Shown: one piece after another, positions 1 to 64,000 of the stretch
Position numbering within the stretch: position 1 is the stretch's first letter
Layout of the letters: every line of letters begins with the position of its first letter
Source of the DNA: Globodera rostochiensis
Taxonomy: Eukaryota; Nematoda; Chromadorea; Rhabditida; Heteroderidae
Direction of reading: 5' to 3'
Assembly (NCBI GenBank): GCA_018350325.1
Contig: JAEVLN010000001.1
Location: forward strand, 6,291,254-6,355,253
DNA length: 64,000 nt
Program-made: the position numbers and the translations under genes
Notes under the pieces: model-generated
The model's database searches: none
Seen by the model: the letters and a program-made list of their open reading frames with translations, nothing else
Told to the model about the DNA's origin: nothing

Positions 1-1
1 C

Positions 2-1124
2 GCCTACGGGGCCTACAAGAAGCAAACGACGTACGGAGGAGGAGACTCGTCTACATCATACGGTACCCAGCAAGGGACGACCTACAGTAACCACAACAAC
101 AACCACCACAAGCCCGACTACAGCACTCCCTTCGCCATCAACAGCTACAAAAAGCACTACTACGACAGTAAGCGCCCAAATAATTACTGTAGAAGCGGTG
201 ACATACAGTATATGCGCGTTTCTATCCAAGGCCACTATTGCTCAGTGCACGGCTCTTTTTCGTTGGCAATGGCAACCGAATACGGTAACGAAGAGCTGAA
301 GAAAGCGACGGCATACGGTAACATTTCGGCGCTTTTCAATTGAAAACTTAAATGTTCTATTGCAGCAAGTGGAGAAAGCGAATACGGACAAAGTGGCGCC
401 GGCGGCGGCGGTGGGGAGGCGGGGGGCGGGGGGGGGGCAATTGGTCAACCCTCCGGGGCATTTTCCATTCTCAGAATACGATGCTCAGCAGAAGGCTTAC
501 GCCGCCCCGCCGCGCAAAGTGCGCTTCCACACGCGCCAATTTTGTCGCTACACGGCCGCGTCCAGCATACGAGCGTGCGCCTTTTGCTGCAAGGTGGTGG
601 CACGAAGCGCCAACACGAGTCCGGTGAGTGCGAGAAGCCTGCCTGCCACCCCTCCCCCCCCCCGTGGGCTTAAAAATTCAATAAATTAAACCAAAATGGC
701 CCACCACCCCTCGGGGGCTTAAAAATTCAATAAATTAAACCAAAATGGCCCACCACCCCTCGGGGGCTTAAAAATTCAATAAATTAAACCAAAATGGCCC
801 ACCCCCCTCGTGGGCTTAAAAATTAACCAAAATGGCCCACCAGCCCTCGGGGACTTAAAAATGCAATAAATTGAACCAAAAAATGGCACAGGACGACATT
901 GTGTCTGCCATCTTCTCATTCAACCCGGCACATCCGTCCGGCAACGGAGCCGGCATCGGCTACGGCACGGACAATGCGGGCGGTTACGGCACTGACGGGT
1001 ACGGCGGGGGCGAGGAGCATCAGGTGAACGCTTAAAGCAACATGAATAGGTTACATACACCACACACAATTTTCAGGCAAAGCCCGTGTTCCAATGCGTT
1101 TGCTGTGCCCCAAAAAACTATTAA
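2..1124 (+). CDS. Tyr/Gly-rich protein with cysteine clusters, 3' part of gene
   Basis: I do not recognise this protein. The gene runs in from the left edge. Exons are 2-167, 366-410, 475-623, 892-1023 and 1077-1124 (stop TAA); donors and acceptors are GT/AG and phases 1, 1, 0, 0 agree across all junctions, giving 179 visible residues. The first part is rich in Tyr, Asn, His and Lys, followed by a Gly-rich turn (SGESEYGQSGAGGG). A Cys-containing block has motifs CRYT and CAFCC. A Gly/Tyr/Asp stretch (GYGTDNAGGYGTDGYGG) follows, and the C terminus has FQCVCCAPKNY. The composition suggests a structural or extracellular protein, possibly cuticular, but that is inference. The weak GTGGGG donor at 411 is chosen because it alone joins the two coding frames across the G-rich stretch; an assembly error in the G run is the alternative. 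Confidence 0.6.
655..890. repeat. Tandem repeat, ~51 bp unit, about 5 copies
   Basis: Lies inside the fourth intron (624-891) of the Tyr/Gly-rich gene. Each unit holds TTAAAAATTCAATAAATT, then ACCAAAATGGCCCACC and CCCTCGGGG. The last, diverged unit (about 860-890) runs into the real acceptor, so the array may have grown from the 3' end of the intron. Confidence 0.85.
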
Positions 1125-1373
1125 AAGCCCCCGGGGGGGAAGAAAAGGAAATCGATCGATTAAGTGATCATTGGTCCGCTATCTTTTGGACACAAATAAA
1201 CTCGCGTTAATACACACCAATTTTGTTGTTGTTTTGTTGCTGTTTATTCACGTGGGGGGGGGGGGAGGGGCGGCGGAGGGAAATAAATATAAAAGCATTT
1301 TGGCGGGACTTCAAAAACAAGAGTCATAAAAGCCACAATTCTCGATCGATTTAAATATATTTGCTTTTCAAAA

Positions 1374-2075
1374 ATGTCGACAAAATATTTGCGAAAATTG
1401 CCCCCCGCCGTTTCGGTGCTTTTGGCCGTTGTAATGGCACTTTGCCTTCTCACTTTGGTGCTGAAGTGTTCGGAGGAAAATTGCGTAAATATTTAAACTC
1501 ATTTCGCTTCCCATCCGAAGCCCCCCCCCCTTCGGACTGTTTTTGCCTTAGGGATTGGCCTTGGCGAGATTTGAGACATTTTTGGCCTTGGGGGATTTGA
1601 GACGGCCTGGGGGGGGGGCTTTGAGACATTTTTGGCCTTGGGGGGAGTCGAGAAATCCTTGGCCTGGGGGGGAATAGCCCCTGGGGGGTTCCGACTGGAA
1701 GGGGCGGGGGGCTTTGAGACATTTTTGGCCTGAGGGGGCGGGGGCGGCTTCGGACCGGTAGCCCTCACTTTACATTAATTTATTCATTAGCTTTAAATTA
1801 CAGAATGACAATTTGAGGGAAATCATTCGTAAGTTTTTGAAAAAAATGATTCAATCGCTTACACTTTGTTTTTATAGCCTTTGCAAATTACGAACAAATT
1901 TACGAGGAAACAAAACGCGCCAATTTTTCTGACGAATTTTTATGGCCAATGAAATATTTGTTGAAGGTCGGTTGGCCAATTTGTAAGAAACAAATTCATA
2001 TTTAGTGATGATTTTCAGGCGTCCGATATTGACACATTTAAATGTGATGACTCAGAGGAGACCAAAATTCGATGA
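1374..2075 (+). CDS. Small single-pass membrane or secreted protein, unknown family
   Basis: I do not recognise this family. Exons are 1374-1484, 1804-1828, 1878-1966 and 2019-2075 (stop TGA), with phases 0, 1, 0, giving 93 residues. The N terminus MSTKYLRKLPP is basic and is followed by a hydrophobic stretch at about residues 12-30, so it is either a cleavable signal peptide or a type II signal anchor. The remaining ~60 residues are hydrophilic and acidic, with three Cys near CSEENC and TFKCDD and one NFS glycosylation sequon. Donors include GTAAGT at 1829 and a good pyrimidine-AG acceptor at 2018. If the first donor is not used, the reading frame ends at 1496 after 40 residues. Clean phase closure over three introns supports the model, but expression is unknown. 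Confidence 0.5.
1557..1745. repeat. G-rich intronic minisatellite
   Basis: Degenerate units built on TTTGAGACATTTTTGGCC followed by a run of G, within the first intron (1485-1803) of the small membrane-protein gene. It explains apparent proline-rich reading frames on the minus strand here. Confidence 0.8.
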
Positions 2076-4538
2076 ATAATTGTCGGTGGTGCCGTGTAAA
2101 AATGTTCAAGCAACGGTCGATCGGTCGTTCGGTTGTCTGGCGGAGGTGCCGTCGATCGATCGATCGATTGTTGGCCATTTCCCGAAGATTGATTCTCGTT
2201 GTTTTTTTTGTGCCAAATTTTAACATATTTATGTCCCAATTTTTATTTGCGTTCCATCGATTAATGCGCGACTGTTTTAAGAGAGCATTTTTAGCATAAA
2301 ATTCGTCCAATTTTCATTTGCACAATTTAACCAATAATTTTCACAACCCCCCGGGGGGGCGGAATGGTCAAGTCCGCCCTTTTGCTCTCCGTCCGCCTCC
2401 GGCGCCAAAGTCACATTTACTTGCCCCCAAGGTCATCCCTCCCCCAACTCCCCCCCCCCGGCAAATCACTCCCCAAAAAAGCCATCGATCTCATCGCGTC
2501 CCCTCAAGGACATTCATTCCCCCCCCCCCCTAAGGGGTCTTCTCCAACGGCAGAAAATTCAAATTTTTGTTTAAGAAATATTTTTAAAGCGAAAACATTT
2601 GTTGTGCTGATGACTCACTCAGCCAGCCAGCCTCCTTTGTCCGTCGGTCGAAAGTTATCATGATCGTAAACCGGTGGACGTCGTTAAAACTTTTTCGGAA
2701 GGCATCGATTCCTTCACCAACAATTAAATTATACAAATTTTAAATTTAATTAAAGCCTTTCAAACGTTTAAAATTTTCGGTTTCTGCCATCTTTCCCAAT
2801 TCCACTCCCCGTTTTTAGTCGTTAGAGATCGAACTCTCTCCATTCTTCTGCACAAAGTCTCCCCCTTTGGGCGTGTTGTGCCCCCCCCCCCCCACCCCCC
2901 GGGGGATGTACGAAATCGCGCGGCGACGGCGACGGCGTCGCTTTGCCGCCGACGGCTGCCAGCCGCCGCCGTTTGAATATCCAACCAAACCAATCGATGC
3001 ATTTGCCGCTCCGATGGATGCACAAAATTATGCTCTTTGGTGTTGGCTTGGGCTGTTGTTGCCCTCGGCAACAACAGCCCCAACCCCCCGGGGGGGGGGC
3101 ACTTCAGCGGAAGAGAACTCCGCCGGGGGCGATGAACGAATGGACGCGGACGCGTAATAATAATAGCAATAATTGTAATGGAAATGAAGGCGGTGCGCCT
3201 CGCCCGAGGCGCAATCCTCCAAATCAAATTGTTGTGACTCACCTCACTTTCTTTGATTGCATCGACCACCTTTTATGCCTTTTTATTGGGACATTTTCTA
3301 CACCTTTCACTCACCGGGGGGGGGGGGGGGCAAAAGCAAATTATTTTGTTCCAAAATTTCGATTTGCGCTTTTCCTTTGATTTGCCCGCTTAATGCGATG
3401 TCCAATCAATCAATTCAATAAAAACAAATTTTGTTTGCCCAAAGTGTCCCCCCTAAATAATAAATATAATAAAAAAAATGCGTCAAATAATTTGGATTTT
3501 TATGCCATTGTTTGACCAATTCTCTCCCATTTTGGTCCGCCTAAAAACGGCGGCTGCCATAAATTACGCGGGCCAACAGCTGCCGCCGCCGCTGGAGACC
3601 ATTTGGGCAAACATCGCTGGAGGGGACACTGCGCATTTTGTTGGGTGGACGGGACGGACACCCGCACTTTTCGCGCAATCATTCCCCCCCCCCCCCTAAA
3701 ACAATTTTATAAAAATCGAAAATCCGCCGCGTCATAAATTTGATTTGAAATTGTGCATATTTTGCCATTTATAAAAACTATTTTGAGACAAATTTGCGCT
3801 ATTATAAAATTGAATTTTGATTTTCCCCGGAGGGGCATATGAAAAATCAATCAACTTTTGGGGAAAGAAATGGCGCGGTGTTGTGTTGTGTAAATGGTCA
3901 GCAAAGCAATTTTTGTTCTAAATAGGGTACAAAAATCGCCGAAGGGGCTGAAGTGTGACTGACTCTCAATCCCCCCCCCCCCCGGGTGTCAATGGTCATC
4001 CACAGCCCCTCAAGGCAAGGCCGAAGACCGCTCTGACGTCGTCATCCCCTCAAGGGCCCCCCCCCCCGCCCCACCAACCAAAATGTCGAATTGCCTCCAT
4101 TGTACACACAAGTTGCGTTGCTTTTTGGGACTTCTCGAAATCAGTCCGTCCGTCCGACCTTCCCAAGTTTTATCCGCTCAAAAATGTTCATTATTTGTCT
4201 CCTCCCCCCCCCCCCCCCCGGGGGGATGGAACAGGTTTTTCTTCATCCATTTTCCTCCCTCCTCCACCAATCTTCCGCACAATCGATGACGATTTTCTAG
4301 TGACTTTCCAACAACAAAAAAAATCCTCCTCCTGAACATTTATTCATCAGCAAACATTTTTTAGTTTTTAATTTTCTGATTCAAAAAGCGATGCCTCCCC
4401 CCCCCCCCCCAATACTTCCAATAAACTGTCCAATCTCTGGCACCGTTTTTAGCCGCCCATTTTTGAATATTTTTCGATCGTCCACAAAATTTCCGATCGA
4501 TCGATCGATCGAATTTATTTTGTGTGGCACCGAATAAA
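2076..4538. other. Intergenic, no supported gene
   Basis: AT-rich DNA broken by long C or G runs and (C)n(G)n blocks, e.g. around 2347-2359, 2881-2905, 3318-3330 and 4203-4225. Several open frames exist on both strands but all owe their length to stop-poor G/C runs and lack splice context or protein-like composition. Confidence 0.7.
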
Positions 4539-7414
4539 ATGCCGAGTACCGCCGTGCAGAAGCTTTTGTTGGCCGTTTCCATCTTTTTGATCGTCGCCGG
4601 TCTCGTGCTGACCATCTCGGGAGTGTTTTCGCCCGCCTGGCAAGTCGTGGACATCCGCGAATTCCGAGCAGAACACCAGGCGAATTTGCATTTTTTTTTT
4701 CAAAAAACATTCAAAAAATATTTCATAGCCAACGGGGAAGACTCCCATTAAAAAGGCAATCAATCGCAATTATTGCGATTGATTGCGAACATAATTTTAT
4801 CATTTTCTGATCGATCTGAAATCACCGCAATAGCAACTAAAAATAGAGAGAACAATCTGAGAAAAGTGAAGGCCAGCAGAAATTAAGCAAAATTTCAATG
4901 GTTGGAAGAAACCTTCTCGAATAAATTGTCCATTTTCATATCAATTAGCATTAATTAACAAATTATGTCCAAAGGCTTATAAACCGCTTCTTCTCCCCTT
5001 TCAGCATGGCCTCTGGTGGGATTGTATCCGTGCCGAAAAGGTTGGCAAAAACGTTCTTTTGTTGGCAGGCTAATATATGTTAGCGCCATTTTAGCACGTG
5101 GTGGCGGTGGGCGACTTTTACGACGAGGCGCCGTTGCATTGCATGTACAAATTTGACGAATCCGCGGCATTGGTCATCGAAAATACACTGGTGGGGTGGC
5201 CAATTGGCACAAATTATTATGGCCAAAACAATATGCCGTGGCATTTCCATTTTTCAATTTTAGAACCGAATTGATGAGGACGGGGCGGCCGGCGAAGCGG
5301 AGCACCACCGATTTTGGTGGGTAAAACCAATAGTGTTAATTGGGCCTTTCGAATTTGAACCCCCCAAGGGGACGGATGCTGGCTTTGATTTTTTTTTTGA
5401 AAATTTAAAACCCTCGGGCGCTAAATTTGGCAATTTAAACCCCTGAGGGACGGATGCTGGCTTTGATCTTTTTTTTTTTTGAAAATTTAAAACCCTCGGG
5501 CGCTAAATTTGGCAATTTAAACCCCTGAGGGGACGGATGCTGGCTTTGATCTTTTTTTTTGAAAATTTCTATCCCCGGGCGCTAAATTTAGCAATTTAAA
5601 GCCCCCAGGGGTGACACAATGTTATGCAAATTCAAATATTCCCCCAGGGGCTGGCATAAGGTTTTCAAATTCAATTCCCCCAGGGGCTGGCATAAAGTTT
5701 TTAAAATTCAAATTCCCCCCAGGGGCTGGCATAAGGTTTTAAAATTCAATTCCCCCCCCCCCCCCCCCCCCCAGGGGCTGGCATAAAGTTTTTCAAATTC
5801 AAATTCCCCCAGGGGCTGGCATAAAGTTTTTAAAATTCAAATTCCCCCCAGGGGCTGGCATAAAGTAAATTCCCCCAGGGGCTGGCATAAAGTTTTTAAA
5901 ATTCAAATCCCCCCCCCCAGGGGCTGGCATAAGGTTTTTCAAATTCAAATCCCTCCCAGGGGCTGGCATAAAGTAAATTCCCCCCAGGGGCTGGCATAAT
6001 GTTTTCAAATTCCCCCAGGGGTTGGCATAAGGTTCTGCTGTCTCTGATAATCTTCTCCCAATTGGGCGCCTTTGTCGCCATGTGCACGGGCGTCTGTGCC
6101 CCGTGCTTTCCACCAACCACCTTCTGCTTCGCCATCTCTCTGTTTATCGCCATGCTTTTGTCCATGCTCGCCGACGGCATTTTCTTCTTCTACGCCAATC
6201 GCGTCGACGTTCGCTTCGTCACCGGTAAGTTACGACGCGTTAATAATATTAATTTGTAATTTATTTTATTCATTTTAGGAATGGTCGGCACTTACGTAAG
6301 TGCCATTCATTTATTGCTTTTCCTCCCTCTTTTTACTTCCCAAATCAATCGATTGGCTTTAGGAGCAAGTGATCGGCTACGCTTTTTACCTGCACATGGG
6401 CGGCACTCTGTGCTGGGTCTTCGCCTTTTTGTGTGCCATTGCCACCACTTACAAATTTCTCACCTCCGACGGACAGCAGAGGTACGGTATCTATCAATAC
6501 CGTAACTAACAATCCCCCCCCGGGGGGGGGGGGGAACTGTGCCGATTATTACACAACGACCGTTCGTTCCTTTCTTCTTCAGTTTATTTCGCATCAAAGC
6601 TTTTTGTTTCTTCCTGTTCAGTTTTGACTGCTTTCATTTTGGTTTTTGAATGTTTGGCACTTTGATTTGCACTTTAATAATTGCACTTTTTATATTTCAT
6701 TTCGTCAAGAGTTAATTAATTGCTGCAACTTTGCCTTCTCCCCCACTTTCCTGCGGGGCATCGCCAACTTTCAGAGATTGCCGAAGGGGGAATTCCTTCA
6801 GCGCCGTGGCACTTTGGCACTGGCACTGGGTGTGCCGAGAATGAAACAAAAAATGTTTTTTGATTTAGTCTCGTCTTGTCTCGATTCTCAAATGTCAGCT
6901 CGGCTTTCTCGAGTCTTGACGCGTTCACAGTCTTACACTCTAGTTGGTTGTATCAAACCGTTTGTGTCCGTTCCATTTAAATACCGTATCCGTCCGTCTG
7001 CCCGTCCGTATTACCGTACCTGACGGAATGTCCAATACCCTTGGCGCCCCTCTCGTCAAAATTAAACGAATCACGTCGATTCTCCCCACTCAACAAACAA
7101 TTCACAGCTATAAATTCACAAAACTTGTCTACTGTATCTTAATAGTCTTTTCTCCTCGGCACAGTATAACTTTGCTACCGTATGCCACCGTATGACCGAC
7201 CGTCCCTATTTTAATGTGTGAACTTTTCCATTTTCTCCACAGAAAACTGTTCGAAGACGGCCCTCCGCTTCACTCGGCCGCCCGCGCCTCCGTCTATCGT
7301 CGGCCCGTGGTCGAATGGTCCGCCGGCTCTTCCGCCGGCACGCCCCAAAGAGCGGCGGGGGGCGGCAAAAGCGCCGGAACGTTGCGACTGATCGGATCGA
7401 ATACGCAAGTGTGA
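4539..7414 (+). CDS. Clc-like four-transmembrane protein (copy A)
   Basis: A nematode Clc-like (claudin-superfamily) integral membrane protein, probably at cell junctions or in tissue-specific membranes. Exons: 4539-4679, 5005-5040, 5095-5190, 5264-5316, 6019-6224, 6279-6295, 6363-6481, 7243-7414; all phases close, 279 residues. TM1 lies at about residues 8-30, followed by the family signature PAWQVVDIREF, then HGLWWDC and LHCMYKFD in the first extracellular loop. EHHRFW joined to GWHK precedes TM2-TM3 in exon 5 (GAFVAMCTGVCAPC), and TM4 is in exon 7 (WVFAFLCAIATTY). The C-terminal tail is Gly/Ala/Ser-rich. Intron 1 starts with GC (CAG|GCGAAT), chosen because it alone joins AEHQ to HGLWWDC. 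Exon 6 is only 17 bp. Intron 4 is filled with two minisatellites. A truncated second copy lies at 16377-18013. Confidence 0.92.
5350..5612. repeat. Intronic tandem repeat, ~80 bp, 3 copies
   Basis: Upstream half of Clc-A intron 4. Units contain GGACGGATGCTGGCTTTGAT, a T run, then ACCCTCGGGCGCTAAATTTGG. It is absent from the duplicated copy at 16.5 kb, so it arose or was lost after the duplication. Confidence 0.85.
5640..6018. repeat. Minisatellite built on the 3' splice site of Clc exon 5
   Basis: About ten units of 26-50 bp. Each ends its C run in CAG followed by GGGCTGGCATAA, reproducing the true acceptor and first 12 bases of exon 5 (CCCCCAG|GGGTTGGCATAA at 6012-6030). Every unit is therefore a decoy acceptor plus exon start. 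Confidence 0.92.
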
Positions 7415-8947
7415 CCGATCGATCGATCGATCGCTTGATCGATCGATGCCTGATCATTGGTGTACTACCACCCGCCACCTTCGATCGCATCATTCAAACG
7501 ATCACCCGCCCAAATCAAACCACCATCCGTCCGTTCATCGATCACTTCCGTCAACCCAAATCCTTTTTTTTTGATCACTTTTCTCTCTCCAACACAAAAA
7601 CCTCCTTTTTTTCTTCATTTTTTGACAATGACTACGCAACATTTTTCCTTCATTTATTTACTCTGCCATTTTAAAATTCAATATTTTCTGAAAATAAAGC
7701 TCAGGGCGTTGGGATTTATTTTAAACACTTTTTTGTTTGGCGTTTTGTGTTAGTTTTGTCTCCCCACTTTTGCTTCATTTGCACTTTTGTCCTAACCGTA
7801 AACCGTTTAATACCGTAATCGTAATTCCTTTTTGTAATGCACAGCACCCGCCCGCACACTCTGTGTCTGTCGCACCCTTTCACGCTGACAAACCCCCCCC
7901 CCCCCACCCTCCTTAACGCATACCGTATACCCTTTGTTCCCCGAGACGGTGCCTCTGATACCGTACACCTTCCAGTCCGTTGGCCCATCACCGCCAGTTC
8001 CGTCCCGTCCCGCCCCATTTTGATGCCCAACGCCACCAGCAAACGCCGCTGCTTCTCGGCGCAAGTCCAAAGAAAGCGTTGCGCACCCAAAACAATGGTG
8101 GCCAATTTGCATATAACGGCGGCGGCAATTGTGCAAATGCTAATGCAAATAATTCGACGCGAATGTTCCGGGAGACGAGCGCCTGAGGGGACGGGAGAGA
8201 GGCGAAGAAATAATTCGGAGAAACTCATCGCATTTAAATTTAAAAAGTTGCATAAATCTCAATCAAATTCGAGCGATATTCAATGTTAATTACACATATT
8301 TATGGGGCTGATTGTGAGAGATATTTGGAGCGAGCAGATCGCTGGGGGCGCGTCATTACGAATATAACCCCCGCAGCGATATGTCGTCAGGCCCCCCAAA
8401 TTCGTTCACTTTTCCGCTGACTAAAAATGTTCGACAAATGCGGTTTTTGGGCATCGATGTTTCAGTAAAATACCGATACCGAACAAATACCGTACCGCGA
8501 TTTCAGTAAATTATACCGTACCGTGCCATCTTTAAAAAAAGGACAACCACTCCTAAACTGTTCCTCGTCCGCCTCCTCTTCTTTGTTCGCTGGGAGCGTG
8601 TCGAACTCGGACTTTGAATTACTTTCTCACAATTCTCTGGGCTAAAATTTTGCTCAAAGCATAATAAATTTCTGATAAAATGAGAGAGATTAATTCCCAA
8701 AAGTGAATATCCCCCACCCCCGTCCATCTCCCCGTCGTTTTGAGTCAAAAATTTGCCCAAAGCAAGTCCAACTCATAATGTAAGTTCTTCATTCCATTCA
8801 TTCATCGCATAAAGGTTAAATAGTGTTCATTTTTTGGACTTTTGTCATTTTGGAACTAAAAAATTTTAGAAATTTTTTGTACAAAAATTTAAAATATATT
8901 TTTTGATCTCTTCTAAAATTTAGGTTTGCCGTAAAAATACCACGAAA
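7415..8947. other. Intergenic between Clc-A and SPRY-A
   Basis: Holds GATCGATC-rich 3' flank of Clc-A, several TACCGTA/TACGGTA heptamers (7797-7970, 8470-8525), a conserved hairpin (8338-8380) and the 5' UTR of SPRY-A. No coding exon is supported, although an open frame on the minus strand covers 7716-8228. Confidence 0.65.
8338..8380. other. Conserved hairpin between duplicated genes
   Basis: Left arm ATCGCTGGGGGCG (8338-8350) pairs with right arm ACCCCCGCAGCGAT (8367-8380) around a short AT-rich loop. The same hairpin with unchanged arms recurs at 18442-18484 in the second copy of this block, although its flanks have diverged by indels. It could be a structured RNA, a transposon end or chance; there is no direct evidence of function. 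Confidence 0.45.
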
Positions 8948-10317
8948 ATGGAACAGCAACTGAAGGAGATGCAGCATGAAATGAAGAACGCGAGACTCGA
9001 GCTTGAAAATGTGAATAATTTCTAACAAAATAATTTTTTGGCATTTGTTTAGAAGGCACTTCACGCCGCATTGGAACATCAGAAACTGCTGAATGCCCAC
9101 AAGGACATGGAATTGGAGTTGAAGCAATTGAAGCAAGGACTTATTGGCCTTGAGCAAAAGCAAACGGCGAATTTTGAACAACAAAAAACTGATCAAAAAG
9201 CACTGAGTGCAACGATTGATCACGTAAGTTTAAAGGCAATTAATGGTTCGGTTAAGACCAAGGCTAAAAAAGGGGGGTTTTGAAAACCCTGAGCCAATTT
9301 CAGTCCCAAAATGGCAATTTCAGTACATTTCGGTGTCCAACTCTGTTTTAAGCATTTTATCCCTAAATTCAGAATTTTATTAATTAAATTTAATTTAATT
9401 AAAAGGGAATGAGTCAGCTGAAAGGGGAACTGATTACAAAGATGGAGGAGTATCAGAAAGTACAGCAACAGAACATCGACGCGTTGACTTCAGGACAGAA
9501 GGCAAATGGTTGGGGAATTGTTGTTTAAATGCTTTCAATATAATTAAATTTTAATCTCTTTAAATAATATTATTTAATTTTCAAAATAAAAGAATTATTA
9601 GGGCTAACGCTCCAAAACCGATGGGATTCCGCTGCGTGTCACGAAGGCCTCACACTCATTGAGCCCGAACGATTGATTGCCCAACATAACGGAAAGCATT
9701 TGTGTAAATTAAACGATTTGATTTAATTATGTAATTAGTTCACAAATTGGTTCGATTCAGCCTCTCCAGTGTTCGCTGAACAGCCAATTCCAAAAAAGGA
9801 GTTCGGCATTTTCTACTTCGAAGTGACAATCTCTGGGGAAGTCGCAGGGCAAAATGAGTAAGTTAAACAAATAATAAAGTTAATAAAATTATATTTATTT
9901 GTTAGCTTTTTTTACATTGGACTTGGCACCAAAGAAAGGCCATTAGGCAAATGGGTTGGACGTCGTCTCGCAGACGCTTACGTATACCTAAACTATGGCA
10001 TTTTGTCGGGTCACGAAGACATTGTCCAATGTGCTTCGTTTGGTGTCGGCGACGTCGTCGGCTGCGGCGTCAATTTGGCAACTCGCCAAATCATTTACAC
10101 AAAAAATGGAAAGCGTTTGGGTGAGAAAGAAAAAGATTAATTAAATTTGTTATTAATTATTTTGGTGATTACTAATTTATTTGTTTTTGCAGAAACTACC
10201 GGTTTGTTTGTGTCTGCCGCCGAATTGTTTCCATTCGTTTCGTTGGGACTAGTCGGCACCAAAATTGAAGCCAACTTCGGACCAAACTTCAATTTCAAAA
10301 TTGCCGAAGGGATTTAG
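8948..10317 (+). CDS. SPRY-domain protein with N-terminal coiled coil (copy A)
   Basis: Exons 8948-9010, 9053-9223, 9406-9508, 9602-9703, 9761-9857, 9906-10120, 10193-10317; 291 residues. Residues 1-111 are a Gln/Glu/Lys-rich coiled coil ([23 protein letters not shown]). Residues 112-291 form a SPRY domain with landmarks [51 protein letters not shown] and IEANFGPNF. This is the SPRY type expanded in cyst nematodes; the secreted members are SPRYSEC effectors. No signal peptide is visible here, so this copy is predicted to be intracellular. A 5' UTR intron is likely at 8780-8923 (GTAAGT...TTTAG), 24 bp before the ATG. SPRY folds bind protein partners; the partner here is unknown. Confidence 0.9.
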
Positions 10318-11008
10318 AAATCGGAAAACGATCGCTTTTTGTTTTGTTATCAACCCTTTTTTTTGGCTTATTCGTCTTTTTGGTCAAGAAATTAAAGCTT
10401 TTTGTTCATTTTTTTAATCATCCCCAAATTCTTAACAAATTAAGCTATAATTTAAAAATTCCGCACCATAAAAAGGCGTTTCTAGGGGTTTTCGGGAGCG
10501 TAGAATTTGATCAATTTCGAACCCTGGATCCGATTCGAACAATTTTTCAAAAATGGTTTAAGCTGACTTTATTTGAAAAATCATAGTTGAGTAAATATCG
10601 GTCATACCGCTTAGGAAAACGAGTTGATCAAAGAGTTGGTGAGAAACAAGTTAGATGTTTTCCGAATAAAACCATAGGGGTAATTTTCTTACAAATTTGA
10701 TTCAATTATGTTAATACAAATTATTGTTTTAAAATTTAAATAATTTTTTGAAAATGCAAGGATCTAATGATGTCGAATTACTTAAGTGTAGGGTTGTACG
10801 GGGCCGGTACCGGGACGGGATTTCCTGGTTTTTTCAAGTCCCGGTTTCATTAAAATGCCCCGGGTTTTTTGGCACCCCCGGGAGCGGGACCAACCGAGAC
10901 TAATTGATGGCATCATCGAGCGACAGAAATAAATTTTTGGTGGTGCCCGACTTAGGTATACAATTTAAAATTTACATTCAAAAATCGCCAAAACTATTGT
11001 CTTTTCAC

Positions 11009-11147
11009 TAGGGTGCGGAAAAATGGCTTGGACCCGGGCCGGGTATTTTTTTAATTTTTCGTCCGGGCGGGTATTTCCGGGTGAATACCCGACTCGGGTA
11101 TTTGCGTTTCGGGTACCCGCCCGACTCGGGTACCCGTCCGCACCCTA
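11009..11147. mobile_element. Short non-autonomous DNA transposon (MITE), 8-bp target duplication
   Basis: Ends are TAGGGTGCGG at 11009 and its complement CCGCACCCTA at 11147. The flanks carry a perfect 8-bp direct repeat CTTTTCAC (11001-11008 and 11148-11155). The interior is GGGTA/TACCC-rich and self-complementary. Eight-bp duplications fit the hAT superfamily; the assignment is inference. Confidence 0.8.
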
Positions 11148-11568
11148 CTTTTCACCCTAAATAAAAAATACCTAACTCGACAGCCGACTCTAACTTTCAC
11201 CATTCCTAGAAAACAAAATAGGGAATTGTTTCTAAGAGTTTTTGGATAAAAATTACGGGGTTATTTCGATATAGGTAGTCAAAAACGTTTATATTCTTCA
11301 AATCACATTTTTTTTCAAATTCCTCCAAGCTCCACCAAATTTTGGTAGGGATAAGAAGGGAGCTCTAAAAGCACGTGTGCAAAATTTGGCAACGATAAAT
11401 AAGCGTTAGCCTGTGTTACAAAGTCTCGAAAATCGATCAATGCTGGGGGATATGGTGTCTTACCATCGCTGTCTGCCATTCGGGGTTTTTTTATTTTCTT
11501 TTCGTGTCAAAACTCTTGGCAAAATGAAATGCAAAAATGACGCGCCATGCCGGTGACGCCGGTGACAC

Positions 11569-11970
11569 ATCATTTCAGCTCCAGTCTTTTCGTTACCGTG
11601 TGAAACCTTCCAGAGTAGCGGAAAGTTTTCATCTGTTTTCGTAAACACACGTTTGATGCGTAGAACGAATCCGAGCTTGGATTTTGCAAATATCGGACCC
11701 CAAACTCGAACATTTTTTAATTTCAGAAGAGTTGCGTGAACCCAAAAAGGTAAAAATCTTCAAAAAATGCACGAAAATGTCTGCAATAATGAGAAAACAA
11801 AACAATTCAATTGTAACGGGGTCGAAATGTGCAAATATAAAAAATGTCAGACCAAAAAAGGCATAATTCGGGTTCAGAGTTTGACATTTCGCAAATTCCG
11901 AGCTCGGATTCGTGAATACGCATACTTTCGCCCCAAAATGCAGTGACGAAAGACTGGAGCTGGAATGAGG
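11569..11970. mobile_element. Foldback element, ~400 bp
   Basis: Two inverted blocks are nested: CAGCTCCAGTCTTTTCGT (about 11576) against ACGAAAGACTGGAGCTGG (about 11947), and ATGCGTAGAACGAATCCGAG (about 11656) against CTCGGATTCGTGAATACGCAT (about 11902-11922). Arms are imperfect, as in an old MITE. Exact ends and target duplication were not resolved. Confidence 0.65.
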
Positions 11971-12125
11971 TAGCACCGCTGTGCCAGTCTTTGTTGAATG
12001 TGTCATGCTATTTTATGATTGTGTTTCATTCTTTATTAATTTTAGGAGTTGTAATGTCTGATATCTGATTACGACAAAGGTAATCCTAAAGATGGTGTCA
12101 GATTTTTTTTTAAATTTAGTCTACC

Positions 12126-12285
12126 GTTTCGCTAATGCCCGTTTCGCCAAAATGCCCGTTTCGCCAAAATGCCGTTTCGACAATGCCCGTTTCGCCAAAA
12201 TGCCCGTTTCGACAATGCCCGTTTCGCCAAAATGCCCGTTTCGACAATGCCCGTTTCGCCAAAATGCCCGTTTCGACAATGTAAT
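12126..12285. repeat. Tandem repeat on CCCGTTTCGCCAAAATG
   Basis: About ten alternating units, CCCGTTTCGCCAAAATG and CCCGTTTCGACAATG. The open frames across it are repeat artefacts. Confidence 0.9.
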
Positions 12286-13032
12286 TCTACCTAATTGATT
12301 AATTTCCTTATTACAATCCCGGTCTACGTCTTTGAAAAATCGGAATCCCGGGTCCATGCCCGTACACAGAAAAAAATTTGGAGGGGGGAATTTGTCCATC
12401 TGAGGCCGCGCTCGGATGACTTTTCCATCCGAGCGACAATGCATTTTATTTTGAGGAATTTTTAAAAAAGCAATTTTTTTGCAAAGTTTGCTTCACTTCT
12501 GAGGGGGGGGGGGGATGGGTCGGCGGAGCCGGTAGGCGCCGCCGAGAAAAAAAAATTGAAAGTACACCCTTAAGGAGAGGATTTTTGAGCAAATATCTCA
12601 TTCCGGTGATGGTGTAGTGGTGATTGATGGGTGCATTTAACGTGTGGGCGGGGTGGCGGTTTAGATCCGATTGTGTGTAAATTGGCAACATTTTCAGTGG
12701 TGTAAACAATTACAACTATGAAAATTTTTGTGGCCCCAAACGGAAAAGTATCTTATTTCCAAATTTTAGATACATTTCACAACATTTCATTTTTTGGTTG
12801 GGAATATTTAAAAAAATTATAACTTTGTTCAAAGTTAAGTGATCTTAATTACTAGTGTAGGGGTCGCAAATGTTCTTATTTTATTGGGTCCGGATGATTT
12901 TCATAAAATTTCAAAATAAGATATAAAGCTTAAAAAATTGCCGTATTTTTAATATTTTGGGTGCAAATCTCTCAATAAATTGAGTAGAAAATTCAAAATT
13001 TTTCGGAGGCGCATATCGGCGCCGAACGGACC

Positions 13033-13166
13033 CCAATTCGTTTTTTACCCAATTCGTTTTTTGTCTATCTAAACTAGTACGAAATAGAAAGAGCGCAGAC
13101 AGTAAGAAGGTTAGAGTGTCTATACTTATAACACACAAAAAACGAATTGGGTAAAAAACGAATTGG
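13033..13166. repeat. Perfect 32-bp inverted repeat with 70-bp loop
   Basis: 13033-13064 and 13135-13166 are exact reverse complements; each arm is itself a two-fold repeat of AATTCGTTTTTT. A further AAACGAATTGGG copy follows at 13170-13182. Probably a transposon terminal structure; no target duplication was identified. Confidence 0.85.
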
Positions 13167-13623
13167 CCAAAAACGAATTGGGTATTTACCATCGGCGCCG
13201 CCGAGTTCCCTCCCCCTCCCCACCCCCCCTAGCAGAAGTAAAGCATAATTATTAAAAAAAATTGATTGAGGGGGTAATTGAAGTTGAAGACAATGAGGAG
13301 ATATTTTTGAATAATAATAAAGCCATTTTTGTTCACTCTTGACCATTACAAAAAATTCCTCATTGCCAATTCCGGTTCAAAATGTTGGTCCCGATCCTGG
13401 CTTTAACGGTCCCGATTTCCCCAAAAATCCCGGTCACAGCGCCAACTCTATTTAGAAACACCAAAACTTATAGTTTTGGGCAGTTTCGTAACCATAAACA
13501 AAACAAAAAAACGTGTTTGGAAAATTAGCCTTCTTTATCTACCAGAATGAAATGGCAACAAATACAAAAACAAATACATAAAATGTTAAAATCCATTGAC
13601 TTCCTTTAAAAGCTTATTCGTTT

Positions 13624-14881
13624 TTACTGCCCCGGAAAAGAGAAAATTGGCCCAAACGATGCTTCAATTTTAGCGCTTATTTCTAACAGTGTAACGCATG
13701 GATACAAGTCGGCGGTTGAAGACACAAACAATCCCGTCGTGTCTGCAAAGCACACAAATATTGGTAAGCAAACAATATTTATTTTTATTTAATAGTTGAT
13801 AAAATTTTCAAAAAAAATTTATCTAACGACCCCCTCCCCCGCAACAAAAATATTTTCTGGCACAAAAAAAATAATCAGACCGGTATAAGTCCGAATTCTA
13901 CTTATTGCTTAAAATTCCCCTTTTTTTATTTTTACCAATGTAATTCCCATCCACTGCATAATGTATTTGGCGTGTAGCAAGATTTACTCCGCAACCCACT
14001 TTTTGCCCAATGCCAAATTTGGGTCGGCCAGTGATGAAAGGTCGGCCATTGCCATTTTGGTAAGATCCTTCAACGGAGTGACCCCACAAATAACCACTCG
14101 GGCCACCGTACGAGTAAGTTCCTTCGTAACCACCCACACATGTGTTCAATGGCATTCCTCTATTCGCAAGTCCAATGTAAACATTGCTAAATATTTTAAA
14201 AGGGAATATGCTTTAAAATATTTCAAGCTTAACTATTTATTTGTTATAATTTACCTGTCCTGGGTGATGGTTATTTCAAAGTAAAAATAACCAAAATCTT
14301 TTCTCGGAATTGGGCGTTCTGCAAGTATCGAACAAACAGCTAAAAAGTATAGTATAGTTGAATTTACAACATTAGAGAACTCCCTACATAAACATTTTCA
14401 ATCATTCTTAAGTTACCGCTATGTCCTCCCTTATGCTCCACAATAAGACGGAGCGGCTTCGTTAACTTAAGATCGCTGTGCCGTGCATCAGAATCCCATC
14501 TGTTCCCAAGGGTCAAACCTAATAGTGTTATTCTGTATTCTTATTTTTCAATTAAGAATTTTTTGAGCCTTTAAACAACCCCTACCGGTTGCCCCGACTT
14601 CGTTGACTCTTGCAGCTAACCAAACAATTGCTCGATCTTGTTGCTGTTGATGCTCCCCCATGTCGGCAATTTTTTGTTCTTGTTTCCGGTTATTCTCCTT
14701 CAAAGTGCCGATTTCTTGCCGTAAAAGGCGCAATTCCTCGTTGATGTCTAAATTAGTAAACGTTGAACATTAATGCTCTGTTTATAGTGGCAATTTAAAT
14801 GGATTTTAATTAATATAAGTCGATTTTCAAACCTTGTTCAGCCGGTACGTTCCCATTAGTTGATTCTGTTGGAACGGACAT
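13624..14881 (-). CDS. SPRY-domain protein with short coiled coil (gene C)
   Basis: Minus-strand exons 14881-14833, 14747-14586, 14518-14417, 14339-14255, 14186-13936, 13742-13624; phases close, 255 residues. It starts MSVPTESTNGNVPAEQ, then a coiled coil to about residue 68 (INEELRLLRQEIGTLKENN). A SPRY domain follows with [64 protein letters not shown] and ASFGPIFSF. Exon 3 is 102 bp in the same phase as the matching exons of copies A and B, showing common ancestry, but the sequence is far more diverged. The central variable region is longer and Gly/Tyr-rich (GYEGTYSYGGPSGYLWGHS). No signal peptide is seen. It lies opposite in strand to the other two SPRY genes. Confidence 0.88.
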
Positions 14882-15368
14882 GTTATGTAATGTTGTTATG
14901 TGTGTAATAAAGATCTTGTAAAATTGTTTAGCTTCTAGTAAAACATAAATAAAATAAAATCCCGCTAATTGTTTCATACCCATCCAAAAGCAAACAAAGT
15001 GTGGGTTTTAAGGAAGTGCTCGGTGTGTAGGCGAAATGTAACAGTCGAAATGTCGCATAGGCGAAATGAACACCAGCGAGATTTCTAACGTTCCAAATTG
15101 CTTATCTTTTGCTAATAAAAATTCTAGAAAATTAAAGAACAAATCAGCTAATACGGTAATAGTCCAGTTGTAGCCCGCCTTTTTTTGATTCAAATTCATA
15201 ACGCGATTTTGCATTTTTTCGCATTTTAATTATCAAATGTGGCGTGTAGTCAAGTTTGAGTCCTAAATTTGAGTCCGGATTTACAATTTTTCCCCTTGTT
15301 TTTATGGGGTTTTACCAGTTAGGTTTTTAGGGTTGTCCACTTGATTAGTCACGTTTTCTATCTTTCAG

Positions 15369-16250
15369 TTCTGGCCCGCCTTGGCCTTCTTGGCTTTCTG
15401 TCTGATTCTGTTGTCCATCGCTTTCCTCTCCCTGTGGGTGACCAACAACAACAGCAGCGAAATGAGACGCAAAAATCAGATGAACTGGCGCTCACAAATC
15501 AGGTTTGTGCCAATGCCAACCTCAACAGTCTCTGCCAGATCAGACGACATCTGAGAGTGTTCAAAGTCCGGGAAGAAACAGGTTGTTTTGCCAGAGAGAA
15601 AATTGTTAGAACTTTTTATAAATTTCTGGTTCTCCCAATGACTCCGATCACTTTTTAGCTTTGTCTGACCTCTGACGTTTTGGTCATCCGATCACTTTCA
15701 GTTTTCCTACAACCCCCGCAGCACTGCCGCCGGCAAAAGTCCTCCTTCTGTCTTCACTGTCCCACAACGGCGTGCCGGTCCATCCGCTGCAATTCCAACG
15801 TTTTCTGCGTTCTGAAGAAGTTAATGACGGCTCCGTTCTTCTCCTCTACGACGTTCAGTCATCGCCACATTACGCCCTTTGATATTTCGGGTTTGTGTCG
15901 TTGTACTGCTCAAACGGCTACGAGCCGAATCCAGACCCCGGGTAATAACTAGCCTCAACCCTAACCGATTTGACAGTCTGAAACCCTTTCGGAACCCCTC
16001 ATAGAGTTGTCTGTATCGGGCCGGTCCGGATTCGATCCGTATGCCGCTTAAACCATTCCGTGTATCCCTCAGGCTTATTTTTGTTTAAATATTTTCTTTT
16101 AAACCGATCAGCTTTTTGGACTCGACAATTCGCTGTTGCTAATGGGTGGCCCAAAGCCGAATTCCCACATTTGACGACGTGGCAAACTTTGAGGACAGCG
16201 CAAATGCTGCAGGCATTGTGGACGCTCAGACGGAAAAAAAAGTTAGTAAA
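15369..16250 (+). pseudogene. Broken inverted copy of the membrane rhodanese gene
   Basis: Matches exons 2, 3 and 4 of the minus-strand gene at 50744-53671. The exon-2 part (15369-about 15580) keeps the transmembrane segment but lacks the Glu- and Ser-rich middle. The exon-3 part (15702-15900) has lost a base, so the frame stops at CTTTGA. The exon-4 part (16112-about 16245) lacks about half its length. Splice acceptors (TTTCAG, GATCAG) remain in place, so this is a genomic rather than retrotransposed copy. It ends just before the second Clc/SPRY block, suggesting one rearrangement brought both. Confidence 0.82.
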
Positions 16251-16376
16251 ATTTTGAAACGAGAAAAAAATTAGTGAAAGAAAATGGGGATAATTTGATA
16301 GTGACCATAGAAAGTGATGTCCTCATTTGTCGTCAGTCGCCGTCGACGTATTGAAATGGTTATCATTTTGGTATTG

Positions 16377-18013
16377 ACCAGGCGAATTTGCATATTTTTT
16401 GGAAAATCAAAAAACATTCAAAAAATTTCATAGCTAACGCGGGGAAGACTCCAAAAAAGGCAATCAAGCGATAATTTTATGGTTGTTAGTCCATTTTCAT
16501 TTCAATTAGCATAAATTAACAAATCTGGTCTGGCATAACAAATTCAAATTCCCCCAGGAGCTGGCATAAGGGTTTTTCAAATTCAAATTCCCCCAGGGGC
16601 TGCCATAAGGGTTTTTCAAATTCAAATTCCCCCAGGGGCTGCCATAAGGTTTTTTCAAATTCAAATTCCCCAGGGGTTGGCATAAGTTTTTCAAATTTAA
16701 ACCCTAGGGGCTGGCATAAAGTTTTCAAATTCAAATTCCCCCAGAGGCTGGCATAAAGTTTTCAAATTCAAATTCCCCCCAGGGGCTGGCATAAAGTGCT
16801 GCTGTCTCTGATAATCTTCTCCCAATTGGGCGCCTTCGTCGCCATGTGCACGGGCGTCTGTGCCCCGTGCTTTCCACCAACCACCTTTTGCTTTGCCATT
16901 TCTCTGTTCATCGCCATGCTTTTGTCCATGCTCGCCGACGGCATTTTCTTCTTCTACGCCAATCGCGTCGACGTTCGCTTCGTCACCGGTATTTAGCGAC
17001 GCATTACAAATATTAATTTGTAATTTATTTTATTCATTTTAGGAATGGTCGGCACTTACGTAAGTGCCATTTATTTATTGCTTTCCTCCCTCTTTTTGCT
17101 TCCCAAATCAATTCGGCTTTAGGAGCAAGTGATCGGCTACGCCTTTTACCTGCACATGGGCGGCACTCTGTGCTGGGTCTTCGCCTTTTTGTGTGCCATC
17201 GCCACCACTTACAAATTTCTCACCTCCGACGGACAGCAGAGGTACGGTATCTATCAATACCGTAACTAACAATCCCCCCCCCGGGGGGGGGGGGGGAACT
17301 GTGCCGATTATTACACAACGACCGTTCGTTCCTTTCTTCTTCAGTTTATTTCCGCGTCAAAGCTTTTTGTTTCTTCCTGTTCAGTTTCGACTGCTTTCAT
17401 TTTGGTTTTTGAATGTTTGGCACTTTGATTTGCACTTTAATAATTGCACTTTTTATATTTCATTTCGTCAAGAGTTAATTAATTGCTACAACTTTGCCTA
17501 GCGGGGCATCGCCAACTTTCAAAGATTGCCGAAGGGGGAATTCCTTCAGCGCCGTGGCACTTTGGCACTGGGTGTGCCGAGAATGAAACAAAAAATGTTT
17601 TTGGTTTAGTCTCGTCTTGTCTCGATTCTCAAATGTCAGCTCGGCTTTCTCGAGTCTTGACGCGTTCACAGTCTTGCACTCTAGTTGATTGTATCAAACC
17701 GTTTGTGTCCGTTCCATTAAACACCGTATCCGTCTGTCTGCTCCTCGGCACAGTATAACTTTGCTACAGTATGCCAATTCCCCTCCCACCGTATGACCGA
17801 CCGTCCCCATTTTAATATGAACTTTTCCATTTTCTCCACAGAAAACTGTTCGAAGACGGCCCTCCGCTTCACTCGGCCGCCCGCGCTTCCGTCTATCGTC
17901 GGCCCGTGGTCGAATGGTCCGCCGGCTCTTCCGCCGGCACGCCCCAAAGAGCGGCGGGGGGCGGCAAAAGCGCCGGAACGTTGCGACTGATCGGATCGAA
18001 TACGCAAGTGTGA
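16377..18013 (+). pseudogene. Truncated Clc-like copy B (exons 5-8 only)
   Basis: Keeps the equivalents of exon 5 (16783-16988), the 17-bp exon 6 (17043-17059), exon 7 (17123-17241) and exon 8 (17842-18013), each the same length as in copy A with open frames and intact splice sites. The start codon and the first ~109 residues (TM1 and the WQV/GLWWDC loop) are missing: the breakpoint falls in exon 1 and a deletion at about 16520 removed exons 2-4. Without a start it is presumably a pseudogene, unless an upstream exon has been captured. The clean downstream frames suggest a recent event. Confidence 0.85.
16540..16782. repeat. Minisatellite with decoy acceptors, copy B
   Basis: Six to seven units of the same type as 5640-6018, each with a C run, CAG and GGGCTGGCATAA-like bases, ending in the real acceptor at 16782. 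Unit number and sequence differ from copy A, so the array is still changing. Confidence 0.9.
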
Positions 18014-18572
18014 CCGATCGCTTGATCGATTACTACCTCCCGCCACCTTTGATCGCATCATTCAAACGATCACCCGCCCAAATCAAACCACCATCCGTCC
18101 GTTCGTCGATCACTTCCGTCAACCCAAATCCTTTTTTTTGATCACTTTTCTCTCACCAACACAAAAACCTCCTTTTTTTTCTTCATTTTTTGACAATGAC
18201 TACGCAACATTTTTCCTTCATTTATTTACTCTGCCATTTTTAAATTCAATATTTTCTGAAAATAAAGCTCAGGCGTTGGGATTTATTTTAAACACTTTTT
18301 GTTTGGCGCGTTTTGTGTGTTAGTTTGTTTCCCAGAAACTCATCGCATTTAAAAAGTTGGATAAATCAATGAATTTGATCGATTTCAATGTTAATTACAC
18401 ATATTAGGAGGCTGATTATGAGAGATATTTGGAGCGAACGGATCGCTGGGGGCGCGTCATTACGAATATAACCCCCGCAGCGATATGTCGTCAGGCCCCC
18501 CAAATTCATTCACTTTTCCGTTCTGATAATTTAGAGTCCGAGTTTTTGGCAGGCGCTGATCGCGGACAAAAC

Positions 18573-19082
18573 GGCAATCCTTAAGAATGGGAGTCCCTAA
18601 TTTTTTTTCAAAAAATAAAAACATTTTATAAAGTCGTTAAAAAATAGTTTTTAGGGCTGTTCTGGGACGTAGAATCCGAATCTGACCTCCGTTTCGTCCG
18701 ATGTCTAACCCCGGACCTGAATTCGAATAAATTTTTCAGAGATTCTGAATTTTTTAAAAATTAATTTTGGGGCTCAAAATCGATCAAAAAGCATGAATTC
18801 GATCATTGCTTGCCTTTTTGTTGTAATTGTGCGCTTTTTAAACGATTTTGAAAGCAAAAATTAATTTCTGAAAATTTTTGAATTTTTATAAAATGTTCGC
18901 ATTTAGGTTCGGGATTTAGAATTATGCAAAATGGGAGTCATATTCGGGTTCTACGCCCCCGAATACCCCCCAAAACACCTTTTCTGCTCATAAATGCTTC
19001 TTATTACTAAAAAAACGAGTTGAATCAGAAAAAACGAGTTGATGGCCGTTCGAATTAGGGACCCCTATTCTTTAGGATTGCC
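18573..19082. mobile_element. 510-bp foldback MITE with 8-bp target duplication
   Basis: Terminal inverted repeats of about 30 bp start GGCAATCCTTAAGAAT (18573) and end with the complement (19053-19082). They are flanked by a perfect direct repeat GACAAAAC at 18565-18572 and 19083-19090. The interior is also self-complementary around GTAGAATCCGAAT. No coding capacity. The 8-bp duplication fits a hAT-derived MITE. Absent from the equivalent place in copy A. Confidence 0.85.
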
Positions 19083-19440
19083 GACAAAACGCCGTAACTT
19101 TTGAATTTGCTTTCTCACAATTCTCTGGGCTAAAATTTTGCTCAAAGCAAATAAATTTCTGATAAAATGAGAGAGATTAATTTTCAAAAGTAAATCCCCC
19201 CCCCCGTCCATCCCCCCGTCGTTTTGAGTCAAAAATTTGCCCAAAGCAAGTCCAACTCATAATGTAAGTTCTTCATTCCATTCATTCATCGCATAAAGGT
19301 TAAATAGTGTTCATTTTTTGGACTTTTGTCATTTTGGAACTAAAAAAATTTTAGAAATTTTTTGCACAAAAAATCAGCAAAAATCTAATTCTTTTTTTGA
19401 TCTCTTCTAAAATTTAGGTTTGCCGTAAAAATACCAGAAA

Positions 19441-21058
19441 ATGGAACAGCAACTGAAGGAGATGCAGCATGAAATGAAGAACGCGAGACTCGAGCTTGAA
19501 AATGTGAATAATTTTCTAACAAAATAATTTTTTGGCATTTGTTTAGAAGGCACTTCACGCCGCGTTGGAACATCAGAAACTGCTGAATGCCCACAAGGAC
19601 ATGGAATTGGAGTTGAAGCAATTGAAGCAAGGACTTATTGGCCTTGAGCAAAAGCAAACGGCGAATTTTGAACAACAAAAAACTGATCAAAAAGCACTGA
19701 GTGCAACGATTGATCACGTAAGTTTAAAGCATTTAATGAATGGCTCGGGTCAGAACAAAGTCCCGGCTAAAAAGGGTGGTTTTGAAACCCCTGAGCCAAA
19801 TTTCAGTCCCATAATGGCAATTTCAGTATATTATCGGTGTCCAACTCTGTTTCAAATTGTTATTTAAAATTAAATTTAATTTAATTATAAGGGAATGAGT
19901 CAGCTGAAAGGGGAACTGATTGCAAAGATGGAGGAGTATCAGAAAGCACAGCAACAGAACATCGACGCGTTGACTTCAGGACAGAAGGCAAATGGTAGGG
20001 GAATTGTTGTTTAAATGCTTTCAATATAATTAAATTTTAATCTCTTTAAATAATATTATTTAATTTTCAAAATAAAAAAATTATTAGGGCTAACGCTCCA
20101 AAACCGATGGGATTCCGCTGCGTGTCACAAAGATCTCACACTCACTGAGCCGCATCAATTGATTGTTCAACTTACAGGAGCGTCTTGCGGTAAGCTTATC
20201 GATTTGATTAAAGTTTTATGGTAAGCTTATCGATTTGATTAGCTTATCGATTTGATTAAAGTTTTATGGTAAGCTTATCGATTTGATTAAAGTTTTATGT
20301 TAAGCTTATCGATTTGATTAAAAAGTTTATGCAGAGAGTTCACCAAATGTTTGAAATTGCCTTACTTTTCAGTGTATCGTTCTGTCTTCGCTGAACAGCC
20401 AATTCCAAAAACGGATTTTGGCGGCATTTTCTACTTCGAAGTGACAATTTCTGGGGAAGTCGCAGGGAGAGACGAGTAAGTTAAACCAAATATGTAAATT
20501 CAAGAGTCTTGAAATGAGCGGATCCGGAAACCGGATTCCAGAAGTGTAAATCAGCCCGGAAAAAAACCCGGATTCCATCCTACCGGATCCGGTACGGTCT
20601 CCAGAGTAAATAAATAGAGCTTCAAAAAGTTTTAAAAAAAATTATATTTAGTTTTGTTAATATTGGATTTGCCACCAAAAAAATGTCATTGGACCAATAC
20701 TTTGTAATGTACTGCGGTGATGCTTACATATACTCAAGCAATGGCATTTGTCACCATGTCGCCGTGCGCTGTGCTTCGTTTGGTGTCGGCGACGTCGTCG
20801 GCTGTGGTGTCAATTTGGCAACTCGCCAACTCATTTATACGAAAAATGGAAAGCGTTTGGGTGAGAAAGACAAAGATTAATTAAATTTGTTATTAATTAT
20901 TTTGGTGATTAACTAATTTATTTGTTTTTGCAGAAACTACCGGCTTGTTTGTGTCTGCCGCCGAATTGTTTCCATTCGTTTCGTTGGGACTAGTCGGCAC
21001 CAAAATTGAAGCTAACTTCGGACCAAACTTCAATTTCAAAATTGCCGAAGGGATTTAG
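19441..21058 (+). CDS. SPRY-domain protein with N-terminal coiled coil (copy B)
   Basis: Exons 19441-19503, 19547-19717, 19892-19994, 20088-20189, 20373-20475, 20652-20860, 20934-21058; phases close, 291 residues, equal to copy A by compensating length changes. The coiled coil (exons 1-3) and last exon are nearly identical to copy A. The SPRY core differs strongly in exons 4-6: QLIVQLTGASCG replaces [12 protein letters not shown], and MSLDQYFVMYCGDAYIYSS replaces the [10 protein letters not shown] segment; [15 protein letters not shown] and IYTKNGKR are kept. No stop or frameshift, so it is probably functional. Intron 4 holds a minisatellite made from its own donor, and intron 5 has gained about 125 bp with GGATCCGG inverted motifs. 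Confidence 0.9.
20190..20330. repeat. Minisatellite built on the 5' splice site of SPRY-B intron 4
   Basis: Units of about 30 bp on GGTAAGCTTATCGATTTGAT, four to five copies, beginning at the true donor (20190). At least two further units keep an intact GGTAAGC donor. The matching intron of copy A (9704-9760) has a single copy. Confidence 0.92.
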
Positions 21059-21821
21059 AAATCGGAAAACGATCAATTTTTGTTTTGTTATCAACCCTTT
21101 TTTTTTGGTAAATTTTGGCTAGTACATAGTACGGCGGGACGGGAATGGCACTGGACCGGGCGGGACGGGAATGGTTTTGGTTTGAGTTTCGTTAAAAAAT
21201 CGGACAAAATTGCACAAATCCGAATAATTGAAAATAACCCAAAGAAGCTTTGTTCGATCCGACAATTATGTTTATCAGATTTTATATAGACTTTTTGCTA
21301 TAAATCTCAATAATTTTGCTAATACAAAAAAAGCGTCGGATCAGACGGCCAACCACTCTTCGCCCGCTTCCACCGTATTCGTTTCTACCGTACACTTTTC
21401 TGCCATGAAGGAGTACGGTGCCAGCCAATTCTGTGTTCGAAAACAATGAAAGTTTGCGGTCGATTGCCCCCCCCCCCCTCGGGGGATTTGTTTCTGTTTT
21501 CACCGGCTGCTGAAAGAGCTGCGGGGTCGGCGGGGGCGGCGGCAAACGATCGGACAGCGAAGAGAATGAGCCGTCGACGACGCTGTGCCGAAGGACGGCG
21601 GCGGTGGCATTCATCAAAAAAATGTTTTCTCTGAACAAAAATTTTTGTTATAAAAAAGCAAGCAATAGGCTCTACGTGGGAATCCGGCATGCCGAATTCA
21701 AAAAGGTCCGGAATCCGGCATGCCGAACTCAAAAAGGTCCGGAATCCGGCATGCCGAACTCAAAAAGGTCCGGAATCCGGCATGCCGAACTCAAAATTAG
21801 AACCTTTTTTTAATGTCCTTC
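21059..21821. other. Intergenic, convergent 3' ends; 31-bp repeat at 21681-21795
   Basis: Lies between the 3' ends of SPRY-B (+) and the second Clc-like gene (-). About four units of a 31-bp repeat contain GGTCCGGAATCCGGCATGCC. The G/C-rich stretch 21440-21600 has open frames but no gene-like features. Confidence 0.7.
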
Positions 21822-23195
21822 TCACCGCTTCCCCTCCGGCGTCCCGCCATCCGCCCCCGCGGCACTTTGTTGATGTTTTATCTCGTTTTTGTCCCCCCAA
21901 CAATTTCGGCCGAGGACGGCACAAAGCGTTTGTTGCTGTTTCAACAACAGCAAATAACACGCGACGGCACTGCACAGAGAGGCGATGACGAACAGAGAGG
22001 AAGCGAGCACGTGGACGAAGAAGGCGTAGCTCAAATGTTGCTTAAGGGGGGGGGTGAGATCAAAAAATGCCAAAAAAACTCCCAAAATGTGCCACCACCT
22101 CTACCTGATGGGTGCCCATCGGTCCCGGGACTCGCCGATTTTCGTCTCGATTTGCACCAATGAAGAAGCTGACGTCGGCCAACAGTGAACAAGAAGCTGT
22201 TTCACAACGGGGGGACAATTTGAAATCTGTTGCGCTATGGTTGGTCCCTGGTCTCCGGAAATTTACACGTCCCCCCTCCCCCCAATCCCCGAACATGGCC
22301 AATTCCAACCCCCAACTTTCCCGCCCCCGAGGGGCCGGGTATGCTTAACCCCGCGAGGGCAATTGCCCGCCTCCCCCCCCCCCCCCCCCCCCCAACTGAC
22401 TTGCCAACCCAACGGAGGCCAATTGGAGGATGGCGTTGGGCACAAAACATTCGGAGAACGCGCCGACCCCGACGGACATCAGCGTGAACAAAAGTGTAAA
22501 GACGGAGAAAAAGAGCACGGCTTTGTGTTGAGCTAAAAATTCACAAATTTTTGTATTAAAAAGCATCCAAAACGTACGCAAAAATCGATGCTTTAACAAT
22601 TCTCGCGCGCTCAAATCGTCCTCCTCCACCGCCATTCTCAGCAGGGCGAGCTCGGCGAGCAGACTTTGCCCAATTTTGATGGTACAACGACGGCTCGGAC
22701 CCCGGATGGTCGCGTCGCGGGCCCGGATTCGGTCTAACGGTGTCACCTTTCCAGGGAAAAATTGGTTTCCGTGATTATACTCAGAAGCTTAAGAGTATAC
22801 TCAGAAGCTTAAGATTATACTCAGAAGCTTAAGATTATACTCAAAAGACTTAGATTATACTCAGAAGCTTAACATTATACTCAGAAGCTTAAGATTATAC
22901 TCAGAAGGCTTATATTATACTCAGAAGGTTTAGATTATACTCAGAAGCTTAAGATTATACTCAGAAGCTTAAGATTATACTCAGAAGCCTAAATGTTTGC
23001 CTCTGATCGAATGCAATCATAAAAGATGGCGTGCTCGTGCATCGCGCTCAGCTCGGGCAAGTCCAGCACTTGCCAAGCGGGCAAAACGACCGCAGCGAGC
23101 GCGACGGCACAACCGACGACGGACAGCAGGAGGGACAGCACGAGAAAATGCCGACGAAATCGGCCGCCGGCATTATTGGCACCGCAAAAGGCCAT
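21822..23195 (-). CDS. Divergent Clc-like / claudin-like four-transmembrane protein
   Basis: Minus-strand exons 23195-23001, 22746-22578, 22532-22397, 22168-22105, 22040-21822; phases close, 260 residues. TM1 is HFLVLSLLLSVVGCAVAL, followed directly by LPAWQVLDLPEL, the Clc-like signature. Then HEHAIFYDC stands where HGLWWDC is expected, so the Trp of the loop motif is lost. Further hydrophobic segments lie in exon 3 (AVLFFSVFTLLFTLMSVGV) and exon 5 (FFVHVLASSLFVIASLC). The start ATG follows a TTTTTAG acceptor by 13 bp, consistent with trans-splicing or a 5' UTR intron. Intron 1 has a GC donor (CAGAG|GCAAAC) and holds a 21-bp tandem repeat. The assignment rests on TM layout and the WQV motif, so a related four-TM family is possible. 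Confidence 0.75.
22771..22990. repeat. 21-bp tandem repeat, about 10 copies
   Basis: Units GATTATACTCAGAAGCTTAA fill intron 1 of the minus-strand Clc-like gene and begin about 10 bp inside its donor; the donor itself is not repeated. Confidence 0.92.
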
Positions 23196-25261
23196 TGTTA
23201 GAGAGGCACTAAAAACAAAATGGAAGAAATATGAAAACATATTGGGTACGGTACGTGGGAGAGTGTAGGGTTACTGTGACACCTATTAATGACCCCCCCC
23301 CCCCCCTCCCCAAACATTCACATTTTCAACTAATTAGCCCAATTGATTAAACGCTTTGTTTTTTACCCGGTGAAAAAATATGTTTTTGCTGCATGTTAAT
23401 TTGCACTTTTTGAAAAGTGCGAATTATTGTGCCGCGCCTACGGGCAATTTGATTCTTTTGCCATCCAAAAATGGTATTGGCACTTTTCGTCCTTTTAAGG
23501 GCACCGGCCGCGGGGGGTTCATTTAAAATGCATTTTGGGGATAAAATTCGCATTGAATCTGAAGGGTCGGCCATTCTTCCAAAAGGCTCTGCCAATGCCA
23601 ATGCCAAAAGATGTCCTAAGGGTGGGGGGGGGAGTCTATTCGCTCATTCATTTCACCCAATTGACATACGAGCCCCCCGGGGGGGGGGGTAAATTGAGCG
23701 GGAAAATGCAAATTGGCAAATGCGGGGAATGAATGGGCTGCCCGCAGGGGTTTTGAAACGGCTGCCCGGCGGCACTTCAAAGAGTTTTTGTGGTGACCCA
23801 ACGGAAATGCCAACGAATGAACGAATGAATGAATGAGTCACTTCACCTTTTGGAGATTGAAGATGCCTTCAAATTGTCTCTTTCAATGCCCAAATTCGAT
23901 GAAAGGCACCGTGCCAAAAACGGTTTGAAGATGTCCAAAAGTGCCAACGGACGGCGGACCAAATTGAGTGAATAATTTGTTGCCCCCGTCCCCACCGGCG
24001 CCATCCTCCCGCCGAAGGGCCCTCCGCCCGCACTTCCGTCACATTGCCATCGGCGATGGAAATTCAATTTTGAAGTGTCTGCAAAAGTCTTAAACGGCCC
24101 GATTAAAGTACAAATGGTGCCGCGTCATTCCCTCACATCGACCCCAAACAGTGCGAATTCGAAGCCAAATAAATTTGAACTGTCCCGTGCCAATGCCAAT
24201 GCCAATGCCAACAATGCCTTCTTCAGAAAGCCATTCGCTTTACGACATTCTAAGATCGATTTTTTACCATTCGCTAATAACCTTTACTGATACGCAAAAC
24301 AATTGCCTCCCCTCCCCCAGTCCCCCGGACAATGGGCACCAAAGAATTTCGGACAATTGGACACCAAAGAATTTCGGACATTTGGGCATGGACAATTGGG
24401 CAGGCACCAAAAAAAATTTAAATTAATTAATTGAATAATAGGGCATTGTCCGGTGCCCAATTGTCCCGTACACCCCCCGCCCGCCCGCCCCATTTGCCAA
24501 AAATTCTTTAAGAATTCACAACATTCATAAGCCTCAGTCATCCAAAAAGCTTAACCTCGACAACAAAAGCCCCTCAAAACTTTAAAAAGTCCCCGCGGCA
24601 CTTTTTGTTTGTTTGCCCCGAGGGCACATTGTCTACGTTCTGTGCCGCCCTCCCCCTCGTCCGTCCGCCTTTCTTTCTCTGCTAATATCCCTCTGCTGGA
24701 TGGACCGTTTATGTATCTCTATCTGTCTCTCAACCCTGTTCGCGTACACTATTTCTTCTGCTTCTCTGCACTCCCACTCCAAGATTTGTGCTCTCTGACC
24801 TCTCCGCCCCCCGCCCAATCGATGCCTCCAGCAAAACACACTTTGACTCTCTGCCCCAACCAACAAAACCCCGGCACCACCCAAAAGATACTACAAATGT
24901 ACGCCCTCCCCCCGCCGCTGTTTCCCCCGTTCATTTGCACACAATTTTTGTGTGTTTTTTGCGTTCGACGTGATCAAAAAATGTTGCACAATGATTGATT
25001 GATTGATGGGGGCCAATGGGACAAAATGGGACGACGTCGTCGTCGTCGTCGTCTCCGATCAGAGTCAAAAGAGGCAATTTGCACAGAAAGTCTTCCCAAA
25101 AAATATGTTTTAAAACAACAGAAACAATAAAGCCAAACCTCCGACATTGGAAAATGAATGAATGGTGAAAGGCTGTTAAGTTGAGTAAGCCGAATGGATT
25201 TGGAGAAAAAGTGACCATTTTGCCCTACCAATTTTCACAGAAACCCTCCGACCTTTTCTTA

Positions 25262-25590
25262 AGCCCCCCTTCTCTGATCAATCGCCAACGGTCGCCCCCC
25301 CCTTTGATCACTCTGATCAATTGGCAACGGTCGCTCCCCTCTCCTCTAATCACTCTGATCGTTGCCAATGTCCCCCCCCCTCTGATCAATCGCCAATGGT
25401 CGCCTCCCCTCCCCCCTCTGATCAATCGCCAATGGTCGCCTCCCCTCCCCCCCCCTATCAGTCGCCAATGGACGCCTCCCCCCCCCCCTCCCCTATCACT
25501 CTGATCACTTGCCAATGGTCGCCTCCCCCCCCCCTCCAATCACTCTGACCAATTGCCAATGTCCCCCTCCCCCCTCCCCCAACTCAAATA
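25262..25590. repeat. Pyrimidine-rich tandem repeat
   Basis: Units of about 30-40 bp: CTCTGATCAATCGCCAATGG, TCGCCTCCCC and C runs. Confidence 0.9.
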
Positions 25591-26084
25591 TTTGCAGACT
25601 TTTTGATCACTTTTTCCTCCAATTCCCTCAAATTGCCGAAAGTGTTGCGCGTTTTTGAGAAAAAAGGAGGCAAAGTTTTTGCGGGGGGGGGGGCGAAAGT
25701 CATTTGTTCGTTCGTTCGTTTGTTCGCTGCTTTTGTTTATTTTCGCTTAAATCCTTTGGAAGCAGCGGCCATTCATTCATTCATTGGCCGTGTTTTCTTC
25801 ACACGGCCGCCCCTCCGGCGCTTTCATTCATTCATTTGGCCAAATCCGTTCGGCCAACATTTTCTTGGGTTTCGGGCCATGCTCTAAAGAATTCTTTTTA
25901 CCCTTTCAGACAAAACAAAACAAAAAGACTAAAAAATTCGATTCTTCGTTTGACGACATCCAAAGATCACTCACTTTCCCCCATTCTTTGAGTGAATTGT
26001 GCCCAATTCCATTGCCTGTTTTTGGTTGTCCGTTCGGCGGGAGGGAATGTTTCTTCACCGATCAGAAAGGCGGCGCCTCAAAAA

Positions 26085-26285
26085 AGCATTCGCCGGGGGG
26101 GGACGGGTTTAAGTCGCCGGAGGAGGGGGGGGGGTTTAATAAGTCCGGGGGGGGGGGGGACGGGTTTAAGCCGGAGGAGGGGGGGGGGTTTAAGTCGCCG
26201 GAGGAGGGGGGGGGGTTTAAGTCGCCGGGGGGGGGGGACGGGTTTAAGTCGCCGGAGGAGGGGGGGGGGGAGTTTAAGAAAAATG
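26085..26285. repeat. G-rich tandem repeat
   Basis: Units of AAGTCGCCGGAGGAGG plus a G run and GTTT, about six copies; potential G-quadruplex-forming DNA on the plus strand. Confidence 0.88.
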
Positions 26286-26868
26286 TGTCGACACCGGTTT
26301 CGGGTCGGCTAAAAAAAGTTCGGGTCGAGAAAAAGACCGGGATTTGGGTAACCAGCCGCCAAATCCTCGAATTGGCATGGCTCTCGACATAATGTGCCTT
26401 CTCTTTTCGCGTCCATCAAAGAGTTTGCCACTTTTGCCCTTACCCCCCCCCCCCCCCCCCCCAACGCCCGAAGGCATTCCTCGCCGAAAGGAAAATAATA
26501 AAATGCCCACAACTGTTTTTGTTTTTTGGGGATTTAGTTACAAAATATGCATCACCTGATCGGAAAATTCGAGGATTGATCAGCTCACAAATTCCCTTTT
26601 CTTTCCCTTCATTTTCGTAAATTAACTTCCAATTACCCACTCACTAATTGGGTGCTTACCGGTAATTGATCAAGCAAATTGACTTTTGGTCGGCCTTCTT
26701 TTGATCTTTGCCCACAAATCATTTAAAGTTTACCCAGCAAAAAGCTTTAACTGTTCAACAGCAGAAATGCTTATTACCCATTTTCTAATTTTCATTTCTC
26801 CCTCAAATCGATAATAATTCCGCCAATGTGAGTCACTCACTCACACACACTCACCAGACATTCATTCG

Positions 26869-27235
26869 TTCTTTCATTTGTCCATTCATTCTTTCATTTG
26901 TCCATTCATTCTTTCATTTGTCCATTCATTCTTTCATTTGTCCATTCATTCTTTCATTTGTCCATTCATTCTTTCATTTGTCCATTCATTCTTTCATTTG
27001 TCCATTCATTCTTCCATTTGTCCATTCTTTCTTCCATTTGTCCATTCATTCTTCCATTTGTCTATTCATTCTTTCATTTGTCCATTCATTCTTTCATTTG
27101 TCCATTCATTCTTCCATTTGTTCATTCATTCTTTCATTCATTCATTCTTTCATTTGTTCATTCATTCTTTCATTTGTTCATTCATTCTTTCATTTGTCCA
27201 TTCATTCTTCCATTTATCCATTATTCCATTCATCC
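26869..27235. repeat. 20-bp tandem repeat CATTCTTTCATTTGTCCATT
   Basis: About 18 copies. Because the unit lacks stop codons in all three plus frames it creates long Ser/Phe/His/Ile-rich open frames that are not genes. Confidence 0.95.
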
Positions 27236-28807
27236 TCTTCCATTCCAATTTTATTCATCCTCAATATTCCTCCGTTCAAACCCTTCTCAGCAAATGCTTT
27301 CTCATTTCATAACGTCTCTTTATGCGCCCTCCGGCGGATTTAGCCAATTATGTCGTGTCCTCCCTCCGGGGGAACCTTTTCTTTTCTTCTTTTGCGGGGT
27401 TGGCACGTCTGGCAGAAGCCCCGGGGGCATCTGAATGCCGGCCGAACTGGCGAAGGGCAGCAGTCAATGCTTTCTTCTCCCTTCCCCCTCCGGGGTCTTC
27501 CCCCCCCCCCCCCCCCCCCCCCCCCCCTTTGTGCCGTTGTCATCCCAAAAATGTTGGCAATAAATGGCCCTGGGGCGAGGGGGGGGGGGGGAAGGAGCCT
27601 GGCAGCAAGGCGCTTCTGGCACGGGCGCCTAAGGGCACATTTCGGACAGTCATCGCTTTAAGCAATGAAATTTTCTAAATGTTTCTGTTTCTGCCGTCTC
27701 ATCCCCAAAATGCTTCCCCTTATCCATCATTCTCTGTTTGTTTGTTGCTATTTGTGGCCGATGCCTCCCGCGACTGAAGCTGAACAAATCAAAACAATGA
27801 AAATTTTGTAAAGGCCCCCCCCCCCCGGGGGGACGCCATTCAATCAGAGAGAGAAATACCTCTGACTTTTTATTTTTAAATGTTTTTTGTTGTTGTTAAT
27901 TTTAACAAATTTTATCCTTTCCCGGTGGTCAACAAATGCTCTCTCTCCACTTCCACTCTTCCGACCTTTCTTCCCCCTCTCAGCAGCAGAATTGATTCAT
28001 TCACTGCCTCCATACATAAATACCCCCACAGGGCACTTCGAATGTCCACCCCCCGGGGGGTGGGGGGGGCGATCGATTGAATACCTCCCGAGGACGCGTC
28101 CGTCCCCGTGGGGGGTGGGGGGGGGCTTGGAGAGACCTCTTCCTCCTCCTTTTACATCCGATCCCCCCACCCCTCCCGCCCCTCCCGTCCGTCCTCGTCA
28201 TCATCATCATCATCTCATCGCCGTCGTTGTCGTCGTTTGCCCAGCGGGGCAGATGGAATGGAGAAGGGGGGGGGGATGGCGGTCACTGCCCCCCCCGCCC
28301 CATGCCTTCGTGTGACAAGTGTTGTCCCCCCCGGGCCCGGCCCCCCCCCCCCCCCCCTCTCCCCGAAATTATCCCTCTCTCTTTTCCTCCTTTCTCTCCT
28401 CTTCGGCTCGGCTCGGCTCGGCTCCCTCTTTCTTTTTCCTTTTCATCGGCCGTTTTATTTTCAGCACAGCTCATCCCCCCCGGGAATTTATGTTGTACAC
28501 TCCGAGAACAAAAAATTTTGTTGCCGCGAGGCATAATTTTGGAGCTTCCGACACGAAAAACGCTCTCTGATCAACCCAATTTTTGACAATTTTATCAATG
28601 AACTCCCCGCGCCCCCTCCCCCCAAATGATCGATCAACTCGATCAGCACATTTTAAACGCCGATTTGATCAGCGATCGGTCGGAAGCAGCAACAATAATT
28701 CTTCTTCCATGGACACAAATTATTGCGTCTAAATATTTTATCCCAAAATCAGCAGGGCAAAAAAGTGCCATAGTCGTCGGTTTGAGCAATTGCTGGCGGC
28801 GCATGAA

Positions 28808-31800
28808 ATGACCACAGACATCGCATTTCGAGGGCCAATGGAGAACGGAGCGCACACAAACGCCGGCGGCGAATACGGCGACGAATATGACGACAATTCG
28901 TCCTCAAAATTGTTTGAAAGGCATCGAATCAAAGCGCTTGCCGGTGGGTTAAGAAGTTTTGGGCCGGCCAACAAACAGAAAGAATGACGGGATTTGTTGG
29001 GACAGTTTAGGGGGGCGGGGCGAGTTCAACACCAACTCGATTTGGAACAGTTTGGTGGTGGCCGAATTCAACACCAACTTGGCCATTTTTTCGTGATGGA
29101 ATTTGGAACAGTTTGGGGGGGGGCCCAACTCGGCCATTTTCTCGTGATGGAATTTGGAACAGTTTGTGGGCCAAGTTCAACACCAACTCGGCCATTTTTG
29201 ATGAACAGATTGGCAATTTGCCAGAAATTCCATTCCATCGGGCTGAAAAGTGTCGTCGGGGGCATCCCCCCCCCCGGCGATTTTAGTGCTTAGAAAATTC
29301 TCTGTTGGTGAACGCTTTTTGTTTGCAGACGAACGCGAGAACGTGCAGAAGAAGACGTTCACCAAATGGGTGAACTCGCATCTGATCCGCGTCAACTGCA
29401 AAATCCAGGACCTTTACGTGGACCTTCGGGACGGCAAAATGTTGATCAAACTGCTTGAAGTCCTTTCCGGCGATCGATTGGTCGGTGCCATCAAAACTTT
29501 GGAAGATTAATTTTTTTTTAAATGTTTTTGCCATTTCGAATTTATGAAATTGTCGGTTTAGCCTCGGCCAACGCGTGGGAAAATGCGCATTCACTGCTTG
29601 GAGAATGTGGACAAAGGGCTGCAGTTTCTACGAGATCAGCACGTTCATTTGGAGAATTTGGGCTCCCAGGACATCGTCGACGGGGCGCCACGGCTGACTC
29701 TCGGCCTGGTTTGGACAGTGATTCTGCGATTCCAGGTCCAACAATTTGGGCTCGTCATGTCCACGTCCAATTTGACGATCCCGTCCACCCGTCCCCGTCG
29801 TTGTTGCAGATCCAGGACATCACTTTCGAAGACGTGGACAACCAGGAGACGCGGTCGGCCAAGGAAGCGCTGCTGTTGTGGTGTCAGATGAAGACGGCCG
29901 GCTACCGCAACGTGAACGTGCGCAACTTCACTTCCTCCTGGCGTGACGGACTTGCATTCAACGCGCTCATTCACAAACATCGGTCTGACCTCGTCGAATA
30001 TGACGGACTCCAAAAGTCAAACGCACTGCACAATCTGAACAATGCGTTTGATGTGGCGGAGAAACAGCTGGGGTTGGCCAAACTGCTTGACGCCGAGGGT
30101 ATGGGGGGAGGGCATTTTGGGAACATGGACAAATGAGCCACAAACAAACAATCAGTGAGTGTTCTGTGCGTATTTGCAGATGTGAATGTTGAGCAGCCAG
30201 ACGAGAAATCGATCATAACCTACGTGGTCACTTACTACCACTACTTCAACAAGGTCGGAGTGTGTGTGGGGGGGGGTGACTAAGTCTCTGTCTGCTGATT
30301 TTGAATCTAGGGTTGGATCGGAGTTTGTCGGGATTGAAAGGTCGGGGAAGAACAAATGTCAGGGTTTTCGGAGTCGGGGATTGGCCCAAAATCGTCGGGG
30401 ATCGGGGTTTTCGGGGTCGGAGATTGGCCCAAAATCGACGGGGATTGGGATTTTCGGAGTCCAACCCAATTTTGAACATTAAAACTTCAGCTGAAACAAG
30501 AGGGCATCCAAGGCAAACGAATTGGCAAAGTGATCGCTGAACTGATGGAAAATGAGGCATTGGTGGAGAAGTATAATAAACCCCCACCCCCCCAAATGTT
30601 TTAAATAAAATTGTGGCAAAAAAAAAGGTACGAGCAGTTGAGCAGCGCTCTGCTGGAATGGATTCGTGCCAAAATTGGCGAACTGAACGACCGCCAATTT
30701 GCCAATTCCCTTCGCGCTGTTCAACAACAGTTGACCGGCTTCAACGTTTATCGCATGGAGGAGAAGCCGCCACGATTTCAGGCACTTTGGCGCGCCAAAA
30801 CTTTGATTCAAACAAAAAAAAACTTTTTGTGTTCATAGGAAAAGGGCGAATTGGAAATGCTTTTGTTCTCGCTGTTGTCCCGAATGAGAGCCAACAACCA
30901 ACGTATTTTTAACTAATTAAATTAATTTAAAATTGTTTTTTTGTTTTTAAATATTTCAATGCCAAAATGTTGAGGTGCTTTTTTGCCGCGCGAGGGCCGT
31001 ACCATTGGGGACATAAACAAGGCATGGAGAGCGTTGGAGAGGGCCGAGCACGAGCGGGAACTTGCGCTGAAGGAAGAATTGATACGGTGGGACTAATTAC
31101 CCTACTCCCGCCCGGATACGGTAGAAAAGGAGAGAGAGGGATTGAGAGAGAGAGAGTGAGAGAGAGATGGGCTGTGCATACGTAGAGTGACAGAGAAAGA
31201 AAGAAAAGAGAGTGGGAGGGAGAGAAAGAGAGATACAGTAAATAGAAGCAGCCGATACGGTAGAAAAGGAGAGAGAGTGTGATGATTGGGAGCGAGAGAG
31301 AAAGAAAGAAAGAATGAGTTACAGTAAACAGCAGCATGAAGGGGTACGGTATGTAAATAATCTTTTCTGGCAGCCAGGAGAAGTTGGAACAATTGGCCAC
31401 CCGATTCGACAAGAAGGCCGGCATGCGCGAGACGTGGCTGGGGGAGAACCAGCGGTTGGTCAGCCAGGACAATTTCGGCTCGGACTTGGCCAGCGTGGAG
31501 GCGGCCAACAAGAAGCACGAGGCCATCGAGACGGGTGCGTAATTGATTTTTAATGATTCTCATTAATTTTATTGTAGACATTTACGCATACGAGGAGCGC
31601 GTGCAGGCTGTGGTTGCGGTCGCGTCCGAGTTGGAGGCGGAGCAGTACCACGACATTGGGCGGATCAACGAACGAAAACAGAACGTTTTGGCACTGTGGC
31701 GCGAACTGCTCGAACTGCTTGCCGGCCGTCGACTTCGGCTGGAGCTGTCGTTGGCTGTTCAGCGCGTGTTCCACGACATGCTGAACGTGTTGGACCAGAT

Positions 31801-34800
31801 GGACGAGCTGAGGACAAAGCTGGACACGGAAGAGTTGGGTCAGCATCTGATGGACGTGGAGGAGCTGCTGCAAAAGCACGCACTGCTTGAATCCGACTTG
31901 AACATTGTTGCCGACCAAATCCAACTGGTCAACCGCCAGGCAGAACGGTTTACGCGCGAGGATGGCCCGGATGGGACAGGTCAGCTTCAGACTGTGGGGA
32001 AGAGAGTGGTGATTCCGCTGCTGGGGTTGGACATGGACGGTTTAAACACCTCGGGCGGGGGGATGGACGTGGACGGTTTAAACACCTCGGGCGGGGGGAT
32101 GGACGTGGACGGTTTAAACACCTCGGGCGGGGGGATGGACGTGGACGGTTTAAACAACTCGTCCGGGGGGATGGACGTGGACGGCGGTTTAAACACCTCG
32201 GGGGGGGATGGACGTGGACGGTTTAAACACCTCGGGCGGGGGGATGGACGTGGACGGTTTACACCTCGGGCGGGGGGATGGACGTGGACGGTTTAAACAC
32301 CTCGGGCGGGGGGATGGATGGACGGTTTAAACACCTCGGGCGGGGGGATGGACGTGGACGGTTTAAACACCTCGGGGGGGGATGGACGTGGACGGTTTAA
32401 ACACCTCGGGCGGGGGGATGGACGTGGACGGTTTAAACACCTCGGGCGGGGGGATGGACGTGGACGGTTTAAACACCTCGGGCGGGGGGATGGACGTGGA
32501 CGGTTTAAACACCTCGGGCGGGGGGATGGACGTGGACGGTTTAAACACCTCGGGCGGGGGGATGGACGTGGACGGTTTAAACACCTCGGGCGGGGGGGGG
32601 GACGATCCATAAGAAGGCAAATGGGGCCGCCCCGGTAGCTCAGTGGAAGAACTGCTGACGGATTGGGTGAAGGTCGTGGGCTCGAGTCCCACTCGAGGGC
32701 CTTACCATTTTGTCTAACTTCTCTTTCTCTGTTCGCCCTAACTCTCTGCACAATTTTCTCGCATTGTCAGGCTACAAACCCGTAGAGCCTGAGGTGGTGC
32801 TGGAGCGCATGAAATTTCTGGAACAACGCTACCAAGAACTGCTCGAACTTGCCGCACGCCGTAAAGCAAACCTTGAGGCCAACAAGCGGCTGTGCCAGTT
32901 CAACTGGGACCTCACCGACTTGGACACACACTTTCGGGAACAGGAACAAGTGCTGGCGCAAAAGGACAAGGGACGAGACATTGTGTCGGTAAGAGAGTGT
33001 AACAGACAGACAGAGAAAATTGGCGCGCGCGCCAAATTCAAATGACCCCAACGAATTCTTCTTAATACAGTACATACATCAAAGGTGAACCGACTGTTGG
33101 CCAAGCACAAGAATGCGGAGAACAACCTGGCCGACCTGGGGAGAGGGCTGGACCAACTGCAGGAGCAGGGCCAACAGCTGGTGGACGAACAGATTCCCGG
33201 CTCTGGGCCCGTGCCATTGCGGTTGGCTGACACCCGGACATATTATGACCATCTCCGACGGTTGGCGGACGAGCGCCGCAAGGAGTTGGAGGGCGCTGTG
33301 GAGTACTACCAGGTCTTGAGGGGGTTTAATCCATGAAGTCCGGCATGGACGGACGGGGAGGATTTGTTCTTTCAACAAAATTTGGGGGCGCGCTTTTTCA
33401 GTTCTTCCATGACGCGGACGACGTGGAGGCGTACCTGTTGGACACACTGCGCGTGGTCAGCACCGACGACGTGGGCCATGACGAATCCTCCGTCCAGTTA
33501 CTGCTCAAGAAACACGACGGCGTGTCGGACGAGCTGGTCAGTCCAGTTTGATGCAACGAGTCCTTGGCACAAATTGCTAAAAACTGAAAACCCCTCCGGC
33601 GTTAAGGAAAGTTTCGACCGGCACATCCAGCAATTGGAGGCGCAAGCGTTCGCATTGCCGGAAGAGGCGCGCGCGCATCCGGTAATACAAATAATATAAT
33701 TAACCAAAAGTATAAAAAAGAAAAAATTAGGGTTCAGCCCCGACCCCGACCCCGACCCCTGAACCCCGAACCCCGACCCCGACCCCGACCCCTGAACCCC
33801 GAACCCCTGAACCCCTAACCCCGAGCCCGAGCCCAAAAAAGGGGTCCTCCCCGACCCCCGACAATTTGGTCGTCCCCGACCCCCGACAATTTGGTCGTCC
33901 CCGACCCCAACCCCCGACATGGTCAACCCCGGCCAACCCCGACCTCGACTTTTCCGCCCCCGAGGGGTTGGGGTAATTATTTTTAAATCGTTAATTTTTT
34001 GTATATAAATTCCAAAATTTGAGGACATCGCCGCGCGACTGAGCGGAACGCAACAGCGAAAATCGGATTTGGTGGAGGTGGCGCGACTGCGCAAACAACG
34101 ACTGATCGACTCGCTGAGTCTGTACAAGGTCTGCAGCAGCCCGAACATGGCCGGGGGCGGGTTGAACAATTAGAGACATTCAATTCCATTCCGTTCAGTT
34201 GTTGTCCGACATCGACTCGGTGGAGTCGTGGATTGACGAGAAGGGCAAGCTGTTGAAGACGTTGATCCCGGGCCCGGACCTGGAGGAGGTGGAGATCATG
34301 AAGCACCGGTTCGACACGTTGCAGAACGACATGCAAAGTCAGGCGGCCAAAGTGCAAACAAGCAATGAGTTGGCACGCCAAATGCTGCAGGCAAGTCAAC
34401 GCTTTCGAATTTGTGGAGATAATTAATTTCCCCCAAAGGTGGAGCATCCGAACTCTGACGACATTTTGGCCAGACAAAACGGTAATAAAAGTCGAGATCG
34501 ATTGGACTTGAGGACCGATCGAGATTTTTTTGATTGGAATCTCGATCGGAAACAAACCTAGATGTGTCAATCGGGAATCTCGATTGGTCCAATCTCTAAA
34601 TAAAAGTCTCCAAGCGACGTGCCATCTTCTTCTCCCATCCCCACAGCATTGAATGCCCGCTGGGCACAACTGAAGGACATGGTGGACCAGAAGAGGGCCG
34701 AGCTCGACCGGGCCCACCGGATGGAGACGTTCCGAATCGACTGTCAGGAGACGATCACGTGGATCGCGGAGAAGACCAGGGTTGGCATGGCATTGGCATT

Positions 34801-37800
34801 GGCACACATTGTGGCACCCGTGTTGAAGCTGGGGGAGGGGGGGGGGGAGCTGAAATGTTTTGTTTTGCCAATTGGGGGCGCTGGGTCAGTCATTTGGCCT
34901 TGAACCCCCCGGGGGAATCGTCCGAACGCTCAACACCAATTCGTTCAGGTGCTGGAGGACACGGACGAGATGACCGGCGACCTTAGTGGCGTGATGAAGC
35001 TGCAGCGACGACTTTCCATGATGGAGCGGGACCTTGGCGCCATTCAGGCCAAGTAAGAGAGAACGAACGAACTGCTTGAATTTGTGTTGATCAACAGCAG
35101 GGCAACGATTGATTCAATCCGATGATTTAGGCTTGACTCATTGGTCACCGAGGCGAATGCCATTGAGCGCGAGAAGCCGGCTGAAGCGGCACAAATCCGC
35201 GAGAACATTACACGAATTCAACACGTCCGTTTGGGGCGGGCGCGTTTCTGCTTTTGCTGATGACCAATTTGAATTGGTCCCAAATTTTTGTCCAGGTCTG
35301 GGACGTGCTGAACAGACGCGTGCGCGAACAGGAAGCAAAACTGGACGAGGCGGGAGACCTGCAGCGTTTTCTGCGCGACTTGGACCATTTCCAGGTGGGT
35401 GAACGCCCCCCGCTTTTTCATTCCGAAATTTTTAAAAATTTTGATTTTGTTTTGCTAGGCTTGGCTCACAGCCACCCAGCGTCAGGTTGGTGCGGCACGA
35501 AATAAGACAAATAAATCTTTTATTTACTTTCAGGTGGCGAGCGTGGACGAGCCCCAATCGCTGGCCGAAGCTGAACAGCTCCTCCAGCAGCACGGTTAGG
35601 GGGGGGGCAGGGGGGGATAGAGGGGGGGCAGGAGGGGGGGGGATAGAGGGGGGGCAGGAGGGGGGGGGGGGTAGAGGGGGGCAGGGGAGAAGTGGCAGAG
35701 CGGGGGGGGGCAGAAGGGGGGGGCAGAGGAGGGGACGGGGCAGGGGGGGGGGGACGGGGGGCCTGAAAAGCTTAAACTTAATTAAATAAATGCAATAATT
35801 CCCTTTTCCAGCTGCCATCAAGGAGGAGATTGACGGCTACGCGGAGGACTACCGCAAAATGCGAGCGATGGGCGACCGCGTGACGCAAGACCAGACGGAC
35901 CCGCAGTACATGTTCCTGCGTGAACGCCTAGCCAGCCTGGAACATGGCTGGAAAGATCTGCAATCAATGTGGGAGCAGCGTCAGGTACGGTACGACCAGG
36001 GTCCGGATATAGATACTACTACGGTAGAGGCAGATGGCGGGGGGGGGGGGCTGGGGTCGGCATGCTTTTCGTGTCATTAAACAAAAAACCAATTCAATCG
36101 ATGCTTTTGCAGACGACACTCAGTCAGGGCCTCAGCCTGCAGACCTTCTTGCAGCGTGCAAAGCAGGCGGAGGTGATCCTCTCCCAGCAGGAAAACAAAG
36201 TGAGTTGAACGGTGCTGAAAACGGATTTGAAAGAAAACCGATCGGGATTTTGATCGAGAATCTCGATCGGTCCGATCTCTACAGAAGACTCTCTCTCTAA
36301 CCAATTACAAAATGCGTGCCATTGCGCAGATGGCGCGCGAGGAACAGCCCGCCTCGTTGGAGCAGGCGGAGAACTTGCTGAAGCGGCACCAGGACTTTAT
36401 GACGACGATGGAGGCAAACGACGACAAAATGCGTGCGGTTGTGCAGATGGGCGATCAGTTGTGCGCGGACGCGCATTATGCAGCGGACAAAGTGCACAAA
36501 AAGGCACGCAACATTGAGGAGAGACGGGCGGCCAACCGGGAGAAGGCGCAGGCGATGCTGGACAAGCTGAGGGAGGCGGTGCACGTGCAGCAGTTCCTCA
36601 GCGACTGCGAGGAGTTGCGCGAGTGGATCGGTGAGTGGACAGCGACTAATAATCCCCCGGGGGGGGGCGCTTAAGATGTATGTATCGTGGACAGCGATTA
36701 ACCCGCCGGCGGGGGGGGGGGTTACTGTATGGGATCGGGGGGTGGCCAGCGACAAATCCCCGGGGTGGGGGGGCTTAAGGCTACTGTATGTATCGATGGG
36801 CAGTGACTACACCCCTCGGGGGTGGGGTGGGCTAAGGGTACTGTATCGGTGGATAGACAGCGACTATTCGCCGGAGGTCTACTGTATGCATCGGTGGGTA
36901 GACAACGACTAACCCCAGGGGAAGGGCCTAATAAAAGTTACTGTATGGAAACCTCAGTACTGTATGGATCGGTTGGGTGGACAGCGACTAACCCCGGGGG
37001 GTGGGGCTAATGGTACTGTAATTTCTTTTGGTGAAAATGGAAGAAGAATACGGTTGTGTGGGGTGGAGGGGGCTTAAGGCTACTGTATGTATCGGTGGGC
37101 AGTGACTACCCCTCGGGGATGGGGTGGGCTAAGGGTACTTACTGTATGGATCGGTGGGTGGACCCCCCAGGGGGGCCTAAGGGTACTGTAATTTCTTTTG
37201 GTGAAAATGGAAGAAGAATACGGTCGTCAGTTGTGACTATGCGCGGGAGGCATTCGGTAACAAATGTTAAATTTTAGAGGAGAAAATGATCCGTGCCCAA
37301 GACGAGACGTACCGGGACGCGAAGACGATCACCTCGAAGTTCATGCGTCACCAAGCTTTCCAGGCGGAGTTAGCAGCCAACAAACGGCGTCTTGAAGAGG
37401 TAACCCGGAAAATAATCGAATTTTTTGTGTTAAATTTTGATTTTTCTGTGATCAGATTCATCACGCGGCGGAGCAAATGGCCGAGGAGAAGCCGGAGTTC
37501 CACGACATGATCGACCCGGAAGTGCTGCAACTGTCACAGCAATGGGAACAGTTGGAGCGCACAACGGAGGAGAAGGGCCAACGCCTGTTCGACGCCAACC
37601 GTCAGCAGCTTTACGTGCAGTCCATCGGAGAGGTTTGTTTGACAGACGACGAACATGCTTTTTCCCGGATTCAAAAGCCCCGTCTCAGGTCAAAGACTGG
37701 GCCCAGCAAGTCGAACGACAGATCGGTGAGCCGCCCTCGGAGCCGCAAGATTTGACCACCGTCGATTTGGCCATGCAACGCCAGCAACAGCTCGAGCAGG

Positions 37801-40800
37801 AGGTCAGTCAGTTAGTACAATTGGGGGGGGGGGGGGGGGGACAAATGCCGTGCTGAACTTGCCGAGGCCGACGATTTGTTGTTGTTCACTTCAGATGACA
37901 CGCAAAGTGCACCATTTGGAGTCACTGCAGGAGATGGAGCCAAAGTTGGAGGAGATGCAACCCGAGCAGTTGGAGCAGATCAAAGCCCACCGAATTGCCA
38001 TCACGGAACAACTGCAGCGCCTGAGGGCACCGCTGGACGAGCGCAGGCGCCAATTGGAACGGAAGAAGGCCGCGTTTCAGGTGCAATTGGGGGCTGAAAC
38101 ATTTGCGCATTTTCCTTTATTTATTTTGAATTTAAAAAAAGATTTAAATAATATAATATAATTAATAATATCCATTTGTTTAGTTTGTGCGCGACGTTGA
38201 GGACGAGAAGTTGTGGGCGGGCGAGCGAATGCCGGTAGCCGAGTCGCGGGTGATCGGCGACTCGCTGTTCGACTGCCATCGCCTCCAAAAGAACACACAA
38301 TCGTTGCGAAACGAAGTCGACAATCACGAAGTGAGTGAGAGAACAAATTGGGGGGGGGGGTGGGCTGATCACTAGTGATCGGACATTTTGTTGAATTGGA
38401 AGGTAGGCTTTATGTATTTGATGGGATTTGATTATTTCTTTTGGTTTCATTGTTCCCGCCGCTTTAAGCCTTGGATCAACGAAATTCGTGCCAACGGCCA
38501 AGAGCTGATCGACGAAGGCCATGAGAATGCGCCGCTTTTTGTGGAGAAATTGGGCGAGTTGGCACAAGTCTGGGACACATTGAAGGACGCAATTGATGGA
38601 CGGAAGCAGCGACTGAAAGACGCGGAAAGGGCCCATCAGTATTTGTACGACTGTGCGGAGGCTGAGGCGTGGATGAGCGAGCAGGAGCTGTACATGATGC
38701 AGGACGAGAGGGGGTTAGTGAGAGGGTGGGGACAGCAGGAGCTGTACATGCCCGGGGGGGGGGTAGGAGCTGTAGTACATGATTGGACGGGGCAGGAGCT
38801 GTACATGATGCAGGACGAGAGGGGGTCAGTGGGAGGGCGGGGAGCAGAAGGTACATGGACGGGGGGGCAGGGGCTGTACATGATTGGACGGGAGGGGGTA
38901 AGGGGGTAAGCTGACATGGACGGGGGGGGGCAGGAGCTGTACATGGACGGGGGGGGGTAGGAGCTGCATGGACGGGGGGGCAGGAGCTGTACATGCCCGG
39001 GGGGGGGGGTAGGAGCTGTACATGTGGACGGGGGGCAGGAGCTGTACATGATGCAGGACGAGAGGGGGTCAGTGGGAGGGCGGAGCAGAAGTTGCACATG
39101 GACGGGGGGGGCAGGGGCTGTACATGATTGGACGGGAGGGTAAGGGGGTAGGAGCTGACATGGACGGGGGGGCAGGAGCTGTACATGGACGGGGGGGGGG
39201 TAGGAGCTGTAATGGACGGGGGGGGGCAGGAGCTGTACATGGACGGGGTAAGCGGGGGAGCTGTACATGGACGGGGGGGGGGTAGGAGCTGTACATCGAC
39301 GGGGGGGGGTAGGAGCTGTACATGGACGGGGGGCAGGAGCTGTACATGACGGGGGGGGGGGGGGTAGGAGCTGTACATGACGGGGGGGGGGGGTAGGAGC
39401 TGTACATGGACGGGGGAGGAGGTAGGTGCTGTACATAATCCAGGACGAAAGGGGGGGGGGATTTATGGGAAACTCAATTACATTTTGACGCACTTTTCAG
39501 CAAGGACGAGTTCAGCACACAAAATCAAATCAAACGCCATGAGCGGCTTCAGCACGAGATTGGCCAATTTGCGGAGACCATTCGCGATTTGGCTGTTCGT
39601 GTGAAGGAACTGATTGATGAGGGCTCTCCGCTAAGGTCGGCTCGGCGGCGCGCCACCATTTTTCAGAAAGAATTGGCACAATTTGAATTTGCTTTTTTGC
39701 TTATATATTTTTATTGCCATTTAGTGAACAAATTCGTCTGCGACAAGCGCAAATTGAGAAGCTTTACGCGGGCCTTCAGGACTTGAGCAAAGAACGCCGG
39801 CGGCGATTGGAGGAGACGCTGCAACTGTACGACTTGCACCGCGAGATTGACGACCTTTTGCAGTGGATTGCGGACAAGGAGGTGAGGTGGTGGTGGTGGC
39901 CGAGAAGCCGCTTTCTTTGTTTACATAAATGTTACGTACGAAATGAATTCTGTTGAATCGTTCCGTGTCATCATCAGGTCGTCGCCGGAAGCCACGAGAA
40001 CGGACAGGACTATGAGCATGTGCAAATGTTGCAGGAACGGTTTGCACAGTTCGCGCGGGACACTGAGTCCATCGGCGCCGAGCGGGTCAGCCAAATTTAC
40101 GGGGGGAATTTGGCCACATAATTATGGCATGGCCTTGGAATTTGAAATATCTTTGGAATTTCTGAGGGTTTCATTACATTGGACAATTGGCAAAAACTTG
40201 TGCAGGTGTCTCGTGCCAACGGCGATTGTGACCGACTGATCTCTGCCGCGCATTCCGATTCGCCCACCATCGCATTGTGGAAGGATTCTCTGAACGAGGC
40301 GTGGGAGAATCTGCTGGAGCTGATCGACACGCGGGCACAGGTCGAACGGGCGGGCGGCGGGGGGCACAAAAAGGGGGGGGGGAATAAATACTGTAGGGTG
40401 CGGATACCTAGTGCTGCACGAGACCCAAATTCCCCGATACTCGGGACTCGATACCGAGACTTGACCCCCTACTCGATACTGAGACCGAGACCCAAAAAAC
40501 TCGGTACTTTTCTCGAGTCGATACTCGATACTGAGACTCCCATGCAGCACTAGCGGATACGTAGGGACACAAAAAGGGGTAATAAATACCGTAGGGATGG
40601 AGGATGCCGTACATTTTTTCTAATTCTTACTTTTTGCTATTAAGATGCTCGAGGCAAGTCGTCAGATGCACAAATTCTTTTACGACTGCCGCGACTGTTT
40701 GGCGCGCATTGTGGAGAAAACGCATTCGCTGCCCGAAGAATTGGGCCGCGACTCGTCTTCCGTCGGCACATTGTCCCGAAAACATCAGGCACGGCACACG

Positions 40801-43800
40801 AAAATGCCGCCTTTGAACAAAACAAAAGAAATTGTTTTTTAGGCTTTTCTCAAAGACATCGACGCCATTGGGGCGCAAGTGGCACAAATTGAGGGCGACG
40901 CCAAGCGGCTGAGGGACGCCTACGCGGGCGAGCGTGCCATGGAAATTGTTGGCAGGGAAAACGAAGTGCTTAAGGTGAGGTGCCGTGCCGAAACAATCGA
41001 TCGCATTTCTTATGCGCGAAATTAGCATGGCATGGCATCCGCCCGTTTAGGCTTGGCACCAGTTGCGTGCCGCGTGTGAGGCGCGTTCAATGCGTCTGAA
41101 CGACACGTCCGACTTGTTCCGCTTCATGAACATGGTGCGCGACCTTCTCGTCTGGATTGAGGAGGTGAAGCGGGAGATGCTCAGCCATGAGAGGCCCCGG
41201 GACGTGTCGGGCGTGGAGCTGTTGATGAACAACCATCAGTCGCTGAAGGTGAGAGGGGGGGGGGGAAGTGCGGCACGAAGACCAAAAGCATGACCTGAAT
41301 CTTCAAAGGCGGAAATTGACACGCGCGAGGAGAACTTCCGCGCGTGCCTTGCGCTCGGCAGGCAATTGTTGGAACGGAATCACTACGCGAGCGCTGAGGC
41401 AAGTCGCGCCTGCCCTGCTGCCTGGCAATCCAGGGCGGGGGCTTTGTGTGCATGCGCAACCCCTCCCGTTTGTTAAGGTGGAGAAGAAGTTGCTGAAGCT
41501 GACGACGGACCGCACGGACATGATGCACCGGTGGGAGGACCGCTGGGAGTACTTGCGACTGATCCTCGAGGTTTACCAATTTGCACGCGACGCTGCGGTA
41601 GCGGAGGCGTGGCTGGACGCGCAGGAGCCCTACCTGAAGTCGCGCAACTACGGCCGCAACTTGGAGGAGGTTGGAGGAGGAGGGGGAGGGGACATTTTGG
41701 GGAGGGGACTGAATTCATCACTTGGCCATTTATCAAGGTGATCGCACTGATCAAAAAGCACGAGGCGTTCATGAAGAGCTCCGCGGCACAGGACGAGCGC
41801 TTTATGGCACTGGAGAAGTTCACCAACTATGAGCTTAAAGAGATGCAACGGAGAGGTGAAAGAGAGAGAGAGAGAGTTGGCCTTTGGGGTGGAGTAGAGA
41901 CCGGACGTGATCGGGATTTAGCCGGGATCCCTCCTGATCATTTTTGGGGGGGGGGGGATTTCGGGGATTGATTGTTGGATTAGGATTGTTGGGATCCCTT
42001 CCGACCGACATTTTTAGGGAATTTCGGGATTGATTTGTTGGATCGGGATTGTCGGGATCCCTTCCCTCCCGATCATTTTGGGGATTTTGGGATTGATTTG
42101 TTGGATTGGGATCCTGTCGACCGATTAGGGGATTTCGGGATTGGGTCTAGATTGGCATTTAGCCGGGATCCAGAACCCGAAGAATCAGTTTGGGCCGGTC
42201 TCTAGTTTGGAGAGTTGGTGCGGTTGACCACACACTGAATTATTTTTTATTATGTTCCTTAAAGAACGTGCCCTGGAGGAGGAACGGCGCCGTCGCGCGG
42301 GCGAAACTCCGCCGAAGGGCGGCCGTGCCGGCGAGACGGTGTTCCCGGCGAGCATCAGCGGCGAGGCCGAGCCCGCCTCGCGTTCGCACGAAGGTGGGCG
42401 GGCGGTTATTGATTATTTGTTTTGAATTTGTCCGTTCCGTGAACTGTTTGTTGTTCTTGGTGGTGCACACCGTTTGTGCATGTTGCCCATGGCGCCAATT
42501 TAGGAAAGCGCAACGACCACAATTCGATCAATGAACGAATTGAATGGCATTTATAAAAATTAGTTTTGTTTCATTTCAAACACTTTTCGGCACATTTTGT
42601 GCTTCATCCCATTTTGTGTTGTGTATTTTTTGTGTGCACATTCAAATTCATTTGCCGTTGTGTTTGGCACTTTATACGCGCGCGTTTCCGTTAGAATTGG
42701 CCGCCCACCGCCAACGCCAGCAGCAGCAGCAACAGCAGCAGCGCCTCCTCGGCTCCGCGCAGCCGCCCGCCCTCCTCGCGGCGGAGCCGTCCTCCTGGCG
42801 AATGTCCCTCAGGCGCGAGCCGCGCATCGACTTGGCCGACCAGCGCGGTTTGTTTCTGTCCGTCCGTCCGTCCGTTCATTCAATGCATTTGTTTGGCGTT
42901 TGTTTGTTTTTTGCTGTGACACAAATTAATTGTTCATCAACAGCAGAGAGTGTTGTGCCCCCCACTCACTCAATTCATTCACTCGCACAATTTGAAACTT
43001 TTGGATCCGTTAATTTTAGGCCTTTTGACCGCAGCAGACACTTTTGAAGGAGTACTCATCCGAAAACATAACTTTGAAGGCTTCGAACGGAGGGCCTCCC
43101 ATCGGTAGGGACGGAATTTGGGCTCCCAAATCCCCCCGGGGGCACGGGGGGCAGGCCTCCCATTGGTACGGACGGAATTTTGGATTCCCAAAAATCCCCT
43201 GGGGGCACGGATTGAATTTTGGATTCCAAAATCCCCCGGGGGCAGGGGGGCAGGTCTCCCATCGGTCCGGATTGAATTTTGGCCCCCGGGGGCACGGGGG
43301 CAGGCCTCCCATCGGTACGGATTGAATTTTGGATTCCCAAATCCCCCGGGGGCACGGGGAAGGGGCATTACTTCGTTGGCATTCCTCAAAATTTCCAGCG
43401 CCTGGGAGAAGCTGTACACAGTGTTGTTCAACGGCGATTTGTACTTCTTCAAAGACGCCCGACATCGTCAGGAGCAGCCGCAGAACACCTTCCGGGGCGA
43501 GGCGCCGCTTCAGCTGGCGGGCTGTTCCGTCCAGCCGGTGGAACACCCAAAACGGCGCCACGTCCTCTCAATGAAATGGCCCTTTGGCTCCGAATTTTTG
43601 CTCCAATGTGCCGACGAGGTCATTTTTTGATAAACCGAATATGTGCCTTTCATTAATATCTTTGAGTTGATTCGTTTTGATCTGATCATCTTTCGACTGA
43701 TCATTCTCTCGTTCCGATGGATCGATTGCCCTTTTTCTTCAGTTCTACTGATCACTCATTCCGCCGATCAATCGATTGCCCTTTTTCTTCAGTTCTACTG

Positions 43801-44271
43801 ATCACTCATTCCGATCAATCGATTGCACTTTTTCTTCAGTTCTACTGATCACTCATTCCGATCAATCGATTGCCCTTTTTCTTCAGTTCTACTGATCACT
43901 CATTCCGATCAATCGATTGCCCTTTTTCTTCAGTTCTACTGATCACTCATTCCGATCAATCGATTGCCCTTTTTCTTCAGGAGGACTTGCAGCGGTGGCT
44001 TCTTCAATTGCAGCAGAGCGCCGCGTTGCGGTCAGGCGGAGGTGCGCAACAACAACAACAGCAGCAGCAGTCCTCTGCTGCTGGACGCATTGCCGCTGAA
44101 GCTCCGACGGCACATGGCGTTGGCTTGATGGTCTCCTCCTCATCGGAGTCGGGTGAAATGGTTGCCGCGGCACATCCGCCGCCGCCGCCGTCGGCGCAAC
44201 AGCAGCAGCCGCCGCAGGAGCAGCCGGAAAAGAAGGCACGCCGGGGCTTCTTCTCGAGGGCTAAAAAGTGA
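28808..44271 (+). CDS. unc-70: Beta-spectrin (UNC-70 type)
   Basis: Membrane-skeleton protein that links actin to membranes and ankyrin as a tetramer with alpha-spectrin. 48 coding exons, 7152 bp, 2383 residues, all phases consistent: 28808-28943, 29329-29480, 29562-29735, 29810-30098, 30180-30253, 30491-30570, 30628-30781, 30839-30902, 30975-31086, 31374-31534, 31578-31979, 32771-32988, 33085-33312, 33402-33536, 33607-33681, 34024-34128, 34199-34390, 34439-34481, 34647-34780, 34949-35052, 35131-35224, 35296-35394, 35459-35485, 35534-35594, 35812-35984, 36113-36199, 36330-36630, 37278-37399, 37456-37632, 37689-37802, 37895-38080, 38184-38330, 38469-38713, 39501-39635, 39725-39881, 39978-40085, 40206-40340, 40645-40788, 40843-40974, 41051-41248, 41309-41398, 41478-41669, 41738-41855, 42265-42393, 42695-42847, 43020-43104, 43399-43618, 43981-44271. 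Start MTTDI resembles insect beta-spectrin. Two calponin-homology domains lie at about 46-275 ([27 protein letters not shown]). About 17 spectrin repeats span roughly 305-2090, followed by a Gln-rich linker. A PH domain is at about 2192-2300 ([21 protein letters not shown]). The C terminus is FFSRAKK. GC donors follow exons 7, 17, 38 and 41. Confidence 0.97.
28994..29210. repeat. Tandem repeat in spectrin intron 1
   Basis: Three to four units containing TTTGGAACAGTTTGG and GTTCAACACCAACTCGGCC, within 28944-29328. Confidence 0.85.
32034..32605. repeat. 36-bp minisatellite in spectrin intron 11
   Basis: About 16 units of GGACGTGGACGGTTTAAACA followed by CCTCGGGCGGGGGGAT. The whole array sits in intron 11 (31980-32770), and open frames on both strands (repeats of [10 protein letters not shown]) are artefacts. 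There are no unique spacers, so it is not a CRISPR array. Confidence 0.95.
32629..32700 (+). other. Degenerate tRNA-like / tRNA-derived SINE head
   Basis: Contains an A-box-like TAGCTCAGTGG and a B-box-like GGCTCGAGTCC with a perfect T-stem (GTGGG/CCCAC) at the right spacing. The anticodon stem does not pair and the acceptor stem is imperfect, so a working tRNA is unlikely. A tRNA-derived SINE promoter or tRNA pseudogene is more likely. Lies in spectrin intron 11. Confidence 0.55.
36631..37230. repeat. Minisatellite built on the donor of spectrin exon 27
   Basis: Real junction GGATCG|GTGAGTGGACAGCGACT at 36625-36647. About seven diverged units follow with GGATCGGTGGGTGGACAGCG-like cores, CCCCGGGG, GCTTAAGG and TACTGTATG, reaching 37170. 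Confidence 0.88.
38714..39440. repeat. Minisatellite built on the end of spectrin exon 33 and its donor
   Basis: Exon 33 ends CAGGAGCTGTACATGATGCA, GGACGAGAGGGG and donor GTTAGTGAG. The intron repeats GCAGGAGCTGTACATG with G runs about 20 times. At 38792-38835 and 39035-39080 units include ATGCAGGACGAGAGGGGGTC, i.e. exon plus a donor-like site. Confidence 0.92.
40408..40553. mobile_element. 146-bp MITE in spectrin intron 37
   Basis: Terminal inverted repeats CTAGTGCTGCA (40408) and TGCAGCACTAG (40543-40553) are flanked by a perfect direct repeat CGGATAC (40401-40407 and 40554-40560). The interior is a self-complementary run of ACTCGATACTGAGAC-like motifs. No coding capacity. Confidence 0.85.
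42504..42556 (+). other. unc-70: Possible alternative terminal exon of beta-spectrin
   Basis: An acceptor AATTTAG at 42497-42503 is followed, in the phase left by exon 44, by [17 protein letters not shown] and TAA. Using it would end the protein before the Gln-rich linker and PH domain, like the short-C-terminus beta-spectrins of other animals. Inference from one acceptor and phase only. Confidence 0.35.
43105..43375. repeat. Minisatellite built on the donor of spectrin exon 46
   Basis: Real junction GGCCTCCCATCG|GTAGGGAC at 43093-43112. Four further units keep GGCAGGCCTCCCATCGGTAC or close variants followed by GAATTTTGGATTCCC and CCCCGGGGGC. Each unit copies exon end plus donor. Confidence 0.92.
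43690..43980. repeat. 47-bp minisatellite built on the acceptor of spectrin exon 48
   Basis: Six units of GATCAATCGATTGCCCTTTT with TCTTCAG and TTCTACTGATCACTCATTCC. Each carries the full polypyrimidine tract and CAG of the real acceptor at 43980. Confidence 0.93.
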
Positions 44272-45095
44272 TCCGCGGCCGGTCGACCGACGGCACTAAT
44301 ACAACGATCTGACGGACGGACCCAAGAAGAACACACACAATTATTGATCATTCATTCAAAATGCATGTTGATCACCCTCCTCCAACTTCATGTTGATCAC
44401 CCCCCCCCCCCGCCCCTCCCCCGTCCATGTTGAGCGTCCTGTCAATTCATTCTCTTTCTCATTCACGCAGAAAGGCCGGGGGGCAATGGCATCAAATTAT
44501 TTTCCATTTTTTAGGGGCGCCATGAAAAATGCCAATTTGAAAATTCGGTGCCAAAGCCCAACGAACAAAGCCCCCCCCCCCCCCCCAAAATTTATTTTTT
44601 TGCTCTCAAAAACATTTCCGTCCCATCGAATTTTTTGCTCTCGCGCGTAATAATATTATTATTACACATATTATTATTATTATTATTATTATTATGATTA
44701 ACGCCGTTTTTATTATATTATTATTATCATTTGATACGTTAGCCGAACTTTACATGCAAACAGAACACAAACACGCAGCTTTCGCTCTTCAGCCGATTCA
44801 TTCCTCCGAAGTGATGCCAATCCCCCCCCCACTCAATCACCATCAATTCAGTCCCACGGCTTGCTTTCTTACACCGCCAAAGTTGCATATATGTCATAAA
44901 TAAAGTGTTAGCGATTGATGGATGATTTTTTGCCTTTTTGTCCAAAAATTTGAGGTAAATCAAGAAGAAGCCAAAAAAGCAAGTCCGGAATTCCGGCTCC
45001 TCAGAATCCGGCTCCCAACCGGCATGCCTCGGACTCATACGCCTAAAAAATGCCGACGGGCGAATGCCCCGGGGACACGTTTGGGATTTTAAACT
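44272..45095. other. Spectrin 3' flank
   Basis: Contains a TTATTATTA simple repeat (44650-44730) and an AATAAA at 44899-44904 that could be a polyadenylation signal, though it lies about 630 bp after the stop. No gene seen. Confidence 0.55.
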
Positions 45096-45838
45096 TTTAA
45101 GTTTTCTGACCATAACTTTTTTGAGAATTGCCCAATCGCAAAGTTTTAACTTAATGATAGCTTCTACTCTACGACAGCTTTCGAAAAGCTTTAAAATCGT
45201 CAGAATCGGTTACGGTTGAGGCAAGTTATTGACCGTGAATTTTTTTTAACATCCCCGGGGTCTGGTGTTGGAATTGCAGCGGATGGACCGGCACGCCGTT
45301 GTGGGACAGTGAGGACAGAAGGAGGACTTTTGCCGGCGGCAGTGCCGCGGGGGTTGTAGGAAAACTGAAAGTGATCGGAGTGATCAAAACGTCAGAGGTC
45401 AGACAAAGTGATCGGAGTCAAAAATTTCAAACAATTAACACAACAACCTGTTCCTGTCCCGGACTTCGAACAGTCTCAGACGCCTTCTGATCTGCCCATC
45501 GTCCAGCCACCGGACCAACTCTTCGGGTTGGACCACAAATTGGTGGGACGCCTCGGGGGCAGAAGAAGAGGACGACGCCATTGGCGAAGACGGAGTTGCC
45601 GACTGCGTTTCCATTGTCAGAGCTTCGGACGATGTCCATGCTGGTGATGTTGCTGGTGCTTCTGATACTTCCTCCTCTTCCTCCTCTCCCCCTTCGCCTC
45701 CTTTTTGTCCAGAAAGAGTCGCCGGAGGCAAAACTTTTGGCGGCACTTTGTGAGGCGTTGTGGTTGAGGTTGGCATTGGCACAAGCCTGAGCGGCCAGTT
45801 CATCTGATTTTTGCGTCTCATTTCGCTGTTGTTGTTGG
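45096..45838 (-). pseudogene. Second broken copy of the membrane rhodanese gene
   Basis: Same orientation as the intact gene; matches 51963-52853. Keeps exon 2 from about VANNNSEM to the end (45838-45448, including a shorter Glu run), and the first half of exon 3 (45364-about 45267). A deletion then joins it to sequence like intron 3, including the foldback arm 45096-45235. TM segment, N-terminal region and second rhodanese domain are missing. Confidence 0.85.
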
Positions 45839-46161
45839 CTAGAACTTCTGGGACAGTACTAGGATTGTCCCCGACCCTTCGGGGGTGGAAAAGTTCGGGG
45901 TCCGTCGGAGAATAAGTTAAAAAAACGCCAATGGTGCAAAACACCTTCTGTATCCCAACTCCACGTGGACGAACGAAATATTTGTTTTTGTTGACCTTTG
46001 TGGCGTTGTGCCCGTCTTGTTATGTATGTTCTTCCTCCGTCCGCCGTCCATTCATTTCATTTTTTGTTCATTCTGCTTTCGTCGTTTTCTGGGTTCGCTT
46101 TTTTCTGCATTTGGTTCTTCTGCAATTTAGCCCCCCCCCCAATTTTTTTTCAAGTTAAAAC

Positions 46162-46373
46162 ATTGGCTTGTGTAGACTTTTGAACGCGTAGACCCGACCC
46201 TGACATTCATTTAGCTGATCCCGAATTCAAGCACCCTTTTTTTCAAAACCCAAATTTATTTCCCCTCAAATGCACGAACGTAATGAGCAAGCATAATTCG
46301 TGTCCGGGGTTCGGACTTGAGCAAAATGAATGTCAGGATCAGGTCTACGCGCTCAAAAGTCTACACAACCAAT
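46162..46373. mobile_element. ~210-bp foldback MITE
   Basis: ATTGGCTTGTGTAGACTTTT at 46162 is matched by AAAAGTCTACACAACCAAT at 46355-46373. Pairing continues inward through GAACGCGTAGACC/GGTCTACGCGC and TGACATTCATTT/AAATGAATGTCA. No coding capacity. Confidence 0.8.
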
Positions 46374-46377
46374 TAGA

Positions 46378-46520
46378 GAAAGGACTTGAGGACCGATCGA
46401 GATTACGATCGAGAATCTCGTAAAATCTCGAATCTCGAAAAATCTCGTATCTCGAAGATCTCGAAAAAATTCGTTCGATCGAGATTTCGATCGAGAATCT
46501 CGATCGGTCCTTTCTCTACA
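46378..46520. repeat. GATCGAGAATCTCG foldback repeat
   Basis: Ends GAAAGGACTTGAGGACCGATC and GATCGGTCCTTTCTC are inverted, with nested ATCTCG motifs between. Related copies occur at 34497-34598 and 36224-36290 (spectrin introns) and 55884-56013 (receptor intron). Confidence 0.75.
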
Positions 46521-46768
46521 ACCAATGTTGTAACTTGAAAAAAATTGTTGGGCTTGCATAAAAGCCCTGCATTTTCGACATCCCGAAAAAACACAGTTTT
46601 TCTAGATCTTTTAAATGATGTGCAATTGGTACCTGACTCTCAGCCTTATTCATAACTCTGAAAACCCAACTGTCCTGAACCCGCCCCCCCCCCATTGGCG
46701 CGGAAAATACTAACACGTACATTTAGATTTTCAAATTATTCTTGACCCACCAACAACTTTTTCAAATA

Positions 46769-47878
46769 ATGGAACTCGCAGTGGGAGTTATTATGAAGCC
46801 CGTAGGTGGCAACGAAGTACGTTTGGCGATTCCGACAGAATTGCTTCAAGCTGTGCCATTCGCGGACGGGGGAGTCTTTGGCTACATGGTGCCTGTTGGC
46901 ATCAATTTCCAAAATTTCGAGATTGTGTCGATTGAGTAAGTTAACTTTTGCTTCTTTAAGCCATACGCACCCCATTTTAGACGCATCGACAACAACCTAG
47001 TGATCGACTTTATGAGGAAGCTTTTTACCGAGGTCGAAAAGTTCGCACTGGAAGTCAGGGCCGGCGCTGAAAATACAGAATGGTGGGAACAAATCCGTGG
47101 GCTCTGGCCCATCATGGCGCCAAAACTGGCGATGCTTAAATTTGGCGAGCGCGGTCTGTCCCCGTTCATCCGGCACATTTCCGGAACTTTCCTCTCCGAC
47201 TGTCAAATTCTTCAATCCATTGAATCTGCTGAGGCGGGTTTTGAAGATCGGGAGCTGTTTGCGTGGATCCACCGTCCCTCACTGAATGGTCCGAAATTGT
47301 TTATGGGCGGAACGATGAGCGAGGAGGATACTATCGGCAACTTTTTGTGGACTATCGATGTCATTGACCCACTGGTTACGGTCGGTTTTTATTTTCATAA
47401 TATTAAAAAAATATGTTTTTTAGCCTCAAATTCCTTCTAAAAAGGCACAAAATTATAACGAAAAGACAAATAATGACCGATTTGCTTTCTGCTGATGATT
47501 TTGTTGCTTAATTTAGGAATTTCGCCGCGCAACAAGTGCGGTTGCATATATCATTTGTTTGCGTTTTATCTCTGTTCCCAGCGCATTCAACGAGGCGAAC
47601 TCGACGACTCAGGAGCTGCTGATTTTCGAGCCAACACGTAACCGAATTCGAAATCTTTATTAAATGAAATGTCGTAAAAAATAGGTTTTGGTGAATGGAT
47701 GTTGAAGCGTTGTCCGTCTGAGAGGGACATGGCACAATGGGAAGAATGGGAGAGAGAGGCGATGCAGTCGCCAAAGAACTTTGTCGTCTTCGGGCAAAAG
47801 TTGGACGGGTAAGTGCTGCTAATTTTGAATCAAACAAATCCAAATTTTTCCAATCGTTTCAGGCACGCAACGCCGTAG
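46769..47878 (+). CDS. F-box-family protein lacking a visible F-box (nematode-expanded family)
   Basis: Exons 46769-46935, 46981-47380, 47517-47637, 47685-47808, 47863-47878; phases close, 275 residues. It aligns along its length with the minus-strand neighbour at 48075-49803: VIDFMRKLF, WWEQIRGLWPIMAPKLAMLKF, EFRRATSAVAYII and MLKRCPSERDMAQWEEWE match the equivalent blocks, and both split between exons at the same EFR position. The neighbour begins with an F-box-like region; here the sequence starts after it at MELAVGVIMKP. Either the F-box exon was lost, or the true start lies upstream of what I can recognise. The C-terminal exon has only five codons, with AATAAA five bases after the stop. 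Function unknown; the family is probably linked to ubiquitin-ligase adaptor genes. Confidence 0.7.
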
Positions 47879-47882
47879 ACCC

Positions 47883-47888
47883 AATAAA
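47883..47888 (+). promoter_or_regulatory. Polyadenylation signal AATAAA
   Basis: Five bases after the stop codon of the 46769-47878 gene, a usual spacing for compact nematode 3' UTRs. Confidence 0.6.
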
Positions 47889-48074
47889 TGTGTGATGAGG
47901 CTGGACGGAAGAGAACGATTGAATGTTCTCATGAAGCCAAATTGACCATGTTTCAGAGATTATTTTTTTGTTCTCATTAAGCATTTACAAAAAGCCTTGG
48001 TTGTTTGAATTTTAAAAAAGAAGAATCGTTGTTAAACTCTTGATGTTGCATTAAAAAAAGATGGTTTGGTTCTT

Positions 48075-49803
48075 CTATTCTTCCCCGGACTGAACATCAA
48101 CCGTGACCGAATTAGGCAACGGATCGTGATGCGGCAATGGCTTCTTAGTCGCTTCGCTTTCTCCTTCCGCCCATTTCGCCTCATCTCTCTCAATTGGACT
48201 TCTTCTCAGCAGCAGCATATCGTGTTGAGCGAGTTCAAGCGCAAATCGCTCCCGCGTTTGTCGGTTAATCAATTCAAAGGGCTCAAATTCGTCAAACTCT
48301 GCACAAACACAACAAAGAACAACAATGTAACTGGCCGAGGTGGAGGCATTGCGAAATTCCTTAAATGGAAGGCAAATTATACAAAATAAAAGAAGCTTCA
48401 CATTGGTCTTTTTAAGAAACCAATAAAATACCGTATCTGCTTGCCCAAAAGATTTACAAAATTGAAATTGATCATTTTTGTGGGTTTCTCTTCCCTTCCA
48501 TTTGCCCCCGGTACACCTCGATTGGGCGCCGACAAGTTTTTCGTTAAAACTTTGTTTAAAGTCAACCAACCCAAACATTCTTGGTATCATTCGAAAGCAT
48601 GCAATAAGTAGAAGCTTACAAAGGCAAAAGCTAAGCGATTCGACTTAAACAAAGAAAGTTATGACGTCACCACGACAAAAATGGCAATTTTCAGAGGTTT
48701 TAAACCTAAACCTTTTTTTGAAAAGACGAATCGGTTAGCTTTAGCTTGGTCAAAGGTTCAGCATACTGAGAGTGGTGCTCCGTTTGCTCCACCCCCAGAC
48801 ACTTCATCCAAATTTCTTTTTCGAGCAGTTGACGACGACGACCTCTTTGAGATGGTTGATCGCGGCGTTGGGGAAGTATGTTTCCGAGTGGTCATTAAAT
48901 TTCAGCACCTTCGGACGGCCATCCTCCCGCGGAGTGTGCAGCCATTTGGACAGCGCTCGATCGGCAGGCGCTTCAGCGCGATCATCAGGCCATAAGGGGT
49001 TGAAGCGGTAGAAGTAAAAAGAGTCGAAAACGATCGTTCGGAGATTGGCCAAATTTCGCAGAACATTGGGGGCGATCCGAATTCGCAGTGTATTCAAGCG
49101 GTTTCTGCTTTTGAACTTCAACTTGCCAACGCTGTTCACCATCAGAGGCCAAATATTGCGTGTAATTTCCCCCCAGACGTCATTATTATTGGCACGATTG
49201 GTGCAAACTCTCAACATTGTGTCCGCGCTGAAAAGCCGCCGGATGAGATGAAGGAAGGCGATGGCAGTGTGATCGATGGTGCTAAAATTATGATTGATTT
49301 GTGTTAATTGAAGCATAATTACCATATCCAAATGTGTTTGAAGCCGATTATATTGTCCGGCAGCGGTTGTTGTGGGATCGGCAGCAGTTGTTTGATAACT
49401 TTTCTACGCATGACAGCAATTTGTGCCGCCCCATTGCCCTCGGGGAAACGTTGAATTTTCAATTCCCCAAGTGTCCATTTCCTCTTCTTAAAGTGCAAGT
49501 CCACCAAAGTGTCGAAACGGTCTGAGAGCAGTGCCAATTTCAGTCCAAGTACGGCCGGTCCAAGGCTCGGGAAAGTGCTCAACCAAATGTCGTCACAAAC
49601 GAAACTAAAATTGAATTCATAGTTTGAAAAATAAATTTGTAAATCAAATTGATTTAAAAAATGAAATGTTTTAGCGTAAATTATGAAAAATAATTGTCCC
49701 TAAGGCGTCAACCAATTTTGTGTTGGGAATATTTGAAAATTGCATATTTTTGAACTCACATTTTACTCAATCGTCGCTGTGCCTCCCGGGGATGATCAGA
49801 CAT
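48075..49803 (-). CDS. F-box domain protein, cyst-nematode expanded family
   Basis: Minus-strand exons 49803-49760, 49604-49323, 49281-48843, 48359-48075; phases 2, 2, 0 close, 349 residues. Starts MSDHPREAQRRLSKM, then an F-box-like region at about residues 16-60: CDDIWLSTFPSLGP, LGLKLALLSDRFD, LVDLHFKKRKW. F-box regions bind Skp1 in SCF ubiquitin ligases, and the C-terminal part would choose the substrate. The rest (IRRLF, EITRNIWPLMVNSVGKLKF, LSKWLHTPREDG, EPFELINRQTRERF) is a family-specific region that I recognise from plant-parasitic nematode gene sets without a defined function. The tail is acidic. It is tail-to-tail with a paralogue at 46769-47878, about 200 bp apart. Intron 3 (48360-48842) is the largest. 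Confidence 0.8.
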
Positions 49804-50743
49804 TTTAAGCAAGTCAAACCCAAATTTAAGACTTTAACCCTGAAAACCGAACGAAAAAATGAAATTTGAAGGGATGTCTAAAGAAGGAAAAATTTGGACG
49901 ATTAGGAAGAAAGAAGAATGGATGAACAAAATTTGATTTTTTTGTTGATGGAATGGGTGAACGGAATGAAAATGGTTGAAAGTGGCCGTCAGTGGCCGTC
50001 GTCGGTGCCCGTTGACCAACGGCATAAAAGGGGGAAAAGACGCATCATTCCTTTTCCCACCCATTTAAATTTGTCATTGTCATCCGCCGTTGGCCAATTA
50101 GAGGGGGGAAGCGGGGGCAAAGGAGGGGGGCAGGGGGGCGGGGGCAACCACTTGCTGCCGCCTGTTGGGCAATTAGAAAGGAGGGGAGGAGGGGGTGGGA
50201 TGGGAAAGGGTGCGGCGTGACCCCCCCCCCCCCCCTACTAACTTACTAATCATCAATCAATGGTAATTAATGCCGAGGGCATAACCACCTGCTGCCGCTC
50301 TCCTCCATACTCCGGCAATAGATGCAATGGTGATCGTTTGCGATTGGGTAAATGGTTCTGCTGCTTCACCTCCTCAAACACGCCGACCGATGCGCAAATT
50401 CAAATTGTGTGCCGATGGATGGACGGAAAAGCATGCGGCGTGCCCCCCCCCCTTCTAATCATCAATCAATGGTAATTAGTGATATTTGATTTAAGGGGTT
50501 CCGGGACGGGGCCATTCCGTCGCCACATCTTTTGGCCCATCACCCCTTAAAGTCGTCCATTTTGGGCATCAATCAACCTTTTATCACATTGCGCAATATA
50601 CAATTAGGTAATTAATTGCATTTGTTTAAGTCGGGGATAACCTTTTATCACTTGCGCAATATACAATTAGGTAATTAATTGCATTTGTTTAATTGTCGGG
50701 GATAACCTTTTATCACATTGCGCATATACAATTAGGTAATTAA
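49804..50743. other. Intergenic
   Basis: Two G- or C-run rich stretches (50100-50235, 50440) and the 3' part of the array described at 50576-50757. No gene supported. Confidence 0.6.
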
Positions 50744-50757
50744 TTAATTGTCGGGGA
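50576..50757. repeat. ~62-bp tandem repeat overlapping the rhodanese stop codon
   Basis: Three units of AACCTTTTATCACATTGCGC, AATTAGGTAATTAATTG and GTCGGGGAT. On the minus strand the last part reads ATCCCCGACAATTAA, the final codons and stop of the rhodanese gene, so copies of the coding end lie downstream of the real one. Confidence 0.88.
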
Positions 50758-53671
50758 TCACTTTCAAATGGTCCGGGGCCCTGACCAGCCATTCGGGCCA
50801 TGCCCCAAAATACAATTCGGCGCTGAAATTCGCGCGTAGCAGTGCCGTCCACACAAAAGCGGCACGATGGGACGAGAAGCCGTCATAAACGATGATGGGA
50901 CGGCCGGGCGAAAGGCCAAATTGGGCGTGGAACAGCGTGCGCTGCCCCTCGGGCGACAGGCCGTCCAAAGTCTCCACCGGAACGCTTTTGGCACTTCGAA
51001 TGTGCCCGAAGATGGCGCCGGAGGCGGACGACGAGGGGCCGGGGACGGACGGGGCATGGCCGTCAAATTCCTAAAAAAAATTCCGCTTTTTTAGTTGACG
51101 CCGTTGGCGCTAAATTTGAGTTGAATGACGTCATCACTAGAGCCCGGACTTTTGAAAAATCCGGAACCAAGATCGAGATTTGGGATGGGCCGAGACCGAG
51201 ATCGAGAGTTGTCTCGAAATTTTGAGTGTCCAGGTCTCGGAATTTTCGCCAAATTTCCGAGATTCGAGACCTGGACTCTCGGAAAATCTCGGTCGGGATC
51301 TCGATCTCGCCGGGCTCTAGTCATCACTTTGTAAATTGAAAATCTAAAATTTTAGCGATGACGTCATTTTATGTTTTTTATTTAATTTAAGCGTTCGCCG
51401 GCGGCGACTGACGGCGAATGATTTGTGTTTATACGAAATGGAAATCACTTTTTATGTTCCCATCGAATTACCCCAATTTTCTTTCACTAAATTTTTGATC
51501 GAATTTTTTCTAAATTTGCCTCACTTTTTCCGTCTGAGCGTCCACAATGTCCGCAACATTTGCGCTTGCGGCGTTGTCTCCCTCAAAATTTGCCAAAACG
51601 TCGTCAAAAGTGGCAATGAATTCGGCGCGCCATTGCGCCTGAAAAATGCCGATGGGCGAATGCCCGGGGGACACGTTTGGCGGCACATTTAGGCCCTTGA
51701 GCAATGTGATCAGCGAAGTGCCATTCACCGTCCAATTTGGGCCACCCATTAGCAACAGCGAATTGTCGAGTCCGAAAAGCTGATCGGTTTAAGACAAAAT
51801 ATTTAAACAGAAATAAGTCTGGGGGATACGGGATGGTTCGAGTACGGACCGAATCAAGACCCCGAGGCAATACCTGCTTCAACCTTAACCGATTCTGACG
51901 ATTTTATAGCCTTAAGCTATCGTAGAGTAGAAGCTACCATTAACAGCCAGCATCTTTGCGTTTTAAGTTTTCTGACCATAACTTTTTTGAGAATTGTCCA
52001 ATCGCAAAGTTTTAGCTTAATGATAGCTTCTACTCTACGACAGCTTTCGAAAGGTTATAAAATCGTCAGAATCGGTTAAGGTTGAGGCAAGTTATTGCCC
52101 CGGGGGTCTGGATTCGATAGGAAGCCGTTCAAGCAGTACAACGACACGAACCCGAAATATCCAAAGGGCGTAATGTGCCCACAGCTGTTGCGGTGACTGA
52201 ACGTCGTAGAGGAGAACAACGGAGCCGTCGTCAACTTCTTCAGAACGCAAAAAGCGTTGGAATTGCAGCGGATGGACCGGCACGCCGTTGTGGGACAGTG
52301 AGGACAGAAGGAGGACTTTTGCCGGCGGCAGTGCCGCGGGGGTTGTAGGAAAACTGAAAGTGATCGGAGTGATCAAAACGTCAGAGGTCAGACAAAGTGA
52401 TCGGAGTCAAAAATTTCAAACAATTAACACAACAACCTGTTCCTGTCCCGGACTTCGAACAGTCTCAGACGCCTTCTGATCTGCCCATCGTCCAGCCACC
52501 GGACCAACTCTTCGGGTTGGACCACAAATTGGTGGGACGCCTCGGGGGCAGAAGAAGAGGACGACGCCTTTGGCGAAGACGGAGTTGCCGACTGCGTTTC
52601 CATTGTCCGAGCTTCGGACGATGTCCATGCTGGTGATGTTGCTGGTGCTTCTGATACTTCCTCCTCTTCTTCCTCCTCTTCCTCCTCTCCCCCTTCGCCT
52701 CCTTTTTGTCCAGAAAGAGTCGCCGGAGGCAAAACTTTTGGCGGCACTTTGTGAGGCGTTGTGGTTGAGGTTGGCATTGGCACAAGCCTGAGCGGCCAGT
52801 TCATCTGATTTTTGCGTCTCATTTCGCTGTTGTTGTTGGCCACCCACAGGGAGAGGAAAGCGATGGACAACAAAATCAGACAGAACGCCAAGAAGGCCAA
52901 GGCGGGCCAGAACTAAAAAACTGGTCAAATGAACAAACCAAACTTCGGACAAACTAAACCGGCAAATGGACAAACGAACAAATCTTTTGTATCAGGATAA
53001 ATAATTTAAATGGCAATTACCCTGGCCAAATTTGTCTTCCCGAACGGCTTCAGCTCGCGCTTTGCGTTTCCAAAAAGTTTCGGTGGCGGAAGTGGCGGAG
53101 GAAGCGGCGGCACTTTGGGCGGAAGCGGCTGCACCTTTTTGTCAAAAATGCCAACCTTGGACGGGCTCGTCTTCTGCTGCTGCTGCTGCTGCTGCTGGTG
53201 GCGGTACATCATTCCAATTCTGTCCTTCTTGCACTCCTCCCCGTCGTCCCCGTCCTCGTAATGGTTCTCCTCCAACTCGTCGTCCCCATCCTGGTGTTGC
53301 TGCTGTTGCTGTTCGTCCTGCTTCCCCTGCAGTTGCTGTGGATGTTCATGTCGCCATTGAACGCGTCCAGTGCCCACTCCGTTGCCCATTATGGGCGATT
53401 TGGAGTGCCGTTTGCCCAATTGGATTTCCTCCACCGTACAGTACGCCTCGCGTGGCAAATTGCCCTCTGTTGGCGAAGTGTCCAACGCCGTCGCCGCTTC
53501 TCCATTTGAATTTTTTGCTTTTGCATTCGATGGGCCCCAATTGTAAGTGCCACGAAAGGATGTGTTGACGGGCAACGAACGGCGTTCTCCAAGACAAATG
53601 CCATTATTATTATTGTTGTGGGCGGTGGCACGTGGTGCCCACGCCTTCCGCTGGGACTTTGCCGAAAACAT
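50744..53671 (-). CDS. Membrane-anchored tandem rhodanese-like protein, catalytic Cys absent
   Basis: Minus-strand exons 53671-53021, 52912-52437, 52353-52152, 51779-51525, 51070-50744; phases 0, 2, 0, 0 close, 636 residues. Residues 1-217 are hydrophilic with Asn, Gln and Pro runs; residues 218-241 form one transmembrane helix (FWPALAFLAFCLILL). A Glu run and Ser-rich linker follow. Two rhodanese-type modules come next. Module 1 is about 343-510 (VVQPEELVRWLDDG, VVLLYDVQSP, ALWIFR|LFGLDNSLLLMGG-PNW), and the exon 3/4 join restores the usual WIF-R-x-FG-LLxGGxPNW order. Module 2 is about 513-636 (VDAQTEKEFDG, FGHIRSAKSVPVE, PIIVYDGFSSHRAAF). Rhodaneses and mercaptopyruvate sulfurtransferases use a Cys in the loop after the IIVY strand; here it is Asp591, so sulfur transfer is unlikely. 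Reading exon 3 through its donor would instead stop at 52092. Confidence 0.82.
51137..51320. mobile_element. 184-bp foldback MITE in the last intron of the rhodanese gene
   Basis: Terminal inverted repeats CTAGAGCCCGG and CCGGGCTCTAG are flanked by TCATCA at 51131-51136 and 51321-51326. The interior is self-complementary (GAGACCGAGATCGAGA-type motifs). Confidence 0.82.
51886..52090. mobile_element. Palindromic element in rhodanese intron 3
   Basis: CCTTAACCGATTCTGACGAT (about 51889) is inverted at about 52062-52081, and CTTAAGCTATCGTAGAGTAG pairs with the CTTCTACTCTACGACAGC arm at 52027. The right arm (51963-52090) is copied at 45096-45235 beside the broken rhodanese copy. Confidence 0.75.
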
Positions 53672-54665
53672 TGTGCCGTGCCGTAAGGGATGTGGACTAC
53701 AGAACACCTCCTCTGTTCAATGATTACGGTACACAAACACCTAATTATTGATTAAGTTAAATAGGAGTTATTGATCGAATCGATCGAGAATGGAATTTCG
53801 TTTTTGTTTTTGCCTTATTTTTGAATGTTTTTGAGCAACAAAAATAGGGGGGGGGGGGGGGTGTAAAATGACAAAAGTCGCGTCGCCGTCCCGTCGGGAT
53901 GACCGACTTTTTTTGATTACAAAAGGATTTTCTTCGGGAATATATTTTATATTTTGAACAAAATGCTTTTGGTGCGTCCGCCCGCCCGCCCGCCGTTTGG
54001 GTTGGGTCGGACAGTGCGCATTTGTTTTCGGGAGTGGCGCTGATGACACACTATTTGCGCGCCTCGGGAGAAAATGGATGGATCGGTTTGACAACGGAAA
54101 AAGCCTCCCCCTCCAAAACTGTGAGCCTCTTTCAACCCCCGGGGGGGGGGGCAATATTACCAATTACCGATTTGTCTCTTTCCATCGCCCGAGGAAATCA
54201 AAAATTCGATTTTTTGGTGGAAGGGGTCGGCTTGACGTCGTCGTCGAGACGTGCGCTGCGCGGACAGAATTTTATGGCGACAAAAGTTCTACCAAAAGGG
54301 CGAAAACATTGTGCTTAAAGAGAGGGGGGGGGGAGGGGGCGGGGAGTGATTCGTCGCGCGAAGGTCATCACCGGAGGCGATAACGACGACGACGACGGGA
54401 CGGACGGGGGGGGGGGGGGGACAACGGCAGCACATTTTGCGCCGTTAAAGCCAAGTGTTGAATTGATCACATCACAACACTGACAATGAATGAATGAATG
54501 AATGGCCTCGCGCGCTCTCTCTCTGTTTTTGATCGTTTTTTGTTTAATTTTTATTAAAAATTGAACAAAAATCACACTTTTAAGGTGCCAAACGATTTGC
54601 TCCAACAATGGCATTTTAAAAAGATGGGACGACCAATGCTTTCTAATATGAAACCGACTCTAAAC
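53672..54665. other. Intergenic, no supported gene
   Basis: Upstream flank of the rhodanese gene and 3' flank of the receptor gene. Contains G runs (53848, 54140, 54327, 54408) and a GAATGAATGAATG repeat (54486-54503). Open frames are present but unsupported. Confidence 0.6.
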
Positions 54666-57600
54666 TCAGAGAACGATCACTTCTTCGGACGGGTCCGATC
54701 GCCGATCGAACTCGACCCAATTGTTTTGTTTGGCCTCTGTTGGTGAACTCGGCACTTCCATTGGCACTTCCGTTTGGAGGGCATCTTCCGCCGGTGGCGA
54801 TAAATTTCCGGGCGATTGTTGCGGCCAATGCTTTCGTCGGCGGTGTGGCCGTCGGTTGCAGCGAAAGCATCCGCGGATTTGGGCACGGGTGGAGGGATTG
54901 AAGGCAAAGTAAATGAGCGAACGGGCAGCGGACGTGAACCTGGGCGAGGGGTTCGGCAAGTATTTATTAGAATGAAACCATGGCAGCAGTACGGCCTTCC
55001 CCCCCCCCTCCTCCTCCTCCGGGGGGTTCGGCAAGTATCAGAATGAAACCGTGGCAGCAGTACGGCCTTCCCCCCCCCCCCCTCCTCCTCCTCCGCGGGG
55101 TTCGGCAAGTATCAGAATGAAACCGTGGCAGCAGTACGGCCTTCACCCCCCCCCCCCAAATATTACATGTACACGAAGGAGACGATGTCGGAGAAAACGG
55201 TGTGGAAGGTGGACGCCAAAGTTGGGTCTTCGGGGTCGCGCAAAAGTGCCGAGTTCGACCTGAAACTTTGCCCCAAAGTGTCTCTATGACAAATACAAAT
55301 ATTTAACCTTTCCAACACTGTCAATGCTAAATGCAGTGTATTGCTGACCAGATAAGAGCACACAATGCAGACCATCTGAGATGACATTATCACCCAGGTA
55401 CCGTAATCCTCCCCCTCTACCATAATATACTAAATCGTCACTCAGTACCGTAATCCTCCCCCTCTACCATAATATACTAAATCGTCACTCAGTACCGTAA
55501 TCCTCCCCCTCTACCATAATATACTAAGCCGCCTGTTGTAAGCGCACCGTACCCTCCTCCTCCCCCTACTGCCAGGCCTCCTCACACTCACAAATCAGTA
55601 CCGTAATCCTTCCCCTCTACCATAATATACTAAGCCGCCTGTTGTAAGCGCACCGTACCCTCCTCCTCCCACTCCCCCTCCCGCCAGGCCTCCCCACACT
55701 CACAAATCAGTACCGTAATCCTTCCCCTCTACCATAATATACTAAGCCGCCTGTTGTAAGCGCACCGTACCCTCCTCCTCCCCCTCCCTCTCCCCCCAGT
55801 CTCTTACCGTATAAACCGCTGACCGTACCGGCCCGTTGAGGCTCAGTCGGTGGATGAATGAGGCTCTGCAGTTGGGTGACATTTACACCAGTAGTGATCG
55901 AGAATCGTTTTCGTAAAACGTCGTAAAAATGTGAATTTCAAGTTTTCGATAGAAATCGGACCGATCGGTATTCTCGATCGAAATCTTGATCGGTCCTCAA
56001 GTCCGATCTCTAGATTTTGACCATAAAATCGTATCGTATTTTGAAAAACGAAAAACGTTGGCATTTTGCTCCTTCTTTTCACTTCACCTGCGTCCGTTTG
56101 CGAATTGACGGCTTCCGAAAGAGGACGGCGCCGTATTTGTCGGCACTTTGGACGGCGCCGGGGGCGGGAGGCGAAGGACGGCGGGGGAAAAGTGCCGCGG
56201 GGACAATTGCGACACCCTCCGGACGACCACCTGCACAGAAAGTCTTTTTACGGTCGAAGTCCCGCGGGAACGCCCCGGGCGCCGGACACACAGACCAAGT
56301 TGAAGGCGAGCAGAACAAAGAATGGGAAAACGGTCTGGGCGATGGACAACAAGTGGAAGTCGAACACGTAGAAGAACCGCGATGACATCACCCAATCGGC
56401 GGGCCCCGCCGTTTTTGTTCGGAAAAAATCGTCGCACTGATAAAGAGAAAAAAAAATTTGGATTTAAATTTAAATTTTCATGCTAATGAAAAACACCTGC
56501 GGGTAGTCATGCACTGTGGTTGCCCAATAGGTAGGCAGACGGAGCAGGGCGCATGCCCCGAGGGTGAATCCCTAAAGTTGGCATTTTTGGTTTTAATGAG
56601 AATGTGTTGATTAGAGGTTGGACAAATCCGGGTATATCCGCCGCCCCCCCCCCTCCCCCTCGGGATACCGGAAACCCGGGACAAATGGACACCCGGATAC
56701 CGGTCCCGGGTACCGGATGCTCGGGATTCTGGACACCCGGGATTTTGGACACCCGGGATTTTGGACACCCGGGATTCTGGGCAACCGGATACCGGTCCCG
56801 GGTACCGGATGCTCGGGATTTTGGACACCCGGGATTTTGGACACCCGGGATTCTGGGCAACCGGATACCGGTCCCGGGTACCGGATGCTCGGGATTTTGG
56901 ACACCCGGGATTTTGGACACCCGGGATTCTGGGCAACCGGATACCGGTCCCGGGTACCGGATACTCGGATTAGCGGATATCCGGGCTTCTGGGCAACCGG
57001 ATATCCGTTCTTGTCCAACCCAAATGTTGATGCTTGATACTTACTACGGTTATCTGCCGACCCCTAACCGAATACATCCGGCGGAGGAGCGAATTTCGCC
57101 TGAAAATATTCTCAGAGAGTTCAAAAAAACAGAACAAATATTTTTTACACACATTTTGCCACTGCTTATCCAAACCAGACGTTCCAAAGTGGCAAAAATG
57201 AGCCTTTGAAGGGGAAATTTGCGCCCGAGCACAAGTTCAACACGTACATGTACGGGATGGCAAGTTGGCAAATGCGGGTTAGTACAAAGGCGGGCACAAT
57301 GTACAAATGGTAGAGAAGGAACAGCGGTCGAATGTGCAAGTAAATGACGGCCGCGTCGGCGCCGAACAGCAAAATGTATCCGGCACAAATGGACGCGTCG
57401 AGCAGTGCCAACACGCGTGGGTAAAGCGTGGCGGGCGTATTGGCACGTTCCAACGAAACGCGCGAGGAGAACAACACGAACAGCGCCAGGTTGGCGCCGG
57501 CACCGAACAGCGCCAGCACGGAGGACAACGACAGGAACAGAAAGCGTGCCAACGTGTACATTTCGTACTTGTAGGGAAGAAGACAAAATGCCAAAATGGC

Positions 57601-57683
57601 ACTTTGGACAAGGTAAATAAGCAAATTACCTCCCCGCAAAGTTGCTGTTGCTCATGTTCAAACTGTTCAGCTTCGTTGTCCAT
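54666..57683 (-). CDS. Rhodopsin-like seven-transmembrane receptor (orphan GPCR)
   Basis: Minus-strand exons 57683-57630, 57567-57248, 57203-57153, 57099-57045, 56571-56497, 56436-56290, 56230-56088, 55865-55808, 55375-55308, 55283-55167, 54939-54666; every phase closes, 453 residues. TM1 is at about 26-51 with the usual Asn (FGAGANLALF). TM2 is at 66-90 with the conserved Asp (ALLDASI). TM3 ends in ATLERLVWI, an ERY-type motif. TM4 is in exon 5 (LGACALLRLPTYW), TM5 in exon 6 (TVFPFFVLLAFN), TM6 in exon 9 and TM7 in exons 10-11 (IVSFVYMFTSAARSLIYFAF, then NPSTRAQI). The third loop is long and basic; the tail has Cys and Arg clusters and ends EEVIVL. It is probably a peptide or small-ligand receptor of a nematode family; no ligand can be named. 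Exon 3 is set by a weak GTGTGT donor, chosen by phase. Confidence 0.8.
54950..55150. repeat. ~55-bp tandem repeat in receptor intron 10
   Basis: Three units of GGGTTCGGCAAGTATCAGAA, TGAAACCGTGGCAGCAGTAC and GGCCTTCC plus a C run. The array reaches to within about 10 bp of the acceptor at 54940. Confidence 0.88.
55395..55800. repeat. Compound tandem repeat in receptor intron 8
   Basis: Units of AGTACCGTAATCCTCCCCCT, CTACCATAATATACTAA, and a longer form adding GCCGCCTGTTGTAAGCGCAC. Six to seven copies in 55395-55800. Confidence 0.92.
56640..57010. repeat. CCCGGG-rich tandem repeat in receptor intron 4
   Basis: Units built from GGGATTTTGGACACCC and GGGCAACCGGATACCGGTCC-CGGGTACCGGATGCTC, about four long units; internally palindromic. 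It makes open frames on both strands that are not genes. Confidence 0.92.
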
Positions 57684-59488
57684 CTTCAATTGGTGGTTTG
57701 CTCATCAACAGCAGCTGAACGAACGGTGGACCGGCGGCGGCTGTCAATTAATTGTCAGTGTCAGCGCTGGAGGCATTATTAAAATTGTGAATTTTTGATT
57801 GTGCGCGAATGGGCGAAGGAACACTTTCTATGACAACGGCACAACGCGGGGGGCGGCACAACGAAATTGAATTAAAAAGAACTTAACAGAAAGTGCATTG
57901 TCCACTAATACTAATTGCTCCTAATTGTCCAAAGAATTGTCTCCCCCCTCCCCTCCCCCGAGGCATTTCCTTCTCAGCTGCCTTCACGCAGTGCATAAAA
58001 GAAAATTTAATTGACAAATGACGGAACTTTGAGTTTATCGCCGCGAAGGAGCCGAACGCTTTCCATCGCCCCCGGGCCCGCCCGCCCCGTCCGCTCAATC
58101 GCCGAAAGGGACGGCAAATTGTCCCCCGAGTTATAGCGAATGGAGGGGGGAATTATGATGCTCTTTAGGCTTGCCGGGGGTTGTTAATGCCGGTGGGTGG
58201 CCCCCGGGGGGAGGGGGAATGTCCCCCCCCCCCGGCACTGTTTATAAATAAGAAGAGTTTCCCCGGAGAGGACGAAGACACTTTGCTTCCGTCCGAAATC
58301 GAATCTTTGTCAGAATGAAACGAGTGAATGGACGGAACGGACCCCCCCCCCCCCCGTTTTTTTTTGTTGTTTGACTTGTCTAATCCCTCCCTCCCCCCGG
58401 GCGCCATTTCTCCAAAATGTTCAAATCCCTAATTTAAACCATTCGAGACGGAATGAACACTTTTTCAGTTCGGAGGCCCCCCGGGGGGGGGGGGACAAAT
58501 TCCCATTCATCTTCACCGGCAGAGGGGGGGGGGGGGCAAGCGAAAGTTGCGACAAAACGTCAAAATGGCACTTAAAAAGTGACTAAAACGGGTCCGTCCC
58601 CCGAGGCAATTTCTTGGGGACGTTCTGCTGAATGGGAAAAGCGAGGGAATTTGAAACTGACTGGCTCATGTGATTTTGTGTGCACACAACGGCAACAACA
58701 AATTGGTCAAATGGGCGTGGAGGGGGAGGCAGAATTGGATTTGGGGGAGGGGGGGGGGGCAAAGAAAAGTGGAAAAATGTGTTCAATTAGCCGGATGGCT
58801 TTCATTTGGCCATTCGCAACATATTTCCCTTCCCCGCGGGGCAAACAAAAAAAAGGTGGGCCTAATTGTGGCCCAACGAATTTTAAACGAATTCTTTGCA
58901 ACAATTGGGGCCGATTTTGCCGAGTAAAAAAAAAAGTGTTTGGGACGGGCGGGCGCGGTGTGGGTGCCGCCGGCATTTTTTGGGTTCTGCAGAAAAACGC
59001 TTTTTGGCCAATTAAAAAGGGAAAAGAAAGGCAAATTTGGACAAAGTGACGTCTCCAAAAAACCCAAAAATGGCATCAAAATGAATAAAAATGTAACAAT
59101 TTTAGATGAGTTAAAACAACAAAATGAATTTGAGGAGGAAAAAAGCGATAGGTTTTTGAAATTTGGTGGTTAAATGTGAAGGAAATGTTCAGCGGAAGTT
59201 TCATTCGAAGCATCGAATAAAGAGAGTGCCAAAAGCAATTACCCGAGAAGACTTTTTGATTGGCATTTTTAATTTTTAGCAGAAATTAAAAAATTAAACG
59301 GGGACGACAAAGCCCCCGGGGGGGGGGGGGAGAGGGAAAGGGGGGGGGGGGTTTATCTTCAACAAACTGAACATGGCACATTGGTTGACTTTGGTCACAA
59401 CAATTCATGGTCAATTAAATTTTTGAAAATTATTTTGAAAGTGTTTTGAAATATTTATATTATGTTAGTACATGCACATTTTGCACAG
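57684..59488. other. Intergenic, no supported gene
   Basis: Receptor upstream region (57684-58100), then G- and C-run rich DNA with (C)n(G)n blocks at about 58479 and 59311. An open frame at 58579-59049 has no splice context and an arbitrary composition. Confidence 0.6.
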
Positions 59489-59580
59489 CCTCTACCGAAC
59501 ATTGGAAGGCCAACATGCAGATGGGACAGGAGAAGTTGGAGCAGTTATGGGGTGGGTTTGGCAACATTGCTTTATTGTAA
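59489..59580 (+). other. Possible orphan terminal exon
   Basis: After a good acceptor (CATTTTGCACAG, ending 59488) an open frame reads STEHWKANMQMGQEKLEQLW, then GGFGNIALL and TAA. The charge pattern is protein-like, but no upstream plus-strand exon was found. The opposite strand has a CPIC motif, so orientation is uncertain. Confidence 0.25.
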
Positions 59581-59807
59581 ATTGTGATAGATCGGGCAGC
59601 AAGCATATTCCGATCGATCTTATCTCGGTGAAAAGTGAGAAAGAGAGAGAGAGACAAAATGGAAATTTTATTATTATTATTAGTTCAATTACAATTAACA
59701 TAATAAAAAAATGGGCTCTTTGGTTCGTTATGAAGATAGTTCTCCCCCGCAAAAAGTTTCAAAACTGAAATTTAATAAATTAATGCAAAAAAGTAAAAAA
59801 TTAATCC

Positions 59808-61084
59808 CTAAACATTACAGCGACTAACACGGCACAAATGTTTGATTGTGATAGTTTCAGTCTGTAGGAAACGGTCAATCAGTTGGTCAAGCTTTTGCAG
59901 CAATTCATCAACCTAAATTATTCAAATTTAAACAATAAAAAATAAAAATTCCCATTTTAAAAAATATTTTTGTTAATGATTCTGCAACAAACGTAAGGCC
60001 GATTTGGCAAAGCCGAGTCCGGCATGTCCTGTATTTCCAATTCTCCAATGCCAAACTGATAGACAAGTCCTAAATTGAATTAAAATTTATTTTTGGATTA
60101 AATTAAAGCGTCCTAAATTAAAGGATTAAATTAAAGTGTCCTAAATTAAGTTAAAATTTATTTTTGGCTTAAATTAAAGCGTCCTAAATTAAATTAAAAT
60201 TTAGTTTTGGATTAAATTAAAGCGTCCTAAATTAAATTAAAATTTAGTTTTGGATTAAATTAAAGCGTCCTAAATTAAATTAAAATTTATTTTTGGATTA
60301 AATTAAATCAATTACTAAGCGAAGCCCATTGCGCACGCTCTACTCGCTTCGGAAGCTCACAACCGAAGGCGTATTCACCCCTCAGCATGTCAAGGGCCAA
60401 TCGAATGTCGAAATATGAGGACAAACATTCAAATGCCTTTTAAAAAAATTAAATTTTTCTAAAAACTTTGAAGGTGCCAATAATTCAGAATTTTTATATT
60501 ACAAAAATTCCAATCATTCCTATATTACTGATTAGCCCTTCTCCTTCCGGACTCATTTCTGATCAACTCCCCCTCCCCGGACTCATTTCTGATCAACTCT
60601 CCCCCCCCCCTCCCGGACTCATTTTTGATCAACTCCCCCTCCCCGGACTCATTTCTGATCAACTCCTCCCCCCCCCCCTCCCGGACTCATTTCTGATCAG
60701 CCCCCCGGACTCATTACTGATCAGCCCTCCCCCCCGGATTCATTTCTGATCAACTCCCTCCCCCCGGACTCATTACTGATCAACTCCCCCCCCCCCGGAC
60801 TCATTTCTGATCAACTCCCCCTCCCGGACTCATTTATGCCCCCGGACTCATTACTGATCATTTACATGCCTACCCCTCCACCCACCCCAGCAGAAAGTGA
60901 TCTCTGGTCATGCCATTCCCTTTTTGATCACCAATTCTTGCACATGTTTCAAAAAGTGGGCCATGTGTTTAAGCAACAGATGATCAAAGGCATGGGACAC
61001 GCGCACATGGGCCCATCGCCGATGGAATTGCATTGAGCGGACAATTTCCCAGAGCAGTTCGGCCGGCACTTTTTTGAATGCCAT
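59808..61084 (-). CDS. Small F-box protein
   Basis: Minus-strand exons 61084-60932, 60436-60316, 60069-59993, 59912-59808; phases 0, 1, 0 close, 151 residues. Residues 5-42 form a clear F-box: VPAELLWEIVRSM, then WAHVRVSHAFDHLLLKHM, with the LPxELLxEI and RVSxxF landmarks that contact Skp1. The remaining ~110 residues (YFDIRLALDMLRGEYAFG, YQFGIGELEIQDMPDSAL, VDELLQKLDQLIDRFLQTE) are helical in character and unlike the other F-box family in this window. It would act as a substrate adaptor of an SCF ubiquitin ligase; the target is unknown. Introns 1 and 2 both hold tandem repeats. An antisense open frame at 60836-61036 is a shadow of exon 1. Confidence 0.75.
60070..60305. repeat. ~45-bp AT-rich repeat built on the acceptor of F-box exon 3
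   Basis: On the minus strand each unit contains AATTTAG|GAC, the real acceptor and first codon bases of exon 3 (60070). About five copies of the plus-strand form GTCCTAAATT lie at 60108-60275. Confidence 0.85.
60535..60865. repeat. Tandem repeat in F-box intron 1
   Basis: About ten units of CCGGACTCATTTCTGATCAA plus CTCC and C runs. Confidence 0.92.
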
Positions 61085-64000
61085 TTTTATTTGGATTAAA
61101 TTTAATTATGTTTATGGGTGGGGGAGGGAGGGGAGGGCACAAGGTTTGGGCAGAGGAAGAATGTGCATTTGTGACCCCTAAAGGTTTGCCCCCGGGGGTT
61201 GGTTGGTCCCACGCATTGCCTTTGCGGCTGAATGACCCGCCCATCGCTCCCCCCCCTCACATTTGGGCGTTATCTTAGCAATAAATCATTTTGAGATGTC
61301 TAAATGATGATTGATTATGTATATAATTACTTTAATACATCACAGGAGATGGAATTTCTTTTGTAAAATTGGGCGAAAAAGCAAACATTTTAATGCCAAA
61401 ATGCTTAATTAAAAATCAAAATTTATAATGCGCCATCATTATCCTTGAATGGCTGCTTGGCACTGATTTTCTGATAATGGCGCGGAATGGGTGTCCAAAT
61501 CAGCTTGAAGCTTTTTAATTACAGAAAAGTTGAATGTTCCTAATTGCCATTTATAAAGTAATTAGCTTGCTAATTAAAAATTGTTTAAAATTCTGATCGG
61601 TTAGAATTTTGAATTCGGGGTAAATTCCGGATGCCCTAAATTTCCCGAGAAATCGCGGCACAAAAATTGCAGAATTCAGATCGACTGACGTACACCCTTA
61701 CTCTCTGCAGCATCCCTAACTTCAAGCGTACAAATTAGTACATTACAACAGTTTTTTTAGGTAATTATGGATGTTAAATTCAATTTTTGTCAAATTTTCG
61801 GGTTCGGGATTGGGGGATCAACCCTACCATGTAGTTCATATGCTGGACGATGACCACCAGGCATCAATAATGCCCGACCCCGCAAGCGACGACTTCAATA
61901 AACAACATAAGTATATGGAAGGCCGCGTGTAAAATGGCCACTTTTTTGGGTGGAGAAATCGCCGTGGGCGATGGCAAAGTTTAATTATGTCAAATTGTTT
62001 CCATAAAATTGTTGGCAAATCGCGCGCGCTTTCGTCATCTCTACGCTGTGCCAACAACGATCGGACGGACGTGTGACCGATCATTTTGGCGCCGATGTTT
62101 GGAGAATATTTTTGGGTTGTGTTGCTGAAAAATTAAAGGCAAATTTACAACAACGAAAGAATCGTATTTTTGTTACTGTTTCAGAAAAAGAAATGAATTT
62201 TTTGGAGTGTGTTAGGGTTTGAATATAAAATTTAAACAAAAAAAGATAATTTTAAAAGTTTTTGCATTTTCACTTTAATTATTATTTTACAATTTTCAAC
62301 AATTATTTGAATGCCTACAAATCACCAACCCAACGAATCTCGGCGCAGAGCCTGCGATGACTACACCCAAAGGCATTGAAAATTTAAATGATCGAAAATA
62401 ATTTTATTAAATATATGCGCACTTTTAAATTATTTAATTTTTTTGTGCCGATTTTATATTCTGGGTAAAAAAAGAATACAAAATTATATTTTAAATTAAT
62501 TACGCCTCAACAATTCTAAACAATCACAGAAATTAATTCGAAATTATTCGTCGCTTTGTCCGGTCTCTGACTGACCAATTGCCTCGCCGGGGGGGGGGGT
62601 TTAACCCCCGGGGGGATGATTGATGTCCGTGTCATCTGCTTGCTGTGGCCACTCCAATCGCCCATTGCTTCCGTCCCCAATCACTGACCCCGCCTTCACC
62701 TGCCGATCAGTCCCCAATCATTGTCCATGTCATCCCCCAAATTTCGTTGTCCATCCCCTCGGGCGACAAATTTATGACCAGTTGCAGAGGAGGACATGTC
62801 CCCCCCCCCCTCCCCCGTTGACTTTGATTTCTTCAATTGGACCTTCGGCGACGACTTTTGCCAATTCTATTTGTCCCCCTTCTTTACAAAAAGAAATAAA
62901 AAATCATCCAATAAAAACGCCAAATTCATTAAAAATGCCATCACCACCACTAATAGCAGGCTGTGGTGCATGATTGACGAAAATGCTATAAAATTGTGCC
63001 ACTTTCCGCCAATTGCCCTCCGGCAATCGGCAATTTGTGCCCTCAGGCAAAAAGCAATCGCCGCGTTAATCCAATCCAATCACTTTTTATTCCCCCCCCC
63101 CCTCACTCTGATTGATCCGTCATTATATACATTTGGAGCAGACACTTTTGGTCAGTGTCCGTCCACAGGCTTCGTTTTCGTCGTGCAAAATGCGTCCGAC
63201 TTTTTCCCCCCCCCCAAATCCGTCGCAATTCATTCCATTCATTTCATTGTCTTTTCCGTTACCGTCTCCCCCCCCCCCGCATCCCCCGCATTTTTTGCAT
63301 CTTGAGGGGAATTATTCGGGGATTTACCTCCCCCCCCCCCCCCGCAAATTGCAAAGACAATATGGACTCTCTGAATTCATTTCCATCCCTCCCCCCCCCG
63401 TTTCGCGCTTAATCCAATCCAAATTCCCCTTAAATCCCCCACCCCCCCATTCCCATGCCCAACACTTTCCCCCCCCCATCCCCCAATTGTTAATTATTCC
63501 GATCCCCCCCCCGGGTCTCCGACGCTTCGAATAAACCCCTTTAGCCATTGAGAGATTATCCGCGCTCCCTTAGCCCCCGAAGGGATTTCTGTCCGATGAC
63601 CCCAAAAAACGTTCTCCCCCCCCGGCCCCCCCCCGGGCGTCTCATCAGCATCATAAAAGGAGTCCTCAAGAAAAAGAGAGAGAGGGGGGGGGGGAAGAAA
63701 GACTCCCTCCGCCCCTCTAATCTTGCGAAAAGTATCCGCCGACTAATTCGAACCCCTCCAATAAATCCCGCCATTTTGTGCCGTCTTTGTTCCAAAATAA
63801 TCTTTTATTCCCCCCGATTTGGCGCCTTTTTCAATGCAAATCCAATTCCACTGAATTTGTGGCACCAATTTGCCCCGAGGGGACGACTCCGCCGCAATGG
63901 CTTAGCCTTGGGGGCATTCGAAAGTCTTTTTCCCTTTCGTCACCTTCTCAAATGGGCAAATTGGTGTCAATTTTCTCGTCCACGCCCCCCAGCAATGCCA
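61085..64000. other. Intergenic, no supported gene
   Basis: 61085-62570 is AT-rich without gene-like frames. 62580-63800 is dominated by C runs that keep several frames open. A codon-like stretch at 62817-62875 (VDFDFFNWTFGDDF) was considered but has no splice partners. Confidence 0.6.

Follow-up and report, generated by a model that had tools for sequence, protein, structure and literature searches.

The 64,000-nt window (the whole stretch of DNA analyzed here; Globodera rostochiensis contig JAEVLN010000001.1, positions 6,291,254 to 6,355,253) carries a pair of Clc paralogues (Clc-A, Clc-B), a pair of SPRY paralogues (SPRY-A, SPRY-B), and a beta-spectrin gene (28833..44267, about 48 predicted exons); these genes and the arrays described in them lie on the + strand. 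The GC content of the window is 47.4%; excerpts of the published G. rostochiensis genome report (PMC4901422) give 38.1% GC and a donor consensus of CAGG[T|C]AAGT, to which the window is a poor fit. A preliminary description of this DNA had named at least eight introns in which a tandem repeat unit contains the real splice site. We found the true site inside a tandem array in seven of the eight, judging by eye and counting copies, including the true site, by probe. As Clc-A and Clc-B are paralogues with one common array, these amount to six independent cases. The eighth, small F-box intron 2, drops out: a 43-nt array lies nearby (60071..60307, strand not assigned), but its relation to a splice junction is not supported, as no exon predicted by the gene finder lies within 500 nt of it and the unit has no convincing acceptor copy by eye. 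Two further parts of the description stand. Several units do hold exon bases, clearly so in five of the seven arrays: Clc-A (16 nt), Clc-B (12 nt), and the beta-spectrin introns beginning at 36631 (6-7 nt), 38714 (about 33 nt, by eye), and 43105 (12 nt). The true site is also the outermost copy, and homology at the spectrin and Clc-A junctions shows that splicing at this outermost site would give conserved protein. The SPRY-B unit includes about 1 exon nt and that of the spectrin intron ending at 43980 includes none, so that both merely abut the boundary. At least five of the seven arrays are correctly described as tandem duplications that cross a splice boundary. Spacing is about 17-110 nt overall, with a longer period of 243 nt at spectrin 38714.

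The acceptor array of Clc-A intron 4 (5602..6035) has 12 copies, the last being the true site. Its unit is about 39 nt, CCCCCAG|GGGCTGGCATAA, in an intron spanning 5317-6018 with the true acceptor after 6018. Residues 2-169 of the joined 170-amino-acid piece are covered by the Clc-like family Pfam PF07062, a family that suggests a nematode, using a query that carried F for the DNA-encoded W at one junction residue. The Clc-B acceptor array (16539..16797; 7 copies, true acceptor after 16782) is paralogous to that of Clc-A, as are the genes themselves (91% aligned identity over 1242 columns). The donor array of SPRY-B intron 4 (20189..20322) consists of five copies spaced 31 or 17 nt apart and starts at the donor. 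The upstream flanks of SPRY-A and SPRY-B are 92.4% identical over 1092 columns, but the matching SPRY-A intron (9690..9760) has, by eye, a single copy of the segment and no array, leaving the array in only one of the two paralogues. Copy number thus differs within both pairs (Clc, 12 versus 7; SPRY, 5 versus 1).

The beta-spectrin gene contributes four arrays, three at donors and one at an acceptor. In intron 36631-37277, a degenerate donor array (36625..37167) has 6 copies of GGATCG|GTGAGTGGACAGCG. The donor array of intron 38714-39500 (38680..39461) has 12 copies at a loose threshold; besides the true site, two copies are near complete and the rest are shortened. In intron 43105-43398, the donor array (43092..43332) has 4 copies, including the true one, of GGCCTCCCATCG|GTAGGGACGG. 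The acceptor array of intron 43619-43980 (43692..43980) has 6 copies; its 47-nt unit ends in CCCTTTTTCTTCAG, and the array itself ends exactly at the true AG, which belongs to the last copy. Homology of the predicted protein supports the beta-spectrin and Clc-A junctions. In searches with joined exons, the best spectrin match, 8iah_M, spans query positions 16-543 and bears on introns 36631-37277 and 38714-39500, and 6m3p_A spans 416-543 of the exons joined around intron 38714-39500, both given as match ranges only; in the PH domain, the alignment to 1dro runs without a gap through the junctions of introns 43105-43398 and 43619-43980. Our first run of the array survey placed 12 array clusters in 11 introns of this gene, 5 of them at a junction (one being a G-rich run, at 35595), against 4.4 expected from uniform unit seeding with rows summed; the masked rerun gave 11 clusters.

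The inner copies had been described as decoys equal in strength to the true site, which is overstated. In Clc-A, spectrin 38714, and spectrin 36631, respectively, 8, 4, and 3 (G-run) other sites score at or above the true one. Clc-B has one such site, outside the array, and the remaining three introns have none. Among 260 sampled introns, a donor-like site scores at or above the predicted true donor in 32% and an acceptor-like site at or above the predicted true acceptor in 39%. Splicing to a decoy would rarely yield protein, since a stop is reached via 25 of 26 decoys in the five arrays considered (Clc-A and the four of beta-spectrin). The outermost position of the true site is therefore what selection would leave, and on the same count we reject the decoys as a supply of isoforms. 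The decoys could instead be kept because they are useful, by buffering or slowing splicing or by producing regulated nonsense-mediated-decay isoforms. The near-universal stops are what a decay switch requires, AG is retained in 22 of 22 acceptor decoys across three arrays, and both Clc paralogues carry the array. Donor decoys, however, are often lost: although GT is kept in 4 of 5 at spectrin 36631 and 3 of 3 at spectrin 43105, it is kept in only 2 of 4 in SPRY-B and 3 of 11 at spectrin 38714. With the SPRY array confined to one paralogue as well, we consider such usefulness improbable as the reason the arrays are kept.

We compared array positions with chance in 320 kb holding 340 predicted introns and 66 intronic array clusters (masked gene models). 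The sample took 20 evenly spaced stretches on contig C1, one fixed position on each of contigs C2 and C3, and two deliberately chosen spectrin-family genes, with matches to spectrin repeats only, and so it is not random throughout. Introns are the predictions of our own gene finder, which in the masked run missed two of the seven confirmed introns; SPRY-B intron 4 was missed and enters none of the statistics, while the spectrin intron ending at 43980 was lost in the masked run and kept in the unmasked run, which added spurious introns inside arrays. In a first junction test (146 introns), an exon-score filter removed several true cases, and the test was repeated with looser filters. Under the uniform-seeding null, one unit is duplicated anywhere in the collapsed intron, edges included, so that the neutral expectation for a junction-spanning unit is 2p/(n0+p), where p is the unit length and n0 is the collapsed intron length. 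With masked models, 12 of 66 clusters are at a junction versus 19.2 expected (P[≥12] = 0.995, P[≤12] = 0.012). The unmasked models give 18 of 65 versus 21.9, the first run gave 12 of 46 versus 12.6, and adding the two missing confirmed introns by hand gives 14 of 68 versus about 20.2. When whole arrays are instead placed randomly inside their own introns, the same masked count of 12 exceeds the 3.9 expected (P = 1.4e-4), as does the unmasked count of 18 versus 6.9 (P = 6.7e-7). The proposed enrichment of array edges at splice sites therefore depends on the null in these predicted introns, appearing against whole-array placement and not against unit seeding, which we hold to be the better model.

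These comparisons also bear on the shared mechanism that the preliminary description took to be implied. If splice junctions were preferred seeds, something at AG|G or G|GT (for example, R-loops, co-transcriptional splicing, or boundary microhomology) would start the duplication, and in favor of this are the excess over whole-array placement and array edges lying exactly on the splice site at spectrin 43980 and SPRY-B 20189. Against it, uniform seeding in collapsed introns is not exceeded, and junctions are repeated less often than intron interiors: in introns longer than 130 nt, 8 of 168 donor windows and 2 of 168 acceptor windows are repeated, whereas the corresponding shares among interior windows (1008 for each) are 16.0% and 16.4%. 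Strong splice-like sites in the units of the 66 clusters show no sense-strand enrichment (donor, 9 sense versus 7 antisense; acceptor, 8 versus 7). In a genome-wide count limited to one acceptor motif, TTTTCAG tandem triplets are likewise not enriched, with 175 matches versus 910 for the reversed motif; these are matches, overlapping within arrays, rather than arrays, equally for motif and control, and the single motifs number 37,936 and 37,941. By our own judgment, the 42 introns of a spectrin-family gene on contig C28 include no convincing junction array. Since an excess remains under the stricter whole-array null, the junction-directed idea is weakened rather than excluded, and we regard it as unlikely, on a par with useful decoys.

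High-scoring junction repeats are more frequent in the window than in the rest of the sample (7 of 90 versus 4 of 250 introns masked; 11 of 91 versus 4 of 258 unmasked, with the doubtful cases 35595, 40398, L009, L024, and C28 retained in the counts), so the cases may cluster by gene or region. Five of the seven window introns scoring at least 17 in the masked run are confirmed cases; the other two are doubtful, 35595 being a G-rich run and 40398 having a donor unlike those of the first models (40340, 40349). Among the four high-scoring introns outside the window, only 9372-9520 of stretch L034 is convincing by eye; those in L009 and L024 match through low-complexity purine tracts or G-runs, and the exon end of the C28 case is implausible.

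The arrays had also been put forward as a possible route to new introns, and of this we see no sign. Were they the remains of introns born or extended when exon segments bearing AGGT were duplicated in tandem, a process modeled in the literature (excerpts of PMC4974935 and PMC3087553), exon-derived units inside introns such as those at spectrin 38714 would be expected. By eye, however, each array carries donors only or acceptors only and occupies one end of an intron that already exists, the other end being a nonrepeat stretch, so that no single duplication supplies both sites as the AGGT model holds; we rate this origin as very improbable. Inflation or misassembly of copy numbers is the least credible reading of all: long G-runs and low complexity make some arrays hard to assemble (spectrin 38714), but copies differ among themselves, arrays differ between paralogues, and TTTTCAG-motif arrays occur on at least 10 contigs among the first 100 of the 175 places.

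The arrays probably reflect the ordinary birth of minisatellites in a genome rich in repeats, at times caught across a splice junction, with no need for junction targeting. Tandem repeats make up 11.6% of the window, which is not special in this respect, since the figure for 264 kb is 10.7%; the genome as a whole appears to form minisatellites at a high rate. The median intron is 111 nt (strict set, arrays included), and because many introns are short, duplication of a 30- to 100-nt unit in or beside an intron will often overlap one end. As long as RNA splicing still takes place at the outermost copy, as we infer, the protein would be unchanged and the array would be free to grow inwards, presumably by slippage or unequal exchange. 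Use of an inner copy would almost always break the reading frame, and the allele would be lost. Survivors would then be arrays with a real donor or acceptor in the unit, sometimes with exon bases, and with the true site outermost. Neutral drift need not predict the complete retention of AG in the acceptor decoys, which is a counterpoint to ordinary minisatellite birth. The account supplies a null model in which short introns and frequent tandem duplication yield junction-spanning arrays without targeting.

The preliminary description knew of no matching system, but the "mirages" of amphioxus do match. Excerpts of PMC3087553 and PMC3902484 describe them in Adh3, in the globins BflGb6 and BflGb9, and in TnC and PGBD5 as minisatellite-like repeats across a 5′ or 3′ exon-intron boundary, with exon bases in the unit and many copies bearing AG/GT signals; regular splicing is reported to be undisturbed, and a route to new introns is suggested. 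As in these accounts, the tandem unit here contains the true splice site and, in most arrays, exon bases. Unlike them, our arrays come from a nematode, occupy several junctions of one gene, are known from DNA alone, and include one unit lacking exon bases (spectrin 43980) and one with hardly any (SPRY-B). The amphioxus phenomenon is thereby extended to a nematode genome, and the acceptor arrays of Clc-A and spectrin offer suitable material for studying how splicing singles out the final one in a series of similar 3′ splice sites. More speculatively, and with little confidence, mirage-type arrays, frequent in some genes such as beta-spectrin, may serve as a natural experiment in how splice sites are selected. 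Where 6 to 12 near-identical acceptors follow one another and an open reading frame results from the last alone, position or exon context rather than strength would have to guide the spliceosome, or the cell would have to tolerate heavy decay, and acceptor copies may be selectively kept as a functional decoy or decay element. Other systems, again as excerpted, share single features with ours. Intron gain in the potato RdRp gene (PMC4974935), under the AGGT model, likewise involves a tandem duplication crossing an intron-exon boundary, but there a new spliced intron arose, whereas here an existing intron is lengthened and no new intron is seen. In C. elegans, the intronic minisatellite CeRep25B is linked to alternative splicing (PMC4039745), and so a nematode intronic minisatellite is tied to splicing there as here, but through short motifs common to one repeat family rather than the host intron's own splice site. 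In human segmental duplications (PMC2812944), internal tandem repeats in the form of minisatellite expansions alter duplicated genes, and the difference between SPRY-A and SPRY-B is a like case of minisatellite change distinguishing paralogues.

Introns were predicted by a purpose-written spliced gene finder trained on clear spectrin exons and working from sequence only. It recovered a beta-spectrin gene of ~48 exons on the + strand (28833-44267). By match ranges, the joined exons around 36630 and 38713 lie within beta-spectrin chain matches (8iah_M, query 16-543; 6m3p_A, 416-543), and the PH piece crossing 43104 and 43980 aligns gap-free at both junctions to 1dro, Drosophila beta-spectrin. 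The Pfam Clc-like family matches residues 2-169 of a 170-residue Clc-A piece that crosses the intron-4 junction, one junction residue of the query being wrong.

The preliminary description held that the repeat unit contains the true splice site in at least eight introns; by eye and by junction probe, this stood for seven of the eight named. With the true site counted, the probe found acceptor arrays of 12 copies in Clc-A (intron 4), 7 in its paralogue Clc-B, and 6 in spectrin intron 43619-43980. Donor arrays have 5 copies in SPRY-B (intron 4) and, in beta-spectrin introns named by donor position, 6 at 36631, 4 at 43105, and 12 at 38714 (at a loose threshold, two extra ones being near-complete). 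Several units do carry exon bases, as claimed: 6-7 nt at spectrin 36631, 12 at spectrin 43105 and in Clc-B, 16 in Clc-A, and ~33 at spectrin 38714, along with ~1 in SPRY-B and 0 at spectrin 43980. The eighth case, an array at 60071-60307 assigned to intron 2 of a small F-box gene, was rejected: the gene finder predicts no exon within 500 nt, and visual reading turned up no convincing copy of an acceptor in the unit. Elsewhere on the contig, a sampled 10-kb stretch (G000:C1:5366001-5376000) contains a junction-spanning duplication in a spectrin-family gene, where GGAGTTCAGA/GTCCGT at intron 9372-9520 recurs once ~50 nt on.

Because Clc-A and Clc-B belong to one local duplication, their arrays were counted once, and the seven real arrays are six independent cases. 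This direct duplication (5794-10364 and 16539-21105) carries Clc-like and SPRY genes, its main pieces lying 10.5-10.7 kb apart with 89.5-96.7% identity in five alignments; a genome search found two copies of the Clc exon, both within the window. Copy numbers differ between the duplicates (Clc, 12 versus 7; SPRY-A versus SPRY-B, 1 versus 5). By eye, the segment that is five-fold in SPRY-B is single in the matching SPRY-A intron, and the flanking sequences upstream share 92.4% identity across 1092 columns. An alternative reading of the SPRY difference is array loss from SPRY-A; we consider that the SPRY-B array probably arose at the donor, later than the gene duplication. The window also holds a further direct duplication (45095-45839 and 51961-52840; 95.6-97.6% identity) and an inverted one (15363-16007 versus 52032-52918 and 45267-45408; 86.9-90.9%), in which an inverted 142-nt piece is 97.2% identical to 45267-45408.

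Decoys, the inner array copies of the splice site, had been described as equal in strength to the true site, which is correct for only some introns. Other sites that equal or exceed the true one in strength number 8 in Clc-A, 4 in spectrin 38714, and 3 in spectrin 36631; the one such site in Clc-B is located outside the array, and the other three introns have none. Among 260 sampled introns, 32% have a donor-like and 39% an acceptor-like site at least as strong as the predicted true one. The AG is kept in 22/22 acceptor decoys (three arrays) and the GT in 3/3 donor decoys at spectrin 43105, 4/5 at 36631, 2/4 in SPRY-B, and 3/11 at 38714. From 25 of 26 decoy positions in five arrays a stop is reached, the exception, spectrin 38824, giving an insert of 111 nt in frame; selection would therefore leave the true site outermost, and its position is no sign of design.

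Repeat content of the window (positions 6291254-6355253 of contig C1) is ordinary, since tandem repeats (85 Tandem Repeats Finder rows) occupy 11.6% of it and 10.7% of 264 kb comprising the window and 20 evenly spaced 10-kb stretches of its contig, C1. Within beta-spectrin, a 36-nt array of 16 copies (32023-32604) lies in the intron after 31979, with an open frame at its start continuous with the preceding exon; 3′ of it, ~32625-32700 looks tRNA-like by eye, and ARAGORN makes no call there. Intron 40398-40600 has a short inverted repeat (CTAGTGCTGC...GCAGCACTAG) within a duplicated flank, together resembling a small inserted element.

We compared array positions with random placement across a 320-kb sample (the window, the 20 stretches of C1, one 10-kb stretch each of contigs C2 and C3, and spectrin-family loci of 26 kb on C28 and 10 kb on C1), with 340 predicted introns repeat-masked and 349 unmasked. 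Junctions were touched by 12/66 intronic array clusters masked and 18/65 unmasked (window, 6/24 and 12/25; elsewhere, 6/42 and 6/40). Null A, which treats the array as inserted whole, places it uniformly inside its present intron; it predicts 3.9 masked and 6.9 unmasked, which the observed counts significantly exceed (P = 1.4e-4 and 6.7e-7). Null B places a founding unit of length p uniformly over the intron collapsed to one unit, edges included, and predicts 19.2 and 21.9, leaving no excess (P[≥observed] = 0.995 and 0.93; P[≤observed] = 0.012 and 0.13). We judge null B the better birth model because the array itself partly makes the intron length. The masked set lacks two confirmed introns, SPRY-B and spectrin 43980, and with both entered manually the count becomes 14/68 versus ~20.2. 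An earlier run on the window and C1 stretches only gave 12/46 versus 12.6 expected, and beta-spectrin alone 5/12 versus 4.4 by null B (11 clusters in the masked rerun). The observed count falls between the expectations of nulls A and B, as would follow from junction-blind duplications, some of them removed by selection.

Junction windows are repeated less often than intron interiors: in introns >130 nt, 8/168 donors and 2/168 acceptors masked versus 16.0% and 16.4% of 1008 interior windows each, and 10/168 and 5/168 unmasked versus 14.8% and 15.7%. Among 146 strict introns, repeat coverage does not peak at the junction: it is 0.6% within exons, away from their ends, and climbs to ~11-15% at 60-80 nt into the intron. 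The strict filter dropped several true cases, and the looser 260-intron set agrees. Strong sites resembling donors or acceptors show no excess in array units, sense versus antisense (donor-like, 9 versus 7; acceptor-like, 8 versus 7; n = 66). Genome-wide (92.6 Mb in 80 contigs), a search for one acceptor motif three times in tandem at gaps of 12-42 nt returned 175 matches for TTTTCAG versus 910, five times as many, for reversed GACTTTT, counted as overlapping matches within arrays; the single motifs are about equal (37,936 versus 37,941). The GACTTTT surplus perhaps reflects one large satellite family. Separately, the canonical donor string AGGTAAG occurs 3,666 times versus 21,180 for its reverse, and predicted donors are degenerate in this genome. 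With overlap no higher than null B and acceptor-motif triplets without enrichment, the shared junction-directed mechanism once implied is not required as an explanation; the excess over null A keeps it as an unlikely alternative.

What remains of interest is mechanism, namely, how the last of 6 to 12 near-identical acceptors would be chosen. The arrays had been thought to match no described system; they are in fact an already-known kind of structure, the same as the mirages of amphioxus, minisatellites that span exon-intron boundaries, though two of the seven only adjoin the boundary. Mirages are described in PMC3087553, which cites Canestro 2002 for the term; PMC3902484 gives additional lancelet cases, and PMC4974935 describes a potato intron gained through tandem duplication across an intron-exon boundary.
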